Shown here: piece by piece, positions 1-64,000 of the stretch
Layout: each line of letters opens with the position of its first letter
Position numbering within the stretch: position 1 is the stretch's first letter
Source: Cupriavidus sp. WKF15
Lineage (GTDB): Bacteria; Pseudomonadota; Gammaproteobacteria; Burkholderiales; Burkholderiaceae
NCBI RefSeq assembly: GCF_029278605.1
Contig: NZ_CP119573.1
Location: 2,604,001 to 2,668,000, forward strand
Length of the DNA: 64,000 bases
Direction of reading: 5' to 3'
Notes under the pieces: generated by a model
The model's database searches: none
The model's input: the letters and a program-made list of their open reading frames with translations, nothing else
What the model was told of the DNA's origin: nothing
Position numbers and translations under genes: made by a program

Positions 1-635
1 ACCGCCGCCGGGAAGCGGGTCCTGTTTTCCACGCTGCCACCGAACGGATCGCGCCGCCGGTTGCTCAGCGGCGACAGGAACTGGTTGAGCAGGTAGCCGT
101 GCCCCATGTGGAGTTCGACTGCATCGAAGCCGGCCTCGCGCGCGAGCCGCGCCGCCTCGGCGAACTGGCAGGCGACCCGCGCCATGTCGGCCTCGCGCAG
201 GGCGCGCTGGAAATACACGCCGTGCATCATGCCGAAGGCATTGAGGCCGGGCGAGGCACTGCCCGGCGCGCGGCTGCCGCCGTGGCGCATGGTGGTGAAC
301 GAGCCCGCGTGGGTGATCTGCAGGCAGGCCGCCGCGCCTTCGCGATGCACGGCGTCGGTCAGCACGCGCAAATGCGGCACCTGCTCCGCGCGCATGCTGA
401 TCTGGTGCGGGAAGGTCAGTCCGTCGTCGGCCACGGCCGCGTAGGCCACCGTGGTCATGCCCACGCCGCCCGCGGCAAGATCGCGGTGATGCCTGACCAG
501 CGCCTGCGTGGGCAGGCCATGCGGGGTCATGCCTTCGTTCGCGCCCGCCTTGATGAAGCGGTTGCGCAGCGTGAGCGGGCCGATGCGCAGCGGCGTGAAG
601 GCCGTTGCGGCGGCTGCCTGGGTATCGCGCATCAT
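1..635 (-). CDS. Old yellow enzyme-like NADH:flavin oxidoreductase (3' end outside window)
   Basis: The gene runs off the left edge, so only the N-terminal ~211 residues are visible. The reading frame begins with two consecutive ATG codons (635 or 632). It encodes the FMN-binding TIM-barrel start typical of the old yellow enzyme family (PLRIGPLTLRNRFIKAG, then GMTPHG, and an ITHAG segment). The motif DAVELHMGHGYLLNQFLSP with SNRRRD after it is the family signature for the flavin and substrate pocket. Such enzymes reduce activated C=C bonds, including enones and 2,4-dienoyl-CoAs. It is the last visible gene of the long leftward steroid operon, 26 bp after the RND gene, so a steroid or dienoyl-CoA substrate is an inference. 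Confidence 0.85.
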   Translation of the reverse strand, partial: MMRDTQAAAATAFTPLRIGPLTLRNRFIKAGANEGMTPHGLPTQALVRHHRDLAAGGVGMTTVAYAAVADDGLTFPHQISMRAEQVPHLRVLTDAVHREGAAACLQITHAGSFTTMRHGGSRAPGSASPGLNAFGMMHGVYFQRALREADMARVACQFAEAARLAREAGFDAVELHMGHGYLLNQFLSPLSNRRRDPFGGSVENRTRFPAA

Positions 636-661
636 GTCTCTCCGGGTATTGCTTGCGTGGC

Positions 662-3115
662 TCAGGTTGCGTCCGATTTTAGCGCGGGCGCCGGCGCCAC
701 CGACTGGCCGCTTTCCGCCGACGCGGCAGTGCTGGCAGCGGCGCGCGCACGCTCCTCGTCCTCCACCCCCAGCCACGCCGCCAGCGCCGGCAGCAGCGAT
801 ACCGCGCCGAACAGGTTCACCAGGAACATGAAGGCCAGCAGGATGCCCATGTCCGCCTGGAACTTGAGCGCGGCAAAGGCCCAGGTGCCCACGCCGATGC
901 ACATCGTCAGCGCCGTGAACAGCGCCGCCGAGCCGCGCTGGCGCATGGCCTCGGCAAAGGCCTGCGGCAAGGACTGCGCTTCCTCGCGGATCTGGTGCTG
1001 GATGCGCTCGTACAGGTAGATGCCATAGTCGACGCCTACACCAACGCCCAGCGTGATGACCGGCAAGGTCGACACCTTCAGGCCGATGCCGAGCCGCGCC
1101 ATCAGCGCATTGCACAGCACCGACACCAGCGTCAGCGGCACGATGATGCACAGCACTGCGCGCCACGAGCGGAACGTCAGCAGGCACAGCAGCGTGATCG
1201 CGCCGAAGATCGCCAGCAGCATGGCCACCTCGGCCTCTTCCACGGCTTCGTTGGTCGCCGCCATCACGCCGATATTGCCGCCGGCCAGGCGGAACGCCAC
1301 GTTGGGCGTCTTGTCGGTGGCGTTGAAGCGGCGGATCTCGCGGATGATGTGGGCAATCGTCGCGCCCTCGTGGTTGGCGGTGTAGATCAGCACCTGGATG
1401 GCCTGGCAGTTCGACGTATTCATGCCATTGTCCGGGTCGTAGGCCTTGGCGCCCTGGCTCAAGCCGTCGCTGCTGCGCGGCAGCGCCTCCCAGCGCGGGT
1501 TGCCTTCGTTGTAGGCGCCGATCACCACCTTGGCCAGCGACGACACGCTGACCACCGACTGCACGCCGGACACGCCGCGCATATGCATCTCGAAGCGTTC
1601 CACCGCGCTCATCACCCGGTAGTGCAGGCAGCCGTCGTCGAAGCCGGTCGGCTCCACCACCACCGTAAGCGCATCCGAGCCGATGTTGTACTGGCTCACG
1701 ATCTTCGCGCTGTCGTGGTTATAGCGAGAATCCACGCGCAGCTCCGGCGCGCCGGTGCCGACATCGCCGATCTTCAGGCCGCGCGACTCGATGGCGCCGG
1801 CCGCCAGCAATGCCAGTGCAGCCACGAACACGCCGAGTGCGGGCGCCGGACGCGCCAGCGCGCCAAATTTCTGCCACAGCCCGCCATTGCCCTGCCCTGT
1901 CTCCCGCGCACGCCGTGCCTGCGCGCGCGCCAGCGCCGACGGCTCCAGCCGCGTGTACGACAGCAGGATCGGCAGGAATACCTTGTTGGTCACGATCATC
2001 AGCAGCACGCCCAGGCAGGCGGTAATGCCGAGCTCGCGCACGATGTCGATCTCGATGCGCATGATGACCATAAAGCCCAGCGCATTGGTCAGCAGCGCCA
2101 CCGTGCCGGGGATGAACAGCTTGCTGAAGGCCGCGCCGGCGCTGTCCAGTGCATTGAGGCCCTGCACCACCTCCTGCTTCCAGGCATTGGTCATCTGCAC
2201 CGCGTGCGAGACCCCGATCGAGAAGATCAGGAACGGCACCAGGATCGACATCGGGTCGATGCCGTAGCCCAGCAGCGGCAGCAGGCCCAGCAGCCAGCAC
2301 ACCGGCAGCAGCGCCACCGCCAGCGCCAGCACCGTGATGCGCAGCGAACGCGTGTACAGCCACAGCAGCAGCGCCGTGACGGCGAAGGCCAGCGCGAAGA
2401 AGCCCATCACGCCCGCGATCCCTTCCTCGACATCGCCCACCAGCTTGGCGAAGCCGACCACATTGATCTCGACATCGGTGCCGCTGAACTGCGCGCGGAT
2501 CTTCTCGAGCTGGCGCGCCACGGAGCCGTAGTCGATGGTCTTGCCAGTGGCGGGATCGGTCTCGCGCAGCTCCGCGCGGATCAGCGCGGACTTCAGGTCG
2601 TTGCTGACCAGCCGGCCGATCTGCCCGGAACGCGCCACATTGCGGCGGACCTTGTCGAGTTCGTCCGGCGTGCCGGAGAAGCGCCCCGGCACCACCACGT
2701 CGCCGCGAAAGCCCGCTTCAGTCACCTCGGTGTAGCGCACGTTCGGCGTGAACAGCGAGAACACGCGCGAGCGGTCCACGCCGGGGATGAAGAACACTTC
2801 ATCGGTGGCGTGGCGCAGCTTGTCCATGAAGGCGGCGTTGTAGATATCGCCATCGCCCTTCCAGCGCAGGCTCACCAGCACGGTATTGGCACCGGAGAAA
2901 GTGCTCGCGTACCTGGTGAACACCTGCATGTACGGGTGCTGCAGCGGGATCATCTTGTTGAAGCCGGGATCGAGCCGCAGGCGCGTGGCGGAGAGGCCAA
3001 GCGCCACGGTCACGGCCAGGCACAGCAACATCAGCAGGCGGCGCTGGCGCATCAGCACGCCGGCGCAGGCATCGACGAAACGGCCCAGGCGGCCGGGGGA
3101 GTGGGGGCGGGTCAT
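662..3115 (-). CDS. RND/MMPL-family membrane transporter
   Basis: This is an 817-residue inner-membrane protein with the two-fold RND layout. There is a TM helix near residue 30, a large periplasmic loop, a first TM cluster (about 230-400), a second large loop, and a second TM cluster near the C terminus. The second cluster contains the TLGVGVGVDYGIYLYERI helix common to MMPL, HpnN and sterol-type RND proteins. The start was chosen at the ATG giving MTRPHSPG, although its SD sequence is weak. It follows the YCF48-like gene after 28 bp, a pairing often seen in hydrophobic-substrate catabolic loci. Transport of steroids or their degradation products is inferred; the direction of transport cannot be read from sequence. 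Confidence 0.88.
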   Translation of the reverse strand: MTRPHSPGRLGRFVDACAGVLMRQRRLLMLLCLAVTVALGLSATRLRLDPGFNKMIPLQHPYMQVFTRYASTFSGANTVLVSLRWKGDGDIYNAAFMDKLRHATDEVFFIPGVDRSRVFSLFTPNVRYTEVTEAGFRGDVVVPGRFSGTPDELDKVRRNVARSGQIGRLVSNDLKSALIRAELRETDPATGKTIDYGSVARQLEKIRAQFSGTDVEINVVGFAKLVGDVEEGIAGVMGFFALAFAVTALLLWLYTRSLRITVLALAVALLPVCWLLGLLPLLGYGIDPMSILVPFLIFSIGVSHAVQMTNAWKQEVVQGLNALDSAGAAFSKLFIPGTVALLTNALGFMVIMRIEIDIVRELGITACLGVLLMIVTNKVFLPILLSYTRLEPSALARAQARRARETGQGNGGLWQKFGALARPAPALGVFVAALALLAAGAIESRGLKIGDVGTGAPELRVDSRYNHDSAKIVSQYNIGSDALTVVVEPTGFDDGCLHYRVMSAVERFEMHMRGVSGVQSVVSVSSLAKVVIGAYNEGNPRWEALPRSSDGLSQGAKAYDPDNGMNTSNCQAIQVLIYTANHEGATIAHIIREIRRFNATDKTPNVAFRLAGGNIGVMAATNEAVEEAEVAMLLAIFGAITLLCLLTFRSWRAVLCIIVPLTLVSVLCNALMARLGIGLKVSTLPVITLGVGVGVDYGIYLYERIQHQIREEAQSLPQAFAEAMRQRGSAALFTALTMCIGVGTWAFAALKFQADMGILLAFMFLVNLFGAVSLLPALAAWLGVEDEERARAAASTAASAESGQSVAPAPALKSDAT

Positions 3116-3143
3116 GATCGTTCTCGCGTCCGGTCGGGCGGAT

Positions 3144-4106
3144 TCAGTGATTGGCGGCGAGCGTGGCGCCAGCCAGGCCGCCATTGCCGCCGAGTGCCAG
3201 CGTGTCCTTGCCGGTCGGGGCCAGCGCGGCCAGGGTCTGCGGGCTGCCGGCCGGCAGCGCCGCGAAGTGGCGCCCGCCATCGGCGGACATCACCAGCATG
3301 CCGCCCTGCCCGGCCAGCACGATGCGGCCATCGGCCAGTTCGGCGCCACCGAAGAACGAAGTCCTGAGGCCGGTTTCCGCGGCCTGCCAGGTGGTGCCGG
3401 AGTCCTCGCTGCGCAGCGCGTTGCCGCGCATGCCGAAGGCCAGCCAGGCACCGTCGCGCAGCGGCAGCACGCCGTACAGCGAGCCGTCGTAAGGGGTCCT
3501 GAGCGGCTCCCAGTGGCTGCCGCCATCGGTCGAGCGCAACACCAGGCCGGCTTCGCCGACCAGCATCAGGCGCCCCTGCCCGTCGGCAGCGATGGCGTTG
3601 AGGTGGCGGTCCTGCATGGTCTTGTCCGCCGCCGCCTCCCAATGCCTGCCCTGGTCGTGCGACACCAGGAACCGGCCGAAGCTGCCCACGGCGAACCATG
3701 GGCCGCTGGCCTGTGCCAGGGCGCCGAGCAGGGGGTCGGACGATTGTTCGTCGAAGGCGACCTGCTGCCAGTGCGCGCCGCCGTCTTCGGTGCGCAGGAT
3801 CAGGCCGCTGTGGCCGACCGCAATGCCCTGGCGGCCGTCGGCGAAGGCGACTTGCGTCAGCGCGGCGCCCTGCGGCTTGTCAACCGAGGCCTGGCGCCAG
3901 TTGCGCCCCAGGTCATCGCTGAGCAGGATCTTGCCGCGCTCGCCGACCGCGACCAGGCGGTCGCCGGCGCGGGCGATGCCGTTGATCTGCAGGCCGTCGG
4001 GGCGCAGCGTGGAGGCCGGGAATGGCGGCAGCGGGCGCGGCGCGAAGGCCCACACCGCGGTGGCCAGCACGGCCAGCGACATGGCGATGCCGATCAGTCG
4101 TTTCAT
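3144..4106 (-). CDS. YCF48/BNR-repeat beta-propeller exported protein
   Basis: This 320-residue protein starts with an N-terminal signal or anchor (MKRLIGIAMSLAVLATAVWA). Repeated BNR/Asp-box units follow, for example SDDLGRNW, TEDGGAHW, SHDQGRHW, STDGGSHW, SEDSGTTW and SADGGRHF, spaced about 40-45 residues apart as in the YCF48 propellers. A GGAGGAGA SD precedes the ATG. It most likely sits in the periplasm. It is directly upstream of the RND permease in the same operon, so it may act as its accessory or assembly factor. No catalytic motif is visible. Call of fold: strong; role: inferred. Confidence 0.85.
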   Translation of the reverse strand: MKRLIGIAMSLAVLATAVWAFAPRPLPPFPASTLRPDGLQINGIARAGDRLVAVGERGKILLSDDLGRNWRQASVDKPQGAALTQVAFADGRQGIAVGHSGLILRTEDGGAHWQQVAFDEQSSDPLLGALAQASGPWFAVGSFGRFLVSHDQGRHWEAAADKTMQDRHLNAIAADGQGRLMLVGEAGLVLRSTDGGSHWEPLRTPYDGSLYGVLPLRDGAWLAFGMRGNALRSEDSGTTWQAAETGLRTSFFGGAELADGRIVLAGQGGMLVMSADGGRHFAALPAGSPQTLAALAPTGKDTLALGGNGGLAGATLAANH

Positions 4107-4237
4107 GATGTCTCCTCCGTGTGGAGTGGTGGCAGGCGGCCTCGTGGCGGGCCGTCCATGCCGGGGCTGCCTTGCGCAGCGAACTGTTTCCTCCCCTCCC
4201 CAGCTTTCGGGAAAGGGGAGAAAGCAAGCGGCCCTTG

Positions 4238-5440
4238 TTACAGGACGTCGAACAACGCAGCGGCACCCATGCCGCCACCGATGCACATCGTCACCACTGC
4301 CTGCCGCACGCCGCGGCGCTGGCCCTCGATCAGCGCATGCGCGGTCATGCGGGCGCCCGACATGCCGAACGGGTGCCCGACCGAGATCGCGCCGCCGTTC
4401 ACGTTCAGCCGCGCATCGGGAATGCCCAGCTTCTGCTGGCAGTACAGCACCTGCGAGGCAAAGGCCTCGTTCAGCTCCCACAGCCCGACATCCGCCACCG
4501 TCATGCCATAGCGCGCCAGCAGCTTCGGCACAGCGAACACAGGACCGATGCCCATCTCGTCCGGCGCGCAGCCCGACACCGTCATGCCGCGATAGCGGCC
4601 CAGCGGCCGCAGGCCGCGGCGGCGAGCTTCGTCGGCGCTCATCAGCAGCACCGCGGCGGCGCCGTCGGACAGCTGCGAGGCATTGCCCGCGGTGATGTAC
4701 TCGCCCTCGGCCACCGCCTGCCCGCCGCTCCAGACCGGCTTGAGCGCGGCCAGGCTTGCGGCCGTGGTATCGGGCCGGTTGCATTCGTCCTGCGCCAGGC
4801 GCACGGTCTCGTGGCCGGTCAGCGCGCCGGACTTGTCGAACAGCGCGCGGCGCGTTTCCAGCGGCACGATCTCGTCGTCGAAGGCGCCGCGCCGCTGCGC
4901 CTCGGCGGTGCGCTGCTGGCTGCGCCAGGCGTAGGCGTCCTGCTCGGCACGGCTGATGCCGTAGCGGCGCGCCACCACCTCGGCGGTCTCGATCATCGCC
5001 ATATAGGCGGCCGGCTGCCGTGCCAGCACCGCTTCGGACTGGGCGCGGTAGCTGTTCTTGTGCTTGTTCTGCGTGAGCGAAATGGATTCCGCGCCGCCGG
5101 CCACGATGATGTCGGCCTCGCCGCACTGGATCGCGCGCGCGCCCGCGGCGATCGTCATCAGGCCCGAGCCGCACATGCGGTCCATGGTCATGCCCGGCAC
5201 GCTGTCGGGCAGCCCGGCGGCCACCGCGCACAGGCGGCCCAGGTTGTAGCCCTGGGTGCCCTGCTGCGCGGCCGCGCCGATCAGCACGTCGTCGATCTCG
5301 GCCGGGTCCACGCCCGCGCGCTCGACCACCGCGCGCACCACGTGGCCGCCCAGCACCGGGGCTTCGGTATCGTTGAAGGCGCCGCGAAAGGCCTTGCCGA
5401 TCGGGGTGCGCGCAACGGCGACAATGACTGCTTCATTCAT
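4238..5440 (-). CDS. Acetyl-CoA acyltransferase (thiolase)
   Basis: This is a full-length 400-residue thiolase. The nucleophilic cysteine is C90 in MDRMCGSGL. The histidine motif [10 protein letters not shown] and the second cysteine motif CIGGGMGAA are both present near the C terminus, as is the NEAFA motif. It would catalyse CoA-dependent cleavage of a 3-ketoacyl-CoA. It lies in the ring-degradation operon and differs clearly from the FadA6-like thiolase at 10023. It may serve the later steps of ring C/D breakdown or side-chain beta-oxidation. A gap of 131 bp separates it from the downstream YCF48 gene, the largest break in this operon. Confidence 0.93.
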
Positions 5441-5456
5441 GCTTGATTCCCTATGG

Positions 5457-5912
5457 TCAGAAGTAGTAGCGGCTGATGGTGTCGGCCACGCAGGCGGGCT
5501 TGGCCTCGCCTTCGATCTCCACCGTCATGCGCACCACCGACTGCACGCCGCCTGGCAGCGTCTCGGCGCGCACCAGTTCGCCCACGCCGCGCACGCGCGC
5601 GCCGACGCGCACTGCCGCCGGGAAGCGGACCTTGTCGCAGCCATAGTTGACGCCAAACTTCATGCCTTCGACAGTGACCAGTTCCGGCAGGAACTGGTTG
5701 ACCAGGGCCAGCGTCAGGTAGCCGTGGGCAATGCAGCCGCCGTAGGGGCCCCGCGCGGCGCGCTCCGGGTCGACATGGAGCCACTGGTGGTCGCCGGTGG
5801 CATCGGCAAACTGGTTGACCTGGTCCTGGGTGATGCGGGTCCAGGCGCTCTCGCCGAGGTGCTGGCCGACGGCGGCGTGGATGTCTTCGGCGGAGCGGAA
5901 AATACGTGGCAT
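5457..5912 (-). CDS. MaoC-like (R)-specific enoyl-CoA hydratase
   Basis: This 151-residue single hot-dog protein carries the hydratase-2 signature. The segment [14 protein letters not shown] supplies the catalytic Asp and His, and [16 protein letters not shown] follows it. Length and motif order match bacterial MaoC-type hydratases rather than thioesterases. It would add water to a trans-2-enoyl-CoA. It is 16 bp upstream of the thiolase gene, so the pair could hydrate and then cleave a steroid-derived acyl-CoA after oxidation by one of the flanking SDRs. Confidence 0.88.
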
Positions 5913-5968
5913 GTCTGGTTCCTACTCTTGTTCCCGATTCCGGCTGTGCTGCCCGGTCTTGCTTCCGT

Positions 5969-6781
5969 TCAGGCGCGCTGGCTGCTCACCGGCAGCACCT
6001 CGCCGGTCATGTACGAGGCATAGTCGCTGGCCAGGAACACCATCACGTTGGCCACCTCCCACACTTCCGCCGCGCGCCCGAACGCTTCGCGCTCGCTGAG
6101 CTGGCGCAGCAGGTCGGCCGGCGCCGACTTCTTCAGGAAGTCGTGCAGCGCGATGCTGGGCGCCACCGCATTGATGCGCACGCCGAACTCGGCGGCCTCC
6201 ATCGCGCTGCAGCGCGTCAGGGCCATCACCCCGGCCTTGGCCGCGGCGTAGTGCGACTGCTCCTTCTGCGCGCGCCAGCCAAGCACCGACGCGTTGTTGA
6301 CGATGGCGCCGCGCCGGCGCGCCTGCATGTGCGGCAACATCGCGCGCGTCATGCGGAAGGTGCCGGTGAGGGAAATATCGAGCACGCGCGACCACTCGGC
6401 ATCGTCCATATCAACTAGGCGGCGCGAGCCGCCCAGGCCGGCGTTGTTGATCAGCACGTCGGTGCCGCCGAGCGCCTCTTCCGCGGCGGCCACGAGCGCG
6501 CGTACCTGTGCTTCGTCGGACACATCGCAAAGCTGGCCATGGACCGCCTGCAGGCCGGATTCCGCACGCAGGCGCGCTACCGCCTCGTCCAGCCGCTTGG
6601 GATGGATGTCGGAGATCATCAGCGCGCGGCAGCCCTCCTCCGCACACCGGCGCGCGGCGGCAAAGCCGATGCCGACGCCCGCGGCCGCGGTGATGAGTAC
6701 GCTCTTGCCGGCAAGCAGCTGGTGGCCGGGCACATAAGCCGGTGCGGAGGGAGCTTGGTGGGCTTCGTGATTCAGGGTCAT
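5969..6781 (-). CDS. SDR-family dehydrogenase of the steroid ring operon
   Basis: This is a classical SDR of 270 residues. It has a variant nucleotide-binding turn (TAAAGVGIG), the NNAG motif, a serine in NNASVLG, and a YAAAK catalytic pair. Its ATG overlaps the stop of the upstream acyl-CoA dehydrogenase by four bases (ATGA), implying coupled translation. An N-terminal extension of about 25 residues precedes the Rossmann fold. SDRs in this position in actinobacterial HIP clusters (around Rv3548c/Rv3549c) act on CoA thioesters. The exact substrate here is unknown. Confidence 0.87.
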   Translation of the reverse strand: MTLNHEAHQAPSAPAYVPGHQLLAGKSVLITAAAGVGIGFAAARRCAEEGCRALMISDIHPKRLDEAVARLRAESGLQAVHGQLCDVSDEAQVRALVAAAEEALGGTDVLINNAGLGGSRRLVDMDDAEWSRVLDISLTGTFRMTRAMLPHMQARRRGAIVNNASVLGWRAQKEQSHYAAAKAGVMALTRCSAMEAAEFGVRINAVAPSIALHDFLKKSAPADLLRQLSEREAFGRAAEVWEVANVMVFLASDYASYMTGEVLPVSSQRA

Positions 6782-7980
6782 GACTGTCCTCGTGCTTCGC
6801 GCGGCATGCCAAGGCCGCGTTCGGCGATGATGTTGAGCTGGATTTCGTTGGTGCCGGCGTAGATGGTGTCGGCGCGCGAGAACAGCGCCATCTGCTGCAG
6901 GCGGGTGCGGCGTGCGTCGGCGGCATCGAGCACGTTGGCCAGCGGGCCCAGCACGTCGAGCGCGAGCTGGCCCAGGTCGCGGTGCCAGTTGGACCAGTAG
7001 TACTTGTAGATCAGCGCCTCGCGCTGCAGTGCGGTGCCGCCGTCCTGGCCCGCCTGCGCGGCGCCGGCCAGCATGCGCAGCGCATTGGCGCGCATCACGC
7101 GCAGTCCGGCCCAGGCGCGCGCGATGCGCTGGCGCACCAGCGCGTCGCGGCTGCTGCCGTTGTCGCGTGCGGCCTGCGCCACCCATTCCAGCTCGTGCGT
7201 GAACTGCATCTGCTGGCCGAGCGTGGAAATGCCACGCTCGAACCCGAGCAGCGCCATCGCGATGCGCCAGCCGTCGCCGGGCTCGCCCAGCACATCGGCC
7301 GCCGCGGCGCGCGCGCCGTCGAAGAACACCTCATTGAATTCCGCGCCGCCGCCCATCTGCCGGATCGGACGGATCTCGATGCCGGGCTGGTCCAGCGGCA
7401 GCATCAGGAAGATCAGCCCCTTGCTGCCGCGCGAGCCGGGCTCGCAGCGCGCCAGCACGAAGATCCAGTCGGAATCGTGCGCGAGCGAGGTCCAGACCTT
7501 CTGGCCGCTGACCAGCCAGTCGCCGCTGGCGGCATCGCGCACCGCGCGCGTGCGCACATTGGCCAGGTCCGAGCCTGCGCCGGGCTCCGAATAGCCCTGG
7601 CACCAGAACGTGGTGCCGTTGCGGATGCCGGGCAGCAGGCGCGCCTTCTGGTCCTCGCTGCCGAAGGCGATCAGGGTCGGGCCGATCAGGCCTTCGCCGA
7701 TATGCCCCATGCGGCCCGGGCCGCCAGCGCGCGCGTACTCCTCGTGGAAGATCACCTGCTGCATCACCGGCAGGTCACGTCCGCCATGCGCGCGTGGCCA
7801 ACCGAGGCCGGTCCAGCCGCCCTCGGCCAGACGCCGCTCCCATGCCTTGCACAGCTCGGGAAAGGCGTCTTCGTCGCCAGGACCGCCGCGGTGCTTCAGG
7901 CAGGCGAATTCGCCGGCCAGGTTGGCGGCCATCCACTGCGCCACCTCGGCGCGGAATGCCGACTCTTCATGGGCGGTCAT
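6778..7980 (-). CDS. Acyl-CoA dehydrogenase, FadE type (first pair, larger subunit)
   Basis: This 400-residue flavoprotein has the acyl-CoA dehydrogenase middle-domain motif QGYSEPGAGSDLA and the C-terminal FAD/NAD-side motif IYAGTNEIQLNI. The N-terminal domain includes GWPRAHGG. It overlaps the next upstream gene (7977-9125), also an acyl-CoA dehydrogenase, by four bases. Mycobacterial steroid enzymes are often alpha2beta2 heterotetramers made from adjacent fadE genes, and this pair fits that pattern. It would insert a 2,3 double bond into a steroid-ring-derived acyl-CoA. Confidence 0.9.
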   Translation of the reverse strand: MTAHEESAFRAEVAQWMAANLAGEFACLKHRGGPGDEDAFPELCKAWERRLAEGGWTGLGWPRAHGGRDLPVMQQVIFHEEYARAGGPGRMGHIGEGLIGPTLIAFGSEDQKARLLPGIRNGTTFWCQGYSEPGAGSDLANVRTRAVRDAASGDWLVSGQKVWTSLAHDSDWIFVLARCEPGSRGSKGLIFLMLPLDQPGIEIRPIRQMGGGAEFNEVFFDGARAAAADVLGEPGDGWRIAMALLGFERGISTLGQQMQFTHELEWVAQAARDNGSSRDALVRQRIARAWAGLRVMRANALRMLAGAAQAGQDGGTALQREALIYKYYWSNWHRDLGQLALDVLGPLANVLDAADARRTRLQQMALFSRADTIYAGTNEIQLNIIAERGLGMPREARGQS

Positions 7981-9125
7981 GCTGTCCTCCAGGCTTGCGG
8001 GCCGTGGTCCGCGAGATAGGCGAGCGCGGCGCCGGCACCGCCCAGCCAGTGGCTGGCGGCCTGCGCGCGCTTGAAATAGAGCTGGGGGTCGTATTCCCAG
8101 GTGAAGCCGACCCCGCCATGCAGCTGGATGGCTTCCTGCGCGCTGAAGCGCAGCGCTTCGTCGGCCGCGACGGCGGCGGCGGCGATCTCAAGCCGGGCGT
8201 CGGCCATGTCCGCCGATTCCCATGCCGACGCCGCGCCGTACACTGCCGAGCGCGCCGCCTCGACCAGCACCATCATCTGCGCGCAGCGGTGCTTGACCGC
8301 CTGGAACGAGGCGATGGCGCGGCCGAACTGGATGCGTTCCGAGGCATAGGCAACGGTCAGGTCCAGGCATTGCTGGGCCGCGCCGAGCTGCTCGGCCGCC
8401 AGCATGAGCTTGCCGTGCCACCACGCCTGCGCCAGGCCTTGCGCCGCGGCGTCCCCGCGCGCCACGCAGGCGCTTGCGGGAACGATCAGCCCGTCCAGCC
8501 GCAGCGACGCCAGCGGGCGCGTGCGGTCGAGCGTGTCGAGAGGAGCCAGTGTGAGTCGTGCATCCTGCGCCAGCGCGGCGGGTTCCAGCATGAACAGCGC
8601 GGGCTCCTTGTTCTCCAGCCGGGCCGGCACCAGCAGCCAGTCGGCGCCGGCGGCATCGGCTACCTGCGCGGCGCTGCCGCGCAGCGCGAATCCGTCCGCG
8701 CCGGTCTGTGCAGTGATGGCAACCCCGTCGTAATGCCAGCCGCCATCGTCCGGCAGCACCGCGGCCGCACGGCACTCGCCCACAGCCAGCCGTTCCAGCC
8801 ACGGTGCGCTGTGCGCGAGGCTGGCCTGCAGCCAGGGCGCCGCCACGCCGGCGTTGGACCAGAACGGCACGCAGGCCAGGCGCTGGCCCAGTTGCTCCTG
8901 CAGCAGCACCAGCCCGGGTGCGCCCAGGCCGGCACCGCCCACCGCTTCGGGCAGCGCGATGCCGCACCAGCCGAGTTCGCCCGCAAGGGCATGCCACAGC
9001 GCGTCATCATGCGCCGGCCCCGCCTCGGTCACGCGCCGCACCGCCGCCGAATCGCTGTGCCCGGCGAGGTAGTCGCGCGCGCTGTCGCGGACCATCTGGT
9101 GTTCGACAGAAAGGGAGAAATCCAT
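7977..9125 (-). CDS. Acyl-CoA dehydrogenase, FadE type (first pair, partner subunit)
   Basis: This 382-residue protein retains the C-terminal HGGVGFTWEYDPQLYFKRAQ region typical of one subunit class of steroid FadE heterotetramers. It lacks the YAGTNEIQ motif present in its partner at 6778-7980. The middle domain is divergent. The ATG was chosen at MDFSLSVEHQM because that is the usual family start; the SD upstream is weak. The four-base overlap with 6778-7980 supports stoichiometric co-expression. Its substrate is unknown beyond the ring-degradation context. Confidence 0.88.
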   Translation of the reverse strand: MDFSLSVEHQMVRDSARDYLAGHSDSAAVRRVTEAGPAHDDALWHALAGELGWCGIALPEAVGGAGLGAPGLVLLQEQLGQRLACVPFWSNAGVAAPWLQASLAHSAPWLERLAVGECRAAAVLPDDGGWHYDGVAITAQTGADGFALRGSAAQVADAAGADWLLVPARLENKEPALFMLEPAALAQDARLTLAPLDTLDRTRPLASLRLDGLIVPASACVARGDAAAQGLAQAWWHGKLMLAAEQLGAAQQCLDLTVAYASERIQFGRAIASFQAVKHRCAQMMVLVEAARSAVYGAASAWESADMADARLEIAAAAVAADEALRFSAQEAIQLHGGVGFTWEYDPQLYFKRAQAASHWLGGAGAALAYLADHGPQAWRTA

Positions 9126-9136
9126 GGCCGTCGTGC

Positions 9137-10012
9137 TCAGGTGCCGTAGACCGCCTGGGGCGGCTGCGCCTGCGCCAGCAGCCCGGCCACCGCAGCACCC
9201 AATTCGGCAGGCTGCCAGCGCGCGCCCTTGTCGGCCTTCGGGCCGGTGCGCCAGCCATCGGCCACGGACACCATGCCGCCGGCCGCCTCGAACATGCGGC
9301 CGGTCACCTGTGCCGAATCCGCACTGCCCAGCCACACCACCAGCGGCGCGACGTTGGCCGGATCGTAGTAGTCGAAGCCGTCTTCCGGCGCCTTCATCAT
9401 GTCGGCGAAGACCTGCTCGGTCATGCCGGTGCGCGCGGCCGGCGCCAGCGCGTTGGCGGTGATGCCGTAGCGGCCCAGCTCGGCCGCCTGCACCAGCGTC
9501 AGCGCGGCGATGCCGGCCTTGGCCGCGGCGTAGTTGGACTGCCCGACCGAGCCTTGCAGCCCCGCGCCGGAACTGGTGTTGATGATGCGCGCGTCGACGG
9601 CGCGCCCGGCCTTGGCCGCGTCGCGCCAGCGCTTGGCCAGCAGGTTGGCCAGGCAGAAGTGGCCGCGCAGGTGAACGCGCATCACGTCGTCCCAGTCCGC
9701 CTCGGTGAGGCTCAGGAACATGCGGTCGCGGCAGATACCGGCGTTGTTGACCAGCACGTGCACCTCGCCGAAGGCTTCGACCGCGGCATCGACGATGCGC
9801 TGCGCGGTGGCCAGTTGCGTGATGTCGTCATCGCTGGCGAGAGCAGTGCCGCCGGCTGCGCGGATCTCCGCGCAGACCGCCTCGGCTGCTTCGCGCCGGA
9901 TGTCGTTGACGACTACATTGGCGCCCTCGGCGCCGAACGCCAGCGCGTAGGCGCGGCCCAGCCCGCCGCCGGCGCCGGTGATGATGACGGTGCGTCCCTC
10001 GCAGATTCCCAT
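9137..10012 (-). CDS. SDR dehydrogenase, 17beta-HSD4/IpdF-like
   Basis: This is a 291-residue SDR. Its N terminus (ITGAGGGLGRAYALAFGAEG followed by VVVND) is like that of the dehydrogenase domain of multifunctional beta-oxidation enzymes. It has NNAG, the serine of INTSSGAG, and YAAAK. An AAGGAGA SD lies 6 bp before the ATG. Such enzymes oxidise 3-hydroxyacyl-CoAs. In actinobacteria an SDR called IpdF oxidises 5-OH-HIP-CoA, and this gene is a reasonable candidate because its neighbours are FadA6-, EchA20- and IpdC-like. That assignment is inference from context. Confidence 0.85.
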   Translation of the reverse strand: MGICEGRTVIITGAGGGLGRAYALAFGAEGANVVVNDIRREAAEAVCAEIRAAGGTALASDDDITQLATAQRIVDAAVEAFGEVHVLVNNAGICRDRMFLSLTEADWDDVMRVHLRGHFCLANLLAKRWRDAAKAGRAVDARIINTSSGAGLQGSVGQSNYAAAKAGIAALTLVQAAELGRYGITANALAPAARTGMTEQVFADMMKAPEDGFDYYDPANVAPLVVWLGSADSAQVTGRMFEAAGGMVSVADGWRTGPKADKGARWQPAELGAAVAGLLAQAQPPQAVYGT

Positions 10013-10022
10013 GGCGCTCTCC

Positions 10023-11180
10023 TTACAGCCGTTCGATGATGGTGACGTTGGCCAGGCCGCCGCCCTCGCACATGGTCTGCAGGCCATAGCGCCCGCCGGT
10101 GCGTTCGAGTTCATGCAGCAGCGTGGTCATCAGGCGCGCGCCGGTGGCGCCCAGCGGGTGGCCCAGTGCAATCGCGCCGCCGTTGGGGTTGGTGCGCTCG
10201 GGCGCGTAGCCGGTCTCGGCCAGCCACGCCATCGCCACCGAGGCAAAGGCCTCGTTGATCTCGACCGCGTCGATATCCGACAGGCGCAGGCCGCTCCGTT
10301 CCAGCGCGCGCCTGGTCGCCGGAATCGGCGCGGTCAGCATCCACAGCGGGTCGTCGCCGAGCACGCTCATGTGCGCGATGCGCGCGCGCGGCTTGAGCTG
10401 GTAGCGCTTGAGCGCCTCTTCGGAAACGATCAGCAGCGCGGCGGCGGCGTCGGCGGTCTGGCTGGACACCGCCGCTGTCAGCGAGCTGCCCGGCATCAGC
10501 GGTTCGAGCGTGGCCATCTTTGCCAGCGTGGTATCGGGGCGCGGTGTCTCGTCCTTCTTCACGCCTTCGCACGGCACGATCTCGCGCGCAAAGCGACCGT
10601 CCTCGGTCGCCGCGGCCGCACGCTGGTGGCTTTCCAGCGCGTAGGCTTCCATGGCCTCGCGCGACAACTTCCAGTGGTCGGCAATGCGCTGCGCGGCGTG
10701 GAACTGCGATACCGGCGCATCGCCGAAGCGCGCCTGCCAGCCCTTGCTGCCCGAGAACGGATCGGGAAAGCCCAGAGCCTGCCCGGCCAGCATCGCCGAC
10801 GAGATCGGGATCTGCGTCATGGTCTGCACGCCGCCGGCGATCACCACGTCCTGCGCGCCGCTCATCACCGCCTGCGCGGCAAAGTGCACGGCCTGCTGCG
10901 ACGAGCCGCACTGGCGGTCCACGGTCACGCCCGGCACGGTCAGCGGCAGGCCGGCGGCCAGCCATGCGCTGCGCGCGATATTGCCGGCCAGCGGGCCGAT
11001 GGTGTCGACGCAGCCGAACACTACGTCGTCGTAATCCTCGGCGGGAATGCCGTTGCGGCGCACCAGCTCGGCCAGCACGAAGCCGCCCAGGTCGGCGCCG
11101 TGCATGTGCGACAGTCCGCCCTTGCGGCGCCCGGTGGGCGTGCGCAGGGCATCAACGATATAGGCGTCTTTCATGATCAT
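10023..11180 (-). CDS. fadA6-like: FadA6-like thiolase of ring C/D degradation
   Basis: This 385-residue thiolase closely follows the pattern I know for mycobacterial FadA6: GCVDTIGPLAGNIAR, then VTVDRQCGSSQQA with nucleophile C91, ISSAM, INEAFASV, GGAIALGHPLGATGARL and a CEGGG C-terminal motif. FadA6 performs the thiolytic step after opening of rings C and D. The first ATG is at 11180; a second at 11174 is equally possible, and neither has a strong SD. It is flanked by the SDR at 9137 and the second acyl-CoA dehydrogenase pair, as in HIP clusters. Confidence 0.9.
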   Translation of the reverse strand: MIMKDAYIVDALRTPTGRRKGGLSHMHGADLGGFVLAELVRRNGIPAEDYDDVVFGCVDTIGPLAGNIARSAWLAAGLPLTVPGVTVDRQCGSSQQAVHFAAQAVMSGAQDVVIAGGVQTMTQIPISSAMLAGQALGFPDPFSGSKGWQARFGDAPVSQFHAAQRIADHWKLSREAMEAYALESHQRAAAATEDGRFAREIVPCEGVKKDETPRPDTTLAKMATLEPLMPGSSLTAAVSSQTADAAAALLIVSEEALKRYQLKPRARIAHMSVLGDDPLWMLTAPIPATRRALERSGLRLSDIDAVEINEAFASVAMAWLAETGYAPERTNPNGGAIALGHPLGATGARLMTTLLHELERTGGRYGLQTMCEGGGLANVTIIERL

Positions 11181-11195
11181 GTGCTCTCAATGGAT

Positions 11196-12263
11196 TCAGG
11201 CGAAGATCGCTCCGGCGCCGATGTCATGGGCGCCGTCCAGGATGTGCGCGCCCACGCGCGCCTTGTGGAAGGCACGGTCGCCCCAGCTTCCGGCCAGCGC
11301 CCAGGCCCGTTTGGTGAAGATCTGCAGGTCCAGCTCCCAGGTGTAGCCCATCGCGCCATGCACCTGGATCGCCTGGCGCGCCGCGCTCCATGCGCAGCGC
11401 GCGGCCGCCACGCGGGCATGCGACACATGCAGGCCGGCATCGGGCCGGCCATGCGCCAGCGCGGCGGCGGCGCGCAGCAGCACCGGCTTGGCGAACTCGA
11501 GCTGGATCGCCACGTCGGCCAGCAGGTGCTTGACCGCCTGGTAGGCGCCGATGGCCTTGCCGAACTGCTTGCGCTGGGCGCTGTAGTCGATCGCCAGGTC
11601 GAGCATGCGCTGCGTGAGCCCCAGCTGCTGCGCGGCCACGCCGAGCGCGCCGCGGTTCAGGGCCGCGTCCCACAGGCCGGTGCCGGCGGGGATCAGTTCC
11701 GTGTCCGCGGCCGGCGTCCACGCCAGCTCGAACAGCCGGCGTGATGGATCGAGGCCGGTGCGCGCGGTCAGCGTGGCCTGGTCCGGCCGCAGCAGGTGGA
11801 CCGCGCCTTCGTGCGCGCACAGGATGGCATCGGCGACATGGGCATCGGCCACCAGCCGCTCCTGCGGGTGCGCAACCGCAATGCGGGCATCGCCGGCGGC
11901 GATGCGCTCCAGGAGCGCGGCGCAGCGCTCGCGCGCCGAGACGTCCGGCGCAGCGGCCAGCGCATCGCGCAGCAGGCCGGCAGCCACCAGCGCAGTGTCG
12001 AGCAGCGGCTCCGGCAGCGCAAAGTAGCCGCATGCCTGCGCCAGCGGCGCCCATTCCACCTCGCCCAGGCCCAGGCCGCCCTGCTCCTGCGGCACCGTCA
12101 CCGCGGTCAGCCCCTGCTCTGCAAGCTGGCGCCATAGCGCGTCGGAGCGGCCGCTCTCGGTGCCCCAGAGCTCGCGCGTCAGCTCGGGCGTCATCTCGGT
12201 CATCAGGAAGCGCCGGATCGCCTCGGCAAACTGTTCCTGCTCTTCGGTCAATGCGAAATCCAT
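11196..12263 (-). CDS. Acyl-CoA dehydrogenase, FadE type (second pair, partner subunit)
   Basis: This 355-residue acyl-CoA dehydrogenase starts MDFALTEEQEQF and contains the HGAMGYTWELDLQ motif near the C terminus. It lacks the YAGTNEIQ motif. GGGGA precedes the ATG by 6 bp. It has the same structural class as 7977-9125 and is directly followed upstream by a full-motif dehydrogenase (12283-13449), so the two are a second candidate heterotetramer. It is expected to act on a later CoA intermediate of HIP degradation; which one cannot be read from sequence. Confidence 0.88.
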   Translation of the reverse strand: MDFALTEEQEQFAEAIRRFLMTEMTPELTRELWGTESGRSDALWRQLAEQGLTAVTVPQEQGGLGLGEVEWAPLAQACGYFALPEPLLDTALVAAGLLRDALAAAPDVSARERCAALLERIAAGDARIAVAHPQERLVADAHVADAILCAHEGAVHLLRPDQATLTARTGLDPSRRLFELAWTPAADTELIPAGTGLWDAALNRGALGVAAQQLGLTQRMLDLAIDYSAQRKQFGKAIGAYQAVKHLLADVAIQLEFAKPVLLRAAAALAHGRPDAGLHVSHARVAAARCAWSAARQAIQVHGAMGYTWELDLQIFTKRAWALAGSWGDRAFHKARVGAHILDGAHDIGAGAIFA

Positions 12264-12282
12264 GGTGTTTTCCCCGGTGCCG

Positions 12283-13449
12283 TCATGCGCGCGGCATGCC
12301 GAGCAGGCGCTCGGCGACGATGTTGCGCTGGATCTCGTTGGTGCCGGCATAGATCGGCCCGGCCTGCGAGAACAGGAAGCCGTCCAGCCAGTGGCCAAGC
12401 GAACCCGGGGCCTGCCCCGCGGGCGCGACCTCGGCCGCCTGCCCCAGGATGGCCAGCGCGGTATCGTGCATATGGATGTCCAGCTCGGACCAGAACACCT
12501 TGTTCGTGCTCGACTCCGCGCCGATATGGCCGCCGCGCACCAGCCGGCTCGCGGTGGCATAGGTGGACAGCGTGTATGCCTCGGCGTCCATCCAGGCGCG
12601 CAGCACCGCGTCGCGCAGCGAGGGATCGCGGTCCGCCGCCTCGCGGTTGGCCTGGTACAGCCTGACCAGCGCGCGCGCGGTTTCCTGGAAGCGAGCGGGC
12701 GAGCGCAACATCAGGCCGCGTTCGAAACCGGCCGTGGCCATCGCCACCTGCCAGCCCGCGCCTTCGGCGGCCAGGCGGTTTTCCACCGGCACGCGCACGT
12801 CGTCGAAGAAGATCTCGGCAAAGCCGGTCTGGCCGTTGAGCTGGCGGATCGGGCGCACGGTGATGCCCGGCGTATTCAGCGGCACCAGCACGAAGGTCAG
12901 CCCGTGGTGGCGCGTCGAGGCCGGGTCGGTACGGAACAGCCCGAACAGCCAGTCCGCCCACACCGCGCGCGTCGACCAGATCTTCTGGCCGTTGATCACA
13001 TAGTCGTCGCCATCGCGGATCGCGGTGCAGCGGATTGCGGCCATGTCGGAGCCGGCGTTCGGCTCGGACCAGCCCTGGGCCCAGATATGCTCGCCCGAGG
13101 CCATGCGCGGCAGGAAGCGCGCCTTCTGCGCCTCGGTGCCGAACTCCATCAGCGTGGGCCCGAGCAGGAAGATGCCGTTCTGGTTGACGCGCATCGGCGC
13201 GCCGGCGCGCCAGTACTCTTCCTCGAAGATCAGCCACTCGATCAGGTCGCAGCCGCGCCCGCCCAGCTCGGCCGGCCAGGTGACCATGCTCCAGCGGCCC
13301 TGGTTGAGCGTGGCTTCCCAGGCGCGGTGCTGGGCGAAGCCTTCCTCGGTGTCGAAGCTGGCCAGCGGCGTGCGCGGCACGTGCGCGGCCATCCAGTCGC
13401 GCACCTCGGCGCGGAAGGCGCGCTGGGCGTCGGTGTATTCAAGCTGCAT
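12283..13449 (-). CDS. Acyl-CoA dehydrogenase, FadE type (second pair, larger subunit)
   Basis: This 388-residue protein has the full set of acyl-CoA dehydrogenase motifs: QGWSEPNAGSDMA in the middle domain and IYAGTNEIQRNIVAERLLGM at the C terminus. AAGGGGC lies before the chosen ATG (MQLEYTDA), which sits inside the end of the upstream hydratase gene with an 11-bp overlap. It resembles FadE30-class enzymes that desaturate HIP-type CoA esters, but subfamily assignment needs a phylogeny. The overlap supports tight co-expression with the EchA20-like gene. Confidence 0.9.
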   Translation of the reverse strand: MQLEYTDAQRAFRAEVRDWMAAHVPRTPLASFDTEEGFAQHRAWEATLNQGRWSMVTWPAELGGRGCDLIEWLIFEEEYWRAGAPMRVNQNGIFLLGPTLMEFGTEAQKARFLPRMASGEHIWAQGWSEPNAGSDMAAIRCTAIRDGDDYVINGQKIWSTRAVWADWLFGLFRTDPASTRHHGLTFVLVPLNTPGITVRPIRQLNGQTGFAEIFFDDVRVPVENRLAAEGAGWQVAMATAGFERGLMLRSPARFQETARALVRLYQANREAADRDPSLRDAVLRAWMDAEAYTLSTYATASRLVRGGHIGAESSTNKVFWSELDIHMHDTALAILGQAAEVAPAGQAPGSLGHWLDGFLFSQAGPIYAGTNEIQRNIVAERLLGMPRA

Positions 13450-14230
13450 CGCGCGCCCCTTGTGCGAAGCTCGCTTCGCGCCGTTCGACAAAGGCGGCGC
13501 GCGCCTCGCCGGAATCCGCGCTCATGTACGCCTGCAGCGTGAAGCCCTGCTCCCAGCGGTACTTGTCCTCCAGGTTGCCGTCCTCGACGCCGTTGAGCGC
13601 TTCCTTGGCGAGGTGCAGCATGGCCGGGCTCTTGGTGGCGATCTGGCGGGCCAGGGTCATGGCGGCATCGCGCAACTCCGCGCGGGACACCACGCGCTCG
13701 ACCGCGCCAAGGCGATACGCCTCGGCGGCATTGATCATCTCGCCGGTGAAGTACATCGCCCTGACCTTCTGCACGCCGAACATGCGCTGCAGGTGCGCGC
13801 CGCCGCCCATCGCGCCGCGGTCGATCTCCGGCACGCCAAAGCGCGCGCACTCCGACGCGACGATGATGTCGGCGGCGCCGCAGATGCCGATGCCGCCGCC
13901 CAGCACGAAGCCGTGCACGGCCACGATGACCGGCTTGGGATTGCGGTGCACGGCGCGGAAGGTGGCGTAGTTGCCGGCGTTGACGTCAACGATGCGCTCC
14001 GGGTGCGCCGACAGCTCCTTGATGTCGACGCCCGCGCAAAAGCCACGGCCTTCGCCGCGCAGCACGATCACGCGCACGGCGGGGTCGGCGCCGAGGCGGT
14101 CGATGGCGGCGGCCAGCGCGTGCCAGCCGGCGTTGTCGAGCGCGTTGACGGGCGGATGGTCGATCACCAGTTCGGCAATGCCATCGGCGGTGTCGATACG
14201 GAAAGGCCCGGTCTTGTGATTCGTTTGCAT
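13439..14230 (-). CDS. echA20-like: EchA20-like crotonase (ring D hydrolase)
   Basis: This 263-residue crotonase matches the EchA20 pattern more closely than a generic enoyl-CoA hydratase. Matching segments are GFCAGVDIKEL, VHGFVLGGGIG, FGVPEIDRGAMGG, VERVVSRAEL, and YRWEQGFT near the C terminus. In actinobacteria EchA20 hydrolytically opens steroid ring D of HIEC-CoA. The start has GAGGAAA before the ATG. It sits between the IpdC-like gene and the second FadE pair, exactly the kind of neighbours EchA20 has in HIP clusters. Function is inferred from remembered family sequence. Confidence 0.87.
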   Translation of the reverse strand: MQTNHKTGPFRIDTADGIAELVIDHPPVNALDNAGWHALAAAIDRLGADPAVRVIVLRGEGRGFCAGVDIKELSAHPERIVDVNAGNYATFRAVHRNPKPVIVAVHGFVLGGGIGICGAADIIVASECARFGVPEIDRGAMGGGAHLQRMFGVQKVRAMYFTGEMINAAEAYRLGAVERVVSRAELRDAAMTLARQIATKSPAMLHLAKEALNGVEDGNLEDKYRWEQGFTLQAYMSADSGEARAAFVERREASFAQGARDAA

Positions 14231-14249
14231 GGTTTCCTCTGTCTCTAGA

Positions 14250-15344
14250 TCAGGCCGCTGCAGCCAGTGCGGTCCCCGCCAGCGCCGCAAGCCGTGCCTG
14301 CGCCTGCGCGGCAATGCCGGCCACGATCTGCTCGCACGATTCGATCGCGCCGATGGCGGCAGCCGCCTGGCCGCTCGGCAGCACGCCCTCGTCCGGGCAT
14401 CCCTCCACCATCGCGCGCTGGATCAGCACCGGCGCGTTGGCGGCCATCAGCGTCTGCGCGGCGCTGTAGTCCTGCTCGCGCATGGCGCGCCAGGCGGTGG
14501 CCAGCATCTGCGCGCTGCGCATACCGGTGCGCGCCTGCCATTTGCGCGCGGCCGCGAGCGCCAGCCAGGTGCGCCGCAAGGGACCTGCCTTCTCCAGTTC
14601 AAGCAGCAAGGGGTTGTCGATCATCCGCTGCGGCAGCCCGTCGATGGCCAGCGACACGCGGATCTGGCCCGGGTCGCGCACCTTGACGTAGCGCTCCAGC
14701 GTCTGCGCCGGCACCGGCGATTCGGCCGACATCAGGAAACGCGTGCCCATGGCCACGCCGGCCGCGCCGTATGCCAGCGCCGCGGCCAGCCCGCGGCCGT
14801 CGAAGAAGCCGCCCGCCGCCACCACCGGCACGCGGACGCTGTCCAGCACCTGCGGCAGCAGCAGCGTCGTCGGCGTGCCGCCGGTATGGCCGCCGCCCTC
14901 GCCGCCCTGCACGGTGACCACGTCCGCGCCAAGCTCGACCGCCTTGGCCGCGTGCTTGGCGGCGCCGACCGTCGGCATGCAGACGATCCCCGCCGCCTTG
15001 AGCCGGCCTACCATCTTCGCGTCCGGGCCGCGGCCGTAGCTGACCGCGCGCAGCCGGTGGCGGATCGCCATCTCGATGACCTCGTCCGCGTTGGGCTGAA
15101 ACATGTGGAAGTTGATGCCGAAGGGCCGGTCGCTGAGTGCCTTGACGCGCAGGATCTCCTGCTCGACTTCGCCGGGCGGAATGGTGGCGCCGGCCAGGAA
15201 GCCGAACGCCCCCGCGTTGCCGCTGGCCGCGACCAGCTTTGCATCGGCCACCCAGCCCATCGCCGTCTGGACGATCGGGTAACGGCAGCCCAGCAGGTCG
15301 CACAGCACCGTGTGCAGGCTCGCGTTGCTCATGCCGGCGCTCAT
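14250..15344 (-). CDS. ipdC-like: IpdC-like nitronate monooxygenase-family flavoprotein
   Basis: This 364-residue FMN TIM-barrel belongs to the 2-nitropropane dioxygenase family. Landmarks are the N-terminal PIVQTAMGWV, the phosphate-binding region GGEGGGHTGG, the VVAAGG strand and the GVAMGTRFL motif. In steroid-degrading actinobacteria the family member IpdC works in the reshaping of HIP-CoA before rings C and D open. The ATG overlaps the upstream hydratase stop by four bases. Position beside IpdA/IpdB- and EchA20-like genes is the main reason for the IpdC call over a true nitronate monooxygenase. Confidence 0.88.
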   Translation of the reverse strand: MSAGMSNASLHTVLCDLLGCRYPIVQTAMGWVADAKLVAASGNAGAFGFLAGATIPPGEVEQEILRVKALSDRPFGINFHMFQPNADEVIEMAIRHRLRAVSYGRGPDAKMVGRLKAAGIVCMPTVGAAKHAAKAVELGADVVTVQGGEGGGHTGGTPTTLLLPQVLDSVRVPVVAAGGFFDGRGLAAALAYGAAGVAMGTRFLMSAESPVPAQTLERYVKVRDPGQIRVSLAIDGLPQRMIDNPLLLELEKAGPLRRTWLALAAARKWQARTGMRSAQMLATAWRAMREQDYSAAQTLMAANAPVLIQRAMVEGCPDEGVLPSGQAAAAIGAIESCEQIVAGIAAQAQARLAALAGTALAAAA

Positions 15345-16249
15345 GCCTTCTCCTCGCCGCCAGTGCGTTGCGACGCCGCCATCGCACGCGCGTCATAGCC
15401 GCCGAGCTTGTCGCCGCTGACGAGTTCATTGTGCGCATGGGCGAAGTGGTGCCAGGCAAAGACCGCATCCATCGCCGTGCGCTTGCCCTGCAGGTCTTCC
15501 ACATGGTTGACCGCCTGCTTGGTCAGCGTCAGGCCCAGCCGGGGCATCTGCGCGACCTTGGCCGCCATGCCGTAGGCCGTTTCCTCCAGCGCATCGCGCG
15601 GCACCACGCGGTTGACCATGCCCATGCGCTCGGCGCGTTCGGCGCTCATGCGCTCGCCCATGAACAGGAATTCCTTGGCGATGCGCGGGTGCAGCTCGTA
15701 GGGATGCGCGAAATACTCCACCCCCGGAATGCCCATGCGCACCACCGGATCGGCAAAGAAGGCATCGTCCGAGGCCACGATCAGGTCGCACACCCAGGCG
15801 AGCATCAGCCCGCCGGCGACGCACGCGCCGTGCACCATCGCGATGGTGGGCTTGGGCAGCTCGCGCCAGCGCCGGCACATGCCGAGGTAGACCTCCTGCT
15901 CGCGCGCATAGAGAAATTCGCCGCCGGGCTTGTTGACGTGGTCGTACCAGAGCGAGGCGCGCTCGAACGACTCGTTGATGTCGCGCCCCGGCGTGCCGAT
16001 GTCGTGCCCGGCGGAGAAATGCTTGCCCGCGCCGCGCAGCACGATCACCTTGACCGCATCGTCCGCGGCGGCGCGCCGGTACGCGTCGTCCAGCGCATAG
16101 GTCATCTTCGAGTTCTGCGCGTTGTGGTACTGCGGCCGGTTCATGGTCACGGTGGCGATGCCGTCCGCGACGCTATAGAGGACTTCGGCGTTGGGGCCCA
16201 GGCCGACAGGATCGACGGCTGCGGCGGGTTCGATGGCTGGCGTTGTCAT
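15341..16249 (-). CDS. Enoyl-CoA hydratase/isomerase (crotonase family)
   Basis: This 302-residue crotonase has an N-terminal extension of about 25 residues, then VTMNRPQYHNAQ, the oxyanion segment GAGKHFSAGHDI, and HGACVAGGLML. The equivalent of one catalytic glutamate region reads VVRMGIPGVEYF. It is clearly a different subgroup from the EchA20-like gene at 13439. It probably hydrates or isomerises a CoA ester of the same pathway. It is coupled to the IpdC-like gene by an ATGA overlap. Confidence 0.87.
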   Translation of the reverse strand: MTTPAIEPAAAVDPVGLGPNAEVLYSVADGIATVTMNRPQYHNAQNSKMTYALDDAYRRAAADDAVKVIVLRGAGKHFSAGHDIGTPGRDINESFERASLWYDHVNKPGGEFLYAREQEVYLGMCRRWRELPKPTIAMVHGACVAGGLMLAWVCDLIVASDDAFFADPVVRMGIPGVEYFAHPYELHPRIAKEFLFMGERMSAERAERMGMVNRVVPRDALEETAYGMAAKVAQMPRLGLTLTKQAVNHVEDLQGKRTAMDAVFAWHHFAHAHNELVSGDKLGGYDARAMAASQRTGGEEKA

Positions 16250-16265
16250 CTCGGCGTGTTCCCTT

Positions 16266-17066
16266 TCAAGCGCGTCCGGAAGGGTTGCCGCGCACGATCG
16301 TGGCGCGCAGGTTGTGCGGATCGAGCAGTGCGATCAGCTTCAGCTCTTCCGCCGTCGGCGGCGCCGTCTCGGGCAAGGCCTCGCCAGCGGCATTGGCCAG
16401 CGCAAAGCCGGTGGCCGCCTGTACCTGCCCGAGGCTCACGCCCGGGTGCAGCGAGCGCACGCGGATGGCATGGCCAGGTCCGCCGAAGTCCATCACGCAC
16501 AGGTCGGTAACGATCACGCGCAGGTCGACAAAGCTGCGCATGCCCTCGATCTGGCGCGCGGGGTTGTACCCGGCGCTGCAGACCATGTCGACTTCGCCGC
16601 CGACAAACGCGCGCGTGCTGTGCCCGGGCACGAAGAAGGAATTGGCGTGGTGGATGCTGTTGCCGGGAAAGCCGCGCGCGCCCAGCAGCTGGGTCTTGGG
16701 CTGCGCATGCGTGCCGCCGAGGCACGAGATATTGGCCTGACCGAAGCGGTCGATCTGCGTCGGCATCACCAGCGCGTGGCGCCGTCCGCCCCACAGGCAG
16801 TCGAACACGCGCGAATAGCCCATCCAGCCGCTGGCGCGTACCTTGTAGCCGGGCTCGCGCGGGCCCAGCGGCACCGGCGTCTCGACCAGGTAGGCTTCGC
16901 CGTCGGTCATCAGCAGGCCCGGGTTGTGCGCAAGCCGCGCCAGGCCGGCGGCGATGCGCGGGCCGGTGCCGATACCGGTGGCCAGCACTTCGCCGTCGTC
17001 GGTCCAGGCGCGGGCGGCGGCGGCGATCATCAGCTCCGCGCGGGTGAATTCATAAGTGGCGCTCAC
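16266..17066 (-). CDS. ipdB-like: CoA-transferase family I subunit, IpdB-like
   Basis: This 266-residue protein has the beta-subunit fold of family I CoA transferases. It includes a glycine-rich GIGTGPRIAAG segment and FGGPGHAIRVRSLHPGVSL near the C terminus. The GTG start at 17066 was chosen because GGAG lies 5 bp upstream and the residues upstream of it lack a plausible start. With the gene at 17102-17992 it would form the IpdAB complex. In actinobacteria IpdAB is a hydrolase that opens the last steroid ring (ring C of COCHEA-CoA) rather than a true transferase. Confidence 0.88.
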   Translation of the reverse strand: MSATYEFTRAELMIAAAARAWTDDGEVLATGIGTGPRIAAGLARLAHNPGLLMTDGEAYLVETPVPLGPREPGYKVRASGWMGYSRVFDCLWGGRRHALVMPTQIDRFGQANISCLGGTHAQPKTQLLGARGFPGNSIHHANSFFVPGHSTRAFVGGEVDMVCSAGYNPARQIEGMRSFVDLRVIVTDLCVMDFGGPGHAIRVRSLHPGVSLGQVQAATGFALANAAGEALPETAPPTAEELKLIALLDPHNLRATIVRGNPSGRA

Positions 17067-17101
17067 GGTCGCTCCTTGGGTTGGCGGGTTCAAACGGCGG
17101 T

Positions 17102-17992
17102 TCAAAGGACGGGCAGCGGCAGGTCATGCACGTGGCCGAGGCCGCCGATGCGCTCCAGGTAGGCCGCCTCGCTGGCGCCCACCACCTCATCGCGATACTT
17201 GCGGAAACCGTCGTCGGCCTCGGCACTGGCGCAGTACGCCTTCAGCGCGGGCAGGTCCCAGCCATACGCGGGCGCGCAGGAAGTGGGATGGGCACCGGCG
17301 GGCGCGTGCACCACGCCCGTCACCAGCGAGCGTTCGAACGGGTTGTTGCGAGCGTGTGCCAGGTCTACTTCCTCGAGGCGGGGGTGCAACGTTTCGCAGC
17401 TCACATAGCAGCGCTGCGCAGCGCGCGCGAACCATTCGTCGAAGAACGGATCGGGGCCGTCGATGCGGGTGTTGCCAAGCACGTCGCTCTCGTTCACATG
17501 CAGCAGCGCGGCGTCGAGCGCGATGGCGGGCATCGCCACCAGCACCTCGCCGTCGGCATAGGGCGAGCGCACCGTTTTCAGCTGCGGGTTCTTCGCCAGC
17601 ACGTCGGTGCCCAGCGCAGTGCGCGTCGGCAGAAACGGCAGCCGCGCCGCGGCCGCGCGCAGGCCGAGCTGCAGCATGCCTTCGTCGAGTTCGGTCACCT
17701 CCAGCAGGCCGCGCTCGCGTGCCTGGCGGAAGTACGGCTCCAGCGGAATCACGTCGAGCGAGACAAAGCCGAACACCAGCCGGCGCACTTTGCCGGCCGC
17801 GCAAAGCATGCCCACTTCAGGGCCGCCGTAAGCGACCACGGTCAGGTCTTTCAGCGGCGAGCGCAGGATCTCGCGCACCAGCGCCATCGGCTTGCGGCGC
17901 GGGCCCCAGCCACCGATGCCGATGGTCATGCCATCGGCGAGCTGGCCGACCACGTCGGCCGCGCTCATGGTCTTGTCGATTGTCTTGGTCAT
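17102..17992 (-). CDS. ipdA-like: CoA-transferase family I subunit, IpdA-like
   Basis: This 296-residue alpha-type CoA transferase subunit has the family GIGGWGPRRKPMALVREI segment near residue 45, followed by VVAYGGPEVGML. The start at 17992 (MTKTIDK) lacks a clear SD; an in-frame ATG seven codons later is an alternative. It precedes the IpdB-like gene by 35 bp. The pair matches the order and size of IpdA/IpdB and is placed just after the extradiol dioxygenase gene, which mixes ring A/B and ring C/D functions in one transcript. Confidence 0.88.
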   Translation of the reverse strand: MTKTIDKTMSAADVVGQLADGMTIGIGGWGPRRKPMALVREILRSPLKDLTVVAYGGPEVGMLCAAGKVRRLVFGFVSLDVIPLEPYFRQARERGLLEVTELDEGMLQLGLRAAAARLPFLPTRTALGTDVLAKNPQLKTVRSPYADGEVLVAMPAIALDAALLHVNESDVLGNTRIDGPDPFFDEWFARAAQRCYVSCETLHPRLEEVDLAHARNNPFERSLVTGVVHAPAGAHPTSCAPAYGWDLPALKAYCASAEADDGFRKYRDEVVGASEAAYLERIGGLGHVHDLPLPVL

Positions 17993-18018
17993 AGCGGTGT
18001 AGCGTTGTCTGGCGCTCT

Positions 18019-18915
18019 TTAGCGGTATCCGATGTTGAAGTCGTGTCCCCACAGGCTGACGCGCGTGGCTTCGTAGGCGGCGTGGTGGCCCCAGTCCACC
18101 ACCAGCCCGCCGTGGCCGTATTCGAGGTCGAAGCCGCCGGGGGTCTTCATGTAGAACGAGGTCATGCGGTCGTTGCAGTGCTGACCCAGCGTGGCGGACA
18201 GCTTCACGCCGTGCTGCTGCACGCGATCGAGCGCGCGGCCCACCTCGGCCATGTCCGGCACCTCGGCCATCACATGGATGCAGCCGCGCTCGGACGGCAT
18301 CTCGAAGATCGCCAGGCTGTGGTGGCGGCCGTTGGCGCAGTGCAGGAAGTGGATGCGCTTTTCCGGCTCGTCGGGATCGCTGGTAAAGCGCACGCGGAAG
18401 ATGTCGGACAGGCCGAAGCCCATCACGTCACGCAGGAAGGCGTAGGTCTCGTCGAACGCCGGCGCCGGCAGCACGGTATGGCCGGCGCCCATCGGATCGG
18501 TGATGAAGCGCGGCACGCCGACCGGCGAGACGAAGCGCAGGAAGTCCGAGCGCATGCCCCACGAGATCTCGTGGCGGTTGCCCGACGGATCGGCGAACCA
18601 GGCCATTGCCTGCACGCGGCGCTGGGCCACTTCCGCGGCGCTGGCATGCATTACTTCCACGCTGGCCTGGCGCAGTGTCTCGAGCGCGTGCCGGTAGGCC
18701 TGCTCGTCGGCCAGTTCCCACCCGGACGCCAGGTAGCGGTCGCGCGCGCCCGGCACCACCAGGTAGCGGTAATCGCGTTCGTCCATCTTCACGTACAGGG
18801 CACCGCCGGGGGCACCGGAGCAGGTCATGCCGAGCACCTGCTCGGCATACTGCCGCCATTGCCCCAGGTCGGTGGACTCGACCACGATGTAGCCAAGCGC
18901 ACGGATATCCAACAT
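18019..18915 (-). CDS. hsaC: Type I extradiol dioxygenase, HsaC/TesB-like
   Basis: This 298-residue two-module vicinal-oxygen-chelate dioxygenase has all three expected Fe(II) ligands: H146 (in MGAGHTVL), H214 (in GCIHVMAEV) and E265 (in GFDLEYGHGG). The active-site His is in NGRHHS near residue 199. Ligand numbering fits the BphC/HsaC family. It would meta-cleave the aromatised ring A catechol of 3,4-dihydroxy-9,10-seconandrostatriene-dione. GAGGAGA precedes the ATG. It is the first gene of the long leftward operon, with a regulatory box and -10-like element just upstream (18960-19003). Confidence 0.92.
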   Translation of the reverse strand: MLDIRALGYIVVESTDLGQWRQYAEQVLGMTCSGAPGGALYVKMDERDYRYLVVPGARDRYLASGWELADEQAYRHALETLRQASVEVMHASAAEVAQRRVQAMAWFADPSGNRHEISWGMRSDFLRFVSPVGVPRFITDPMGAGHTVLPAPAFDETYAFLRDVMGFGLSDIFRVRFTSDPDEPEKRIHFLHCANGRHHSLAIFEMPSERGCIHVMAEVPDMAEVGRALDRVQQHGVKLSATLGQHCNDRMTSFYMKTPGGFDLEYGHGGLVVDWGHHAAYEATRVSLWGHDFNIGYR

Positions 18916-18959
18916 GCGGGTCTCCTCAGGTTCGTTGCCACTGCTGGCTGATGAGACCT

Positions 18960-19003
18960 ATTCTTCCGTGCGCGGCTACCCGGCACATCGTCCAGTGGGA
19001 CTA
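18960..19003 (-). promoter_or_regulatory. Regulon box and promoter of the hsaC-ipdAB operon
   Basis: On the minus strand the 18-bp box TAGTCCCACTGGACGATG (18986-19003) is followed by 20 bp and then AAGAAT (18960-18965). The box has GTCC-N4-GGAC dyad symmetry. Its centre would fall near -43, where class II activators overlap the -35 region. The ATG of hsaC lies about 45 bp further on. Confidence 0.7.
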
Positions 19004-19021
19004 GCCGATCCGTTGCCGGAT

Positions 19022-19738
19022 TCAGGCGGCGGCGGGGCGGACGATGTACTGGCTGGTGGGCACTACGTCGATCTTGTCGAAGTCGATGAAGCGCTCGCAG
19101 CTTGCCATCATGGCCTGCAGGTTGCGCTGGAACTTCTCTTCATCGCCAACTGCGTCGAAGAAGGCCTGCGGGTCGGTCATGGCCGCATCGGGAAAGCATT
19201 CCTCGACGATGGCGTCGTAGAGCGGCGCGGCGTAGGTGAGCGGCCGCACCACCATGTTCTGCACGTAGAGGAAGTTGTCCTGCGTCTCGACGGCCACCTC
19301 TGTGTGATCGTTGTGCCAGGTGTCCAGCCACGCCTGCGGCGTGAGCCGGGGCGGGCGCGTCAGGAAAGCCAGTTGCGCGAAACCCGGCGTGCGCTCGCCC
19401 GGCGCGGCCGGGAAGCGCGTATTGCGGATCGGCTGGGACTCCGTGACGAGATAGCTCGCCATGCGGCCGGTCGCTGCGTCGACCGCCTGGTCGAATGGCT
19501 GGCGCAGGCGATTGACGGCGCTGTCGATCCAGACCGAGACCAGCCCTTCCATCTGCGGGCGCGTATTGGTCTGGCGCAGGCCGGCCGCAGGCAGCACGGC
19601 GTCATCCGCCACGTTGACCTGCAGTCCGCGCGCGCCCAGCGCCAGCAGCTTGTCCGCGAGCGTCGTGCGCAGCCGGCGCGCGAAATCCGCCGGTTCGGTG
19701 CGCGCATCGCGCCAGACGATATAGATGACTTTTTCCAT
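19022..19738 (-). CDS. EthD-domain protein
   Basis: This 238-residue protein is built of two ferredoxin-like EthD-type halves. The second half contains FLTRPPRLTPQAWLDTWHNDH, a typical EthD/ABM motif for small-molecule dimeric enzymes or accessory proteins. No catalytic role can be assigned. It is preceded by its own copy of the regulon box (19874-19917), and its transcript could read into the hsaC operon 106 bp downstream. EthD-like proteins are known beside oxygenases and polyketide cyclases, so a role in handling an unstable ring-cleavage product is possible but unproven. Confidence 0.8.
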   Translation of the reverse strand: MEKVIYIVWRDARTEPADFARRLRTTLADKLLALGARGLQVNVADDAVLPAAGLRQTNTRPQMEGLVSVWIDSAVNRLRQPFDQAVDAATGRMASYLVTESQPIRNTRFPAAPGERTPGFAQLAFLTRPPRLTPQAWLDTWHNDHTEVAVETQDNFLYVQNMVVRPLTYAAPLYDAIVEECFPDAAMTDPQAFFDAVGDEEKFQRNLQAMMASCERFIDFDKIDVVPTSQYIVRPAAA

Positions 19739-19873
19739 GCTCCACGCTCCCTGGTACAGGTGCCGGCCGTGGCCGGACAGGTTGAAGCGTGCGCGGAACT
19801 GGAACGAGCGCGGACCGCGTGCATCGCGCCCGTCCGACGTGCCATCCAGGTGCCGCGCCCGCTGGTCCTGTGC

Positions 19874-19917
19874 ATGCTAGGCGCGTGGATGGCGACGCTC
19901 ATCCTCCAATCGGACTA
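19874..19917 (-). promoter_or_regulatory. Regulon box and promoter of the EthD gene
   Basis: The minus-strand box TAGTCCGATTGGAGGATG (19900-19917) is followed by 20 bp and TAGCAT (19874-19879), a four-of-six match to TATAAT with the four most conserved positions kept. It lies between the LuxR gene stop and the EthD start. Confidence 0.7.
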
Positions 19918-19928
19918 CGCGATGGCGC

Positions 19929-21116
19929 TCAGCCGAGCGTCACCACACTGCTCAGCAGCATGCGCACCAGCGTGGCCTGCCGCGTCACTCCCGTCTTGGA
20001 GAAGATCGAGCGCAGGTGGGCGCGTGCCGTGTTCTTGCTGGTGCCAAGTGCCTCGGCGGCTTCGTCGAGCGTCATGCCGTCGGCAAGCACCAGCGCCAGC
20101 GCGGTTTCGGCGGGGGTCAGGTCGAACAGCTTGCGCACCACCTCGTGCGAGGCGCGCGACTTGCGCTCGGGATCGCGGATAAAGACGGCGCAGGCTGGCC
20201 GACGCCGGTTTTCTTCCGACCATTCACTGAGCGGAATGGTGCGGATCAGCACGCCGAGCTTGCTGCGGCCAGACGGGCGGGTGATCGACATGGCTTCGGC
20301 CAGCGCAGGCTCGCTGCCGTGGTGCCCCAGCTGCGCACGGCGCAGCAGGTACTGGAACTTGCGGCTCTCCTGGGCATAGGCGATCTCGAAGGTGTTCCCG
20401 TTGAGGCGGATGCCGTCGTTATCCGCCAGGATCTCGTCAGCCTCCGCATTCTTCTTGAGGATCGCACCGGCGGCGTCGAGGATCACCATGCCCACCAGCA
20501 TGCGGTCGATCGCGCCCGCGTAGAGCGAGCGCTCGGATTCGACCACATCGAGCCGCGAATGCAGCCGGATCGCGCGTTTCAGGTGCGGCAGGATGGCGCC
20601 GCAGGTCGCCTTGTCCACTTCGGAGAAGTCCTGCGCGTCGTCCTGGCGGCAGATGCGCAGGCGGCACTCGACACCATCCTCGGTACGGATGTCCGCGCCC
20701 AGCAGGTAGCGGATGCCGAGCGGCTGCAGGAACTGTCGGTAGATCTCGCTGTGGCACCAGTTGCCGGCGCCCAGCGCTTCGTCGACCGTCACCGCGCGGT
20801 CGGTTGGCAGGTTGATGAAGGGATCGATGGCGTAGTAGTAGCTGTTGTAGGAAGCCTCCGCCTCCAGCGAAGTCCCGTGCGCCGAAGCATGCACCGCCAG
20901 GCCGCTGCGGTCGCTGGCGGGCGAGCGCAGGATAAAGCTCACATAGCTGGCGTCGAGTTGCTTGCGCAGCATCTCGAGCGCGTGGCCCCAGGGCACGGGT
21001 TCCATCGGCCCTTCATAGACCGCGGCCAGCAGCGCGCCGAACCGCGTGACGCTCAAGCCCGACTGCGCAAGCAAAGGCGCCGCCATTTCCCGCGCCTCAA
21101 CGGTCGCCATCAACAT
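19929..21116 (-). CDS. TeiR-like LuxR-type transcriptional regulator 1
   Basis: This 395-residue protein ends in a LuxR/GerE helix-turn-helix (about residues 325-395: FDLTPAETALALVLADGMTL, then TSKNTARAHLRSIFSKTGV). The N-terminal region contains a conserved sensor block (YYYAIDPFI, GIRYLLGADIRTEDGVECRL) and a PAS-like middle (ILDAAGAILKKNAEADEIL). Length and layout match TeiR, the testosterone regulator of Comamonas testosteroni. The ATG at 21116 has GGAG 7 bp upstream and gives exactly the same length as the paralogue at 37193. It is a likely activator of the steroid genes. Its own promoter lacks the regulon box and has a separate operator-like repeat. Confidence 0.88.
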   Translation of the reverse strand: MLMATVEAREMAAPLLAQSGLSVTRFGALLAAVYEGPMEPVPWGHALEMLRKQLDASYVSFILRSPASDRSGLAVHASAHGTSLEAEASYNSYYYAIDPFINLPTDRAVTVDEALGAGNWCHSEIYRQFLQPLGIRYLLGADIRTEDGVECRLRICRQDDAQDFSEVDKATCGAILPHLKRAIRLHSRLDVVESERSLYAGAIDRMLVGMVILDAAGAILKKNAEADEILADNDGIRLNGNTFEIAYAQESRKFQYLLRRAQLGHHGSEPALAEAMSITRPSGRSKLGVLIRTIPLSEWSEENRRRPACAVFIRDPERKSRASHEVVRKLFDLTPAETALALVLADGMTLDEAAEALGTSKNTARAHLRSIFSKTGVTRQATLVRMLLSSVVTLG

Positions 21117-21172
21117 TCCCTGTCTCCTGGTTCCACACCACGTGTGTGCCTGCCGGCGCTCTGCGGCACCTG

Positions 21173-21202
21173 GGGCAGCGCAAATTATAGGGACCGCTGC
21201 CC
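21173..21202 (-). promoter_or_regulatory. Promoter of LuxR regulator 1 with inverted repeat across the -10
   Basis: The minus-strand sequence contains a perfect TATAAT (21184-21189) within GTCCCTATAAT. Flanking it are the perfect 8-bp inverted arms GGGCAGCG and CGCTGCCC (21173-21180 and 21195-21202). Binding here would block RNA polymerase, so repression or autoregulation is inferred. Confidence 0.6.
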
Positions 21203-21232
21203 GCCAATATGCGGCCCTCGGTGTTTTCCCTG

Positions 21233-21276
21233 ACCTGCAATCGGACGATGCCCGCAGCGCGTGCCGTCGATTCAAT
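21233..21276 (+). promoter_or_regulatory. Regulon box and promoter of the 21317 SDR operon
   Basis: ACCTGCAATCGGACGATG (21233-21250) keeps the right half (GGACGATG) of the box but has a poor left half. It is followed by 20 bp and TTCAAT (21271-21276), then 40 bp to the SDR ATG. The exact spacing supports it despite the weak left half. Confidence 0.55.
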
Positions 21277-21316
21277 GCGTGCATCCCCGCAGTGCAACCG
21301 AAGGAGAGCAACCAAG

Positions 21317-22147
21317 ATGGATTTCACCGACAAGACCGTGCTGGTCACCGGCGGCGGCGCCGGCATCGGGCTCGCCACCGCGCAAGCCTTTCTGGATCAG
21401 GGGGCGCGCGTGGCGATGCTCGAGATCGACGCGCAGCGCGCCGACCATGCCCACACGCTGCTGGGCAAGGCCGGCGCCGACGTGCTGGTGGTACAGGGAG
21501 ATGCGGCAAATGCCGGCACCGTGCGCGAACTGGCCACGCAGATCGAGCAGCGCTTCGGGCGGCTCGACGTACTGGTCAACAACGTCGGCGACTTCCTGCG
21601 CATCGCCAAGCCGTTCGAGGACTACGCCGACGACGAGATCGCCAGCCTCTACGCCGCCAACCTCGGCCACGTCTTCACGGTCACGCGCGCCATGCTGCCG
21701 CTGCTGCGGCGCAGCGCCGGCGGCAGCATCGTCAGCGTGTCGTCGATCGAGGCCTTCCGCGGCATTCCGTACTGCAGCGTCTACGCCGCCTTCAAGGCCG
21801 CCATCACCGGCTTCACGCAGAGCCTGGCGCTGGAACTGGCGCCGGCGGGCATCCGCGTCAACCTGATCGCCCCCGAGACCACCGAAACCCCGCAGGTCCC
21901 TGTGTCGCAGATGGTCGCCGAGGAGCACCGGCACCATATCCCGCGCTGGATCCCGCTGGGCCGCTTCGGCACGCCGCAGGATATTGCCGACGGCATCCTG
22001 TTCCTGGCCAGCCCGCGCGCGGCCTGGATCACCGGCACGGCCCTGCACGTCAACGGCGGCGCCCTGGCCGCCGCCGGCTGGTACCGCGAGCCCAACGGGG
22101 CGTGGACCAACATGCCGGTCATCAACGGCAACGGCATGAACCTCTGA
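21317..22147 (+). CDS. SDR-family oxidoreductase
   Basis: This 276-residue classical SDR has TGGGAGIG for cofactor binding, NNVG in place of NNAG, a serine pair in VSVSSIEAF, and YAAFK as the catalytic Tyr-Lys. The ATG has GGAGA 10 bp upstream. It opens a rightward two-gene operon with a NAD-dependent epimerase-like gene and lies divergent from the LuxR regulator 1 gene. It probably oxidises or reduces a hydroxyl/keto group of a steroid or a ring-derived intermediate; the position is unknown. Confidence 0.87.
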   Translation: MDFTDKTVLVTGGGAGIGLATAQAFLDQGARVAMLEIDAQRADHAHTLLGKAGADVLVVQGDAANAGTVRELATQIEQRFGRLDVLVNNVGDFLRIAKPFEDYADDEIASLYAANLGHVFTVTRAMLPLLRRSAGGSIVSVSSIEAFRGIPYCSVYAAFKAAITGFTQSLALELAPAGIRVNLIAPETTETPQVPVSQMVAEEHRHHIPRWIPLGRFGTPQDIADGILFLASPRAAWITGTALHVNGGALAAAGWYREPNGAWTNMPVINGNGMNL

Positions 22148-22190
22148 CGGCCGCGTCACGCGGCCACACCACCCAAGCAAGGAGACAGGC

Positions 22191-23090
22191 ATGAAGATAC
22201 TCATCGTCGGCGGCAATGGCATGATCGGGGGCCACGCGGCCCTGCACCTGCGCAGCCGCGGGCACGAAGTCACCATCGCCGGGCGCAACCGCCCCGCGTC
22301 CGGCACGCCGCTGGGCGGGCTGGACTTCCTGCGCTGCGACTACATCGCCAACGACCTGCCCGCGGCGCAGCTCGGCGCCTTCGATGCGCTGGTATTCGCC
22401 GCCGGCAACGACGTGCGCCACGTGCCGCCCGGCGGCGACGAAGCGGCACACTGGGAGCGCGCCAACGTCGAAGGCGTGCCGCGCTTTTTCCGTGCCGCGC
22501 GCGATGCCGGCATCCGGGTCGCCGTGCATGTCGGCAGCTTCTATCCGCAGGCGGCACCGAGGCTGGCCGAAGACAACGCCTATATCCGCTCGCGCAAGCT
22601 GGCCGACGAAGGCGTGCGGGCACTGGCGACGGAGACCTTCCGGGTCAGCAGCGTCAATGCCCCGTTCGTGGTGGGCACGGTGCCGGGCCTGACGGTCCCG
22701 ATGTTCAAGGCCTATACCGACTACGCCCGGGGCGGCTTTGCGCCGATGCCGGACTTCGCGCCGCCGGGCGGCGTCAATTTCATCTCGGCCATGTCGCTGT
22801 CGGAAGCGATCGAAGGTGCGCTGTTGCGCGGCGAGAATGGCAAGGCCTACCTCGTGGGCGACGAGAACCTGACCTTCCAGGACTACTTCGGCGCGTTCTT
22901 CCGCGATGCCGGCCGCGCGGTTCCGCCGGTCATCGACCAGGAGCATCCGTTGCTGCCCGACTCGGCGATCTGCTTCGGCCGCGGCAACACGCTCTACTAC
23001 GAGCCGGATGCGGCCGAGACCGCCCTGCTCGGCTATCGCCGCCGGGACATCCTGCGCACGGTCAGCGAGATCGTGGCGCAGTACCAGTAA
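22191..23090 (+). CDS. NAD(P)-dependent epimerase/dehydratase-like (extended SDR)
   Basis: This 299-residue extended SDR has an N-terminal GGNGMIGGHAALHL nucleotide motif. The usual YxxxK is replaced by a YIRSRK arrangement (DNAYIRSRKLADEG), which still places Tyr and Lys four residues apart. The C-terminal half resembles substrate-binding domains of the 3beta-HSD/epimerase family. AAGGAGA lies 7 bp before the ATG. It follows the SDR at 21317 by 43 bp and ends in a strong hairpin at 23100. The likely role is reduction or isomerisation of a steroid-derived ketone; this is inference from context. Confidence 0.82.
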   Translation: MKILIVGGNGMIGGHAALHLRSRGHEVTIAGRNRPASGTPLGGLDFLRCDYIANDLPAAQLGAFDALVFAAGNDVRHVPPGGDEAAHWERANVEGVPRFFRAARDAGIRVAVHVGSFYPQAAPRLAEDNAYIRSRKLADEGVRALATETFRVSSVNAPFVVGTVPGLTVPMFKAYTDYARGGFAPMPDFAPPGGVNFISAMSLSEAIEGALLRGENGKAYLVGDENLTFQDYFGAFFRDAGRAVPPVIDQEHPLLPDSAICFGRGNTLYYEPDAAETALLGYRRRDILRTVSEIVAQYQ

Positions 23091-23099
23091 GCTGGCACA

Positions 23100-23127
23100 G
23101 CGGCGGCCCGCGCAAGCGGGCCGCCGC
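23100..23127. terminator. Bidirectional hairpin between convergent genes
   Basis: GCGGCGGCCCGC, loop GCAA, GCGGGCCGCCGC forms a perfect 12-bp GC stem exactly between the convergent stops at 23090 and 23136. There is no strong U-tract, so termination may be Rho-assisted. Confidence 0.7.
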
Positions 23128-23135
23128 ACCCGGCC

Positions 23136-23894
23136 TTACAGTCCGGAGATCAACTGCGCGTTATCGATGCGCAGTTCCGCGCCATTGATGAAGCGCGACG
23201 CGTCCGAAGCCAGGAACAGCACCAGGTTGGCCACATCCTCCGGCTCGCACATGCGCGCCATCGGGTCCGTGCCGATGCCCAGCGCCGCCGGATCCAGGTC
23301 TGGAACCAGCGCCTGCGTCATCGGTGTCCAGATGCCATCGGGGTGGATGGAGTTGCAGCGGATGCGATAGCCGTTGCGCTTGCAGTGCACGGCCACGCTG
23401 CGCGTCAGCGCGGTCACGGCACCTTTCGCGCCGCTGTACGCGCACATCATCGGCAAGCCGCCCAGCGCAGCCACGGACGACATCACGATGATGGAGCCTC
23501 CGGTCGCGTTGCCCTTCATCGCCTCCACGCCGAACTTGCAGCCGAGGAAATAGCCGTCGGCATTGACGCGCATGACCTGCCGCCAGCAGTCGAGCGAGGT
23601 CTCCTCGATCGATCCCAGCGGACAGATGGCCGCGTTGTTGACCAGCACGTCGAGCCGGCCGAAGCGGTCCAGCGCGGCGGCCATGGCCCGGCGCCAGTCC
23701 TCTTCACTGCCGATGTCGTGGCGTACGAACAGCGCCGCGTCGCCGATTTCCCTGGCGAGCGCCTGCCCGGCCTCCTCGTTGACATCGCCGAGCACGACGC
23801 GCGCGCCTTCCGCCGCCAGCAGCAGCGCATCCGCGCGCCCTACCCCGCTGGCCGCGCCGGTGATCAGCGCGACCTTGTCCCTGACCTGATTCAT
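23136..23894 (-). CDS. 3beta/17beta-hydroxysteroid dehydrogenase-like SDR
   Basis: This 252-residue SDR resembles the 3beta/17beta-hydroxysteroid dehydrogenase of Comamonas testosteroni over its whole length. Shared features are TGAASGVGRADALLL, FVRHDIGSEEDW, the RVNADGYFLGCKFGVEAMK region, RCNSIHPDGIWTPM, LFLASDASRFINGAEL and a short DN-containing tail. The catalytic residues are S in VMSSVAA and Y-K in YSGAK. It would oxidise 3beta- or 17beta-hydroxysteroids to ketones. A second, clearly related copy is at 30157-30921. It is the last gene of the leftward operon starting at 25194. Confidence 0.88.
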   Translation of the reverse strand: MNQVRDKVALITGAASGVGRADALLLAAEGARVVLGDVNEEAGQALAREIGDAALFVRHDIGSEEDWRRAMAAALDRFGRLDVLVNNAAICPLGSIEETSLDCWRQVMRVNADGYFLGCKFGVEAMKGNATGGSIIVMSSVAALGGLPMMCAYSGAKGAVTALTRSVAVHCKRNGYRIRCNSIHPDGIWTPMTQALVPDLDPAALGIGTDPMARMCEPEDVANLVLFLASDASRFINGAELRIDNAQLISGL

Positions 23895-23920
23895 CGTTTC
23901 TCTCCTTGGGTGATCCGTCT

Positions 23921-24778
23921 TCAGGCGGCGTCGGGAATCTTGCCGGCCAGCACCGCGCGCAGCGCGGCTTCGCCATACACCGCCGCCACGGTTTCATCGA
24001 GGATGGGATTGCCGCGCAGCTCGCTGCCGCCATCGACGGCGATACTCTGGCCGGTGACCCAGCCCGATTCCGGCCCGGCCAGGTAGCGCACCGCGCTGGC
24101 GATGTCGTCCGGCTCGCCGGCGCGGCCCAGCGGCATCTGCGCGACGAACTTGTCGAGCATGGCCGGGTTGTCGAACATCGGCCCGGTCGCGCCGGAGCGG
24201 GTCAGGCCCGGCCGCACCGCGTTGACGCGGATGCCGCAGCCGGCCAGTTCCTCGGCCGCCGCGCGCACGAAGGCTTCCAGGCCCGCCTTGGCGGCGCAGT
24301 ACGCCGACAGCCAGCGGCAGGTCATGCGCGCCGCGTTCGACGAGATGCAGACGATGGCGCCGCCATGCGGCGCCATCAGCGGCGAGGCGTGGCGCACTGC
24401 CAGGAAGGCGCTGGCGATATTCAGTTCCAGCTCCGCCATCAATGACGCGGTGTCATGCATCAGCATGGGACGGAAGCCGCCACCGCCGACGGTCGCCACG
24501 ACGATGTCGAGCCGGCGCCCCAGTTCCCAGGCCTGCCGGAGCGCGGCCTGCACGTCATCCTCGCGGCAAGCGTCGCCGACGTTGATCTCGACCGTGGCGC
24601 CGGCCACTTGCGCAAGCAGGTCGCGCCGCGCCGCTTCCAGCGCTTCGCGCCGCCGCCCCATCAGCACTACCGCCGCGTCATCGCGCAGCAGCGCCAGCGC
24701 GCTGGCCGCGCCGATGCCACCTGCACCGCCGGTAACGAGTGCCGTCTTGCCTTCCAGTACACGATTCGTCGTCATCAT
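23921..24778 (-). CDS. SDR-family oxidoreductase
   Basis: This 285-residue SDR has TGGAGGIG, VATVGGGG in place of the NNAG motif, a serine in ISSNAARM, and YCAAK. Its N terminus carries MMTTNRVLEG. The first ATG overlaps the stop of the NTF2-fold gene upstream (ATGATG), suggesting coupled translation. A C-terminal extension of about 25 residues follows the usual SDR end. Its neighbours suggest a hydroxysteroid substrate. I do not recognise the exact orthologue. Confidence 0.85.
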   Translation of the reverse strand: MMTTNRVLEGKTALVTGGAGGIGAASALALLRDDAAVVLMGRRREALEAARRDLLAQVAGATVEINVGDACREDDVQAALRQAWELGRRLDIVVATVGGGGFRPMLMHDTASLMAELELNIASAFLAVRHASPLMAPHGGAIVCISSNAARMTCRWLSAYCAAKAGLEAFVRAAAEELAGCGIRVNAVRPGLTRSGATGPMFDNPAMLDKFVAQMPLGRAGEPDDIASAVRYLAGPESGWVTGQSIAVDGGSELRGNPILDETVAAVYGEAALRAVLAGKIPDAA

Positions 24779-25194
24779 GCCTCCCGCATCGGCAGGTCCT
24801 GCGTCCAGTCAACCACCAGTTCGCGCGCAGCGATGCGCCACTGGCCCTGCGATCGCTCGAAACGGTCCTGGTAACGAATGCCCCAGTCCAGCTTGCGCGG
24901 CACGCCGTCCTGCTCATACAGGTGGTTGGCCACGCAATAAGTCTCGCCCGTCGCGGTATCGCCGTTGATCTCCACCAGTTGCTGGTGCACGTGGTGCTGC
25001 GTGGCGCTGTACTGGCCTAGCGCCGACATGCCCTTGGCAATTGCTTCTGGTCCGTCCAGGCGGAAGCCGGGCCCGGTCAGCCGCGCATCCTGCGTGAAGA
25101 GTTCCGCGAGGCTCGGGAAATCGCGCCGGTCCACCGCCCGCGCGTAGCGGCAGGTCAGCGCGTGAATGGCTTGCTTGTGCTCCAGTTCGGACAT
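24775..25194 (-). CDS. NTF2-fold SnoaL-like protein
   Basis: This 139-residue protein starts MSELEHKQAIHALTCRYARA, then RRDFPSLAELFTQDARL, the common helix pattern of SnoaL-like NTF2-fold proteins. It includes two histidines in TQHHVHQQL. The ATG at 25194 has AGGAG 11 bp upstream; the longer frame has no sensible start. NTF2-fold proteins in steroid gene clusters include Delta5-3-ketosteroid isomerases, but the isomerase Tyr-Asp-Asp set is not obvious here, so it may instead be a hydratase or accessory protein. It is first in the operon driven by the box at 25263-25306. Confidence 0.82.
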   Translation of the reverse strand: MSELEHKQAIHALTCRYARAVDRRDFPSLAELFTQDARLTGPGFRLDGPEAIAKGMSALGQYSATQHHVHQQLVEINGDTATGETYCVANHLYEQDGVPRKLDWGIRYQDRFERSQGQWRIAARELVVDWTQDLPMREA

Positions 25195-25262
25195 GGCCGG
25201 TCTCACTCCTTGGTTGTGACCGGCCGGTGCAAGGTCCACGGCCGGTCGTTGGGATGGCGACT

Positions 25263-25306
25263 ATCGTCAGCCCTGCCGCGCAGCGGGCCATCGTCCGCGT
25301 GGAGTA
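25263..25306 (-). promoter_or_regulatory. Regulon box and promoter of the NTF2-SDR-HSD operon
   Basis: The minus-strand box TACTCCACGCGGACGATG (25289-25306) is followed by 20 bp and GACGAT (25263-25268). The -10 match is moderate. The box lies 19 bp from the oppositely oriented box at 25325, so both divergent promoters share this short region. Confidence 0.6.
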
Positions 25307-25324
25307 AGCGGGACGAATGCCGCT

Positions 25325-25368
25325 TAGTCCGAACGAAGGATGTACCGTGGCCTCGCCCGCCCCAAGCT
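25325..25368 (+). promoter_or_regulatory. Regulon box upstream of the 25426 SDR
   Basis: TAGTCCGAACGAAGGATG (25325-25342) is close to the consensus. After 20 bp the hexamer is CAAGCT, a poor -10, so the box is well supported but the core promoter is uncertain. Confidence 0.55.
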
Positions 25369-25425
25369 TCGACGAGCACGGGCGGCCCGAACGGCGCCCG
25401 CGCATCACTGATACAGGAGACAGAC

Positions 25426-26292
25426 ATGAAGCAGGCGGAACAGGCCATCGTCGCGGTCGTCACGGGCGGCTCGCGCGGGGCCGGCAAGGGCATCGCCCTG
25501 GCGCTCGGCGCGGCTGGCGCCACGGTGTATGTGACCGGGCGCACGGAGCAGGAAGGCAGCGCGCCGCTGCCCGGCACCATCCACGCCACGGCGCGCGAGA
25601 TCGACGCGCTGGGCGGGCGCGGCATCGCGGTCGCATGCGACCATCGGGACGATGCGCAGGTGGCGCGGCTGTTTGCGCGCGTGCGCGAGGAGATGGGGCG
25701 AATCGATATCCTGGTCAACAACGCCACCTTCCTCCATGACGAGCTCATCATGCCGGGGCCGTTCTGGGAGAAGCCGCTGGAGATGGCGGGGATTCTCGAT
25801 GTAGGCCTGCGATCCGGCTACGTGGCCAGCTGGCATGCGGCGCCGATGATGGCGGCGCGCGGGCGGGGGTTGATTGTTTTCACGTCTTCCTTCGGTGCCA
25901 ATTGCTATATGCATGGGCCGGCCTATGGGGCACAGAAGGCGGGGATCGACAAGTTCGCACACGACATGGCGGTTGACCTGCGTCCGCATGGGGTCGCGGC
26001 GGTATCGGTCTGGATGGGGCCGCTGCGCACCGCACGCACGCTGCGTGTGTGGGAACAGCATCCGGACAAGTACGCGTCGTTCGCGCCGGTAGCGGAAACG
26101 CCGGAGTTCACGGGGAAGGTTATCGATGCGCTGTATCGCGATCCTTCGCTGATGGAAAAATCGGGCCAGGTGTTGATCGCGGCGGAAGCGGCTCAGGGGT
26201 ATGGGATTGTCGATGCTGATGGCGTACAACCGCCGTCTTACCGGCAGGCACTGGGCGGGCCGCCGGGGGTGCATCCGGCGATTGTGGAGTAG
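25426..26292 (+). CDS. DHRS1-like SDR oxidoreductase
   Basis: This 288-residue SDR begins VVTGGSRGAGKGIALALGAA and contains TVYVTGRTE, NNATF in place of NNAG, FTSSFGANCY and YGAQK. The segment ARGRGLIVFTSS and the C-terminal VSVWMGPLRTARTL recall the DHRS1 group, which reduces steroids and other carbonyls. An AGGAGA SD precedes the ATG. It is a single gene, divergent from the NTF2-fold gene, with its own box. Composite repeat copy 1 begins within about 30 bp of its stop. Substrate unknown. Confidence 0.85.
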   Translation: MKQAEQAIVAVVTGGSRGAGKGIALALGAAGATVYVTGRTEQEGSAPLPGTIHATAREIDALGGRGIAVACDHRDDAQVARLFARVREEMGRIDILVNNATFLHDELIMPGPFWEKPLEMAGILDVGLRSGYVASWHAAPMMAARGRGLIVFTSSFGANCYMHGPAYGAQKAGIDKFAHDMAVDLRPHGVAAVSVWMGPLRTARTLRVWEQHPDKYASFAPVAETPEFTGKVIDALYRDPSLMEKSGQVLIAAEAAQGYGIVDADGVQPPSYRQALGGPPGVHPAIVE

Positions 26293-26320
26293 AGGGGGAT
26301 TGGGGGGCGTGTGGTTGGGG

Positions 26321-26966
26321 TTGGGTTTACGCTCCTGGCATGCGCTGCTGTTTCGCCGGCGTAGCCGGCGAGTTACTTTTGTCTCGCGACAAAAGTAACC
26401 AAAAACGCGTTCTCGTGGTCGACGAAAGGCCCGTTGGGGTGAAGACGGTACAGGGCATAGCCAGACTGCCTGCCGCGTAGATGATCAGGATAGAAGCGTC
26501 AGATGAGCGAACCCGGATTACTTGGTGGCCCCTGCTAAGAATGCCATCGGTGGGACGCCTGCGGCTGCGCTGCGCGCGGCTCGGGAGCAAAACAAAAGAC
26601 GAGTGGCGTCAGCACCAGCGCCAGCGCCGTTGATACCCCCCGCATACCGACCAGGACGCGCGCGCAGCGCAGCCGTAGGCGTCCCACCACTGACGCTGTT
26701 GGAACGCTGTACCCGAGCCCTACATGGGGATCGTACAAAAGCAGGTTATCGCGGGCACGGGTTCCGAATCACTATGCGTAGCAGGTTCGAACGAGCAACC
26801 ACGTCTCGCGAGACCAAAGCCCGCTTGAACCATAGAAGCGTATCGTTGATAGCCAGCCGCTCAGGCGATGCGTTTCTTGCCGCGCATGCCAAGAACGACA
26901 GCGCGATCCCAACCACAAAGCCCCGCCGGCTAGCCCAGGCGCAACAGAGACGCCTGCCAAGGACGA
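26321..26966. repeat. Composite intergenic repeat, copy 1
   Basis: This 0.65-kb region contains no convincing gene. It begins with an end module that includes CTGCTGTTTCGCCGGCGTAG and a perfect 12-bp hairpin (26372-26399: GTTACTTTTGTC, loop TCGC, GACAAAAGTAAC). Then come a diverged block A, a block B (about 26648-26876) shared with 36538-36770 and 52346-52550, and a degenerate inverted end module up to the stop of the next gene. The order is the same as in copy 3 and opposite to copy 2. Short reading frames inside it shift between copies and are not supported as genes. Confidence 0.8.
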
Positions 26967-26974
26967 AAACCCAT

Positions 26975-27421
26975 TCATTGCCCTTGCGACAACAACCCCG
27001 TCGCAAACACCGTCGACCGGATCAGCCACGCTCCATCGATCCGCACATACTCATCCTCATAGCGCCCCGTCAGAAACGTCCGCGATCCGTTGGCATCATC
27101 CAGCGCCAGGTACGCCAGATCCCAGCTCCCCCGCGCCGTATCGGCATCGAGCACCCGAATATCCGCCTGCCCCGCAAAATGCATTTCCCGCAGCGTAGGC
27201 CGGCACGCCAGCTCCGCAAAGCACTGCACCAACGCTTCCCGCCCGGCAAAGCCCCCAATCCGGTCATAGTGGATATGCGCGTCGTCCGGCACGAAGCAGG
27301 CCCGCATGGCATCGGTATCCTTGTCATCGCACGCCCGCAAATAGCGCAGCTTGAGCGCCCGGATCGCATCTGCGGCTTCCAGCCGCGCAAGGCGCTCGGC
27401 AATACTGGCAATCTCGTTCAT
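26975..27421 (-). CDS. NTF2-fold SnoaL-like protein
   Basis: This 148-residue NTF2-like protein has an N-terminal helix rich in Ala and Leu, then RYLRACDDKDTDAMRACF and a C-terminal VRIDGAWLI strand. The ATG at 27421 has GGGGGA 6 bp upstream; a TTG two codons earlier is an alternative. It is the last gene of the hsaA-kstD operon, 17 bp after the FadD3-like gene. Family members include isomerases, dehydratases and accessory subunits. No catalytic set can be fixed from sequence alone. The repeat copy 1 abuts its 3' end. Confidence 0.82.
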   Translation of the reverse strand: MNEIASIAERLARLEAADAIRALKLRYLRACDDKDTDAMRACFVPDDAHIHYDRIGGFAGREALVQCFAELACRPTLREMHFAGQADIRVLDADTARGSWDLAYLALDDANGSRTFLTGRYEDEYVRIDGAWLIRSTVFATGLLSQGQ

Positions 27422-27438
27422 CTCCAATCCCCCGCTTC

Positions 27439-29070
27439 TCAGGCTTCCCGCAACTGATACTTCAAGACCTTGCCCGCCGCGCTCACGGGCAGCGAAGTCA
27501 CGAACTGCACCTCGCGCGGCACCTTGTAGTTGGCCATGTGCCTGCGCGCCCAGACGATCAAGGTCTCGGCGTCCAGCCGTGCGCCATGACGCAACACCAC
27601 GTAGGCGCGCCCGACTTCGCCGAGCCGCTCGTGCGGCACGCCGACGACCGCGACCTGCGCCACCGCCGGATGGGCCACCAGCAGCTTTTCCACTTCCGCC
27701 GGGTAGCAGTTGAAGCCGCCCACGATGAACATGTCCTTGATGCGATCCGTGATGCGCAGGTAGCCACGCGGGTCGAGCGTGCCGACGTCGCCCGTATGCA
27801 ACCAGCCATCGGCATCGATGGCTTCCGCGGTAGCCTCAGGCAGGCCGAAGTAGCCCTGCATCACGTTGTAGCCACGCACCAGCACCTCACCAGCCTCACC
27901 CATTGCAACCGGCTGGCCCTGCGCATCGACGCAGCACAGCTCGATCCCGGGCATGGCGCGCCCCGATGTACTGGCAACCGTTTCGGCATCGTCGCCCGCG
28001 CGGGTCAGCGTGGCAAAGCCACACGACTCGGTCAGGCCGTAGCCGGTGATGACCGTGTCGAAACCCAGTTCGTCGCGCATGCGCTGGATCAGCACCGGCG
28101 CGATCGCCGAAGCGCCGGTCACGGCAACGCGCAACGAGGACAGGTCGAACTCGCGCAGGCGCGGCGCATTCAGCAGCGTCTGGTACAGCGTCGGCGGCCC
28201 CGGCAGCACCGTGATGCGCTCGTTCTCCACGCGCGTCATCACGGCTTCGGCGTCGAATACCAGGTGCGGCAGCACGGTGGCCCCGCGCGACAGTGCCGCA
28301 AGCCAGCCGGCCTTGTAGCCGAAGGTATGGAAGAACGGGTTGACGATCAGGTGGCGGTCGCCGGCCCGCACGCCCGTGATCGCCGCCCACCCGTCGACGG
28401 CACGCAGGTTCTGCGCATGCGCGGTCATCACGCCCTTGGGCCGCCCGGTGGTGCCGGAGGTGAACATGATGTCCATGAGCGTGTCGCCGCGCACGCCGGC
28501 TTCGCGCTGCGCGAATGCGGCCGTGTCCACCTGCTGCGCCAGTTCGAGGAAGTCATCCCACGCCAGCTCGCCGTCGCCCGGCGCCGTACCCCGCCCCGGC
28601 CGCAGGATCACCAGGCGCTCCAGCGTGGCCGGCCGGTGCGGCGCCAGCATCTGCGGATAGCACTCGCCGAGGAAATCGTCGACGCAGAACAGCAGACGTG
28701 CGCCGCTGTCGGCCAGCACGGCCGCGGCTTCCGCGCCCTTCATGCGCGTATTGAGCGGCACCAGCGCCGCGCCCACGCTGTGCGTCGCCAGCGCGGCGAT
28801 GATCCATTCCGAGAAATTCGGCGCCCATACCGCGACCCGGTCGCCCGGCTGCACACCGAGCGCCATCAGCGCCCGGCCCGCCTGGACCCGGCACGCATCC
28901 AGCCCGGCGTAGCTCAGACGCAGCCCGTCTTCCTGGATGGCGGTGCGTTCGCCGTGGCGCTGCGCCGCGCGCCGCACCAGTTCGGGAATGGTCGCGGCAG
29001 GGTCCTCGTGCCCGGCGGCGTCGAGGCCGGCGGACGCCGCAATGGCATCAATGGTGTCAGAGGCAGTCAT
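27439..29070 (-). CDS. fadD3-like: FadD3-like acyl-CoA synthetase (HIP-CoA ligase candidate)
   Basis: This 543-residue adenylate-forming enzyme has the P-loop MFTSGTTGRPKGVM, the aromatic motif YGLTESCGF, GWLHTGD, the hinge RITDRIKDMF and the C-terminal catalytic lysine in AAGKVLK. It starts a few residues after KshB ends (1 bp gap). FadD3 activates HIP, the propionate left after ring A/B removal, and is the entry step to the ipd pathway encoded at 4-18 kb. Context with KshB, KstD, HsaA and HsaB makes this the leading candidate, although subfamily cannot be proven here. Confidence 0.87.
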   Translation of the reverse strand: MTASDTIDAIAASAGLDAAGHEDPAATIPELVRRAAQRHGERTAIQEDGLRLSYAGLDACRVQAGRALMALGVQPGDRVAVWAPNFSEWIIAALATHSVGAALVPLNTRMKGAEAAAVLADSGARLLFCVDDFLGECYPQMLAPHRPATLERLVILRPGRGTAPGDGELAWDDFLELAQQVDTAAFAQREAGVRGDTLMDIMFTSGTTGRPKGVMTAHAQNLRAVDGWAAITGVRAGDRHLIVNPFFHTFGYKAGWLAALSRGATVLPHLVFDAEAVMTRVENERITVLPGPPTLYQTLLNAPRLREFDLSSLRVAVTGASAIAPVLIQRMRDELGFDTVITGYGLTESCGFATLTRAGDDAETVASTSGRAMPGIELCCVDAQGQPVAMGEAGEVLVRGYNVMQGYFGLPEATAEAIDADGWLHTGDVGTLDPRGYLRITDRIKDMFIVGGFNCYPAEVEKLLVAHPAVAQVAVVGVPHERLGEVGRAYVVLRHGARLDAETLIVWARRHMANYKVPREVQFVTSLPVSAAGKVLKYQLREA

Positions 29071-29071
29071 G

Positions 29072-30127
29072 TCAGTCCGGGAACTTCAGGTGGATCTCGT
29101 CGCTCGCCGCGCGCGCCTGGCAAGCCAGGGTCCAGCCAGCCTCCAGGTCGGCGCGGTCGAGCACATGGTTTTCGCCGAGCGACACGTCGCCCCGCGTCAC
29201 CTGGCACATGCAGGCGCCGCACAGCCCGGCGCGGCAGGAATTGGGCGCCGGCACGCCGGCGCGCTGCAGGGCGTCGAGCACGGTTTCGTCCGGCGTCACG
29301 CTGACCTGGTGGGTCGCGCCGTCGAGCTCAACGGTCAGTGCCGCGCCCCGCATGGCGGGCGCAGGGGTGGCCGCATCCATCACGGCTGGTTGCGCTGGCG
29401 GTATTGCCACCGGCACATCCGGCAGGGACAGGAAGCGCTCCACGTGGAGCTTGCCGCGCGGCACGCCGAGTTCCTGCAGCGCAGCCTGGGCCGCGTCCAT
29501 GAACGGGGCCGGGCCGCACACAAAGCATTCCGCCAGGCTCCAGGGCCTCACCAGTTCTTCCAGCTGGCGCTGCGTCGGCGGCCCCTGCACGCTGTCCAGC
29601 CAGTGGACCACGCGCAGCCGGCCCGGATGGCTGCGCGCCAGCGCCGCAATCGTTTCGGCGAAGATGATGGAGCGCTCGTCGCGGTTGGCATAGACCAGCG
29701 TCACCGCGCCGCGCCCGTGGCGCAGCGCCGCCTTGGCGATCGACAATACCGGCGTGATGCCGCTGCCGCCGGCCAGCAGCAGGAAATCGCCATGCAGCGT
29801 GGGCGGCGTGAAGACGCCGGCCGGCGCCATCACCTCGACCGTGTCGCCCGCGCCAAGATGGTCGCAGATCCAGTTGGACACGCGCCCGCCCTGCACGCGC
29901 TTGATCGTCACGCGCAGGGCGTGGTCGACCTCGGGCGTGCTCGACAGCGAATAGCAGCGCTGCAGCGGCTTGCCGTCGACGGGCACGCGCAGCGTCAGGA
30001 ACTGCCCCGGACGGTAGGCAAAGGTATCGCGCAAGCCGTCGGGCAGCGCAAAGACCAGCGAATGCGCCTGCTCCGTTTCCGTGACGACTTCGGCGATCTG
30101 CAGCCGATGGTATTGCACTGGCGCCAT
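29072..30127 (-). CDS. kshB: KshB-like ferredoxin reductase of 3-ketosteroid 9alpha-hydroxylase
   Basis: This 351-residue protein has an N-terminal FAD domain (RCYSLSS), a central NAD domain (GGSGITPVLSI, and VCGPAPFMD) and a C-terminal plant-type [2Fe-2S] domain. The cluster cysteines are C-x4-C-x2-C in SCRAGLCGACMC plus a later cysteine in LACQARA. This order (FAD, NAD, 2Fe-2S) is that of KshB and phenylacetate-type reductases. AAGGA lies before the ATG at 30127. The oxygenase partner KshA is not in the window, so it must be elsewhere. HsaAB-operon context supports the KshB call over PaaE. Confidence 0.87.
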   Translation of the reverse strand: MAPVQYHRLQIAEVVTETEQAHSLVFALPDGLRDTFAYRPGQFLTLRVPVDGKPLQRCYSLSSTPEVDHALRVTIKRVQGGRVSNWICDHLGAGDTVEVMAPAGVFTPPTLHGDFLLLAGGSGITPVLSIAKAALRHGRGAVTLVYANRDERSIIFAETIAALARSHPGRLRVVHWLDSVQGPPTQRQLEELVRPWSLAECFVCGPAPFMDAAQAALQELGVPRGKLHVERFLSLPDVPVAIPPAQPAVMDAATPAPAMRGAALTVELDGATHQVSVTPDETVLDALQRAGVPAPNSCRAGLCGACMCQVTRGDVSLGENHVLDRADLEAGWTLACQARAASDEIHLKFPD

Positions 30128-30156
30128 GGATGTCCTTCTATAGCTGAGGTGCGGCG

Positions 30157-30921
30157 TCAGGCCACGCCCATGATGGTCTGCGCGTTGTCGATACGCAGTT
30201 CCGCGCCATTGACGAAGCGCGATTCGTCGGAGGCCAGGAACAGCACCAGGTTGGCCACGTCGCGCGGATGGCACATGCGCTGCATGGGCTCGGCGCCGCC
30301 GATTTCCTCGGGCAGGGCTGCGGCGCCGCCAGGCAGGAAGGCCGCGGTCATCGGCGTCATGATGCCGTCCGGATGGATCGAATTGCAGCGCACCTTGTAG
30401 CCGCTCTGCTTGCAGTGGCCCGCCACCGCGCGCGTAAGCGCGGCCACCGCCCCCTTGCTGGCGCTGTAGGCGCAGAACGCGCCCATGCCGCCCAGCGCCG
30501 CCACCGACGACATATTGACGATGCTGCCGCCGCCCGCCTTCATCGCGGCAACGCCGTACTTGCAGCCGAGGAAATAGCCGTCGGCGTTGATGCGCAGCAC
30601 GCGCTGCCATTGCTCCAGCGTGGTGTCCTCGACCGTGCCGAGCATCAGGATGGCCGCATTGTTGACCAGCACATTCGGTGCGCCGAAGCGCTGCCCGGTG
30701 CGCGCCATCACCTGCTGCCAGCCGGCTTCGCTGGCAATGTCGTGCTGCACGAACAGCGCGGTCTCGCCGATCTCGCGCGCCAGCGCGTGGCCGGCTTCCT
30801 CGTTGAGGTCGGTCAGCACCACGCGCGCGCCTTCGCGCGCCAGCAGCAGGGCATCTTCCTTGCCGACGCCGCTGGCGGCCCCGGTGACGATCGCGATCTT
30901 GCCTTCAGTACGTCGGCTCAT
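30157..30921 (-). CDS. 3beta/17beta-hydroxysteroid dehydrogenase-like SDR, second copy
   Basis: This 254-residue SDR has the same hydroxysteroid dehydrogenase pattern as 23136-23894: TGAASGVGKEDALLL, FVQHDIASEAGW, RINADGYFLGCKYGVAAMK, RCNSIHPDGIMTPM and LFLASDESRFVNGAEL. Catalytic S, Y and K are present (MSSVAA, YSASK). AAGGAGA lies 6 bp before the ATG at 30921. It sits between HsaB and KshB in the same operon. The two copies probably differ in stereo- or position specificity (3beta versus 17beta, or a bile-acid hydroxyl). Confidence 0.88.
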   Translation of the reverse strand: MSRRTEGKIAIVTGAASGVGKEDALLLAREGARVVLTDLNEEAGHALAREIGETALFVQHDIASEAGWQQVMARTGQRFGAPNVLVNNAAILMLGTVEDTTLEQWQRVLRINADGYFLGCKYGVAAMKAGGGSIVNMSSVAALGGMGAFCAYSASKGAVAALTRAVAGHCKQSGYKVRCNSIHPDGIMTPMTAAFLPGGAAALPEEIGGAEPMQRMCHPRDVANLVLFLASDESRFVNGAELRIDNAQTIMGVA

Positions 30922-30981
30922 GGGACATCTCCTTGTTGGTGTGTGCCCGCCGCCCACCGGTGGGCTGTTGTGTCAGGTGGC

Positions 30982-31506
30982 TCAGGCCGGGCACGGCGCG
31001 CCCAGCGGCGCCGACGTGGTATAGGCGCCGTCGACATAGACCAGCGGCGACACCTCGCCCGCCAGCCGCACCTCGCGCAGCCGTCCGATGAAGATCGCGT
31101 GCGTGCCGTAGTCGAAGCGGCCGTCCTGCAGGCACACCAGGTTGGCCTGGGCGTCGCGCAGGCACGGCACGCCGAGCAGGTCGTCTTCCCACTCGCCGCT
31201 GGTGAAGCGCTCCTCGCCCTTGAGGCGGCCGCTGCAGTCCACCGCGATATCGCGGTGGTCGGCGGCCAGCAGGTTGATGCAGAAATCCGCGCCGGCATCG
31301 AGCGGCGGATAGATCGACGAATTCCGGTTGATGCAGATCAGCAGCGAAGGCGGATCCGCTGACAGCGAATCGACCGCGGTCACGGACATCGAATAGCGGC
31401 GCTCGCCATGGCGGCAGCTGATGACCGCCACCGAACGCGCCATGCGGCGCATCGCCTTCAGCATGTCGTCGCGCAGCGCGGTGCTGGTTTCGGGATTGGC
31501 GCTCAT
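30982..31506 (-). CDS. hsaB: HsaB-like flavin reductase
   Basis: This 174-residue protein belongs to the flavin reductase-like domain family. It has the SVTAVDSLSADPPSLLICINRNSSIY region for flavin binding and the C-terminal VYVDGAY motif typical of HsaB/HpaC-type proteins. Its ATG overlaps the KstD-like stop (ATGA). HsaB supplies reduced flavin to HsaA for hydroxylation of 3-HSA. HsaA lies two genes upstream in the same operon, which supports the pairing. Confidence 0.9.
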   Translation of the reverse strand: MSANPETSTALRDDMLKAMRRMARSVAVISCRHGERRYSMSVTAVDSLSADPPSLLICINRNSSIYPPLDAGADFCINLLAADHRDIAVDCSGRLKGEERFTSGEWEDDLLGVPCLRDAQANLVCLQDGRFDYGTHAIFIGRLREVRLAGEVSPLVYVDGAYTTSAPLGAPCPA

Positions 31507-33257
31507 GAGGCCTCCTGTACGGTTTGAGCGTGGGGCACGGCGGCCGGCTGCGGCGCGCGCTGCGAAAGCAGGTCGGCCGCGATAAAGCCGAAGGTCATGG
31601 CGGGGCCCAGGGTAGAGCCCGCGCCGGGATAGCTGGTGCCCATCATCGAGGCACTGGTATTGCCGATGGCGAAGAGCCCGGTGATTGCGCTGCCGTCCTC
31701 GCGCAGCACGCGCGCGCCGGCGTCGGTCACCAGGCCGCCCTTGGTGCCGATATCGCCGGCGTCGAGCCGCACCGCATAGAACGGCGCCTTGCCGATCGGG
31801 GCCAGGCACGGGTTCGGCCGCACCGTTGGGTCGCTGTAGTAGGTGTCGAAGACGTTGTCGCCCTTGCCGAACTCTTCGTCGACGCCGGTGGCGGCGTAGC
31901 GGTTCATGCGCGCGACGCTGTCGGCAAGCCCGTCGGCATCGACGCCGATCTGGCTTGCCAGTTCGGCCAGCGAGCCGGCACGCACCAGGATGCCGGACAG
32001 ATCGGTCGGAATGCTGCGGTCCGGCATGACCGAGCCCGGCAGGATCGGCCCGCACGGATACTTGTGCCGGAACGTGGCGTCGAACACCATCCACGCCGGC
32101 ACGCTGCAGCCGGTCTTTTCATGGTCGCGATACATGGCGGGCACGAACTCGGAATACGGCGCGGCCTCGTTGACGAAGCGACGGCCCAGCCCGTTCACCA
32201 CCAGGCAGCCCGGCATGGCGCGCTCGATGAAAAGCGCGCGCTGCTTCTCCTCACCCTGCACATGCACCGTGGGCGCGCCCCAGACATGGGACATCAATGC
32301 CACGCCGGCGCCGGCAGCCTGTCCGGCGCGGATGGCGTCGCCGGTATTGTTCGGCGGCGTGGCGCTCCAGTCGGACCTCGTCGGCTGCGGCAGGTACTGC
32401 TCGCGCATGGCCTGGTTGCGCTCGAAGCCGCCGGCGGCGAGGATCACGCCACATGATGCGCGGATCTCCACCGCGCGCCCGCCCTGCAGCGCGCGCACGC
32501 CGCGCACCGCGCCGTCTTCCACGATCAGGTCCTGCAGCGCGGTATCGAGCCACAGCGGAATCGCACGGTCCATCATCGCCCGTCGCAGGCCGCCGGCCAG
32601 GCTGTTGCCGAGCGTGAGGCGGCGATCGCGCCGGGTCTTGCGGCGCCAGCCAATGTCCAGCCAGTAGCGAGCGAACTGGCGCACCGCCAGGCCGAACCAG
32701 CCGGGTGAGCGGCACAGCAATGCGTGCGCCTCGCCCGAAGTCACGGCCACGCGGCCGCCCACCAGCGTGCCTGGCGACGGCGGACGCAGCCGGTCGAATT
32801 CCTCGCGCAGCCGTGCGCCGTCGAACGGCATCGGGTCAAGCGCGCGGTAGCCGGGCATTGCGCCCGGTTCCTTCTGGAAGTAGTCCGCGTAGCGCGGCAG
32901 CGTGTAGTAGCGCACGCCGGCCTGTTGCTCGAGGTACTGCAGCATGCGCGGCGCGTGCTCGAGGTAGGCGCGGATGCGCTGCGGGTCGCCATGCTCGCCG
33001 GTGCAGGCGAGCACGTACTCGAGCGCCTTGGCATAGTCGTCCGCCCCGCCGGCCGGCGCGATATGGTGGTTCATCGGAATCCAGATGCCGCCGCCGGACA
33101 CCGCCGAGGTGCCGCCGTACTGGCTGCTCTTTTCCAGCACCACCACCGACAGCCCGCGGTCGGCGGCGCGGCAGGCGGCCAGCATACCGCCGGCGCCCGA
33201 GCCGACCACCACCACGTCAAACTCCGTCGGCTGCATGCGCGCTGTGCTCTGGGTCAT
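31503..33257 (-). CDS. kstD: 3-Ketosteroid dehydrogenase, KstD/TesH-like flavoprotein
   Basis: This 584-residue FAD protein starts with VVVVGSGAGGMLAA. It contains SGGGIWIPMN, the YADYFQKEPGAMPGY substrate loop, and the C-terminal signature ASMMGTSYPGAGSTLGPAM with TFGF after it. The Tyr-Pro-Gly in that signature corresponds to the catalytic Tyr region of Delta1-KstD. The related Delta4-(5alpha)-dehydrogenase (TesI type) shares this fold and cannot be excluded. A GGGAG SD precedes the ATG. It lies between HsaA and HsaB, tying ring A desaturation to the ring cleavage genes. Confidence 0.9.
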   Translation of the reverse strand: MTQSTARMQPTEFDVVVVGSGAGGMLAACRAADRGLSVVVLEKSSQYGGTSAVSGGGIWIPMNHHIAPAGGADDYAKALEYVLACTGEHGDPQRIRAYLEHAPRMLQYLEQQAGVRYYTLPRYADYFQKEPGAMPGYRALDPMPFDGARLREEFDRLRPPSPGTLVGGRVAVTSGEAHALLCRSPGWFGLAVRQFARYWLDIGWRRKTRRDRRLTLGNSLAGGLRRAMMDRAIPLWLDTALQDLIVEDGAVRGVRALQGGRAVEIRASCGVILAAGGFERNQAMREQYLPQPTRSDWSATPPNNTGDAIRAGQAAGAGVALMSHVWGAPTVHVQGEEKQRALFIERAMPGCLVVNGLGRRFVNEAAPYSEFVPAMYRDHEKTGCSVPAWMVFDATFRHKYPCGPILPGSVMPDRSIPTDLSGILVRAGSLAELASQIGVDADGLADSVARMNRYAATGVDEEFGKGDNVFDTYYSDPTVRPNPCLAPIGKAPFYAVRLDAGDIGTKGGLVTDAGARVLREDGSAITGLFAIGNTSASMMGTSYPGAGSTLGPAMTFGFIAADLLSQRAPQPAAVPHAQTVQEAS

Positions 33258-33282
33258 GATGGGCTCCCTTGCCTTGGCGGCT

Positions 33283-34476
33283 TCAGATGAAGAAGTCGGT
33301 GTTGGCGCGACCCATCATCACGCCGCCAAGGTTCTGGCCGAAGCGGTCCAGGTTGTTGGCGTAGTGGGCACGTGCGGCGTGCAGGTCCAGGAAGCGGCGC
33401 ACCATCGGGTTGCTGCGGTAGATGCCGTTGCCGCCGGCGTAGCGCAGCAGGCCGTTCGCAAGCTGCGCGCAGCGTTCGGCCACCTGCGACGACTGGTAAC
33501 GGAAATGCAGGCGGCGCGGCGTCGGCAGTTGGCCGCCTTCGCGCGCGACGGCGAGCAGTTCGTCGAAGTTGCGTTCGAGGATGGCGCGCATCTCGTCGAC
33601 GGCCACCTGCGCATTGGCGCAGGCCAGTTGCGCGCCGCCGTCCTCCGCGGTCTTGCTGCCGCCGTTGCTGCTGACGCGGCCGTCGGCGTAGCCGATGAAA
33701 TCGTCGAGCGTGCCTTCCAGCGCGCCGATGCACGCGGTGCACACGGCGCGCACGAAGATCTGCGCGAACGGCAGGCGGTACAGCGGCGTGTCGTTGATCG
33801 CCAGGCCCGGGCTGGTGCCCATGGCGCCATCGACGGCGCGGTGGGTACGGTAGTCCGGCACGAACACGTCATCGACCACGATGTCGTGGCTGCCGGTGGC
33901 ACGCAGGCCCAGTACGTCCCAGTTGCGCACGATCTTGTAGTCGGAGCGCGGCAGCAGGAAGGTGCGGTAGTCATGGGCACCGCCCGGTTCGGCCGGCGGC
34001 ACCAGGCCGCCCAGGAAGATCCAGTCGCACAGCTCGCTGCCGCTGGAGAACTTCCAGTGGCCGGAGAAGCGGTAGCCGCCTTCGACCGGCGTGACCTTGC
34101 CGACCGGCATATAGGTCGAGGCGATCAGCGTGGCGGGATCGTTGCCCCACACCTCCTTCTGCGCGCGTTCGTCGAACAGCGCGAGCTGCCAGTTGTGCAC
34201 GCCGACCACGCCGTAGACCCAGGCCGTGGACATGCAGCCCCTGGCCAGGGCCATCTGGATGCGGAAGAAGGTCTGCGGGTCCAGCTCGTAGCCGCCGTAG
34301 CGGCGCGGCTGCAGCACCTTGAAGAAACCCGCGGCCTGCATCTCGGCGATGGTCTCGGCGGGGATGCGCCCTTCGGCTTCTGCCTGTCCGGCGCGCCCGG
34401 CCAGCGCGGGAATCATCTGCTCGGCACGCGCGATCAGGCTAGCGGCCAGGTCCTTGGGGTTGTTGTGGTGAGGCAC
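33283..34476 (-). CDS. hsaA: HsaA-like 3-HSA 4-monooxygenase, oxygenase component
   Basis: This 397-residue protein has the acyl-CoA-dehydrogenase-like fold of group D flavin monooxygenases. It has LQPRRYGGYE, ALARGCMSTAWVYGVVGVH, HWKFSSGSELCDW and VLGLRATGSHDIVVDDVFVP, all typical of HsaA/TesA2. The GTG start at 34476 was chosen because AAGGAGA lies 6 bp upstream and the upstream extension is low-quality protein. It hydroxylates 3-HSA to the catechol cleaved by HsaC. It leads the seven-gene leftward operon, with a regulon box 65-82 bp upstream. Confidence 0.9.
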   Translation of the reverse strand: MPHHNNPKDLAASLIARAEQMIPALAGRAGQAEAEGRIPAETIAEMQAAGFFKVLQPRRYGGYELDPQTFFRIQMALARGCMSTAWVYGVVGVHNWQLALFDERAQKEVWGNDPATLIASTYMPVGKVTPVEGGYRFSGHWKFSSGSELCDWIFLGGLVPPAEPGGAHDYRTFLLPRSDYKIVRNWDVLGLRATGSHDIVVDDVFVPDYRTHRAVDGAMGTSPGLAINDTPLYRLPFAQIFVRAVCTACIGALEGTLDDFIGYADGRVSSNGGSKTAEDGGAQLACANAQVAVDEMRAILERNFDELLAVAREGGQLPTPRRLHFRYQSSQVAERCAQLANGLLRYAGGNGIYRSNPMVRRFLDLHAARAHYANNLDRFGQNLGGVMMGRANTDFFI

Positions 34477-34514
34477 CGCGGGTCTCCTTGTGGTCTTGTC
34501 TTGTGCTGGCGTTG

Positions 34515-34558
34515 ATGTTTGCACCGGGTGGGCCGGGTGCCATCGTCTGATGGGACTA
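34515..34558 (-). promoter_or_regulatory. Regulon box and promoter of the hsaA-kstD-kshB-fadD3 operon
   Basis: The minus-strand box TAGTCCCATCAGACGATG (34541-34558) is followed by 20 bp and AAACAT (34515-34520). The gap to the GTG start of hsaA is about 38 bp. The left half matches the hsaC promoter box exactly over eight positions. Confidence 0.7.
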
Positions 34559-34602
34559 GCTGTCTTTGCGATCTGGCGTGTGGCACTTCGTGGCGGCGCT
34601 GG

Positions 34603-34626
34603 CCCTCTCCCGCAAGCCGGAGAGGG
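34603..34626 (-). terminator. Hairpin after the luciferase-like gene
   Basis: CCCTCTCC, 8-nt loop, GGAGAGGG forms a perfect 8-bp stem between the stop at 34660 and the hsaA promoter. No U-tract follows on the minus strand, so it is a weak or Rho-dependent terminator at most. Confidence 0.4.
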
Positions 34627-34659
34627 TCTCGCCCCCACGGGAAGCAAACGCTTGCGCGC

Positions 34660-35811
34660 TCAGGCCACCGCGCTCAGCTTGCGGCCCTGCTTGCGGAAGT
34701 GCGGAATCACGTGCTCGCCGATATTGCGGATGGTTTCGAGCTGCGCCCATTGCGGCACCGTGCCCATCTGGCAGATGAACAGGATCTCGTCGGCACCGGC
34801 GTCGATCAGGCGCTGCACGTAGCCGATGCAGTCATCCACGGTGCCGTAGGCGTGGTTCGGGTTCAGCATCATCATCGACGGGTCGCTGAAGTCCACCGAG
34901 ACCTTCTCGGATGCGAACCTGGTGTTGATGACGGCCTTGCCCTGCGCGTCAGTAGCGGTGACATGCTCGTCGTCCCACTTCGACGGGTCGGGGCGCTCGC
35001 CGCCGGCGTACCAGTACGACAGCGATTCCATGAAATAGCGCTGCCCCTTGATGCCGATCTTGCGCGCGGCCAGGCCATCGTCGAGCACGATGGTCGGGCA
35101 CAGTGCCGCCAGGTGCTGGTGCGGGCGGAAGCCGACCTGGTCCTCGGCCTTGCGGCTCGCCCACGCGCTGCGGTAAATCTCGTTCTTCTTGGCGACATCC
35201 TCGGGGCCGCCGAAGCCGAGCACCAGCGCGCCCATGCCGCGCGCGCCGGCGCGTTGCAGCGTGTCGGCATTGGTGCAGGCCAGGTACATCAGCGGGTGCG
35301 GGTCCTGGCGCGGCTTCGGGTGGATCGGACGGCGCGGGATCTTGATGAACTCGCCGTCGTGCTCGATCTCGTCCTGCGTCAGGATCTTCGGGATCAGGTA
35401 CATCGACTCGTCGATCATCGGGTACAGGCTGTTCAGGTCGTAGCCGAAGGTGCCGGCCTCCTGCTGGGTGCCGCCCTTGCCCACGCCGAAGTGCACGCGG
35501 CCGCCGGAGAGGATGTCGAGCGTGGCGATGCGCTCGGCCACCTTGACCGGATGGTTCATCGCGGGCGGCAGGCATACCACGCCGTGGCCGATGCCGATGC
35601 GCTGCGTGCGGCCGGCGACGAAGGCCAGGAACGTTTCGGGCGCGCTCATATGCGCGTAGTTGGTCAGCGCGGTGTGCTCGACCGCCCAGACCACGTCAAA
35701 GCCCATGTCCTCGGCCAGCACCACCTGTTCCATGATTTCATCGAACACCTTGTGGTCGCCGGCGCGCGAGGCATCGACGGTCTGTGCTTCATAGATCAGC
35801 GAAAAACGCAT
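34660..35811 (-). CDS. Luciferase-like (LLM class) flavin-dependent oxidoreductase
   Basis: This 383-residue TIM-barrel protein shows bacterial luciferase-family landmarks: VVWAVEHTAL near the N terminus, GIGHGVVCLPPAMNHPVKVAER, LDILSGGRVHFGVGKGG, and the C-terminal GTVDDCIGYVQRLIDAGADEI. The ATG has AGGGGA upstream. It is monocistronic and has its own regulon box (35905-35948), so it probably belongs to steroid metabolism, for example in Baeyer-Villiger-like or side-chain hydroxylation. No standard steroid pathway step requires it, so its reaction is open. Confidence 0.85.
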   Translation of the reverse strand: MRFSLIYEAQTVDASRAGDHKVFDEIMEQVVLAEDMGFDVVWAVEHTALTNYAHMSAPETFLAFVAGRTQRIGIGHGVVCLPPAMNHPVKVAERIATLDILSGGRVHFGVGKGGTQQEAGTFGYDLNSLYPMIDESMYLIPKILTQDEIEHDGEFIKIPRRPIHPKPRQDPHPLMYLACTNADTLQRAGARGMGALVLGFGGPEDVAKKNEIYRSAWASRKAEDQVGFRPHQHLAALCPTIVLDDGLAARKIGIKGQRYFMESLSYWYAGGERPDPSKWDDEHVTATDAQGKAVINTRFASEKVSVDFSDPSMMMLNPNHAYGTVDDCIGYVQRLIDAGADEILFICQMGTVPQWAQLETIRNIGEHVIPHFRKQGRKLSAVA

Positions 35812-35904
35812 TGCAGTCCCCTTCCCTGGCATTGATGGTTCAGGACCGCCGCCGGGACGCCGCCGGATGCCGCGCCTCGGGCCGGAAGCGGCCTGTGTGC
35901 TTGC

Positions 35905-35948
35905 AGTGTGGTCGGCGCAAGGCGTTGCAACATCGTCTGATTGGATTA
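35905..35948 (-). promoter_or_regulatory. Regulon box upstream of the luciferase-like gene
   Basis: The minus-strand box TAATCCAATCAGACGATG (35931-35948) is followed by 20 bp and CACACT (35905-35910), a weak -10. On the plus strand a TATCAT (35971-35976) follows the same box by 22 bp, so the divergent VOC gene may also be driven from here. Confidence 0.55.
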
Positions 35949-36032
35949 TGAGCACTCGATGGCGCATCCCTATCATTGGCCGCGGGCCTCAGTTCAACAT
36001 CACGCCCGTTCATCGAAGGGACCAAGGACATC

Positions 36033-36377
36033 ATGCAAGCCAGACTATTGCTTTACCCCGTCGCGGATATCGACACCGCGCTGCCGTTTTTCACCGAAGG
36101 GCTCGGGCTGCCTGTGAAGTTTCGCGACGGCGACCGCTATTGCGCGCTCGATGCGGGGGCTTTGACGCTGGCGCTTGTGGCCGGCGAAGAGAGACTGGTG
36201 GAGCAGCCGGCGCTGGCGTTCAGGGTGGGGGAAGGACAGGAGATCGACGCAGCCATTGCGCGGCTGGTGGATGCGGGTGCCACCGTGACGATGCCTGCGG
36301 CGCCGGGTCCGCATGAGACGCGCGCGGTGCTGCAGACCCCGCAGGGTTTTGCACTGGTGCTCAGCGGGAAGCGTTGA
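36033..36377 (+). CDS. Small VOC/glyoxalase-fold protein
   Basis: This 114-residue single-domain vicinal-oxygen-chelate protein has LLLYPVADIDTALPFFTEGLGL at the start and an FALVLSGKR end. Metal-binding residues are not clearly placed, so it may be a binding or resistance protein rather than an enzyme. AAGGA precedes the ATG at 36033. It is transcribed divergently from the luciferase-like gene. Composite repeat copy 2 begins immediately after its stop. Confidence 0.8.
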   Translation: MQARLLLYPVADIDTALPFFTEGLGLPVKFRDGDRYCALDAGALTLALVAGEERLVEQPALAFRVGEGQEIDAAIARLVDAGATVTMPAAPGPHETRAVLQTPQGFALVLSGKR

Positions 36378-37175
36378 TTGGTGTGTCGTGCTTGGCAAGC
36401 GCTGCTGTTTCGCCGGCGTAGCCGGCGGGGGCTTTGTGGCTATGACTGGCTCGTCGTGCTTGGCGGGCGCCGCTGTTTCGCCGGCGTAGCCGGCGACCTA
36501 CTTCTTGTCCGAGCGACAAGAAGTAGGCAAGAAGCGCGTCGCCTGGCGGCTGGCCATCAACGATACGCTTCTTGTGTTCAAGCGGCTTTGGTCTCGCGAG
36601 GCTTGGTTGCCCGTTCGACCCTGCTACGCATAGTGATTCAGAACCAGTGCCTGCGATAACCGGCTCTTGTACGATCCCCATGTAGGGCTCGGGTACAGCG
36701 TTCCAACAGCGTCAGTGGTCGGACGCCTTCGGCTGCGCTGCGCGCGCGTCCTAGTCGGTCGGCCACAGGCATCAACGTCGCTGGCACCGAAGGTCTGTTC
36801 CCTCGCGCATGGCGATGCGCGCGAGCAAACTGCTGGGGGATGAGTTGGCTGCGGCCTGCGTGCCCAGGCTACTGAGCCGCGCGTAGCGCAGCGAAGGCGA
36901 TGATGCGATACCTGCCAGGAGCAGGGACCACGGACAGTTTCGGGGCTCGTTCAATCAGCGCTCTAATCCTGCCCACGGACGTGCACCACGCGGCAGGCAG
37001 CCAGGCAGACTCTGAAGCCCATACCCGTACAACACCCGCAGCACACTACGATCAATATTCGCCCGCTAGGGCAAGTAAACGCGCTTCTTGCCTACTTCTT
37101 GTCGCTCGGACAAGAAGTAGGTCGCCGGCTACGCCGGCGAAACAGCGGCGCATGCCAGGAACGACAACCAACTCC
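36378..37175. repeat. Composite intergenic repeat, copy 2 (with inverted ends)
   Basis: This 0.8-kb non-coding region carries two copies of the end module in opposite orientation, about 36470-36540 and 37079-37155. Each has the CGCCGGCGTAGCCGGCG palindrome and a 13-bp hairpin, CCTACTTCTTGTC / GACAAGAAGTAGG (36497-36527 and 37091-37121). Between them lie block B reversed (about 36538-36770) and block A reversed (about 36840-37078), both shared with the other copies. A tandem partial end module lies at 36385-36449. The ~70-bp inverted ends resemble a non-autonomous mobile element. Small frames inside are not credible genes. Confidence 0.82.
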
Positions 37176-37192
37176 ATCCCAAGAACCAACCT

Positions 37193-38380
37193 TCATCCCA
37201 ACGAAATCACACTACTCAACAGCATCCGCACCAACGTAGCCTGACGGGTCACGCCAGTCTTGGAGAAAATCGCCCGCAGATGCGCGCGTGCCGTGTTCTT
37301 GCTGATGCCCAGTTCATCAGCGGCTTCATCAAGCGTAAGCCCATTGGCAAGCTGCAGCGCCAGCTGCGTTTCCGCCGGCGTGAAATCAAACAGCTGGCGC
37401 ACCACGTCGTGGGAAGCCTGCGAGCGCCGCTCCGGATCACGGATAAACACCACGCACGCCGGACGCTTGCGATTGTCCTCCGACCACTCGCTGAGCGGGA
37501 TCGTGCGGATCAGCACGCCCAGCCGGGCGTTGCCCGACGGGCGCGTGATCGACATCGCTTCCATCAGCGCCGGCGTGGTGCCCAGGTGGCCCATCATCGC
37601 CTGGCGCAGCAGCCGCTGGAACTTGCGGTTCTCCTGGCCGTATTCCACGTCCAGCCCGCCCTTGGAGATGCGGATGCCGTCCCTGGCGCCAAGGATCTCG
37701 TCGGCGGCGGCGTTGGTCTTGATGATGGTGCCGGATTCGTCGAGGATCACCATGCCGACCAGCATGCGGTCGATGGCGCTGGCATAGACGGTGCGCTCCG
37801 ATTCCACCACGTCGATGCGCGAGTGCAGATCCACCGCGCGCTTCAGATGCGGCAGCAGCGCCGTGCACAAGGCCTTGTCCGCGGTGGAGAAATTCGGGCT
37901 GTCGATATTGCGGCACAGGCGGAAGCGGCATTCCACGCCGTCATCGGTGCGCAGGTCGGCACCGAGGATGTAGCGGATGCCAACGTCCTTCAGGAACTGC
38001 TGGTAGATCTCGCTCTGACACCACACGCCCGGCCCGAGGTGTTCGTCGATCGTCACCACGCGGTCCGACGGCAGGCCGATGAAGGGATCGAGCGCGTAGT
38101 AGTAGTTGTTGTAGGAGGTCTCGCCCGCAAGCGTCGAGCCCCCGTGCTCGGACACATTGACCATCAGCCCGGGCCGGTCGGTGGCCGGCGAACGCAGGAT
38201 CAGCGTGGCGTAGTTGGCGTTGAGCTGGCGGCGGATGTGCTCCAGCGCCTTGCCCCAGGGCACCTGCTCCATCGGGCCCTGGTAGATGTCGCCCAGCAGC
38301 GCGCTGAATTCCGACAGCGACACCGTCGTTTGCGCGAACAGGTGTGCGGCGGCCTGGTTGTGGCTAACCTCCATCAGCAT
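37193..38380 (-). CDS. TeiR-like LuxR-type transcriptional regulator 2
   Basis: This 395-residue regulator is closely related to regulator 1 (19929-21116). It has the same LuxR C-terminal helix-turn-helix (FDFTPAETQLALQLANGLTL, SKNTARAHLRAIFSKTGV), the same sensor block (YYYALDPFI, GIRYILGADLRTDDGVECRF) and the same PAS-like middle. The ATG at 38380 has GGAG 9 bp upstream and yields the same length as regulator 1. Its promoter has a TATAAT and an inverted repeat but no regulon box. It is divergent from the SDR-esterase operon. Confidence 0.88.
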   Translation of the reverse strand: MLMEVSHNQAAAHLFAQTTVSLSEFSALLGDIYQGPMEQVPWGKALEHIRRQLNANYATLILRSPATDRPGLMVNVSEHGGSTLAGETSYNNYYYALDPFIGLPSDRVVTIDEHLGPGVWCQSEIYQQFLKDVGIRYILGADLRTDDGVECRFRLCRNIDSPNFSTADKALCTALLPHLKRAVDLHSRIDVVESERTVYASAIDRMLVGMVILDESGTIIKTNAAADEILGARDGIRISKGGLDVEYGQENRKFQRLLRQAMMGHLGTTPALMEAMSITRPSGNARLGVLIRTIPLSEWSEDNRKRPACVVFIRDPERRSQASHDVVRQLFDFTPAETQLALQLANGLTLDEAADELGISKNTARAHLRAIFSKTGVTRQATLVRMLLSSVISLG

Positions 38381-38779
38381 TTCCTCTGTCTCCATTGTGG
38401 CGTGCGCAGCGCCCCGGGCATGCCGGACGGCTGGCCTGCTGCGGGCTCTCTGGCCCTTTTTTGTGCCCCGATTATAGGGACGGCAAGGGGTCGCGGCTTG
38501 CCCCTTGCCTTCATGGTTTGCCCTAGTCGAAACCGGCTCCGGGTGCGGGCCGGACTAGTCTCGCGGGACAGGGCAAATCGTCACGCGCCCGCGGCGCGAA
38601 GACATACTCCAAACAGACTAAGGACAGACCCAGGCTTACCTGGCCAAGGGCAAACCCTAGCCATCGCATGGCGCCCCTGCGCCCTACCCAAACAGACGAT
38701 GCCACGCCGGCGTGCCGCCGCTAAAAGACAGCCATGGGCGTCGATCCGCGCCGCCCTCTTTCCACGGAGAACGACCACC
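38381..38779. promoter_or_regulatory. Divergent control region between LuxR regulator 2 and the SDR-esterase operon
   Basis: This 399-bp gene-free stretch holds a minus-strand TATAAT for regulator 2 (38471-38476, again within GTCCCTATAAT). A perfect 9-bp inverted repeat, GGCAAGGGG / CCCCTTGCC, lies at 38482-38509, just upstream of that -10. A pair of distant 8-bp arms, TTTGCCCT and AGGGCAAA (38517-38524, 38570-38577), surrounds two CTAGTC-like sites. The plus-strand regulon box of the SDR operon is at 38684-38701. Confidence 0.6.
38684..38727 (+). promoter_or_regulatory. Regulon box and promoter of the 38780 SDR operon
   Basis: CTACCCAAACAGACGATG (38684-38701) keeps the AGACGATG half and the central CC-A of the consensus. 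After 20 bp comes TAAAAG (38722-38727), then 52 bp to the ATG. Confidence 0.6.
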
Positions 38780-39589
38780 ATGGCGGCAAACCCGCGGCTG
38801 CAGGCCGCAGTAATCACCGGAGCGGGCGGCGGCATCGGCCGCGCGCTGGCACAGGCCCTGGCCGCGCAGGGATATGCGCTGGCGCTGGCGGATATCGACG
38901 CCGAAGCGCTCGAAGCGACGCGCGCGGCGCTTGCTGCCCAGGGGGCGACCGTGATCGCCATTCCTACCGATGTGTCCGACGCGCGGCAGATCGAGCACTT
39001 GTGCGCCGAGAGCTTCCTGCGCCTGGGCCATATCGACCTGCTCATCAACAACGCCGGCGTGCTCGCCACCGGCCGTTGCTGGGAACTGGCGCCGGAGGTG
39101 TTCGAGCGCGTGCTGCGCGTCAACCTGTGGAGCGTGCTGCACGCGCTGCGCTGCTTCGTGCCGCGCATGGCGGCGCAAGGCTCGGGTCATATCGTCAATA
39201 TCGCGTCAATGGCCGGCCTGGCCGTCGGACCATGGCTGGCGCCCTACACGCTGTCCAAGCAGGGCGTGGTCGCACTGAGCGAAGGGCTGGCGCTGGAACT
39301 GCAGGCGGCCGGTATGCCGGTCAAGGTGTCCGTGGTCTGCCCCGGCCCGGTGGCCACCAGCATCGCGGCGGACCTGAACGGCGCCGGGCCGGAGGAAGTG
39401 AACCAGATGAACGGTGCGCTGCGCGGCGGCATCGCCGCCGGCCTGCCCCCTGACGAGGCCGCGCGCGTGATCCTGGATGGCGTGGCGGCCGGACAGTTCT
39501 GGATCCTGCCGCACGAGCAGGCCGTGCACGCGGCGATGGCGCGCGCGCAAGGCATTGCCGCCGGCACACCGCCGGCATTCTCGCTCTGA
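38780..39589 (+). CDS. SDR-family oxidoreductase
   Basis: This 269-residue classical SDR has TGAGGGIG, NNAG, IASMAGLA with the serine, and YTLSK as the catalytic Tyr-Lys. GGAG lies 10 bp before the ATG at 38780. The C-terminal segment SIAADLNGAGPEEVNQMNG and LPPDEAARVILDG is typical of SDRs acting on hydrophobic alcohols. It leads a three-gene rightward operon with an esterase and the RibBA-like gene and has a regulon box. A steroid alcohol or ketone substrate is inferred. Confidence 0.87.
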   Translation: MAANPRLQAAVITGAGGGIGRALAQALAAQGYALALADIDAEALEATRAALAAQGATVIAIPTDVSDARQIEHLCAESFLRLGHIDLLINNAGVLATGRCWELAPEVFERVLRVNLWSVLHALRCFVPRMAAQGSGHIVNIASMAGLAVGPWLAPYTLSKQGVVALSEGLALELQAAGMPVKVSVVCPGPVATSIAADLNGAGPEEVNQMNGALRGGIAAGLPPDEAARVILDGVAAGQFWILPHEQAVHAAMARAQGIAAGTPPAFSL

Positions 39590-39622
39590 AGCAGACTTCC
39601 CCAATACATAGCAGGAGACAAG

Positions 39623-40600
39623 ATGCCGCTCGATCCCCAGGCCCGCGCCATGCTGGAGGCCATGGCCGCCATGCCCCGCCCCGACTTCACAACGCTGCGC
39701 GCCGCCGACTACCGCGCCGCGCTGGCGGCCATGCCTGGCTTCGCGCCCGGCGACGCCATCGCCGCGCAACAGGACCTCACCATCGAGGGTGCCGACGGGC
39801 CGCTGCCGGCCCGCCTTTACCGGCCCGACCATCGGTCCGATGACAGCGCGGGGCTGCCGCTGGTGGTCTATTTCCACGGCGGGGGCTTTGTCCTGTGCGG
39901 ACTCGATTCGCACGACAACATCTGCCGCACCCTGGCGCGCCGCAGCGGTGCGCTGGTGCTGTCGGTGGACTACCGCCTGGCCCCCGAGGCACGCTTCCCG
40001 GCCGCCGCCGAAGACGCTGTCGCGGCCGTGCGCTGGTCCGCCGCGCATGCGGCGCAACTGGGCGCCGACCCGGCCCGGATCGCCGTGGCCGGCGACAGCG
40101 CCGGCGGCAACCTTGCCGCCGTGGCATGCCAACAACTGCGTGGCAGCGGCATCGCGCTGCGGCACCAGCTCTTGCTCTACCCCTACCTGGACTGCACCGA
40201 CGCCGCCACCGGCAGCGCCAGCTATCGCGCATGCAGCGAGGGCTACTTCCTCAGCGCGGCGGAACTGGACTGGTACCGCGCCCAATACCTGGCCCATCGC
40301 GCGGACGCCGCCGACGTTCGCGCCAGCCCGCTGCACCAGCGCGACCTGCACGGCTTGCCGCCTGCCACCATCATCACCGCCGAATTCGACCCGCTGCGCG
40401 ACCAGGGCGAAGCCTATGGCGAGGCCTTGCAGCGCGCCGGCGGCAGCGCCACCGTGCGGCGCTGGCCCGGCCAGTTCCATGGCTTCATGAGCATGCAGGG
40501 CGCAATCGACGCCGCGAGCGATGCGCTGGATGCGACGGCGGCGGCACTGCGCCAGGCCTGGAGTGACAACAGCAGTGCTAGCCGCCAGGAGGCAGCATGA
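39623..40600 (+). CDS. Hormone-sensitive lipase-family esterase
   Basis: This 325-residue alpha/beta hydrolase has the HSL oxyanion motif YFHGGGF, the nucleophile motif GDSAGGNLA, an acidic residue in TAEFDPLRDQ, and the histidine in GQFHGFMS. AGGAGA precedes the ATG. HSL-family esterases cleave short-chain and steroid esters. It is not an HsaD-type meta-cleavage product hydrolase, whose motif pattern differs. The stop overlaps the start of the next gene (ATGA). It could release steroids from esters or hydrolyse a lactone intermediate; both are inferences. Confidence 0.88.
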   Translation: MPLDPQARAMLEAMAAMPRPDFTTLRAADYRAALAAMPGFAPGDAIAAQQDLTIEGADGPLPARLYRPDHRSDDSAGLPLVVYFHGGGFVLCGLDSHDNICRTLARRSGALVLSVDYRLAPEARFPAAAEDAVAAVRWSAAHAAQLGADPARIAVAGDSAGGNLAAVACQQLRGSGIALRHQLLLYPYLDCTDAATGSASYRACSEGYFLSAAELDWYRAQYLAHRADAADVRASPLHQRDLHGLPPATIITAEFDPLRDQGEAYGEALQRAGGSATVRRWPGQFHGFMSMQGAIDAASDALDATAAALRQAWSDNSSASRQEAA

Positions 40601-41709
40601 GCGCGGCCAACGTACTGCCGCCGATGGCCGACGCTATGTCAGACGTACTGGCGGCACTGGCCGCGGGCCAGCGCGTGGTGGTGATCGAAGACGAAGCCGA
40701 CGAAGCCACCGGCTGCGTACTGGTTGCGGCCGAGCGCGCCACCGAGGCCGACGTCAACTTCATGGCCGCCGAGGCGCGCGGCCTGGTGTGCATGGCGATC
40801 ACCGAAGCGCGCCGCCAGCGGCTGCAGCTGCCGCCGATGGCGGCCAACCAGCGCCAGCGCGAACGCTACACGGTGTCGATCGAAGCGGCCACGGGCGTCA
40901 GCACCGGCATTTCCGCCGCGGACCGGGCCCTGACGCTGCGCGTGGCGGCAGCCGCGCATGCGCAGCCGCACGACCTGGTGCAGCCGGGCCATGTTTTCCC
41001 GGTGGTGGCACAGCCGGACGGCGTGCTGCGCCGCGCCGGCTTCGCCGAGGCCTGCTCCGACCTGCCCAGGCTGGCAGGACGCGTTGCGGCCGGTTCGTAT
41101 GCCATGCTGCTCGACGATGACGGCGACCTGCTGCGCGGCCCCGGCCTGCTGGCCTTTGCCCGGCGCCACGGCCTGCCGGCGGTTTCGATCAGCGGGCTGA
41201 TCCACCACCGCCTGCTGACCGAAGGCTCACTGCGCCGCACGCACACGCGCGAACTCGACACGCCTTACGGGCGCTTCACGGTGCATGCGTACCATGACGC
41301 GCCGGTCGACGCGCTCCATCTCGCGCTGGTGCTGGGTGCGCCCGATCCGCGCCAGCCCGTGCTCACACGCGTGCAGACCGTGGAAATGCAGCGCGACGTG
41401 CTGGCCTTCGGCACGCCGGCTCTGCCCGCCTGGAACCTGGAACGGTCGCTCGCGCGCATCGGCGCCGAGGGCTGCGGCGTACTGGTGCTGCTCGATGAAC
41501 GCGAGTCGCCGCAGCAGCGGGTGGAGCGGCTGGCGGCGCCGCCGTCGGCCGCACCCGCGCCGGCGTTCGCGCAAAGGGCACTGGGCGTCGGGGCGCAGAT
41601 CCTGCGCGACGTGGGCGCGCACAAGCTGCGACTGCTCAGCCATCCGGTGCCGTACCGTGCCGTCACCGGATTCGAGCTGGAGGTTACCGAGTTTGTCCCG
41701 CCGGCCTGA
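40597..41709 (+). CDS. Divergent RibBA-like protein (DHBP synthase/GTP cyclohydrolase II fold)
   Basis: This 370-residue protein aligns along both halves with RibBA. The DHBPS half has VNFMAAEARGLVCM, ATGVSTGISAADRA (T103), VQPGHVFPV (H132) and FAEACSDLPRLAG (E151). The acidic loop that should read DDEDRENEGD is EDEADEATGC (31-40), losing the R, one E and the D needed for catalysis. The C-terminal half lacks the zinc cysteines and the usual nucleotide motif of GTP cyclohydrolase II. It is therefore unlikely to make riboflavin precursors by the usual reactions. It is coupled to an esterase gene by an ATGA overlap, under a steroid-type box. Its role is unknown. Confidence 0.82.
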   Translation: MSAANVLPPMADAMSDVLAALAAGQRVVVIEDEADEATGCVLVAAERATEADVNFMAAEARGLVCMAITEARRQRLQLPPMAANQRQRERYTVSIEAATGVSTGISAADRALTLRVAAAAHAQPHDLVQPGHVFPVVAQPDGVLRRAGFAEACSDLPRLAGRVAAGSYAMLLDDDGDLLRGPGLLAFARRHGLPAVSISGLIHHRLLTEGSLRRTHTRELDTPYGRFTVHAYHDAPVDALHLALVLGAPDPRQPVLTRVQTVEMQRDVLAFGTPALPAWNLERSLARIGAEGCGVLVLLDERESPQQRVERLAAPPSAAPAPAFAQRALGVGAQILRDVGAHKLRLLSHPVPYRAVTGFELEVTEFVPPA

Positions 41710-42676
41710 TCAGGCCAGGCCCGCCAAAACAATCGGCAAAGCTGCGGGTGAAACGGTCCACATCGCTGTCGGCAAGGTGGTTGATGCCACCGGCCAGGCG
41801 CCGGCCGCCGCCGGTCTCGAAGCCGCGGCAAAAGTCCACCGCGCTGGTAGCGCTGTGCGCCGGCACCCGCACGCTGACGGCAAAGCCGCCGCCGGACTTC
41901 GGCGACAGCAGGCCAATCACATCGCCGGGGCGCCCGCGCACCAGCTCATTGGCCAGCACACCGATCGCGCGCCGCGCCCATGGCGCGTCGGGCAGCACCA
42001 GCAGCGCGGCACCGGGCACCTCATGCGCGGGCGACAGCCGCCGCGCGTGCGCCATGTCTTCCTCGTAGCCGTCGCACAGGGCCGCATAGGCGCCGCATTG
42101 CGCCGTGAATGCCAGGGGGTCCTCGAAGGGCAGCATGTGGAGCGCCAGTTCGGCGGGATCGAAATGCAGATCCGCCAGGCACTCGCCATAGGCGTTGTAG
42201 TTCAGGCAAGTGCCCAGGCGCTCCAGCATGGCGATCTGGCCAGCATCGAGCCCTGACTGCGCCGCCAGCGCCCGGGCCACGGCAGCCAGGTTGTCGCCGA
42301 ACGCGGCGGTGATTGCCCAGCGCCGGTGGCGCCCGCCGAGGTGGCGGTCGACCAGGATGCTGGTGCAGACCTCGGGTCCCTCGTCGATATGGGTGCGCAG
42401 GCAGCCATGGGCCGGCACTTCGCCGGCATGGTGGTGGTCGAAGTACTCCACGCTGGCACCGGCCGCGAGCAAGCGCAGCAGGCCGTCGCGGTTCTGGTCG
42501 AGCGAGATGTCGAGCGCGGTCACCGAATCGCCCGGCACGGCGTCGATGCGGTCGAGCAGCCGGATATCGCGCTTGACGCCGGTGACCAGGGTCACGTCGC
42601 CAGGGTTAGCCAGGCGCAGCTGCTGCTGCGCGCACAGGCCATCGGCGTCGCCGTTGAAGGCAATGTAGCGGGTCAT
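41684..42676 (-). CDS. DHH-family phosphoesterase
   Basis: This 330-residue protein has the DHH superfamily metal motifs: FNGDADGLCA near residues 8-17, ALDISLD (about 54-60), the DHHH motif at 80-83, and a glycine-rich C-terminal segment, SGGGFAVSVRVP with GGGRRLAGG. Such enzymes are exopolyphosphatases, cyclic-dinucleotide phosphodiesterases or nanoRNases. It lacks a RecJ-size extension. Its 3' end overlaps the convergent RibBA-like gene by 26 bp. It follows an SDR gene (42701) by 24 bp, in the same direction. Relation to steroid metabolism is not evident. Confidence 0.85.
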   Translation of the reverse strand: MTRYIAFNGDADGLCAQQQLRLANPGDVTLVTGVKRDIRLLDRIDAVPGDSVTALDISLDQNRDGLLRLLAAGASVEYFDHHHAGEVPAHGCLRTHIDEGPEVCTSILVDRHLGGRHRRWAITAAFGDNLAAVARALAAQSGLDAGQIAMLERLGTCLNYNAYGECLADLHFDPAELALHMLPFEDPLAFTAQCGAYAALCDGYEEDMAHARRLSPAHEVPGAALLVLPDAPWARRAIGVLANELVRGRPGDVIGLLSPKSGGGFAVSVRVPAHSATSAVDFCRGFETGGGRRLAGGINHLADSDVDRFTRSFADCFGGPGLIRPAGQTR

Positions 42677-42700
42677 GGCAATGGCTCAGGGGTCGTGGGG

Positions 42701-43492
42701 TCAGGGCATAAAATCGCCGCCGTTGGCATCCAGGGAGGCGCCGGTGATCGCCCGGGCATAGTCCGACACCAGGAACAGCGCCGCGCGCGCGCAGTCATCG
42801 TCCGTCGGCATGTGGCCCAGTGCGATCTGCGAAGCCACGGGTGCGATGATAGCGTCCTCGCTGACGCCTTGCTCGGCTGCGGCATGGCGCACGTAGCCCT
42901 GCACTGGCGCGCCCCACATCCAGCCCATGAACACGCTGTTGGCGCGGATGCCGTGCGGACCGAGTTCGCGCGCCAGGTACTTGACCGCCACCGCCAGCGC
43001 GCCCTTGGACGCCGCGTAGCCCGATTCGCCGGGCATCGGCTTGCGCGTGGCCTGGGTGTTGATCATCACGATGGCGCCGCCGCCCTGCGGTTTCATCAGC
43101 GCCGCCACCTCCTGCGTCAGCGTCATGGTGCCGAACACGTTGGTGTCGAACACCTGGCGCCAGACATCCAGGTCTGCGGCCTCCACCGGCTCGGGGAAAT
43201 TGCCGTGCTGGAAGGCGCTGTTGACCAGCGCGTCGATCCGGCCGAAGCGGCGCATGGTCTCGGTGGCCAGGTGGCGGGACTGGGTGCGGTCGGTGATATC
43301 GGTCACGACCTTGAGCACTTCGCAGTCGGCACCCAGGGCGTCGATACGGGTCTGGGCTTCGTCCAGTTTCGCCGCGGTGCGCGCGGCGATGGCCACGGCG
43401 CGGGCGCCTTCGCGTGCGGCTTCCACGGCGAGCTTGATGCCCAGTCCCGGGCCGATGCCGGACACGATGACGATTTTGTCTTTTAGTAGCAT
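42701..43492 (-). CDS. Atypical SDR-family protein
   Basis: This 263-residue SDR keeps the Tyr-Lys pair (YAASK) but deviates elsewhere. The nucleotide turn is SGIGPGLG, NNAG is replaced by NSAF, and at the usual catalytic serine position (13 residues before the Tyr) there is a threonine within VMINTQATRK. Such SDRs are known in mycobacteria and may act on acyl-CoA or other thioesters. AAGGAGA lies 8 bp before the ATG. It leads a short leftward operon with the DHH gene. No regulon box was seen upstream; a fragment of the intergenic repeat lies at about 43551-43622. Confidence 0.82.
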   Translation of the reverse strand: MLLKDKIVIVSGIGPGLGIKLAVEAAREGARAVAIAARTAAKLDEAQTRIDALGADCEVLKVVTDITDRTQSRHLATETMRRFGRIDALVNSAFQHGNFPEPVEAADLDVWRQVFDTNVFGTMTLTQEVAALMKPQGGGAIVMINTQATRKPMPGESGYAASKGALAVAVKYLARELGPHGIRANSVFMGWMWGAPVQGYVRHAAAEQGVSEDAIIAPVASQIALGHMPTDDDCARAALFLVSDYARAITGASLDANGGDFMP

Positions 43493-43550
43493 GGTGTTGT
43501 CTCCTTCAGAGTTTTTTTGGATCTTTTGGGTTCTTCGCGGGATTGTGGTG

Positions 43551-43622
43551 ATGACGGGGTTGTCGTTCTTGGCTAGCGCTGCTGTTTCGCAGGCTTGGCC
43601 GGCGGGGTTTCGTGGTGGTGAC
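43551..43622. repeat. Fragment of the composite repeat end module
   Basis: The stretch with GTCGTTCTTGGCTAGCGCTG, CTGTTTCGCAGGCTTGGCCG and GTGGTGGTGACTGG matches the partial tandem module at 36385-36449 and the outer end of copy 3. The hairpin and inner blocks are missing. It fills most of the space between the SDR start and the sulfotransferase stop. Confidence 0.65.
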
Positions 43623-43656
43623 TGGCAACCCCCAATCCACCAAAACCCCAATCCCC

Positions 43657-44826
43657 TCAATTGCGATTCAAAATATGCCTTCCCCGGTAGCCAGCGAAGT
43701 CGCGCTCAAGCTGCACCTGGCTCAGGCCGAACTGTTCCGGCGTATAGGCATGCGCCGCCCGCTGGTTGCGCGGATTGCCTTCCATCCATGCCCACATTCC
43801 CGCGCGCGCGGCTTCGGTCAGCGGCATGCCTGCAAAGCGGTAGACCGCGCGGGCCACGCCGAAAGGATCGCACACCGTGTCCTCGAAACGCACGTCAAGA
43901 AAACGGTCGGCCGGCAGCCCGTCGCGCACGGCCATGGCGTGCTCGGTGCCGCGCCGCAACTGCTCGCTCCACTGCTGCCCAACGGTGACGGCATCGGGAG
44001 CATCGGCGTACATCTTCCACAGCGTATGCGCCATGCTGGCCATCGACGGTATCGTCTGCGTAGGATCGCGGTGGGTCAGGACGACCTGCGCGCCCGGGAA
44101 CACCTTGAACAGGATCTCAAGCGTATGCAGGTGCTGCGGCGTCTTCAGTACCCACCGCTGCGCCGGTGCCTCGCCACGCTGCCGCTTCTGCCATTGCAGG
44201 AACTGCAGCATGGTCTTCAGGTAGGCATAGACTTCGGTGCGGTCCTGGCGCTGCAGCCACGCAGTGTAGGCCGGCACGTTGGCGTAGGAATCCATCGCGC
44301 ACAGGAAGGAATGCTCCATCAGCATGAATTCCTCGTCGGCCGCCATGGCGTCCAGCGGGTGGATGGCGAGGATGTCCGGGATGAAGCGGATCATCTGCGC
44401 GACTTCCTCGCGCGCCAGCGCAATGCGCTGGCCGGGGTCGCCCACGTCCTCGCCGGGCAGCGGCGCCGGGTAGCGGGTTTCCCACCACGCCGCGGAACAG
44501 AAGCGCGCGTCCGTGGCCAGCATGCGCTGCAGCAGCGTGGTGCCGGTGCGCGGCAGGCCGACGATGACCAGCGGGTCTTCCACGCGTTCCTGCAGGATCT
44601 CCGGATGGCGCTTGCAGTAGTCCTGAATCACCAGCCGGTTCACCAGTTGCGCCTGCAGCTTGCCTTCCAGCAGTTGCACGCCCTGCGGCGACAGCCTGGC
44701 CTCGCGCGCCAGCGAGCCGGACAGCACCTCCAGTGCCTCGCGGTAGTTGCCCGGGCCGAAGTCGGTCAGTCCACCGGCCTGCTGGCTGGCCTGCGCGAGC
44801 AGGCGCTCCACATTGATTGCATTCAT
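43657..44826 (-). CDS. PAPS-dependent sulfotransferase (Sulfotransfer_3 type)
   Basis: This 389-residue cytosolic sulfotransferase has the 5'-phosphosulfate loop GLPRTGTTLLQR at residues 90-101. A 3'-phosphate binding region follows (VVLTHRDPTQTIPS), and the C-terminal FAGYRGRH follows the FGLSQVQLERDFAGYR helix. It transfers sulfate from PAPS to an alcohol or phenol. GGGAG lies before the ATG, which overlaps the DUF1214 stop by four bases (ATGA). PAPS supply genes (cysD, cysNC) lie divergently 330 bp beyond the DUF1214 gene, and both units carry the steroid regulon box. A steroid-like acceptor is therefore likely but not shown. Confidence 0.88.
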   Translation of the reverse strand: MNAINVERLLAQASQQAGGLTDFGPGNYREALEVLSGSLAREARLSPQGVQLLEGKLQAQLVNRLVIQDYCKRHPEILQERVEDPLVIVGLPRTGTTLLQRMLATDARFCSAAWWETRYPAPLPGEDVGDPGQRIALAREEVAQMIRFIPDILAIHPLDAMAADEEFMLMEHSFLCAMDSYANVPAYTAWLQRQDRTEVYAYLKTMLQFLQWQKRQRGEAPAQRWVLKTPQHLHTLEILFKVFPGAQVVLTHRDPTQTIPSMASMAHTLWKMYADAPDAVTVGQQWSEQLRRGTEHAMAVRDGLPADRFLDVRFEDTVCDPFGVARAVYRFAGMPLTEAARAGMWAWMEGNPRNQRAAHAYTPEQFGLSQVQLERDFAGYRGRHILNRN

Positions 44827-45944
44827 GCCTTGTTCTCCCTGAGGTTCTCCCTGAGCGATACAAGCTTGACCACACGCGTGCGCGGATGCACCGGCTGCGC
44901 CGCCCCGACCCAGCGCCAGCACATGGTGCCGTTGCCATGGCCGGCAGTCTCCAGCCAGTTGGGCAGGCCCGGGTCGCGCGCGCCGAGGATGACGGTGACG
45001 CCGCCGTTGGCATCGAGGCGGGCGCTGTGCTTGTTGATGCAGATATCGTGGTAGCGGTAGTCGAGCGATTCCATCCAGTAGTTATTGACCTGGAAATTCC
45101 AGAACTCGCACGCCGGCACCTGCTCGACCTCGATCACCAGCGCCTCGTCGTCCGCCAGCTGCCAGCTGGAGTGGTAATAGAAGATGTTGGGATCGCCGCC
45201 GGCCGCCTGGCACACCGCCTGGTCCGCCGGCAGCAGGGCATTGACATGGCCGCCGTAGCCCTGCGCCCAGTCGGCGAACACGCGCGCGGTGCCCTCGACA
45301 AAGCCCGCGGCGCGCAGCAGGCCGGCGTGCAGGCGCTCCGCGCTGATTGCGGGCGGCTTGCCGCTGCCGTCGAGACGCTCGATATGCAGCTCGGCCGGCG
45401 TCTCCGCCTTGCGGTCCAGGAAGGTCTGCCGCACCACCAGCGCATTGGTGGCCGGCTCCATCCGCACCCAGTTGCCGTCGTGCGGGCGCGCGCTGAGGAT
45501 GAGCTCGAAGCTGCCGTCCGCGTCCACCGCCAGCTTGTTGCTGTCGATAAAGCCGGTCTGGATCATGCGCCCGTCGGTTTCGTAGCCGCCTTTCTGCGTG
45601 CCGAAGCTCAGGTAGGCCACCGTGCCGCGGCGGCCGCGCACGCGGTACTCCGCATTGCCGTCCAGCCGCGCGTAGCGATAGAGATTGTCCGGATTGTCCG
45701 CGCCGATCTTGGCGGTTTCGTGCGACGGCGAGAAAAAGCCGGGAAACGCCGGATCGGCGAATTCCACATGCATCTCCAGCGCAATGCGCAGCAAGCGGCT
45801 CAGGTAGCGGAAGCCCTCGGCGCGCGTGAGCGCGTCGGATGGCGCCTCCGGGCGCAGGATCTGCTGTCCGCTGCGCCTGAGCACTTCGCAAAACTCGGCC
45901 CAGGTCTGGCCGCTCAGCAACTGGTCTTCGGCGGAGGTCGCCAT
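44823..45944 (-). CDS. DUF1214-domain protein
   Basis: This 373-residue protein has no signal peptide. Its C-terminal half has the DUF1214 pattern WNFQVNNYWMESLDYRYHD and ICINKHSARLDANGGVTVIL followed by DPGLPNWLET. The N-terminal half has helical AEGFRYLSRLLRIALEMH and an RLDGNAEYRVRGRRG beta region. GGGAG precedes the ATG. It is co-translated with the sulfotransferase. The biochemical role of DUF1214 proteins is not settled. A carrier, binding or tailoring function for a hydrophobic acceptor of the sulfotransferase is a plausible inference. Confidence 0.85.
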   Translation of the reverse strand: MATSAEDQLLSGQTWAEFCEVLRRSGQQILRPEAPSDALTRAEGFRYLSRLLRIALEMHVEFADPAFPGFFSPSHETAKIGADNPDNLYRYARLDGNAEYRVRGRRGTVAYLSFGTQKGGYETDGRMIQTGFIDSNKLAVDADGSFELILSARPHDGNWVRMEPATNALVVRQTFLDRKAETPAELHIERLDGSGKPPAISAERLHAGLLRAAGFVEGTARVFADWAQGYGGHVNALLPADQAVCQAAGGDPNIFYYHSSWQLADDEALVIEVEQVPACEFWNFQVNNYWMESLDYRYHDICINKHSARLDANGGVTVILGARDPGLPNWLETAGHGNGTMCWRWVGAAQPVHPRTRVVKLVSLRENLRENKA

Positions 45945-45975
45945 CTGCCTGCTCCCGTGGTTCGTCGGCGAAGCA

Positions 45976-46020
45976 ACGATACCCAGTGCAGGGCAGGCTC
46001 AGCCTCGTCCGGGCGGACTA
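45976..46020 (-). promoter_or_regulatory. Regulon box and promoter of the DUF1214-sulfotransferase operon
   Basis: The minus-strand box TAGTCCGCCCGGACGAGG (46003-46020) is followed by 21 bp and TATCGT (45976-45981). It is one arm of a larger inverted repeat with the plus-strand box at 46050. Confidence 0.65.
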
Positions 46021-46065
46021 GGAAATGCGCGCCCCGTCCCGCCATTTCTTAGTCCGCCCGGACGA
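46005..46065. repeat. 23-bp inverted repeat between the sulfotransferase and cysD operons
   Basis: The arms 46005-46027 and 46043-46065 are inverted copies with one mismatch over 23 bp, separated by 15 bp. Each arm contains the core of a regulon box (GTCC-N4-GGAC). The extension beyond the box, as far as GGAAATG/CATTTCT, suggests recent duplication and inversion of an operator. Confidence 0.8.
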
Positions 46066-46094
46066 AGTGGCGCAGGGCCCCGGCTCGCTACCTT
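46050..46094 (+). promoter_or_regulatory. Regulon box and promoter of the cysD-cysNC operon
   Basis: TAGTCCGCCCGGACGAAG (46050-46067) is followed by 21 bp and TACCTT (46089-46094). The ATG of cysD is 63 bp further on. Confidence 0.62.
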
Positions 46095-46157
46095 TTGCCC
46101 ATGCCAGGCCACCGCAAGATCCCTGCACGGGGCCGGCGCAACCAAGAGGAGATCCCG

Positions 46158-47054
46158 ATGTTGACCCACCTGGAGCAACTGGAGGCGGAGAGCATCCACA
46201 TCATGCGGGAGGTGGTGGCGGAATGCGAAAACCCCGTCATGCTCTATTCCATCGGCAAGGACAGCGCCGTGATGCTGCACCTTGCGATGAAGGCCTTCCA
46301 TCCCGCGCAGCCGCCGTTTCCGCTGCTGCACGTCGATACCACGTGGAAGTTCCGCGAGATGATCGCGTTCCGCGACCAGACGGTCGAGCGCCTGGGCCTG
46401 GACCTGCGCGTGCATATCAACCCCGAAGGGCTGGAGCGCAACATCAGCCCCCACGAGCACGGCTCGGCCGTCCATACCGACGTGTGGAAGACGCAGGGCC
46501 TGAAGCAGGCGCTGGACCACTATGGCTTCGATGCCGCCTTCGGCGGCGCACGCCGCGACGAGGAGAAGTCGCGCGCCAAGGAGCGGGTGTTCTCGGTACG
46601 CACCGCGCAGCACCGCTGGGACCCTAAGATGCAGCGCCCCGAACTCTGGCACCAGTACAACACCCGCAAGCGCAAGGGCGAAAGCCTGCGCGTGTTCCCG
46701 CTGTCGAACTGGACCGAGCTGGACATCTGGCAATACATCTATCTCAACGACATCCCGATCGTGCCGCTCTACTACGCCAAGGAGCGGCCCGTGGTCGAGC
46801 GCGACGGCACGCTGATCATGGTCGACGACGAGCGCCTGCCGCTGCTTGCGGGAGAAACGCCGCAGATGCGCAAGGTCCGTTTCCGCACGCTGGGCTGCTA
46901 CCCGCTCACGGGCGCGATCGAAAGCGAGGCCGACACGCTCGGCGGCATCATCCAGGAAATGCTGCTGGCGACCACGTCGGAGCGCCAGGGACGGCTGATC
47001 GACAGTGACTCGGCCGGTTCGATGGAAAAGAAGAAGCAGGAGGGATATTTCTGA
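46158..47054 (+). CDS. cysD: Sulfate adenylyltransferase subunit 2
   Basis: This 298-residue PP-loop ATPase has the pyrophosphatase motif [10 protein letters not shown] at residues 31-40, [15 protein letters not shown], and [14 protein letters not shown] near the C terminus, all characteristic of CysD. With the CysN part of the next gene it makes APS from ATP and sulfate. GAGGAGA precedes the ATG. It overlaps the cysNC start by one base (TGATG). The gene is not accompanied by assimilatory reductase genes (cysH, cysI), which points to PAPS production for sulfonation rather than cysteine synthesis. Confidence 0.95.
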
Positions 47055-48976
47055 TGGAAACCCTGATCGACAATGCGCCCGCGATGGCGCAACCGGACGG
47101 CGCACAGGGCGATATTGCCCACTACCTGCGCGCCCAGCAAAGCAAGAGCCTGCTGCGCTTCATCACCTGCGGCAGCGTCGACGACGGCAAGAGCACGCTG
47201 ATCGGCCGGCTGCTGTATGAATCGAAGATGCTGTTCGAGGACCAGCTGGCCCAGCTCGAAGCCGACTCGAAGAAGATGGGCACGCAGGGCGAGAATCTGG
47301 ACTTCGCGCTGCTGGTGGATGGCCTGGCCGCCGAGCGCGAACAGGGCATTACCATCGACGTGGCCTACCGCTTCTTTGCCACCGACAAGCGCAAGTTCAT
47401 CGTCGCCGATACGCCCGGGCATGAGCAATACACGCGCAATATGGTCACTGGCGCCTCAACCGCCGACCTGGCCATCCTGCTGGTGGACGCGCGCCGCGGC
47501 GTGCAGACGCAGACGCGCCGCCACAGCTATCTGGTGTCGACGCTGGGCATCCGGCGCGTGGTGCTGGCGGTGAACAAGCTCGACATGGTGGACTACTCGC
47601 GCGACGTCCACACGCGTATCGAAAAGGAGTATCGCGAGTTCGCGCAGCAGATCGGCCTGACCGATATCGTCTGCATCCCGATGTCGGCGCTGCGCGGCGA
47701 CAACATCACCGCGCCCAGCGCGAATACGCCGTGGTACCAGGGCCCGACGCTGATGGACCATCTGGAAAGCGTGCCGATCGACCATGTGCCCGCGCAGGAC
47801 GAGTCGTTCCGGCTGCCGGTGCAATGGGTCAACCGCCCCAACCTGGACTTCCGCGGCTTTGCCGGCACGGTCAGCGCGGGCGAGATCCGCCGTGGCGATC
47901 GCGTGCGCGCGCTGCCTTCCGGCCGCGAAAGCCGCGTCACCGCGATCGTCCGCGCCGACGGGGAATGCGAGTACGCCATGCGCGGCCAGGCCGTGACGCT
48001 GACGCTGGCCGACGAGATCGACGTCAGCCGCGGCGACGTGCTGGCGTGCGCGGAAGACCCGCCCGCGGTGGCCGACCAGTTCGAGGCCACGCTGGTGTGG
48101 ATGAACGAGGACGCCATGCTGCCCGGGCGCCCCTACCTGCTCAAGCTCGGCACGCGCACCGTGGGCGTGACCGTGGCGCAGCCCAAGTACAAGGTCAACG
48201 TCAACACGCTCGAACACCTGGCCGCGCGCACGCTGGAGCTGAACGAGATCGGCGTGTGCAACCTGCACGTGGACCAGCCGGTGGCGTTCGATCCCTACGC
48301 GCGCAGCCGCGAGCTGGGGGGCTTCATCCTCATCGACCGCCTCACCAACAACACGGTCGGTGCCGGCATGCTCCACTTTGCGCTGCGCCGGGCGCAGAAC
48401 GTGCACTGGCAGGCGATCGACGTGGACCGCCGCGCCCACGCCGCGCTCAAGCACCAGTCGCCGCGCATCGTCTGGTTCACCGGGCTGTCCGGCGCGGGCA
48501 AGTCAACCATCGCCAACCTGGTGGAGAAGCGCCTGCACGCACTCGGCCACCACACCTATCTGCTCGACGGCGACAATGTGCGCCACGGCCTGAACAAGGA
48601 CCTGGGCTTCTCCGAGGCGGACCGCGTCGAGAACATCCGGCGCGTGGCGGAAGTGGCAAGGCTGATGCTCGATGCGGGACTGATCGTGCTGGTGTCGTTT
48701 ATCTCGCCATTCCGTTCCGAACGCGAGATGGCACGCACGCTAGCCGGCGACGGCGAGTTCGTCGAAGTCTTCATCGATACGCCGCTGGCGGTGGCCGAGC
48801 AACGCGATCCCAAGGGCCTGTATCGCAAGGCGCGCCGCGGCGAGCTGAAGAACTTCACCGGCATCGATTCGCCTTACGAGCCGCCTGAGCGGCCGGAACT
48901 GCGCATCGATACTACGGCCGATACCGCGGAGCAGGCGGCGCAGCGGATCGTGGCATGGCTGCGGGACAGCCCTTAA
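47054..48976 (+). CDS. cysNC: Sulfate adenylyltransferase subunit 1 / APS kinase fusion
   Basis: This 640-residue bifunctional protein has an N-terminal CysN GTPase with GSVDDGKST (40-48), [12 protein letters not shown] and the NKLDMVDY guanine motif, then beta-barrel domains. A C-terminal APS kinase follows, with P-loop GLSGAGKST (about 477-485), [10 protein letters not shown] and [10 protein letters not shown]. Together with CysD it converts sulfate to APS and then PAPS, the sulfotransferase donor. Such fusions are usual where PAPS is needed for sulfonation. A 9-bp hairpin follows the stop at 48996-49019. Confidence 0.95.
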
Positions 48977-48995
48977 GCGATTCAAAGAACGGAAA

Positions 48996-49019
48996 CAGCG
49001 GTGCCAAGCCGCACCGCTG
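48996..49019. terminator. Hairpin between convergent cysNC and hsp20 genes
   Basis: CAGCGGTGC, loop CAAGCC, GCACCGCTG is a perfect 9-bp stem between the stops at 48976 and 49036. It lacks a clear U-tract in either direction. Confidence 0.55.
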
Positions 49020-49035
49020 CTCCGCATTGGGCCCG

Positions 49036-49448
49036 TCAGCCAGCTGACACTTCGATTCGCCGAGGCTTGGCCTCTTCGCGGCGCGGGACGGTCACCTTCA
49101 GCACACCGTCCTGCAGGTTTGCCTCGATGCCAGCAGCATCCAGGTCAGCACTGAGCGTAAAGGTACGTGCATAGCGCGGCTGGCGCACCTCGGCATGTTG
49201 CACGCGCAGACCTGCCGGGGTAGGCACTACAGCTTCGCCCTCGATGCGCAGCTGACTGTCATGTACGTGCACTTCCAGCTTTTCCCGCGGCACACCTGGC
49301 AAGTCTGCCCACAGCACGACGCCGCTGGCGGTTTCGTAGAGATGTCGACCGCCGGGACCAGCGTCGTTGCCTGTGCGGTGTCGCGGCGCTGCGCAACCGC
49401 GCCCTGTCCCTGTTGCGTGTTCTGCGTGACTTGGGTGGAATCATTCAT
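49036..49448 (-). pseudogene. Small heat shock protein gene (hsp20) with a frameshift
   Basis: The coding sequence starts at the ATG at 49448 (AAGGAG 6 bp upstream) and reads MNDSTQVTQNTQQGQGAV to VPAVDIS. It then goes out of frame at a GAGA/TCTC doubling (49339-49342). The correct downstream frame reads YETASGVVLWADLPGVPREK and continues to a proper alpha-crystallin end, VLKVTVPRREEAKPRRIEV. Removing two bases would restore VDIYETASG. The cause is either a real 2-bp duplication or a sequencing error. The intact second Hsp20 gene lies 24 bp upstream, in the same direction. Confidence 0.8.
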
Positions 49449-49472
49449 GGCTCGCTCCTTGACATCGATCAT

Positions 49473-49913
49473 TTAGCTGACAGTAATGGCCCGCGGACGC
49501 GAGGTCTCGCGCTTGCCGACGCTGATCGACAGGCAGCCGTTGGCGTAGCGCGCCTGCACCTTGTCGGGATCGGCCGACTGCGGCAACTCGATCACACGGC
49601 GGAAACTGCCTGAGAAGCGCTCCTGCGCGTAGGCGCGCGCTTCGGCATCGCCCTCCGGCCGCGCCGCGGTGCGCTCGCCGCTGATCGTGAGCAGCCCCTT
49701 GTCGATCGACACGTCAATCTGGTCGGCGCGCATGCCTGGGGCGAATACGACCACCTCGATGGTGTCGTCGGTCGTGCCGATATTGACCGGGGGAAATGCC
49801 CCGAAACGCCCGGATCGCAAGCTCGATGGGAACCCGCCGAACAGGCTCGCCATCTGCCGTTGCATCCGGTCGAACTCACTGAACAAGTCAGTGCCGAAAT
49901 AATATTCACTCAT
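49473..49913 (-). CDS. Small heat shock protein, Hsp20/alpha-crystallin family
   Basis: This 146-residue chaperone has an N-terminal DLFSEFDRMQRQMASLF, PPVNIGTTDDTIEVVVFAPGM, and a C-terminal ANGCLSISVGKRE with the usual beta-strand pattern. AAGGAGG precedes the ATG at 49913. It forms a two-gene unit with the frameshifted hsp20, the common tandem arrangement in Burkholderiales. It binds unfolded proteins under heat or solvent stress. No heat-shock promoter could be placed with confidence upstream. Confidence 0.92.
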   Translation of the reverse strand: MSEYYFGTDLFSEFDRMQRQMASLFGGFPSSLRSGRFGAFPPVNIGTTDDTIEVVVFAPGMRADQIDVSIDKGLLTISGERTAARPEGDAEARAYAQERFSGSFRRVIELPQSADPDKVQARYANGCLSISVGKRETSRPRAITVS

Positions 49914-50058
49914 GGTTAGGTCCTCCTTCCAGTTAGCACGGATGGCGCCGGCCATTGCCACATGGTTGCCTGCCACCCGCTGGCACACCCGGTGGTTCAT
50001 GCCGCTCGCACGGCTGCGGCGGCTTCGCAATGCTTATCTAGTGCCCTGTGGCGAGATT

Positions 50059-50442
50059 TCAAGACGTCAAGAACGCAGGCGACTGAAGTACACGTTCAAG
50101 TACTTTCCGGGAGCTGCGGAGTCTTGCGTTGCTGCCTGTGCGGCAAAGCCGGCTGTGAATGTGTATTAACAACTGCCGCGAAGGCGCCAATCCGCCCAGG
50201 GCTTCTCGCCCGACGACGATCGTGCCGTCAGCCTTGCCTTGTGGCTTTATATGGCCATTTAACTCTACGACCAAAGCGCGATGCCGCCGTTGGGCAGCGA
50301 CTGTCTCTCGAAGAGCGGTCAGAAGCTGGCGCGCAAAGGTTGTGTCATGGCCATCCGCACCCAGCTCTCTCACGAGCGCAATTTGACGGCGAACGCGCGC
50401 GCGGCCGTCCGCTATGTATCGATCGCAAGTTGCAAGATCCAT
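50059..50442 (-). CDS. Small hypothetical helical protein
   Basis: The start at 50442 has GGAG 6 bp upstream. The first ~70 residues, MDLATCDRYIADGRARVRRQ followed by ALVRELGADGHDTTFARQLL, resemble a widespread small helical protein of Burkholderiales of unknown function. The C-terminal tail is less typical and could reflect a frameshift or recent extension. I do not assign a function. It is divergent from LuxR regulator 3. Confidence 0.55.
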   Translation of the reverse strand: MDLATCDRYIADGRARVRRQIALVRELGADGHDTTFARQLLTALRETVAAQRRHRALVVELNGHIKPQGKADGTIVVGREALGGLAPSRQLLIHIHSRLCRTGSNARLRSSRKVLERVLQSPAFLTS

Positions 50443-50624
50443 CCGGCTCTCCGGATAACATCCTCCTTTGAGGATACATCCGCCTGACCAGACACGGGCC
50501 GTCACAATGGTTCCTTTCAGGACGGCCGTGACAAAGAGAGTCAGCAGGCTACGTCGTCTTCGCAAGCATCATAGTTTCCAGCAACTATTCCCGATAGCAT
50601 CCATCGTGGCTGCGGGAGAAACCC

Positions 50625-50667
50625 TAGGCCGAACGGACGATGAGGCGGTGGCCTCGGTCGGTACGAT
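50625..50667 (+). promoter_or_regulatory. Regulon box and promoter of LuxR regulator 3
   Basis: TAGGCCGAACGGACGATG (50625-50642) is followed by 19 bp and TACGAT (50662-50667). Transcription would start near 50675, which argues for translation starting at the ATG at 50722 rather than at 50680. Confidence 0.62.
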
Positions 50668-50721
50668 GGGAACGGCGGGATGCCCGCTTTTCCTGTTGCC
50701 CTGCATCGAGCCACCGTCATC

Positions 50722-51855
50722 ATGCTTCCAGACTCCCTGCCGGCCACCGAACTCAGCGCCCTGCTCGCCCAGCTCTACCAGGGCCCGACCGAGGACATGC
50801 CCTGGGCGGGCTTCCTGGAAAGCATGCGCCAGCGCCTGGGCGCCGTCTTCGTCACGCTGGTGCTGCGCCACCCCGCCAGCAACCGACCCGGCCTGATCGT
50901 CAACGCCTCCGGCTTCGGCCCGCACCTGCCGGGCGAGCCCGCTTACAGCGAGCGGTATTACGCGCTGTGCCCCTTCCTGGACCTGCATCCGGACCGTCTC
51001 TTCAGCGCCGACGAACTGTTCGGCGAAGCCGGCTGGCTGGCGCACCCCTTCTATACCAAGTACCTGGAACCGCTCGGCCTGCGCTACATCCTGGCAGCCA
51101 ACCTGGTGACGCCGGATGGCGTGGAATGTGCGTGGTTCGTGAGCCGCGGCCATGCCGGACAGGACTTCGGCGAAGCCGAGAAGGCACTGCTGCTCGGCCT
51201 GCTGCCACACCTGAAGCGAGCGGTCGACCTGCATGCCGCGCTCGACACGCTGCAATCCGAGCGCGCCCTGTACGCGGAAGCCGTGGACCGAATGCTGGTC
51301 GGCACCATCATCCTCGACGAGCATGGCAAGGCGATCCGCAGCAACGACGTCGCCGGCCGCCTCCTGCGGGAGCGCGACGGCCTCTATCTGTCAGACGACG
51401 CGCTGCACGCGCACTGCCCGGTGGAAAGCCGCAGGTTCCGCAAGATCCTCGAAGACGCCGCCCAGGCCCATGCGCTGGCCGCGCCGCGCAGTGAAGTCAC
51501 CACGCTGAGCCGTCCCGCGGCACCCACGCCGCTCAGCGTACTGGTGCGCCCGATCCCGCTCAGGTACCGCACCGAATACAGGGCGCGCCGCCCCGCGGTG
51601 GTAGTGTTCATCCGCGATCCGGCAGGCACGCCGCGCAACCCGCACGCCAGCCTGCGCAAGCTCTTCCACCTGACGCCGACAGAAATCGAACTGGCCTTGC
51701 TGATGGTCGATGGGCTGACCCTGGATGAAGCGGCCGTTCGGCTTGGGGTCAAGAAGAACACGGTGCGGGCCCACCTGCGCGGGATCTTCGCCAAGACCGG
51801 GGCGACGCGGCAGGCGGTGCTGGTGAAGATGCTGCTTTCGAGCGTGGTCCTTTGA
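50722..51855 (+). CDS. TeiR-like LuxR-type transcriptional regulator 3
   Basis: This 377-residue regulator shares the sensor block (YYALCPFLDL, GLRYILAANLVTPDGVECAW), the DRMLVGTIILDEHGKAI middle and the C-terminal LuxR domain (FHLTPTEIELALLMVDGLTL, KKNTVRAHLRGIFAKTGA) with regulators 1 and 2. It is clearly more distant from them than they are from each other. The start at 50722 (MLPDSLPAT) fits the promoter position; 50680 is the alternative. It is itself preceded by the regulon box, so it is probably a target as well as a possible member of the regulatory circuit. Confidence 0.85.
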   Translation: MLPDSLPATELSALLAQLYQGPTEDMPWAGFLESMRQRLGAVFVTLVLRHPASNRPGLIVNASGFGPHLPGEPAYSERYYALCPFLDLHPDRLFSADELFGEAGWLAHPFYTKYLEPLGLRYILAANLVTPDGVECAWFVSRGHAGQDFGEAEKALLLGLLPHLKRAVDLHAALDTLQSERALYAEAVDRMLVGTIILDEHGKAIRSNDVAGRLLRERDGLYLSDDALHAHCPVESRRFRKILEDAAQAHALAAPRSEVTTLSRPAAPTPLSVLVRPIPLRYRTEYRARRPAVVVFIRDPAGTPRNPHASLRKLFHLTPTEIELALLMVDGLTLDEAAVRLGVKKNTVRAHLRGIFAKTGATRQAVLVKMLLSSVVL

Positions 51856-51934
51856 GGCGGGCTAACGTAGGCAATTGAGGCTCAGCGTTGGTTCTTTCCT
51901 GGGCTGGAGGTACCAGTTGGGGATTGCGGGGAAT

Positions 51935-52600
51935 GGGTATTGATGGGGTTGTCGTTCTTGGCAGGCGCTGCTGTTTCGCCGGCGTAGCCGGCGAGTCACT
52001 TTTTGTCCGAGCGACAAAAAGTAACCAAAAAGCGCGTTTACTTGCTTGCCCTAGCGGGCGAATATTGATCGTAGTGTGCTGCGGGTGTTGTACGGGTATG
52101 GGCTTCAGAGTGTGCCCGGCTGCCTGCCGCGTGGTGCACGTCCGTGGGCAGGATTAGAGCGCTGATTGAACGAGCCCCGAAACTGTCCGTGGCCCCTGCT
52201 GCTACCGCCATCGTGTAATCGCCTTCGGCTGCGCTACGCGCAGAGCCCTAGTCTGAGCACCCAGGCCGCAGGCAAACCGCGCCGCAGCGAAGCAGAGAAA
52301 CCGAACCATTGGCACTGGCGACGATTATGCCCGTCGCAAACCGACTAGGACGCGCGCGCAGCGCAGCCGTAGGCGTCCCACCACTGACGCTTTTGGAACG
52401 CTGTACCCGAGCCCTACATGGGGACCGTACAAGAGCCGGTTATCGGAGCAGGGTCGAATGGGCATCCACGCATCGCGAGACCAAAGCCGCTTGAAAACAA
52501 GAAGCGCATCGTTGATGGCCAGCCGCCAGGCGACGCGCTTCTGCCACTGTCCGTCGCCACGGCAAGGACGCCAAGCCCGCACTCCTGCCGGACCTGGCGC
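51935..52600. repeat. Composite intergenic repeat, copy 3
   Basis: This non-coding stretch begins with the full end module (palindrome CGCCGGCGTAGCCGGCG, then a 13-bp hairpin at 51995-52025 with one mismatch). Block A (about 52040-52290) follows, inverted relative to copy 2. Block B (about 52346-52550) contains CGTAGGCGTCCCACCACTGA. The far end module is degenerate. The rest of 51856-52789 up to the peptidase start holds no gene I can support. Confidence 0.8.
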
Positions 52601-52789
52601 GATCGATCGATAAAGCCATTTTCGCAATCGATTAACACAGATATAAGCGACGTTCAGGAGGGGAACGCCTTTGACGAATCGACAGGCAATACCTAAGCTC
52701 GTTTGAGCCTGCCGCCGAAGCCGGAGGCAGGTGCGGAAGTCGCGCAACGCGCGGCCGCCGAACGGCAAGTGCCTGCGTCGGAGGGCAAC

Positions 52790-54445
52790 ATGGCGGACAC
52801 CCACGTACTGCTTGCTGGCAGCCGCAGGCCGCTGCCGCACAACGCCATCCGGGTCCGCGACGTGGATCCGCACGCGATCGTCGACGTCACCGTCACGCTC
52901 AAGGGACCTCAGCTTCCCGCGCCGGGGCAGATGCCCGACAAGGCATTGTCGCGGCAAGAGATCGCACAGCGCTTCGGCGTGTCGGCGGAACAGGTCCGCA
53001 AAGTCGAGGACGTGCTGCGCGCCTATGGGCTCCAGGTCGTGGAGGTAAAGCAAGGTGGCCGCAGCATACGGGTACGCGGGCCGGCGGCGGCGATGATCGC
53101 CGCTTTCCGCCCCGAACTCGGCATCTACCAGGTCCCCGGACAGGGCCAGATCCGCGCGCGCCAGGGCATGCTGATGGTTCCGGCCGAGATCGCCGACGTC
53201 GTGGAAGGCGTGTTCGGGCTGGACCAGCGCCGGGTGGCGAAGCGTCATGCGCAGGCGGCAGCGCTGGTGCGCGCCGCCGCCCCGCTGACGCCGGCCGACC
53301 TCGTGAAGCAATACCGCTTTCCCGCCGGCGATGGGGCCGGCAAGGCGGTCGCCATCGCCGAGTTCGGCCAGAACCTCGGCAACGGGCAGGTGCTGCCGCC
53401 CGCCTACCTGCCCTCGGACGTCGCCGCGTTCTGCAAGCGCCAGGGCCTGCCGCAGCCCGTGGTGAGGATCGAAAGCGTGGGCCTGTCGCCGCTCAGCGAA
53501 CAGCAGTTCAAGGCCGAGATCCAGGAACTCCCCAAGGACCTGCAGGATCTGCTCTTCATGCAGACAGCGGAGACGATGATGGATATCGAGATCGTCGCCG
53601 GGCTCTGTCCGAAGGCGGATATCGGCGTGTATTTCGCGACGTGGGGCGAGAGCGGCTGGATCAACCTGCTCGACGAAGTGACGTCGGGAAGCGGGCCGTT
53701 GCCGGTGGCGCTGTCCATCAGCTACGGGCTCGCCGAAGAGGCGCCGGACTGGAGCCATGGCGCGATGGCATCCATCAACCAGCGGCTCCAGATCGCGGCG
53801 ATGCAGGGCATGACCGTGTGCGTATCGTCGGGCGACGACGGCAGCGGCTGCAACCAGCCGGGCAAGCGCTGCCATGTCGCGTTCCCGACCTCGAGTCCCT
53901 ACGTACTGAGCGTCGGCGGCACCATGCTGGTGGCGCATGCGGACGGGAAGACCCAGGAAGTAGCGTGGTGGGAAGCGCCGGGCGAGCGCACGCAACAGGG
54001 CGGCGGCTCCACCGGCGGTGGCGTGAGCGTCCTGAACGCCAGGCCGCCGTGGCAAACCGTCTCGGTTGGGTCGCTGAATCCCGGCGCGCCGGACGGACGC
54101 GTGGTGCCCGATGTGGCAGCGCTGGCCGGGCCGCCGCTCTATGACCTGCTGCTCGACGGCCAGCCGTTGCCCGATGGCGGCACCAGCGCCGCCGCGCCGT
54201 TGTGGGCCGCGCTGGTGGCGCGCATCGACGCGGCGTTGCCGGCCGGCAAGCGCCAGCGTTTCCTTGCGCCGCTGCTCTACAAGGGCAACGTGGGACGCGC
54301 GGGCTTCAGCGACATCGTCTCGGGCCAGAACACCTCTCGTCCCAGCCCCGGCAAGGGCTATACGGCCACGTCGGGCTTCGACGCCGTCACCGGCTGGGGC
54401 GTGCCCAACGGCCAGGGCCTGCTCGAAGCCCTGGCCGCCGTCTGA
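52790..54445 (+). CDS. S53 (sedolisin/kumamolisin-type) serine-carboxyl peptidase
   Basis: This 551-residue peptidase has an N-terminal S53 pro-domain (PLPHNAIRVRDVDPHAIVDV, RQEIAQRFGVSAEQVRKVE). The catalytic Glu/Asp pair is in AETMMDIE (about residue 261-265), the oxyanion Asp region is SSGDDGSG, and the serine is in GGTSAAAP (about 465). A calcium-site region follows (FSDIVSGQN ... ATSGFDAVTGWG). GGAGGG precedes the chosen ATG. No signal peptide is evident. It cleaves proteins at acid pH after removing its pro-domain. It is followed by an S10 peptidase gene, suggesting concerted protein degradation. Confidence 0.9.
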   Translation: MADTHVLLAGSRRPLPHNAIRVRDVDPHAIVDVTVTLKGPQLPAPGQMPDKALSRQEIAQRFGVSAEQVRKVEDVLRAYGLQVVEVKQGGRSIRVRGPAAAMIAAFRPELGIYQVPGQGQIRARQGMLMVPAEIADVVEGVFGLDQRRVAKRHAQAAALVRAAAPLTPADLVKQYRFPAGDGAGKAVAIAEFGQNLGNGQVLPPAYLPSDVAAFCKRQGLPQPVVRIESVGLSPLSEQQFKAEIQELPKDLQDLLFMQTAETMMDIEIVAGLCPKADIGVYFATWGESGWINLLDEVTSGSGPLPVALSISYGLAEEAPDWSHGAMASINQRLQIAAMQGMTVCVSSGDDGSGCNQPGKRCHVAFPTSSPYVLSVGGTMLVAHADGKTQEVAWWEAPGERTQQGGGSTGGGVSVLNARPPWQTVSVGSLNPGAPDGRVVPDVAALAGPPLYDLLLDGQPLPDGGTSAAAPLWAALVARIDAALPAGKRQRFLAPLLYKGNVGRAGFSDIVSGQNTSRPSPGKGYTATSGFDAVTGWGVPNGQGLLEALAAV

Positions 54446-54494
54446 GGCCGGTGGGATTGCCAAGCCGAACATCGCGAACACGGAGGCCAATGCC

Positions 54495-56105
54495 ATGAGT
54501 CCGACGACAAGAAAGGAAGTCCCGCCCGATCAACCGCTCGTCGACACTACGCCATACGGGTATGGCCCTGACGATTCGGTCACCGACGTCACGGAGACAG
54601 CGGCCATCACGCAGCACACCCTGAAGCTCAATGGCAAGACGCTCGCCTACACGGCACGCGCCGGCCATCTGGTGACGACGGACCCAAGCAGCGCGATGCC
54701 GGCCGCCAAGCTGTTCTATGTCGCCTTCACGCTCAATGGCGCGACCGCGTCCGCGCGTCCGGTGACGTTCTTCTACAACGGCGGCCCGGGATCGTCCTCG
54801 GTCTTCCTGCTGCTCGGCTCCTTCGGACCGCGCCGGATCCGGACCAGCATGCCCGGCTTCACCCCGCCGGCGCCGTACGGCCTGGAAGATAACGAGGACT
54901 GCCTGCTCGACCACACCGACCTCGTCTTCATCAACCCCGTCGGCACCGGGTATTCCGCGGCGGTCGCGCCGGGCACCAACAAGGACTTCTGGGGCGTGGA
55001 CGAGGACGCGGGCTGCATCAGGCAGTTCATCAAGCGCTATCTGACGGTGTTCAACCGCTGGAACTCGCCGAAGTACCTGTTTGGGGAGTCCTATGGCACG
55101 CCGCGCACCTGCGTGCTGACATGGCTGCTGCATGAGGATGGCGTGGACCTGAACGGCATCGTGCTGCAGTCGTCGATCCTCGACTATTCGCAGGCGGGCA
55201 ATCCCGTCGGGCTGCTTCCGACGCTCGCCGCCGACGCGTGGTACCACAAGAAGGTCACGCTGTCGCCGGTGCCCGCGACGCTGACGGCGTTCATGGACGA
55301 CGTGGAAGCGTTCGCCGTCGATGCCTACGTCGACGCGCTAGCCGGTTTTCCGAAGTCCGACCCGAAGGCGCTGAAGTACCTGAGCGCCATCCTCGGCATT
55401 CCGCCGGAGGTCCTGCGCTACTGGAAACTGGACCCGTCGACGGCAAACGGCTCGGTGTTCCTGACCAGCCTGCTGCTGGATGAGGGCCTGGCCGTGGGCG
55501 CATACGACGGGCGCGTGACGGCGCAGGACACGGGCATCGCCGAATACATCGCCCCGAATTCCGGCGGCAACGATCCCACCATGACCGCCGTCGGCGGCGT
55601 CTACACGGCGATGTGGAATGTGTATCTCAATGAGGCGCTGCAGTTCACGTCGACCTCGCCGTTCATGGACCTGAACGACCAGGCCTTCCTCAACTGGAAC
55701 TTCGGCCACGTCGACCCCACCGGCGCGCAACGCGGCGGCGTCGAAGACCTCTACACGGCCGGCGATCTGGCCGCGGCGATGGCGCTGAACCCCTACCTGA
55801 GGGTGTTCTCGGCGAACGGTTACTACGACGCCGTGACGCCGTTCTTCCAGACGATCCTCAATTTCCAGAACATGCCGGCCGCGCATGCGGGCGTCGCGAC
55901 GACGCTGACCGTCAGGAATTATCCTTCGGGCCACATGATTTACCTCGACAATGACTCGCGCACGGCGATGAAGGCCGACCTGTCTGACTTTTATGCGGGC
56001 TTGCAGCGGCATGTGGAGGCGATCCAGGCCGCGCTGCCGGCGCCTGAGCAGCAGGCGGTCTATGCGGCGCGGTATCGGCGGCGGTTGAGCCGGACGCCGT
56101 ACTGA
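54495..56105 (+). CDS. S10-family serine carboxypeptidase-like protein
   Basis: This 536-residue alpha/beta hydrolase of the carboxypeptidase Y type has the oxyanion motif YNGGPGSSS, the nucleophile in FGESYGT (about residue 197), the acid in SANGYYDAVTP (about 445) and the histidine in YPSGHMIYLD (about 479). It would remove C-terminal residues from peptides. Start at MSPTTRK with GGAGG upstream. No signal peptide is visible. The gene follows the S53 peptidase by 49 bp, a tandem that suggests endo- plus exo-proteolysis. Confidence 0.88.
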   Translation: MSPTTRKEVPPDQPLVDTTPYGYGPDDSVTDVTETAAITQHTLKLNGKTLAYTARAGHLVTTDPSSAMPAAKLFYVAFTLNGATASARPVTFFYNGGPGSSSVFLLLGSFGPRRIRTSMPGFTPPAPYGLEDNEDCLLDHTDLVFINPVGTGYSAAVAPGTNKDFWGVDEDAGCIRQFIKRYLTVFNRWNSPKYLFGESYGTPRTCVLTWLLHEDGVDLNGIVLQSSILDYSQAGNPVGLLPTLAADAWYHKKVTLSPVPATLTAFMDDVEAFAVDAYVDALAGFPKSDPKALKYLSAILGIPPEVLRYWKLDPSTANGSVFLTSLLLDEGLAVGAYDGRVTAQDTGIAEYIAPNSGGNDPTMTAVGGVYTAMWNVYLNEALQFTSTSPFMDLNDQAFLNWNFGHVDPTGAQRGGVEDLYTAGDLAAAMALNPYLRVFSANGYYDAVTPFFQTILNFQNMPAAHAGVATTLTVRNYPSGHMIYLDNDSRTAMKADLSDFYAGLQRHVEAIQAALPAPEQQAVYAARYRRRLSRTPY

Positions 56106-56319
56106 GCGCTTGCGGGTCCGCGTGGGGGCCTGGGCCGCGAGCAATCAGGCCCGCCGCATGAGGCTGAAGCTCTACGCGCTCGGCTCCCGGTCCGACAGGC
56201 CGGCCCGGAACAATGCGAGCGGGGTGACGTCTTCGGACTCCTTGATAGCGGGAGGAGTATCAGGCATTTGTTGCAGCGCGGCTTGCCTCATCGGGCTCCA
56301 TCCTGGTGCCCGAACTGCG

Positions 56320-56883
56320 CTATGGCGAACTTGTCGTCAATCTCCCCCAAATCCTGGGCGGAAAGACAACCCATGGCAATGTCGGGTCCACGTGCGCGAA
56401 GTCCAGACAGCCCTCAAAAGTGCCGATACCCGGGTGCTCCTGAAGCACGGAAAGCGCGACGCTGACTTGTGCAGCTCTGTTGCCGCAACTGCCGATGCCA
56501 TGGTGCGAATCGGCTGGCCATATCACACGCCCTCCGGTAACGCTGCCACTCTGCAGGGTACCGTCAGCCTGCCACCATTGCCACTCGCCGCCGAGGACAG
56601 CCGCTTCAACAGTGGCGTCCTGACTCGACCGCACCGGCCCAGAGCGGTCAAGGCTGACAATCCAGAAACCACCCTGGCCGGCGCCCACCCCCTGGCACGA
56701 ATCAACGAGGCTGGTGTCCGTTCCTGAGAACGTCACCGTGCCGCCATCGTTACCGTCAGTCGTGACATCGACGCCAGAAACGCAGGCCTGGTGATGGAAT
56801 TCCGTGTGGGCACAGGCAGCAAACCCCAGAACGAGCATCGTCGTCGCCACCGGGCGGACCAGAGCGGTCAAATCGGGTTTCAT
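56320..56883 (-). CDS. Hypothetical lipoprotein
   Basis: This 187-residue protein has an N-terminal signal ending in a lipobox-like LGFAAC (Cys near residue 23), then cysteine-containing mature sequence with SGVDVTTDGNDGGTVTFSGT. GGGGGG precedes the ATG at 56883. No domain is recognised. It may be a surface or periplasmic lipoprotein. The SD and signal peptide make it a credible gene despite the absence of known homologues. It is isolated, with 214 bp to the S10 gene. Confidence 0.6.
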   Translation of the reverse strand: MKPDLTALVRPVATTMLVLGFAACAHTEFHHQACVSGVDVTTDGNDGGTVTFSGTDTSLVDSCQGVGAGQGGFWIVSLDRSGPVRSSQDATVEAAVLGGEWQWWQADGTLQSGSVTGGRVIWPADSHHGIGSCGNRAAQVSVALSVLQEHPGIGTFEGCLDFAHVDPTLPWVVFPPRIWGRLTTSSP

Positions 56884-57025
56884 AGCGCACCCCCCAACAC
56901 GTCTATAGCTTAGGCGATATCGGCCAGCAGATCGCCGGTGTCTTTGTGGATGGGGAGGGGATTGGGAAGGCGTGGAGGCGGAGCTTGGCGCGCCTGCCAA
57001 GCTACGCCACCTCCATCCGCGAACC

Positions 57026-57047
57026 AGGGCGGGCCTCGGCCCGCCCT
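57026..57047 (-). terminator. Hairpin after the small TDGA protein gene
   Basis: AGGGCGGGCC, loop TC, GGCCCGCCCT is a perfect inverted repeat just after the stop at 57072 on the minus strand. The T-rich run is on the plus-strand side, so termination efficiency for the small gene is uncertain. Confidence 0.5.
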
Positions 57048-57071
57048 TCTCTTGCCGCGCCTGATGCCGGT

Positions 57072-57296
57072 TTAGCCGTGCGCGCCGTCAGTGAACGGAT
57101 CGCGCCGATCCGTGACGCTCCGCGCACCTTCCGAGTAGACGTCAAATTTGCCTGCCTTGGCCCCATCGGTGTAGGGATCGCGCGGCGCGTTGATATGCGT
57201 CTTGCCGTCGGTGGAATCGACAGGCAGGTTGCTTGCATGGGCCAGGGCCGCGAACGAAGTCAATGCGGCGAGAACAACAGTGGATAGGATTTTCAC
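57072..57296 (-). CDS. Small secreted protein with TDGA motifs
   Basis: This 74-residue protein has a signal peptide (MKILSTVVLAALTSFAALAH), then repeats of DPYTDGAK and DPFTDGAHG. Start is GTG with GGAGA 5 bp upstream. Small TDGA-motif exported proteins are common in Burkholderiaceae and of unknown function. An ECF-type promoter (57421-57452) lies upstream on the same strand, so it may be controlled by the sigma factor encoded at 58115-58729. Confidence 0.75.
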   Translation of the reverse strand: MKILSTVVLAALTSFAALAHASNLPVDSTDGKTHINAPRDPYTDGAKAGKFDVYSEGARSVTDRRDPFTDGAHG

Positions 57297-57420
57297 GACA
57301 GTCTCCTAATGAAACAGGGGTGGCTTCCATTCGCGTTGCCGTCAGGGCTACGCTCGGTATGTGCATGTCGGGCCCGCGTCCTGGAGGCCGTTGCCCCATG
57401 CCTTCGGGTTCGTCATGCAC

Positions 57421-57452
57421 TTGTCCAACTGCGCCGGCATTCTCTTTATTCC
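57421..57452 (-). promoter_or_regulatory. ECF-type promoter upstream of the TDGA protein gene
   Basis: On the minus strand GGAATAAA (57445-57452) is followed by 15 bp and GTTGGACAA (57421-57429). The same GGAATAAA-N15-GT pattern occurs at 58754-58783 and 59893-59917. It leaves a leader of about 120 nt. Confidence 0.6.
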
Positions 57453-57456
57453 CTGT

Positions 57457-58125
57457 TCAGTTGCCCAGTTCGGTCCGAATGGCCTGCGCGAACGCGTTCA
57501 CATGAACCGGTTCCGCGTCGCTGATGGCCCAGAAGTCCATGCCTTTCTGGTGCCAATGGACAATCGAGTAGCCGTCGGATGAATCGGCCACCTGGGTTGA
57601 GACGCCGCTCGCCGCCGGAAAGACATAGAGATCGATCGGGTGCTGCTGGTAGCGGTAGATCAGGACCGCTACCCTGCGATGGTCCACGTAGTCGACGCGG
57701 CCGCCAGTCAGGGGGAAGTCCCCCGTCGGCAACTGGATCACCGGCGGCGCGTAGTCGAGCCGCCCGTTGAACCAGGGCTTCACTGTGTGCTGATCGGTTG
57801 ACAACACGTCCATCGAGTGTTGCGACAACAGCGCGCGGACGTGGCTGGTCACGAGTTCCTGACCCATCCCGCCGGTTCGTTGCGGCGGCACCAGCGAGAG
57901 CATGGCAAACACCACGGCGGAAACGGCGGCCCCGGCAAGACCGCCACCTGCCAGCGCCAAGGCGGGATTCATCAAGCTCACCCGCCATGCCAGCCACGAC
58001 AAGCGGCGCGATTTGCGTGGCAGGCTGGCCTCCACGCGTGCGCGCAGGTACGGTGGTGCACGGTAGTGAAGCGAGCCATCGCGCAACAGATCGGTCAGCG
58101 AAGTCATCGCCTTGTCATCGTCCAT
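57457..58125 (-). CDS. Probable membrane anti-sigma factor
   Basis: This 222-residue protein has a short cytosolic N-terminal domain (MDDDKAMTSLTDLLRDGSLH), a TM helix (about residues 55-80, ALALAGGGLAGAAVSAVVFA), and a periplasmic C-terminal domain. It overlaps the upstream ECF sigma gene by 11 bp. This layout and position are typical of anti-sigma factors that hold ECF sigma factors. No zinc-binding HxxxCxxC is obvious, so it is not a classic ZAS-type protein. Signal unknown. Confidence 0.85.
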   Translation of the reverse strand: MDDDKAMTSLTDLLRDGSLHYRAPPYLRARVEASLPRKSRRLSWLAWRVSLMNPALALAGGGLAGAAVSAVVFAMLSLVPPQRTGGMGQELVTSHVRALLSQHSMDVLSTDQHTVKPWFNGRLDYAPPVIQLPTGDFPLTGGRVDYVDHRRVAVLIYRYQQHPIDLYVFPAASGVSTQVADSSDGYSIVHWHQKGMDFWAISDAEPVHVNAFAQAIRTELGN

Positions 58126-58729
58126 GATTGGCTCCCATCGAACGGCCCGGCACGGGCACAGGGGCAAGTGGAATGCGGCCGCCCGGGCCTTGCATCTGCG
58201 CGGCGCGAACTGCAGTGCAGAGAAGGTGGCGGCCGCGCGCCAGCCGCGACATCACGGTGCCGATCGGAATGCCTGCGACGCTGGCGATATCGCGATAGCT
58301 CATGTCTTCCAGTTCGCGCAGCACAAGCACCTCGCGATATTCGACCGGGAGTTGTTCGAGCGCGCGGTGTACCAGTTGCGCATCGTCACGGCGTACCGCC
58401 AGCGTTTCGGGATCGCTGCCGATATCGTCCTCCCATCCGGGTAGCCGCTCGTCGCCATGGAGGACTTCGTCAAAGGGCGTGCCGTCGGCGGCGTCGCACC
58501 GCCGGCGCCATTCGCTGAACCACGTGTTCCTGACGATGGCAAGCAGCCAGGCACGCGCATTGCCGCCGCGAAAGGTGCTGAAGAAGCGAAACGCGCGCAA
58601 GTAGGCTTCCTGCACGATATCGTCCGCGTCGCTTGCGCTGCCGCTCAGCCAGCGTGCCAGGTTGTAGGCAGCGTCGAGATGCGGCAGCGTTACCTCCGCG
58701 AAATGGCTGGACTCGTCAGTAGCGTTCAC
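58115..58729 (-). CDS. ECF-type RNA polymerase sigma factor
   Basis: This 204-residue ECF sigma factor has region 2 (DAAYNLARWLSGSASDADDI, VQEAYLRAFRFF, RAWLLAIVRNTW) and region 4 (PVEYREVLVLRELEDMSYRD, IASVAGIPIGTVMSRLARGR). Start is GTG with GGAGGG upstream. It overlaps the anti-sigma gene. A matching promoter motif 25-54 bp upstream (58754-58783) suggests positive autoregulation, and the same motif precedes two other genes nearby. Confidence 0.93.
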   Translation of the reverse strand: MNATDESSHFAEVTLPHLDAAYNLARWLSGSASDADDIVQEAYLRAFRFFSTFRGGNARAWLLAIVRNTWFSEWRRRCDAADGTPFDEVLHGDERLPGWEDDIGSDPETLAVRRDDAQLVHRALEQLPVEYREVLVLRELEDMSYRDIASVAGIPIGTVMSRLARGRHLLCTAVRAAQMQGPGGRIPLAPVPVPGRSMGANHGR

Positions 58730-58753
58730 GGTGCCCTCCTCTGTCTTGCACCT

Positions 58754-58783
58754 GTCCTACCGTCGGCCGCCGCGATTTATTCC
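58754..58783 (-). promoter_or_regulatory. ECF-type autoregulatory promoter of the sigma factor gene
   Basis: The minus strand reads GGAATAAA (58776-58783), 15 bp, then GTAGGAC (58754-58760). The GTG start lies 25 bp beyond. Spacing and -35-like element are identical to those at 57421 and 59893. Confidence 0.62.
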
Positions 58784-58786
58784 GGA

Positions 58787-59308
58787 CTACGATTCGTTCA
58801 GGAAGTCCGGAAAGACCTGCGTGAGCACCAACAGGCCGTCGGGATTGAAGTAGAAGTGCATGGTCGAGTACTGCACACTGTCCTGCGCAAAGCGATAGCT
58901 CCAGACCTTCCGCCGCATCAGCGGGAAATAGGAGGTTTCCGCGGGCTTCCCGAAGTGGACCAGCACGTCCTGCATGGTCCACTCGCCGATCCTGGCCATG
59001 CCGAACTCTTCAGCGGTCAGCACCTGCCTGACACTGACGACGCGCCCATCCGGCCCGATCTGGGCTGCCCATTTGGCTTCGCCCGGCGCGGGATAGAGCC
59101 AGCGGCGGGAACCATCCGGAAGCCGATAGACCTCGCGCGGCGCGCCAAGCGTGGCTTGCAACTCCGCCTCGCTGGCGCCCGGCGCCACGGATTGCCACGC
59201 GGGACTTGCACAGGCGAACAGTAGGGCCGATGCAGCCAGCGCCGGCAGCACCCTCGCATACCGGACGCGGTGCACCAGGCCGCGCCCGTCTGGGAATGTT
59301 GAAATCAT
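58787..59308 (-). CDS. Probable outer-membrane lipoprotein
   Basis: This 173-residue protein has an N-terminal signal with lipobox LLFAC (Cys near 33) and a compact mature domain (SEAELQATLGAPREVYRLPD, then GSRRWLYPAPG) that resembles SmpA/OmlA-type (BamE-like) folds, repeated a second time in TMQDVLVHFGKPAETSYF. GGAG precedes the ATG. It lies between the sigma factor gene and the DUF4148 gene, in the same direction. An envelope role is inferred. Confidence 0.78.
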   Translation of the reverse strand: MISTFPDGRGLVHRVRYARVLPALAASALLFACASPAWQSVAPGASEAELQATLGAPREVYRLPDGSRRWLYPAPGEAKWAAQIGPDGRVVSVRQVLTAEEFGMARIGEWTMQDVLVHFGKPAETSYFPLMRRKVWSYRFAQDSVQYSTMHFYFNPDGLLVLTQVFPDFLNES

Positions 59309-59454
59309 GGTTGAACTCCGACAGTCATGGTGAAACTCGCGATCTCCCGATCCATGGCCGGCCAGGCGGCTTCGACCGCAAGATGCTGCGCGACGTTCGC
59401 GCGCCTGCGTGATGCGTGGCTTGCCACCGCAGCCACGAAGCCCGCAGGCCTGTT

Positions 59455-59772
59455 TCATTGGGTGACGGTGGCCTGTGCCGGTCTGGCGGCCTCGGCTGTG
59501 GTGCCAGGCGCGGTGGCGGCTTGCGCTCGATGTTTCGCATCCAGCTTCTGCAATGCCTGCTGCAGATTGTCCGGATACCGGGTTTCACCGGGAGCGGCAG
59601 GGTTGTAGCCAACGGCCTCCAGTTCCTGGAGCTCTCTCAGGATGCCGGCGCGCGTGACCTGGGGCATGTCGTTCGATGCCGCGGGTTGTGCTTGGGCAAC
59701 GCCGGCAGCAAGGTAGATGGGCGACGCAATGGCGAGCGCGCGATACAGCCATTTCAACGATCTCGTTTTCAT
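59455..59772 (-). CDS. DUF4148-family secreted protein
   Basis: This 105-residue protein has a signal peptide (IASPIYLAAGVAQA) followed by a short helical domain, VTRAGILRELQELEAVGYNP, the hallmark of DUF4148. DUF4148 is widespread in Burkholderiaceae and of unknown function. AAGGAG lies 8 bp before the ATG. An intrinsic terminator-like hairpin sits only 22-52 bp upstream of the start on the same strand, which is unusual for a promoter-proximal region. Confidence 0.85.
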   Translation of the reverse strand: MKTRSLKWLYRALAIASPIYLAAGVAQAQPAASNDMPQVTRAGILRELQELEAVGYNPAAPGETRYPDNLQQALQKLDAKHRAQAATAPGTTAEAARPAQATVTQ

Positions 59773-59793
59773 CTCATAACTCCTTGGGAGGGG

Positions 59794-59824
59794 AAAAAAG
59801 CGCGCCTCTGTCCTTGGCGCGCTT
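59794..59824 (-). terminator. Intrinsic terminator-like hairpin in the DUF4148 leader
   Basis: On the minus strand AAGCGCGCC, 9-nt loop, GGCGCGCTT is followed by six T's (59794-59799). It lies just 5' of the DUF4148 SD, so transcripts entering from further upstream would stop there unless antiterminated. An attenuator or a small RNA ending here are the alternatives. Confidence 0.6.
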
Positions 59825-59892
59825 GCATGCATAACCAGCGGGCTGTGCGCAAAATTCCCGCCGGCCCGCGAAGCGAGTGCAAGACGCGATTG

Positions 59893-59917
59893 GGAATAAA
59901 GTGGGAGCCGCGGCAGT
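59893..59917 (+). promoter_or_regulatory. ECF-type promoter upstream of the ferredoxin-cyclase gene
   Basis: GGAATAAA (59893-59900), 15 bp, then GTCTAG from 59916, the same pattern as at the sigma factor gene. A start near 59925 would leave about 85 nt of leader before the ATG at 60010. Confidence 0.55.
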
Positions 59918-60009
59918 CTAGCGAATGCCCCCTTGCCAGGTGCATGAGGCAAGCGGGTCCGTGTGACACCGCCCATAGGCTCCGGTTCGGGATACGTGGA
60001 GGGCCGCGC

Positions 60010-61713
60010 ATGTCCGGATTTCCCTCTTTTCGCCGCTTGTGGCCAACCAGCGTGCGATCCGTGCGCCTGGCAACCGGCCTGGTGCTGTTCAGCTACGTCG
60101 GCACGCACCTGCTTAACCACGCTCTCGGAAATATTTCGCTCGCCTGGCTGGAGCGCGATCTGCTGGTCCAGAAGTTCATCTGGCAGGGGTGGGCCGGCAC
60201 GATTCTCCTGTACGGCTCACTGGTCACGCATTTCTTCCTGGGACTGTGGGCCCTGTACGAACGGCGCTCGCTGTACTGGACCCCCGGTGAAATGGCGCAA
60301 CTGCTGCTCGGCTTGTGCATCCCTCCGCTGCTGGCCAACCACGTCGTGAATACGCGCATCGCCTTTGCCGAGTTCGGCCTGGACAAGGGCTATGCGCAGG
60401 TGCTGTACGCGTTCTGGATCGATTCCCCATTCTTTGCCCGGGTGCAGCTCGCGCTGTTGGTAGTCGCCTGGCTGCACGGGTGCTACGGCATCTGGTTCTG
60501 GCTGCGATTGAAACCATGGTTCGGCGCATGGCGGAGTGCGCTGACGAGCGCCGCCGTCCTGCTCCCGGTGCTCGCGTTGCTGGGCTTCCTGCAGGGCGGA
60601 CGGGAGGTGGTTGCCCTGGCGCAGGACCCGGTGTGGCGCGCCGCCGCGATCCGGCCGGCGACCATCGGCACACGACCGCAAAATCTGTGGCTTGCCAGGC
60701 TGCGCAATGATTTCCTGCTCTTCGATGGCGGCGCGCTGCTGCTCATACTGGCCGCGCGGCTGGCGCGCAGGTTCCGGGAGCGCAGGGGTGGACGGTACGC
60801 CATCCTGTATCCCGGCGGGCGAAAGGTGCTCGCGCCGCGCGGATTTTCGGTGCTCGAGGCCAGCCGCCTGGCCGGGATTCCTCATGCCAGCACTTGTGGT
60901 GGCCGGGCCCGATGCACGCTGTGCCGGGTCCGGGTACTCAGCGACGTGCCGCTGCCAGCGCCCTCCGGGGCGGAGCGGCGTGTCCTGGAACGGCTGCGCG
61001 CGGACCCGCAGACATTGCGCCTGGCCTGCCAGTTGCGGCCGACCCACGATCTCTCGGTGTGGCCACTGGTACCGCCGGCAGCATCGGCTGCCTTCCTGCA
61101 GCGTCGTCAGCAGGATGTCATGCCACAGGAGCGCTTCGCCGCGTTCATGTTCGTCGACATGCGGGATTCGACCAGGCTCGCCGCGGCACAATTGCCGTTT
61201 GACAGCATTTTCGTGGTCAGCCGCTTCATGGGTGCGGTCTGCTCCGCGGTGGTCCAGGCTGGCGGTCAGCCGAACCAGTTTCTCGGCGACGCGGTGCTCG
61301 CAATCTTCGGCTTGAGCAGCGAACCCTCAACCGCCTGTCGACAAGCGCTTCGCGCCGTGCCGCTGGTAGCGGCCAGGATTGACGAGCTCAACGCCTTACT
61401 TCAACAGCAGTTGCAGATAGGAATCCGGTTTGGCATTGGATTGCATTGCGGCCGCGCTGTCGTGGGGCAGATCGGGTTCAGCGAACATGTCACCTTCACC
61501 GCGATTGGCGATCCGCTGAACGTGGCCTCGAGGCTTGAACAGTTGACCAAGGAGATGGCGTGCGAGGCAATCGTCTCGGATCAGGTATTCCACCATGCCG
61601 GCGTTTCGGCCTCGGACCTGCCCGGCGTGGTTGCCCGCCTGCGGGGCCGCGATGAGCCGGTACCAGTCCGGGTGCTGTCCAAGGCATCGCAAATGCCAAT
61701 GCCTGCGGCCTGA
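60010..61713 (+). CDS. Membrane ferredoxin-adenylate/guanylate cyclase fusion
   Basis: This 567-residue protein has three parts. An N-terminal membrane domain (about residues 20-255) has several TM helices and resembles a succinate dehydrogenase-type or heme-binding bundle. Next is a plant-type [2Fe-2S] domain with cysteines C-x5-C-x2-C in STCGGRARCTLC (about 295) and a fourth in LACQL. Last is a class III nucleotide cyclase domain with FVDMRDSTRL (metal Asp), GDAVLAIFG and TAIGDPLNVASRLEQL. GGAGGG precedes the ATG. It could link redox state to cAMP or cGMP synthesis. An ECF-type promoter lies upstream. Confidence 0.9.
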   Translation: MSGFPSFRRLWPTSVRSVRLATGLVLFSYVGTHLLNHALGNISLAWLERDLLVQKFIWQGWAGTILLYGSLVTHFFLGLWALYERRSLYWTPGEMAQLLLGLCIPPLLANHVVNTRIAFAEFGLDKGYAQVLYAFWIDSPFFARVQLALLVVAWLHGCYGIWFWLRLKPWFGAWRSALTSAAVLLPVLALLGFLQGGREVVALAQDPVWRAAAIRPATIGTRPQNLWLARLRNDFLLFDGGALLLILAARLARRFRERRGGRYAILYPGGRKVLAPRGFSVLEASRLAGIPHASTCGGRARCTLCRVRVLSDVPLPAPSGAERRVLERLRADPQTLRLACQLRPTHDLSVWPLVPPAASAAFLQRRQQDVMPQERFAAFMFVDMRDSTRLAAAQLPFDSIFVVSRFMGAVCSAVVQAGGQPNQFLGDAVLAIFGLSSEPSTACRQALRAVPLVAARIDELNALLQQQLQIGIRFGIGLHCGRAVVGQIGFSEHVTFTAIGDPLNVASRLEQLTKEMACEAIVSDQVFHHAGVSASDLPGVVARLRGRDEPVPVRVLSKASQMPMPAA

Positions 61714-61875
61714 CGCAATGAACGATCGCGTCCGGTGCAGGGGAGCGCGCCCCTTCCGATGACGGCTGCCCCGCAAATGTAAGCGTCTGTAAATGTCGGC
61801 TGTCCGACGCACATTTCGCCATGGAGCCCGCAACCGCTTTGGTACGATCGCGCTTTTCGTCCGCGCCCCGTCACT

Positions 61876-64000
61876 GTGAATCGCCACCCTGTCATTGTGT
61901 TTCGTGAGCTTTGCGCACGGTGGTTCGCCCACATCTGGCCGCTGGCAGCAGCCTGCAAGACGAGATTCCGACGCCTCCTGGATAGCGCCTGGCGCCGCAT
62001 TCGCCGCCCGACACGACTGGGCATCGCCCTGACGCTTGCGGCCTTGTCGGCACTCTTCCTGCTGTGCACGGTCGCACTCATCCGCTCGACGCCGGCCCTC
62101 GGCGATATCCGCAAGGCCCGCATCGACCGGCCGGCCGTGATCGTATCGGCTGACGGAAGAATCCTGGATGAACTCAAGCCGGTCAATCGCGAGTGGGTGC
62201 CGCTCCGGCAAATCTCGCCCTACGTCGTGGCGGCCTTGATCGCGACGGAAGACCGCCGCTTCTATGACCATCCCGGCATCGACTGGAAGCGCACGGCGGC
62301 GGCGGCACTGCATACGCTTTCCGGCGACCGGCAAGGGGGTTCGACGATCACACAGCAGCTCGCGCGCAACCTCTATCCCGACGATATCGGCCGCGCGCCA
62401 ACGCTGCTTCGCAAGCTCAGGGAAGCCGTCACGGCCTTCAAGATCGAAGCCGTGTACAGCAAGGACCAGATCCTCGAGACCTACCTGAATACGGTACCGT
62501 TCCTGTACAACGCCTACGGCGTGGAAATGGCCGCACGCACCTACTTCGGCAAATCCGCCGACCGGCTCGATATACTTGAAAGCGCGACGCTGGTCGGGAT
62601 GCTGAAAGCCAACAGCACCTATAACCCTGTCCTCAATCCCGAGCGCGCGCTGCAGCGGCGCAACACGGTACTCGGGCAGATGCACAAGTACGGCAAGCTC
62701 GGGGCCGATGCCTACGCCCGGCTCGAGCGGCAGCCGCTGCGCGTCGACTTCGCGCAGCAGACGGAGCGGCCGGGCGCCGCCCCGCATTTTTCGGCGCAGT
62801 TGCGCAAATGGCTGATCGCATGGGCGGATCGCAATGGCTACAACCTCTACGCCGATGGCCTGGTCGTGCGCACGACGATCGATTTCCGCCTGCAAGCCAT
62901 GGCAACGCAGGCGCTTGGCTGGCAGACGAACCAGCTGCAATGGATCGCGGACCAGGCATGGAACGAGCGAACCGGCTGCTGGCCGGGCAATGACTTGTTC
63001 CAGGCGTTCATGCGGCAAACGTCCGACTACCGCGCCGCGCGCGAGGCTGGAAAAACAGACCGGAATGCACTGAGGGACCTCGCTTCCAACCCCGCTTTCG
63101 TTCGCGCGCTCTGCCGCAGCAAGACCCAGGTCCAGGCCGGATTTATCGCGATCGATCCGCGCAGCGGTGATATCAAGGCATGGGTCGGCAGCACCGATTT
63201 CAGTGCCGAGCCGTTCGATCACGTGCAACAGGCGCGCCGCCAGCCGGGTTCGACATTCAAGCCGTTCGTCTATGGCGCGGCGTTCGCGGGCGGCGCCCGG
63301 CCGGGCGATACCATCGTCGACCGGAACGTGGCCATCCCCCTGCCCGATCATGCCATCTGGCGGCCGACCGACGCCGAACCGCCTACCGACCGGCCGATGA
63401 CGCTGCGCGACGCGCTGGCGTTCTCGCGCAACCGCATCACGGCGCAGCTCATGCAAGCGCAGGGCCCGGAGAAGGTTGCAAGCCTGGCACGGGCGATGGG
63501 CGTACGCGAGAGCCCGCTCGAACCGGTGCCTTCGCTTGCGCTCGGCACGAGCCCGGTAACGCTCAGGGAAATGGTCTCGGCATACGCCACCATCGCCAAC
63601 CGTGGCAACTACGTCGCGCCGCGCATGGTGACCCGCATCGAGGACTCCCATGGCAAGGCCCTGGCCGAGTTTCCCAGCGCTGCGCCAGCCCAGGCGCTAC
63701 CCGCGGGGGCCGCGCTGACGCTGGTCGACGTGATGCGCGATGTCGTCACGCGCGGCACCGGCTCGGACATCCGGTCGCGCTTCGGGATCCGCGCTGACGT
63801 GGCCGGCAAGACGGGAACGACGCAGGACAACGCCGATAGCTGGTTCATCCTCATGCACCCGCAACTCGTCGCAGGCGCCTGGGTGGGCTTCGACGATGGA
63901 CGTGTCACGCTCGGCAGCTATTGGAGCCAGGGCGCGCGCAGCGCCCTGCCAATGGTGGGCGCCTTCTATGATATGGCGCTGCGCGCGAGAGCGATTGATC
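61876..64000 (+). CDS. Class A penicillin-binding protein (PBP1A-type), 3' end outside window
   Basis: The frame is open to the right edge (708 codons visible). It has one N-terminal TM segment (about 50-75), then a GT51 glycosyltransferase domain with ATEDRRFYDHPGIDW (catalytic Glu near 124) and GGSTITQQLARNLY. The transpeptidase domain has S*TFK in PGSTFKPF (about 457), SRN (about 517) and KTGTTQD (about 643). It polymerises and crosslinks peptidoglycan. Start was taken at GTG 61876, with no clear SD; a GTG seven codons later is possible. The extension after the KTGT motif reaches the window end, so the C terminus is unseen. Confidence 0.92.
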   Translation, partial: MNRHPVIVFRELCARWFAHIWPLAAACKTRFRRLLDSAWRRIRRPTRLGIALTLAALSALFLLCTVALIRSTPALGDIRKARIDRPAVIVSADGRILDELKPVNREWVPLRQISPYVVAALIATEDRRFYDHPGIDWKRTAAAALHTLSGDRQGGSTITQQLARNLYPDDIGRAPTLLRKLREAVTAFKIEAVYSKDQILETYLNTVPFLYNAYGVEMAARTYFGKSADRLDILESATLVGMLKANSTYNPVLNPERALQRRNTVLGQMHKYGKLGADAYARLERQPLRVDFAQQTERPGAAPHFSAQLRKWLIAWADRNGYNLYADGLVVRTTIDFRLQAMATQALGWQTNQLQWIADQAWNERTGCWPGNDLFQAFMRQTSDYRAAREAGKTDRNALRDLASNPAFVRALCRSKTQVQAGFIAIDPRSGDIKAWVGSTDFSAEPFDHVQQARRQPGSTFKPFVYGAAFAGGARPGDTIVDRNVAIPLPDHAIWRPTDAEPPTDRPMTLRDALAFSRNRITAQLMQAQGPEKVASLARAMGVRESPLEPVPSLALGTSPVTLREMVSAYATIANRGNYVAPRMVTRIEDSHGKALAEFPSAAPAQALPAGAALTLVDVMRDVVTRGTGSDIRSRFGIRADVAGKTGTTQDNADSWFILMHPQLVAGAWVGFDDGRVTLGSYWSQGARSALPMVGAFYDMALRARAID

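Follow-up and report, generated by a model that had tools for sequence, protein, structure and literature searches.

A promoter box shared by steroid-degradation genes of Cupriavidus sp. WKF15, a probable operator of TeiR-like LuxR-type regulators

A box with the core GTCC-N4-GGAC occupies mostly the same position in promoters of steroid-degradation genes of Cupriavidus sp. WKF15, is enriched at such genes, and is distributed across genomes together with genes for TeiR-like LuxR-type proteins, also in the genus of TeiR itself. Judged from sequence, it is very probably the operator at which regulators of the TeiR family act as class II activators of steroid genes. With the box come a probable operator, the geometry of its promoters, a prediction of the regulon and a family of conserved regulators, for a process whose regulatory mechanisms were called largely unknown in a passage of a 2021 review, and through it the control of bacterial steroid breakdown becomes directly testable.

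Boxes in the window

The window is the whole stretch of 64,000 nucleotides that was analyzed. A sequence-only reading had placed eleven boxes in gaps between its genes; each was found at its coordinates, and all eleven are wholly intergenic, as is a twelfth box at 38605. The gene calls made for this analysis leave 11,811 of the 64,000 bases intergenic, and under uniform placement the chance of all boxes being intergenic is approximately 1e-8. A gene start lies 58 to 161 bp from each of the eleven, with the box oriented toward the gene. The boxes and their distances to -10-like hexamers are as follows.

18986..19003, minus strand: TAGTCCCACTGGACGATG, before the hsaC operon (the name ipdAB is from the earlier reading); AAGAAT at 18960-18965, 20 bp
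19900..19917, minus strand: TAGTCCGATTGGAGGATG, before the EthD-domain gene 19022-19738; TAGCAT at 19874-19879, 20 bp
21233..21250, plus strand: ACCTGCAATCGGACGATG, weak, before the SDR operon 21317-23090; TTCAAT at 21271-21276, 20 bp
25289..25306, minus strand: TACTCCACGCGGACGATG, before the NTF2-like/SDR operon 25194-23136; GACGAT at 25263-25268 (20 bp) or GATAGT at 25260-25265 (23 bp)
25325..25342, plus strand: TAGTCCGAACGAAGGATG, before the SDR gene 25426-26292; CAAGCT at 25363-25368 (20 bp) or AAGCTT one base further
34541..34558, minus strand: TAGTCCCATCAGACGATG, the exact consensus, before the hsaA operon; AAACAT at 34515-34520, 20 bp
35931..35948, minus strand: TAATCCAATCAGACGATG, before the luciferase-like monooxygenase gene 34660-35811; CACACT at 35905-35910, 20 bp
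38605..38622, plus strand: TACTCCAAACAGACTAAG, near-symmetric, between LuxR2 and the SDR gene at 38780; without a -10 at 20 bp
38684..38701, plus strand: CTACCCAAACAGACGATG, weak, before the SDR-esterase-RibBA-like operon 38780-41709; TAAAAG at 38722-38727, 20 bp
46003..46020, minus strand: TAGTCCGCCCGGACGAGG, before the DUF1214-sulfotransferase operon 45944-41684; TATCGT at 45976-45981, 21 bp
46050..46067, plus strand: TAGTCCGCCCGGACGAAG, before cysD-cysNC 46158-48976; TACCTT at 46089-46094, 21 bp
50625..50642, plus strand: TAGGCCGAACGGACGATG, before LuxR3; TACGAT at 50662-50667, 19 bp

The main genes behind the boxes, and the regulators of the window, are the following.

18019..18915, minus strand: HsaC-like extradiol dioxygenase, first gene behind box 18986 (NF045631, 299 bits, below the equivalog cut-off of 450)
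33283..34476, minus strand: HsaA-like monooxygenase oxygenase subunit, first gene behind box 34541 (NF045629, 377 bits, below the equivalog cut-off of 450)
43657..44826, minus strand: sulfotransferase (Sulfotransfer_3), in the operon behind box 46003
46158..48976, plus strand: cysD and cysNC, sulfate activation to PAPS, behind box 46050
19929..21110, minus strand: TeiR-like LuxR regulator 1, 393 aa, GerE HTH, 41% identity to TeiR of C. testosteroni
37193..38395, minus strand: TeiR-like LuxR regulator 2, 400 aa, 39% identity to TeiR; predicted LasR-like domain, PAS-like region and GerE HTH
50722..51855, plus strand: TeiR-like LuxR regulator 3, 377 aa, GerE HTH, adjoining cysDNC, 34% identity to TeiR

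Among the members of the hsaA operon, the fadD3-like ligase was also tested, and kstD, hsaB and kshB stand by name only.

A matrix built from the eleven sites places these and 38605 as the 12 top places in the window, the weakest scoring 17.7 and the next place 13.6, a ranking that is partly circular. When each site was left out in turn, nine of the eleven ranked 2nd to 12th, 21233 ranked 18th and 38684 ranked 24th. Three sites had been named as the weakest, which is correct for 21233 but not for 35931, the strongest of all, or for 25325, which scores well; 38684 belongs with the weakest instead. Likewise, the description of the box as an 18-bp dyad is accurate for the symmetric core GTCC-N4-GGAC, but the full 18-mer is an imperfect dyad in which the promoter-proximal arm is extended to GGACGATG.

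Spacing and promoter geometry

The spacing was explored with boxes located by the box matrix alone, which gave 98 boxes of at least 16.5 bits after removal of near-identical neighbors (160 before), with some relatedness remaining. An A at the 22nd base and a T at the 26th base past the box were observed in 56 of 80 sites from other genomes and in 9 of 18 own sites, while the same pair at other offsets occurs in 0 to 8 of the 80 and in 0 to 3 of the 18. The range of 19 to 22 bp given earlier agrees with the window, where the best -10 lies at 19 to 21 bp in 10 of 11 sites; the looseness it suggests does not, the mode being exactly 20. A distance of 20 bp from the box end to the -10 puts the predicted center of the box at about -41.5, and the earlier estimate of -43 has to be corrected to this value. 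Class II activators bind operators centered near -41.5 that overlap the -35 element. In the box promoters the -35 place reads ATGNNN, and no -35 hexamer was seen there.

The same position could also serve repression, with a dimer over -50 to -33 blocking RNA polymerase until steroid is present. The proximal arm does cover the -35 region, and literature passages describe, for C. testosteroni, a LuxR-type protein that represses a hydroxysteroid dehydrogenase gene. Repression is nevertheless very unlikely, given that ATGNNN at the -35 place suits activator-dependent promoters, that class II activation predicts a constant phasing such as the 20 bp observed, and that TeiR/TesR is reported, in passages of reviews, as a positive regulator of steroid-degradation genes that is required for their induction. 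Class II activation by a LuxR-type protein, as had been proposed, is supported by the 20-bp phasing in other genera and by the co-occurrence of the boxes with TeiR-like genes; the protein would bind the box directly.

Conservation of the boxes before orthologous genes

Orthologs were taken as tblastn matches with at least 60% of the query, at least 45% identity and at least 120 bases of upstream sequence. Scores of at least 18 bits were obtained for 32 of 43 same-genus box promoters versus 0 of 158 other genes; two rows from G141b are artefacts in which the gene runs off the region. The box is kept before all 13 hsaC orthologs (18986), 11 of 13 orthologs for 34541, 10 of 10 for 35931, 3 of 3 for 25289, and two of the three orthologs found for the EthD-domain gene (19900). 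Two of the four orthologs found for 21233 carry the identical sequence, and this site is also recovered by the other-genus model described below. The sequence of 38605 is identical in four of five same-genus genomes. For 25325, the five same-genus orthologs all score 12.0 to 20.1, and the box is missing from all seven orthologs of other genera. At the divergent pair, 46003 is found in three of five orthologs and 46050 in five of five, both boxes being present also in L261 and L262, and the LuxR3 ortholog in L263 is preceded by an identical 19-bp TACGAT layout.

Genome-wide distribution

The motif had been expected to exceed chance frequency over the genome. As a plain consensus with up to 3 mismatches it is not rare and shows no excess, with 105 places versus 188 for the reversed control, and this search was therefore dropped in favor of position weights and a box-plus-(-10) model, the matches of which do cluster in steroid regions. 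The significance of the motif comes from its strength, its clustering and its promoter geometry.

The model spans 46 bp and was built from 57 sites of other genera. Of the 80 sites, 65 scored positively for a -10 at 20 bp, and 8 of these, from the same genus, were left out; the model thus favors the 20-bp spacing. As the window's own matrix had served to choose the 57 sites, finding window sites again with the model is no fully independent test. A genome-wide scan with this model placed 14 of the 15 best matches in the 7.38-Mb genome in two steroid regions and one elsewhere (150 of 4052 first-look candidates scored). The 14 comprise 10 of the 11 claimed sites and four outside the window (from the same 150 scored candidates); the remaining claimed site, 46003, was missed by the other-genus model both in the window and genome-wide.

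Of the four outside matches, one has no clear target and one precedes kshA, which adjoins the window, so that the operator points to pathway genes beyond its defining sites; the box is found before 8 of 8 kshA orthologs. The other two precede an alpha/beta hydrolase operon and a FAD-binding gene in the second steroid region. For the FAD-binding gene, no box was found within 260 bp upstream of the called start; it sits at a distance of 307 bp, and the gene appears to have been called too short at its start. These outside matches, together with the co-occurrence with TeiR-like genes, bear out the earlier suggestion of a steroid regulon.

The regulon would be smaller if only the strong boxes were functional and 21233, 38684, 25325 and 38605 were chance or relic matches. 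The low left-out ranks of 21233 and 38684, the missing -10 at 20 bp of 38605, and the restriction of 25325 to the genus are in line with this. However, 21233, 38684 and 25325 are among the 15 best matches of the model genome-wide (150 of 4052 first-look candidates scored), aided by a -10 at 20 to 21 bp, and we hold the smaller regulon to be rather unlikely.

The TeiR-like regulators

TeiR has been known since 2004 to be necessary for testosterone degradation, and in Pseudomonas stutzeri Chol1 the deletion of one of two TeiR-like genes delayed cholate degradation, according to literature passages; another passage, from one paper, has tesR-like genes confined to C. testosteroni. In a published table, ATCC 17699, the strain number of Cupriavidus necator H16, is entered with growth on testosterone. 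Cupriavidus carries five TeiR-like paralogs, three in the window and two in the second cluster. Their identity to TeiR/TesR of Comamonas testosteroni is 34 to 41% (33.7 to 40.8% with P0231/Q6URL0, E 1e-71 to 1e-97, over most of the length), and like it they are encoded among steroid genes, with HsaA-, HsaC- and FadD3-like neighbors and kshA adjoining the window.

In the three window regulators, of approximately 390 aa, GerE is the sole Pfam family above cut-off, forming a C-terminal HTH, and no receiver domain was found. Passages of papers and reviews describe TeiR/TesR as a membrane kinase with a polar membrane location, whereas the predicted model of LuxR2 contains a LasR-like domain, a PAS-like region and an HTH. 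A protein-kinase fold is absent among the fold-search matches listed, which does not exclude kinase activity.

The connection to TeiR itself is provided by genus g89, where the LuxR protein of genome G339 is 96% identical to TeiR (Q6URL0). This genus was taken as Comamonas from the G339 regulator, TeiR having been checked in that one of its 18 genomes that bear hsaA. Its hsaA promoters carry the same box as that of Cupriavidus in 18 of 18 cases, with GAGCAT 20 bp further. The literature passages on TeiR/TesR give no binding site for TeiR, and no description of the box was found in a literature search that took in titles, the openings of abstracts and text passages, with few subscription papers and without the original TeiR paper.

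Co-occurrence of boxes and regulators

At least three boxes are present in 32 of 38 family genomes with a TeiR-like gene versus 0 of 211 without, and in an order-level sample in 3 of 4 genomes with such a gene versus 0 of 395 others (TeiR-like genes were sought among at most 7 candidates per genome in the family and at most 4 in the order sample). TeiR-like genes also accompany hsaA tightly, being present in 37 of 37 family genomes with HsaA at 45% identity or more and in 5 of 5 hsaA genomes outside the family, and the box could therefore be tied to the pathway and not to this regulator. An hsaA genome without a TeiR-like gene, which would separate the two, was sought among the five tested outside the family, and none was found.

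With box and TeiR-like genes confounded with the pathway in this way, the reader of the box might be another steroid-linked regulator, to which the TeiR-like genes are only neighbors; the second cluster does hold a TetR_N gene (C2:146113) with a box, 146098, at its end. Among the other genome regions compared, none gave a match to this TetR-like gene at E<=1e-15, which makes it an unlikely common reader. All 32 family genomes with at least three boxes have a TeiR-like gene, including G192, in which no hsaA match was obtained at E<=1e-60, and in G141 and G011 a box pair adjoins a TeiR-like gene and cysDNC on a contig separate from hsaA. We therefore give another regulator very little chance, and retain the TeiR-like proteins as the probable readers.

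Some TeiR-bearing genomes count against this reading. At up to 1 mismatch, G214, G150 and G156 have one box each and G487 none, while looser matrices reveal boxes in G150, G156 and G487. In genus g11 the real pattern and the reversed control both give 52 matches (16 TeiR-bearing genomes). In G916, which bears hsaA and encodes a 37% TeiR-like protein whose helix segment is the same, the model gives no match near hsaA. The regulator of genome G101, in genus g10, matches a protein of Pandoraea vervacti at 100% identity.

Proposed mechanism and predicted targets

We infer the binding, the ligand, the activation, the pairing of paralogs with promoters and the transcript starts as follows. A TeiR-like dimer would bind the dyad core GTCC-N4-GGAC centered at about -41.5, with the promoter-proximal arm GGACGATG reaching into the -35 region, and would recruit RNA polymerase to a weak -10 lying mostly exactly 20 bp downstream. 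The activating signal would be a steroid or one of its metabolites, which the N-terminal LasR-like domain may sense. Predicted targets are the operons for ring degradation, among them those of kshA, hsaA and hsaC, along with several accessory operons, the module of sulfotransferase and PAPS supply, and one or more of the regulator genes.

This proposed arrangement resembles that of LuxR at the lux box, with class II activation near -42; it differs in the additional PAS-like region of the TeiR-like proteins and in an operator that combines GTCC-N4-GGAC with an asymmetric GATG arm. KstR and KstR2 of actinobacteria and EdcR of Caenibius likewise exert pathway-specific control of steroid catabolism, as far as literature passages describe them, but these are TetR-type repressors whereas the regulator of the Cupriavidus box is a putative LuxR-type activator.

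More tentatively, TeiR-like proteins may form a steroid-responsive family of LuxR activators in at least two, probably three, of the former alpha-, beta- and gammaproteobacteria, with one promoter format, TAGTCC-N4-GGACGATG-N20-NANNNT. The five Cupriavidus paralogs might then read sub-variants of the box, with LuxR3 (boxes ending GAAG/GAGG) controlling the sulfotransferase and PAPS-supply module. If so, the response of steroid degraders to steroids may include the sulfonation of steroids or of a signal. The box marks accessory genes as probable participants in steroid metabolism, among them the sulfotransferase that has a PAPS supply of its own, and it offers parts for steroid biosensors. The sulfotransferase and PAPS-supply module also occurs away from the steroid cluster.

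Boxes and genes in the window

An 18-bp motif (the box), read as a putative operator of TeiR-family regulators, had been claimed at eleven promoters of the window. A check of the sequence found all eleven at their coordinates, each intergenic and with the next gene start in the same orientation 58 to 161 bp off by our own gene calls. When the window was scored with position weights of the eleven boxes (the matrix), the 12 best places were these boxes and one more at 38605(+). All 12 lie wholly between genes by the same gene calls, where intergenic sequence makes up 11,811 of 64,000 bases. The window comes from Cupriavidus and is part of a 2.73-Mb contig in a genome of 7.38 Mb. HMM searches showed that it encodes HsaC- and HsaA-like proteins, scoring under the equivalog cut-offs, as well as a FadD3-family ligase, CysD, CysNC, a sulfotransferase, a DUF1214 protein, and three LuxR-type regulators. 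Other genes of the box operons are presumably ipdAB, kstD, hsaB, and kshB, names assigned by reading alone. The TeiR-like regulators are as follows.

19929..21110 (−), LuxR1; closest named relative a Cupriavidus yeoncheonensis protein (98%)
37193..38395 (−), LuxR2
50722..51855 (+), LuxR3

The twelfth box (about 38603/38605-38622) is near-symmetric, lies between LuxR2 and the SDR operon without an in-register −10 on the SDR side, and possibly serves LuxR2 autoregulation. The SDR-esterase operon, itself behind a box, includes a RibBA-like protein (40597-41709) with DHBP synthase and GTP cyclohydrolase II domains.

Genome-wide significance

The sequence-only reading expected the motif to exceed chance genome-wide. 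With as many as three mismatches allowed, the plain consensus did not bear this out (105 matches in the whole genome versus 188 for the reversed control). A 46-base model of box plus −10 was then trained on 57 sites from other genera. When 150 of 4,052 first-look candidates were scored with this model, ranks 1 to 11 and 14 of the best 15 fell within two steroid regions, namely the window area with kshA beside it and a second cluster (G000:C2:130001-150000). These 14 comprise ten claimed sites and four outside the window; box 46003 was not recovered among the candidates scored, and the sole one of the best 15 outside the steroid regions was rank 12 (G000:C1:1105868-1105904). Because the window's matrix had served to find the training sites, recovery of the window sites is not fully independent, and the genome-wide ranking and the matches outside the window are more informative. 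Consensus matches with at most one mismatch number six genome-wide, all within two regions of one contig.

Model matches outside the window
56 bp before kshA (KshA_C domain), with the box a little more than 600 bases beyond the left edge of the window
173 bp upstream of where an alpha/beta hydrolase operon is called to start (hsaD-like by reading only)
307 bp upstream of the start called for a FAD-binding PRK07121-type gene, a gene that is probably called too short
At the end of a TetR-type gene, without a clear target

A second kshA has a weaker box upstream (12.1 bits). The second cluster holds this kshA, a FAD-binding dehydrogenase, an alpha/beta hydrolase, a FadD3-like ligase, a TetR gene, and two further TeiR-like LuxR genes, and contains near-symmetric boxes such as TAATCCGAACGGACTA.

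Promoter geometry

The box has a GTCC-N4-GGAC core, an outer arm that is mostly TA and at times TC, and an inner arm GATG. In boxes from other genomes, A at the 22nd and T at the 26th base past the box occur together in 56 of 80, with counts of 0 to 8 at 44 other offsets examined; the genome's own boxes (n = 18) show both in nine, and at most three at other offsets. Spacing played no role in the selection of either set. The pattern is that of a predicted −10 hexamer whose spacing from the box is exactly 20 bp. A spacing of 19 to 22 bp had been proposed. Among the eleven claimed window boxes, the best −10 is 20 bp away in six, 21 bp in three, and 19 bp in one; the eleventh departs from the range at 23 bp, and also has GACGAT at 20 bp. 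With the hexamer assumed at −12 to −7, the box would span −50 to −33, so the predicted centre is −41.5, which retains the class II position and corrects the earlier value of about −43. No −35-like hexamer was seen, since the ATG at the box end fills its place.

Conservation and co-occurrence with TeiR-like genes

Conservation was scored at a threshold of 18 bits with the tested site left out of the matrix. Within the genus, 32 of 43 box promoters reached this threshold versus none of 158 regions upstream of other genes; in other genera the counts were 22 of 43 versus 15 of 177. Two of these 15 are region-edge gene artefacts, and 13 have a box 43 to 154 bp upstream and are taken as putative operon heads in those genera. 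Orthologs preceded by a box include hsaC (13/13), the luciferase-like gene (10/10), hsaA (11/13), cysD (5/5), and kshA (8/8); none was seen before seven orthologs from other genera for SDR box 25325. Box 50625 was scored mostly against paralogs, and a LuxR3 ortholog in region L263 has a box and the same TACGAT at 19 bp.

A TeiR-like protein (E ≤ 1e-60) was found in 38 of 249 genomes of the family. Of the 38, 32 carry at least three boxes (at most one mismatch) and 35 at least two, versus 0 and 4 of the 211 others; these counts include related genomes, which are not independent of one another. Among g11 genomes, the 16 with TeiR gave 52 matches for both the real pattern and the reversed control, and the 14 without TeiR gave one real match in total. 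In a sample of 399 genomes of the order, four have a TeiR-like protein, and at least three boxes were found in three of them versus 0 of 395 others. Nineteen named non-Cupriavidus LuxR loci yielded 38 matrix matches at 13 bits versus 6.6 with permuted matrices, with palindromic sites counted on both strands, six loci lacking a match, and mostly weak matches in Nevskiales. One genome that gave no match to TeiR-like proteins (E ≤ 1e-60) has a palindromic box, TCGTCCGATCGGACGATG, at L240:9924-9943 (G020:C7:454924).

Relation to TeiR

One genome examined belongs to another class, probably Alphaproteobacteria; its best model match stops about 106 bp short of hsaA, with CATGAT 20 bp past the box. 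In genus g89, hsaA (E ≤ 1e-120) is present in 18 of 53 genomes, and all 18 promoters carry TAGTCTGATCGGACGATG followed 20 bp on by GAGCAT, three with a higher-scoring hexamer 23 bp on. TeiR of Comamonas testosteroni (Q6URL0) is 96% identical to a g89 LuxR and 34 to 41% identical to five Cupriavidus paralogs. The recognition segment is NT(A/V)RAHLR in these paralogs and NTARAHLR in TeiR; it does not discriminate, since it is shared by genome G916, which has no model match near hsaA. G916 has hsaA, its TeiR-like protein is distant (37%), and its operator may differ from the box.

In the published work accessible to us, TeiR/TesR of C. testosteroni is an established positive regulator of its steroid genes, and deletion of a TeiR-like gene reportedly delayed cholate degradation in Pseudomonas stutzeri Chol1 (unpublished data in a review). 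The accessible text of one paper states that tesR-like genes are confined to C. testosteroni, contrary to which our genome and relative searches found them beyond it. No operator was found in the accessible literature on TeiR/TesR and steroid regulation. As far as could be seen, the kind of regulator is therefore known, and the putative operator, its exact geometry, and the predicted regulon are new.

Sulfotransferase module

In the module at 41684-51855, box 46003 points towards the DUF1214-sulfotransferase-SDR genes, and the divergent box 46050 points towards cysD-cysNC, behind which lies LuxR3. Two g11 genomes, G141 and G011, have this divergent module too, with TAGTCCACCCGGACGAAG boxes and on a different contig from hsaA.

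Copies of the divergent module
L261:3318-11760 and L262:1563-10032, box pair ends GAAG/GAGG as in the window

Our guess is that the module has a steroid-linked sulfonation function. Its cysD is a paralog, with a second copy, 46 to 48% identical, in all eight genomes tested.
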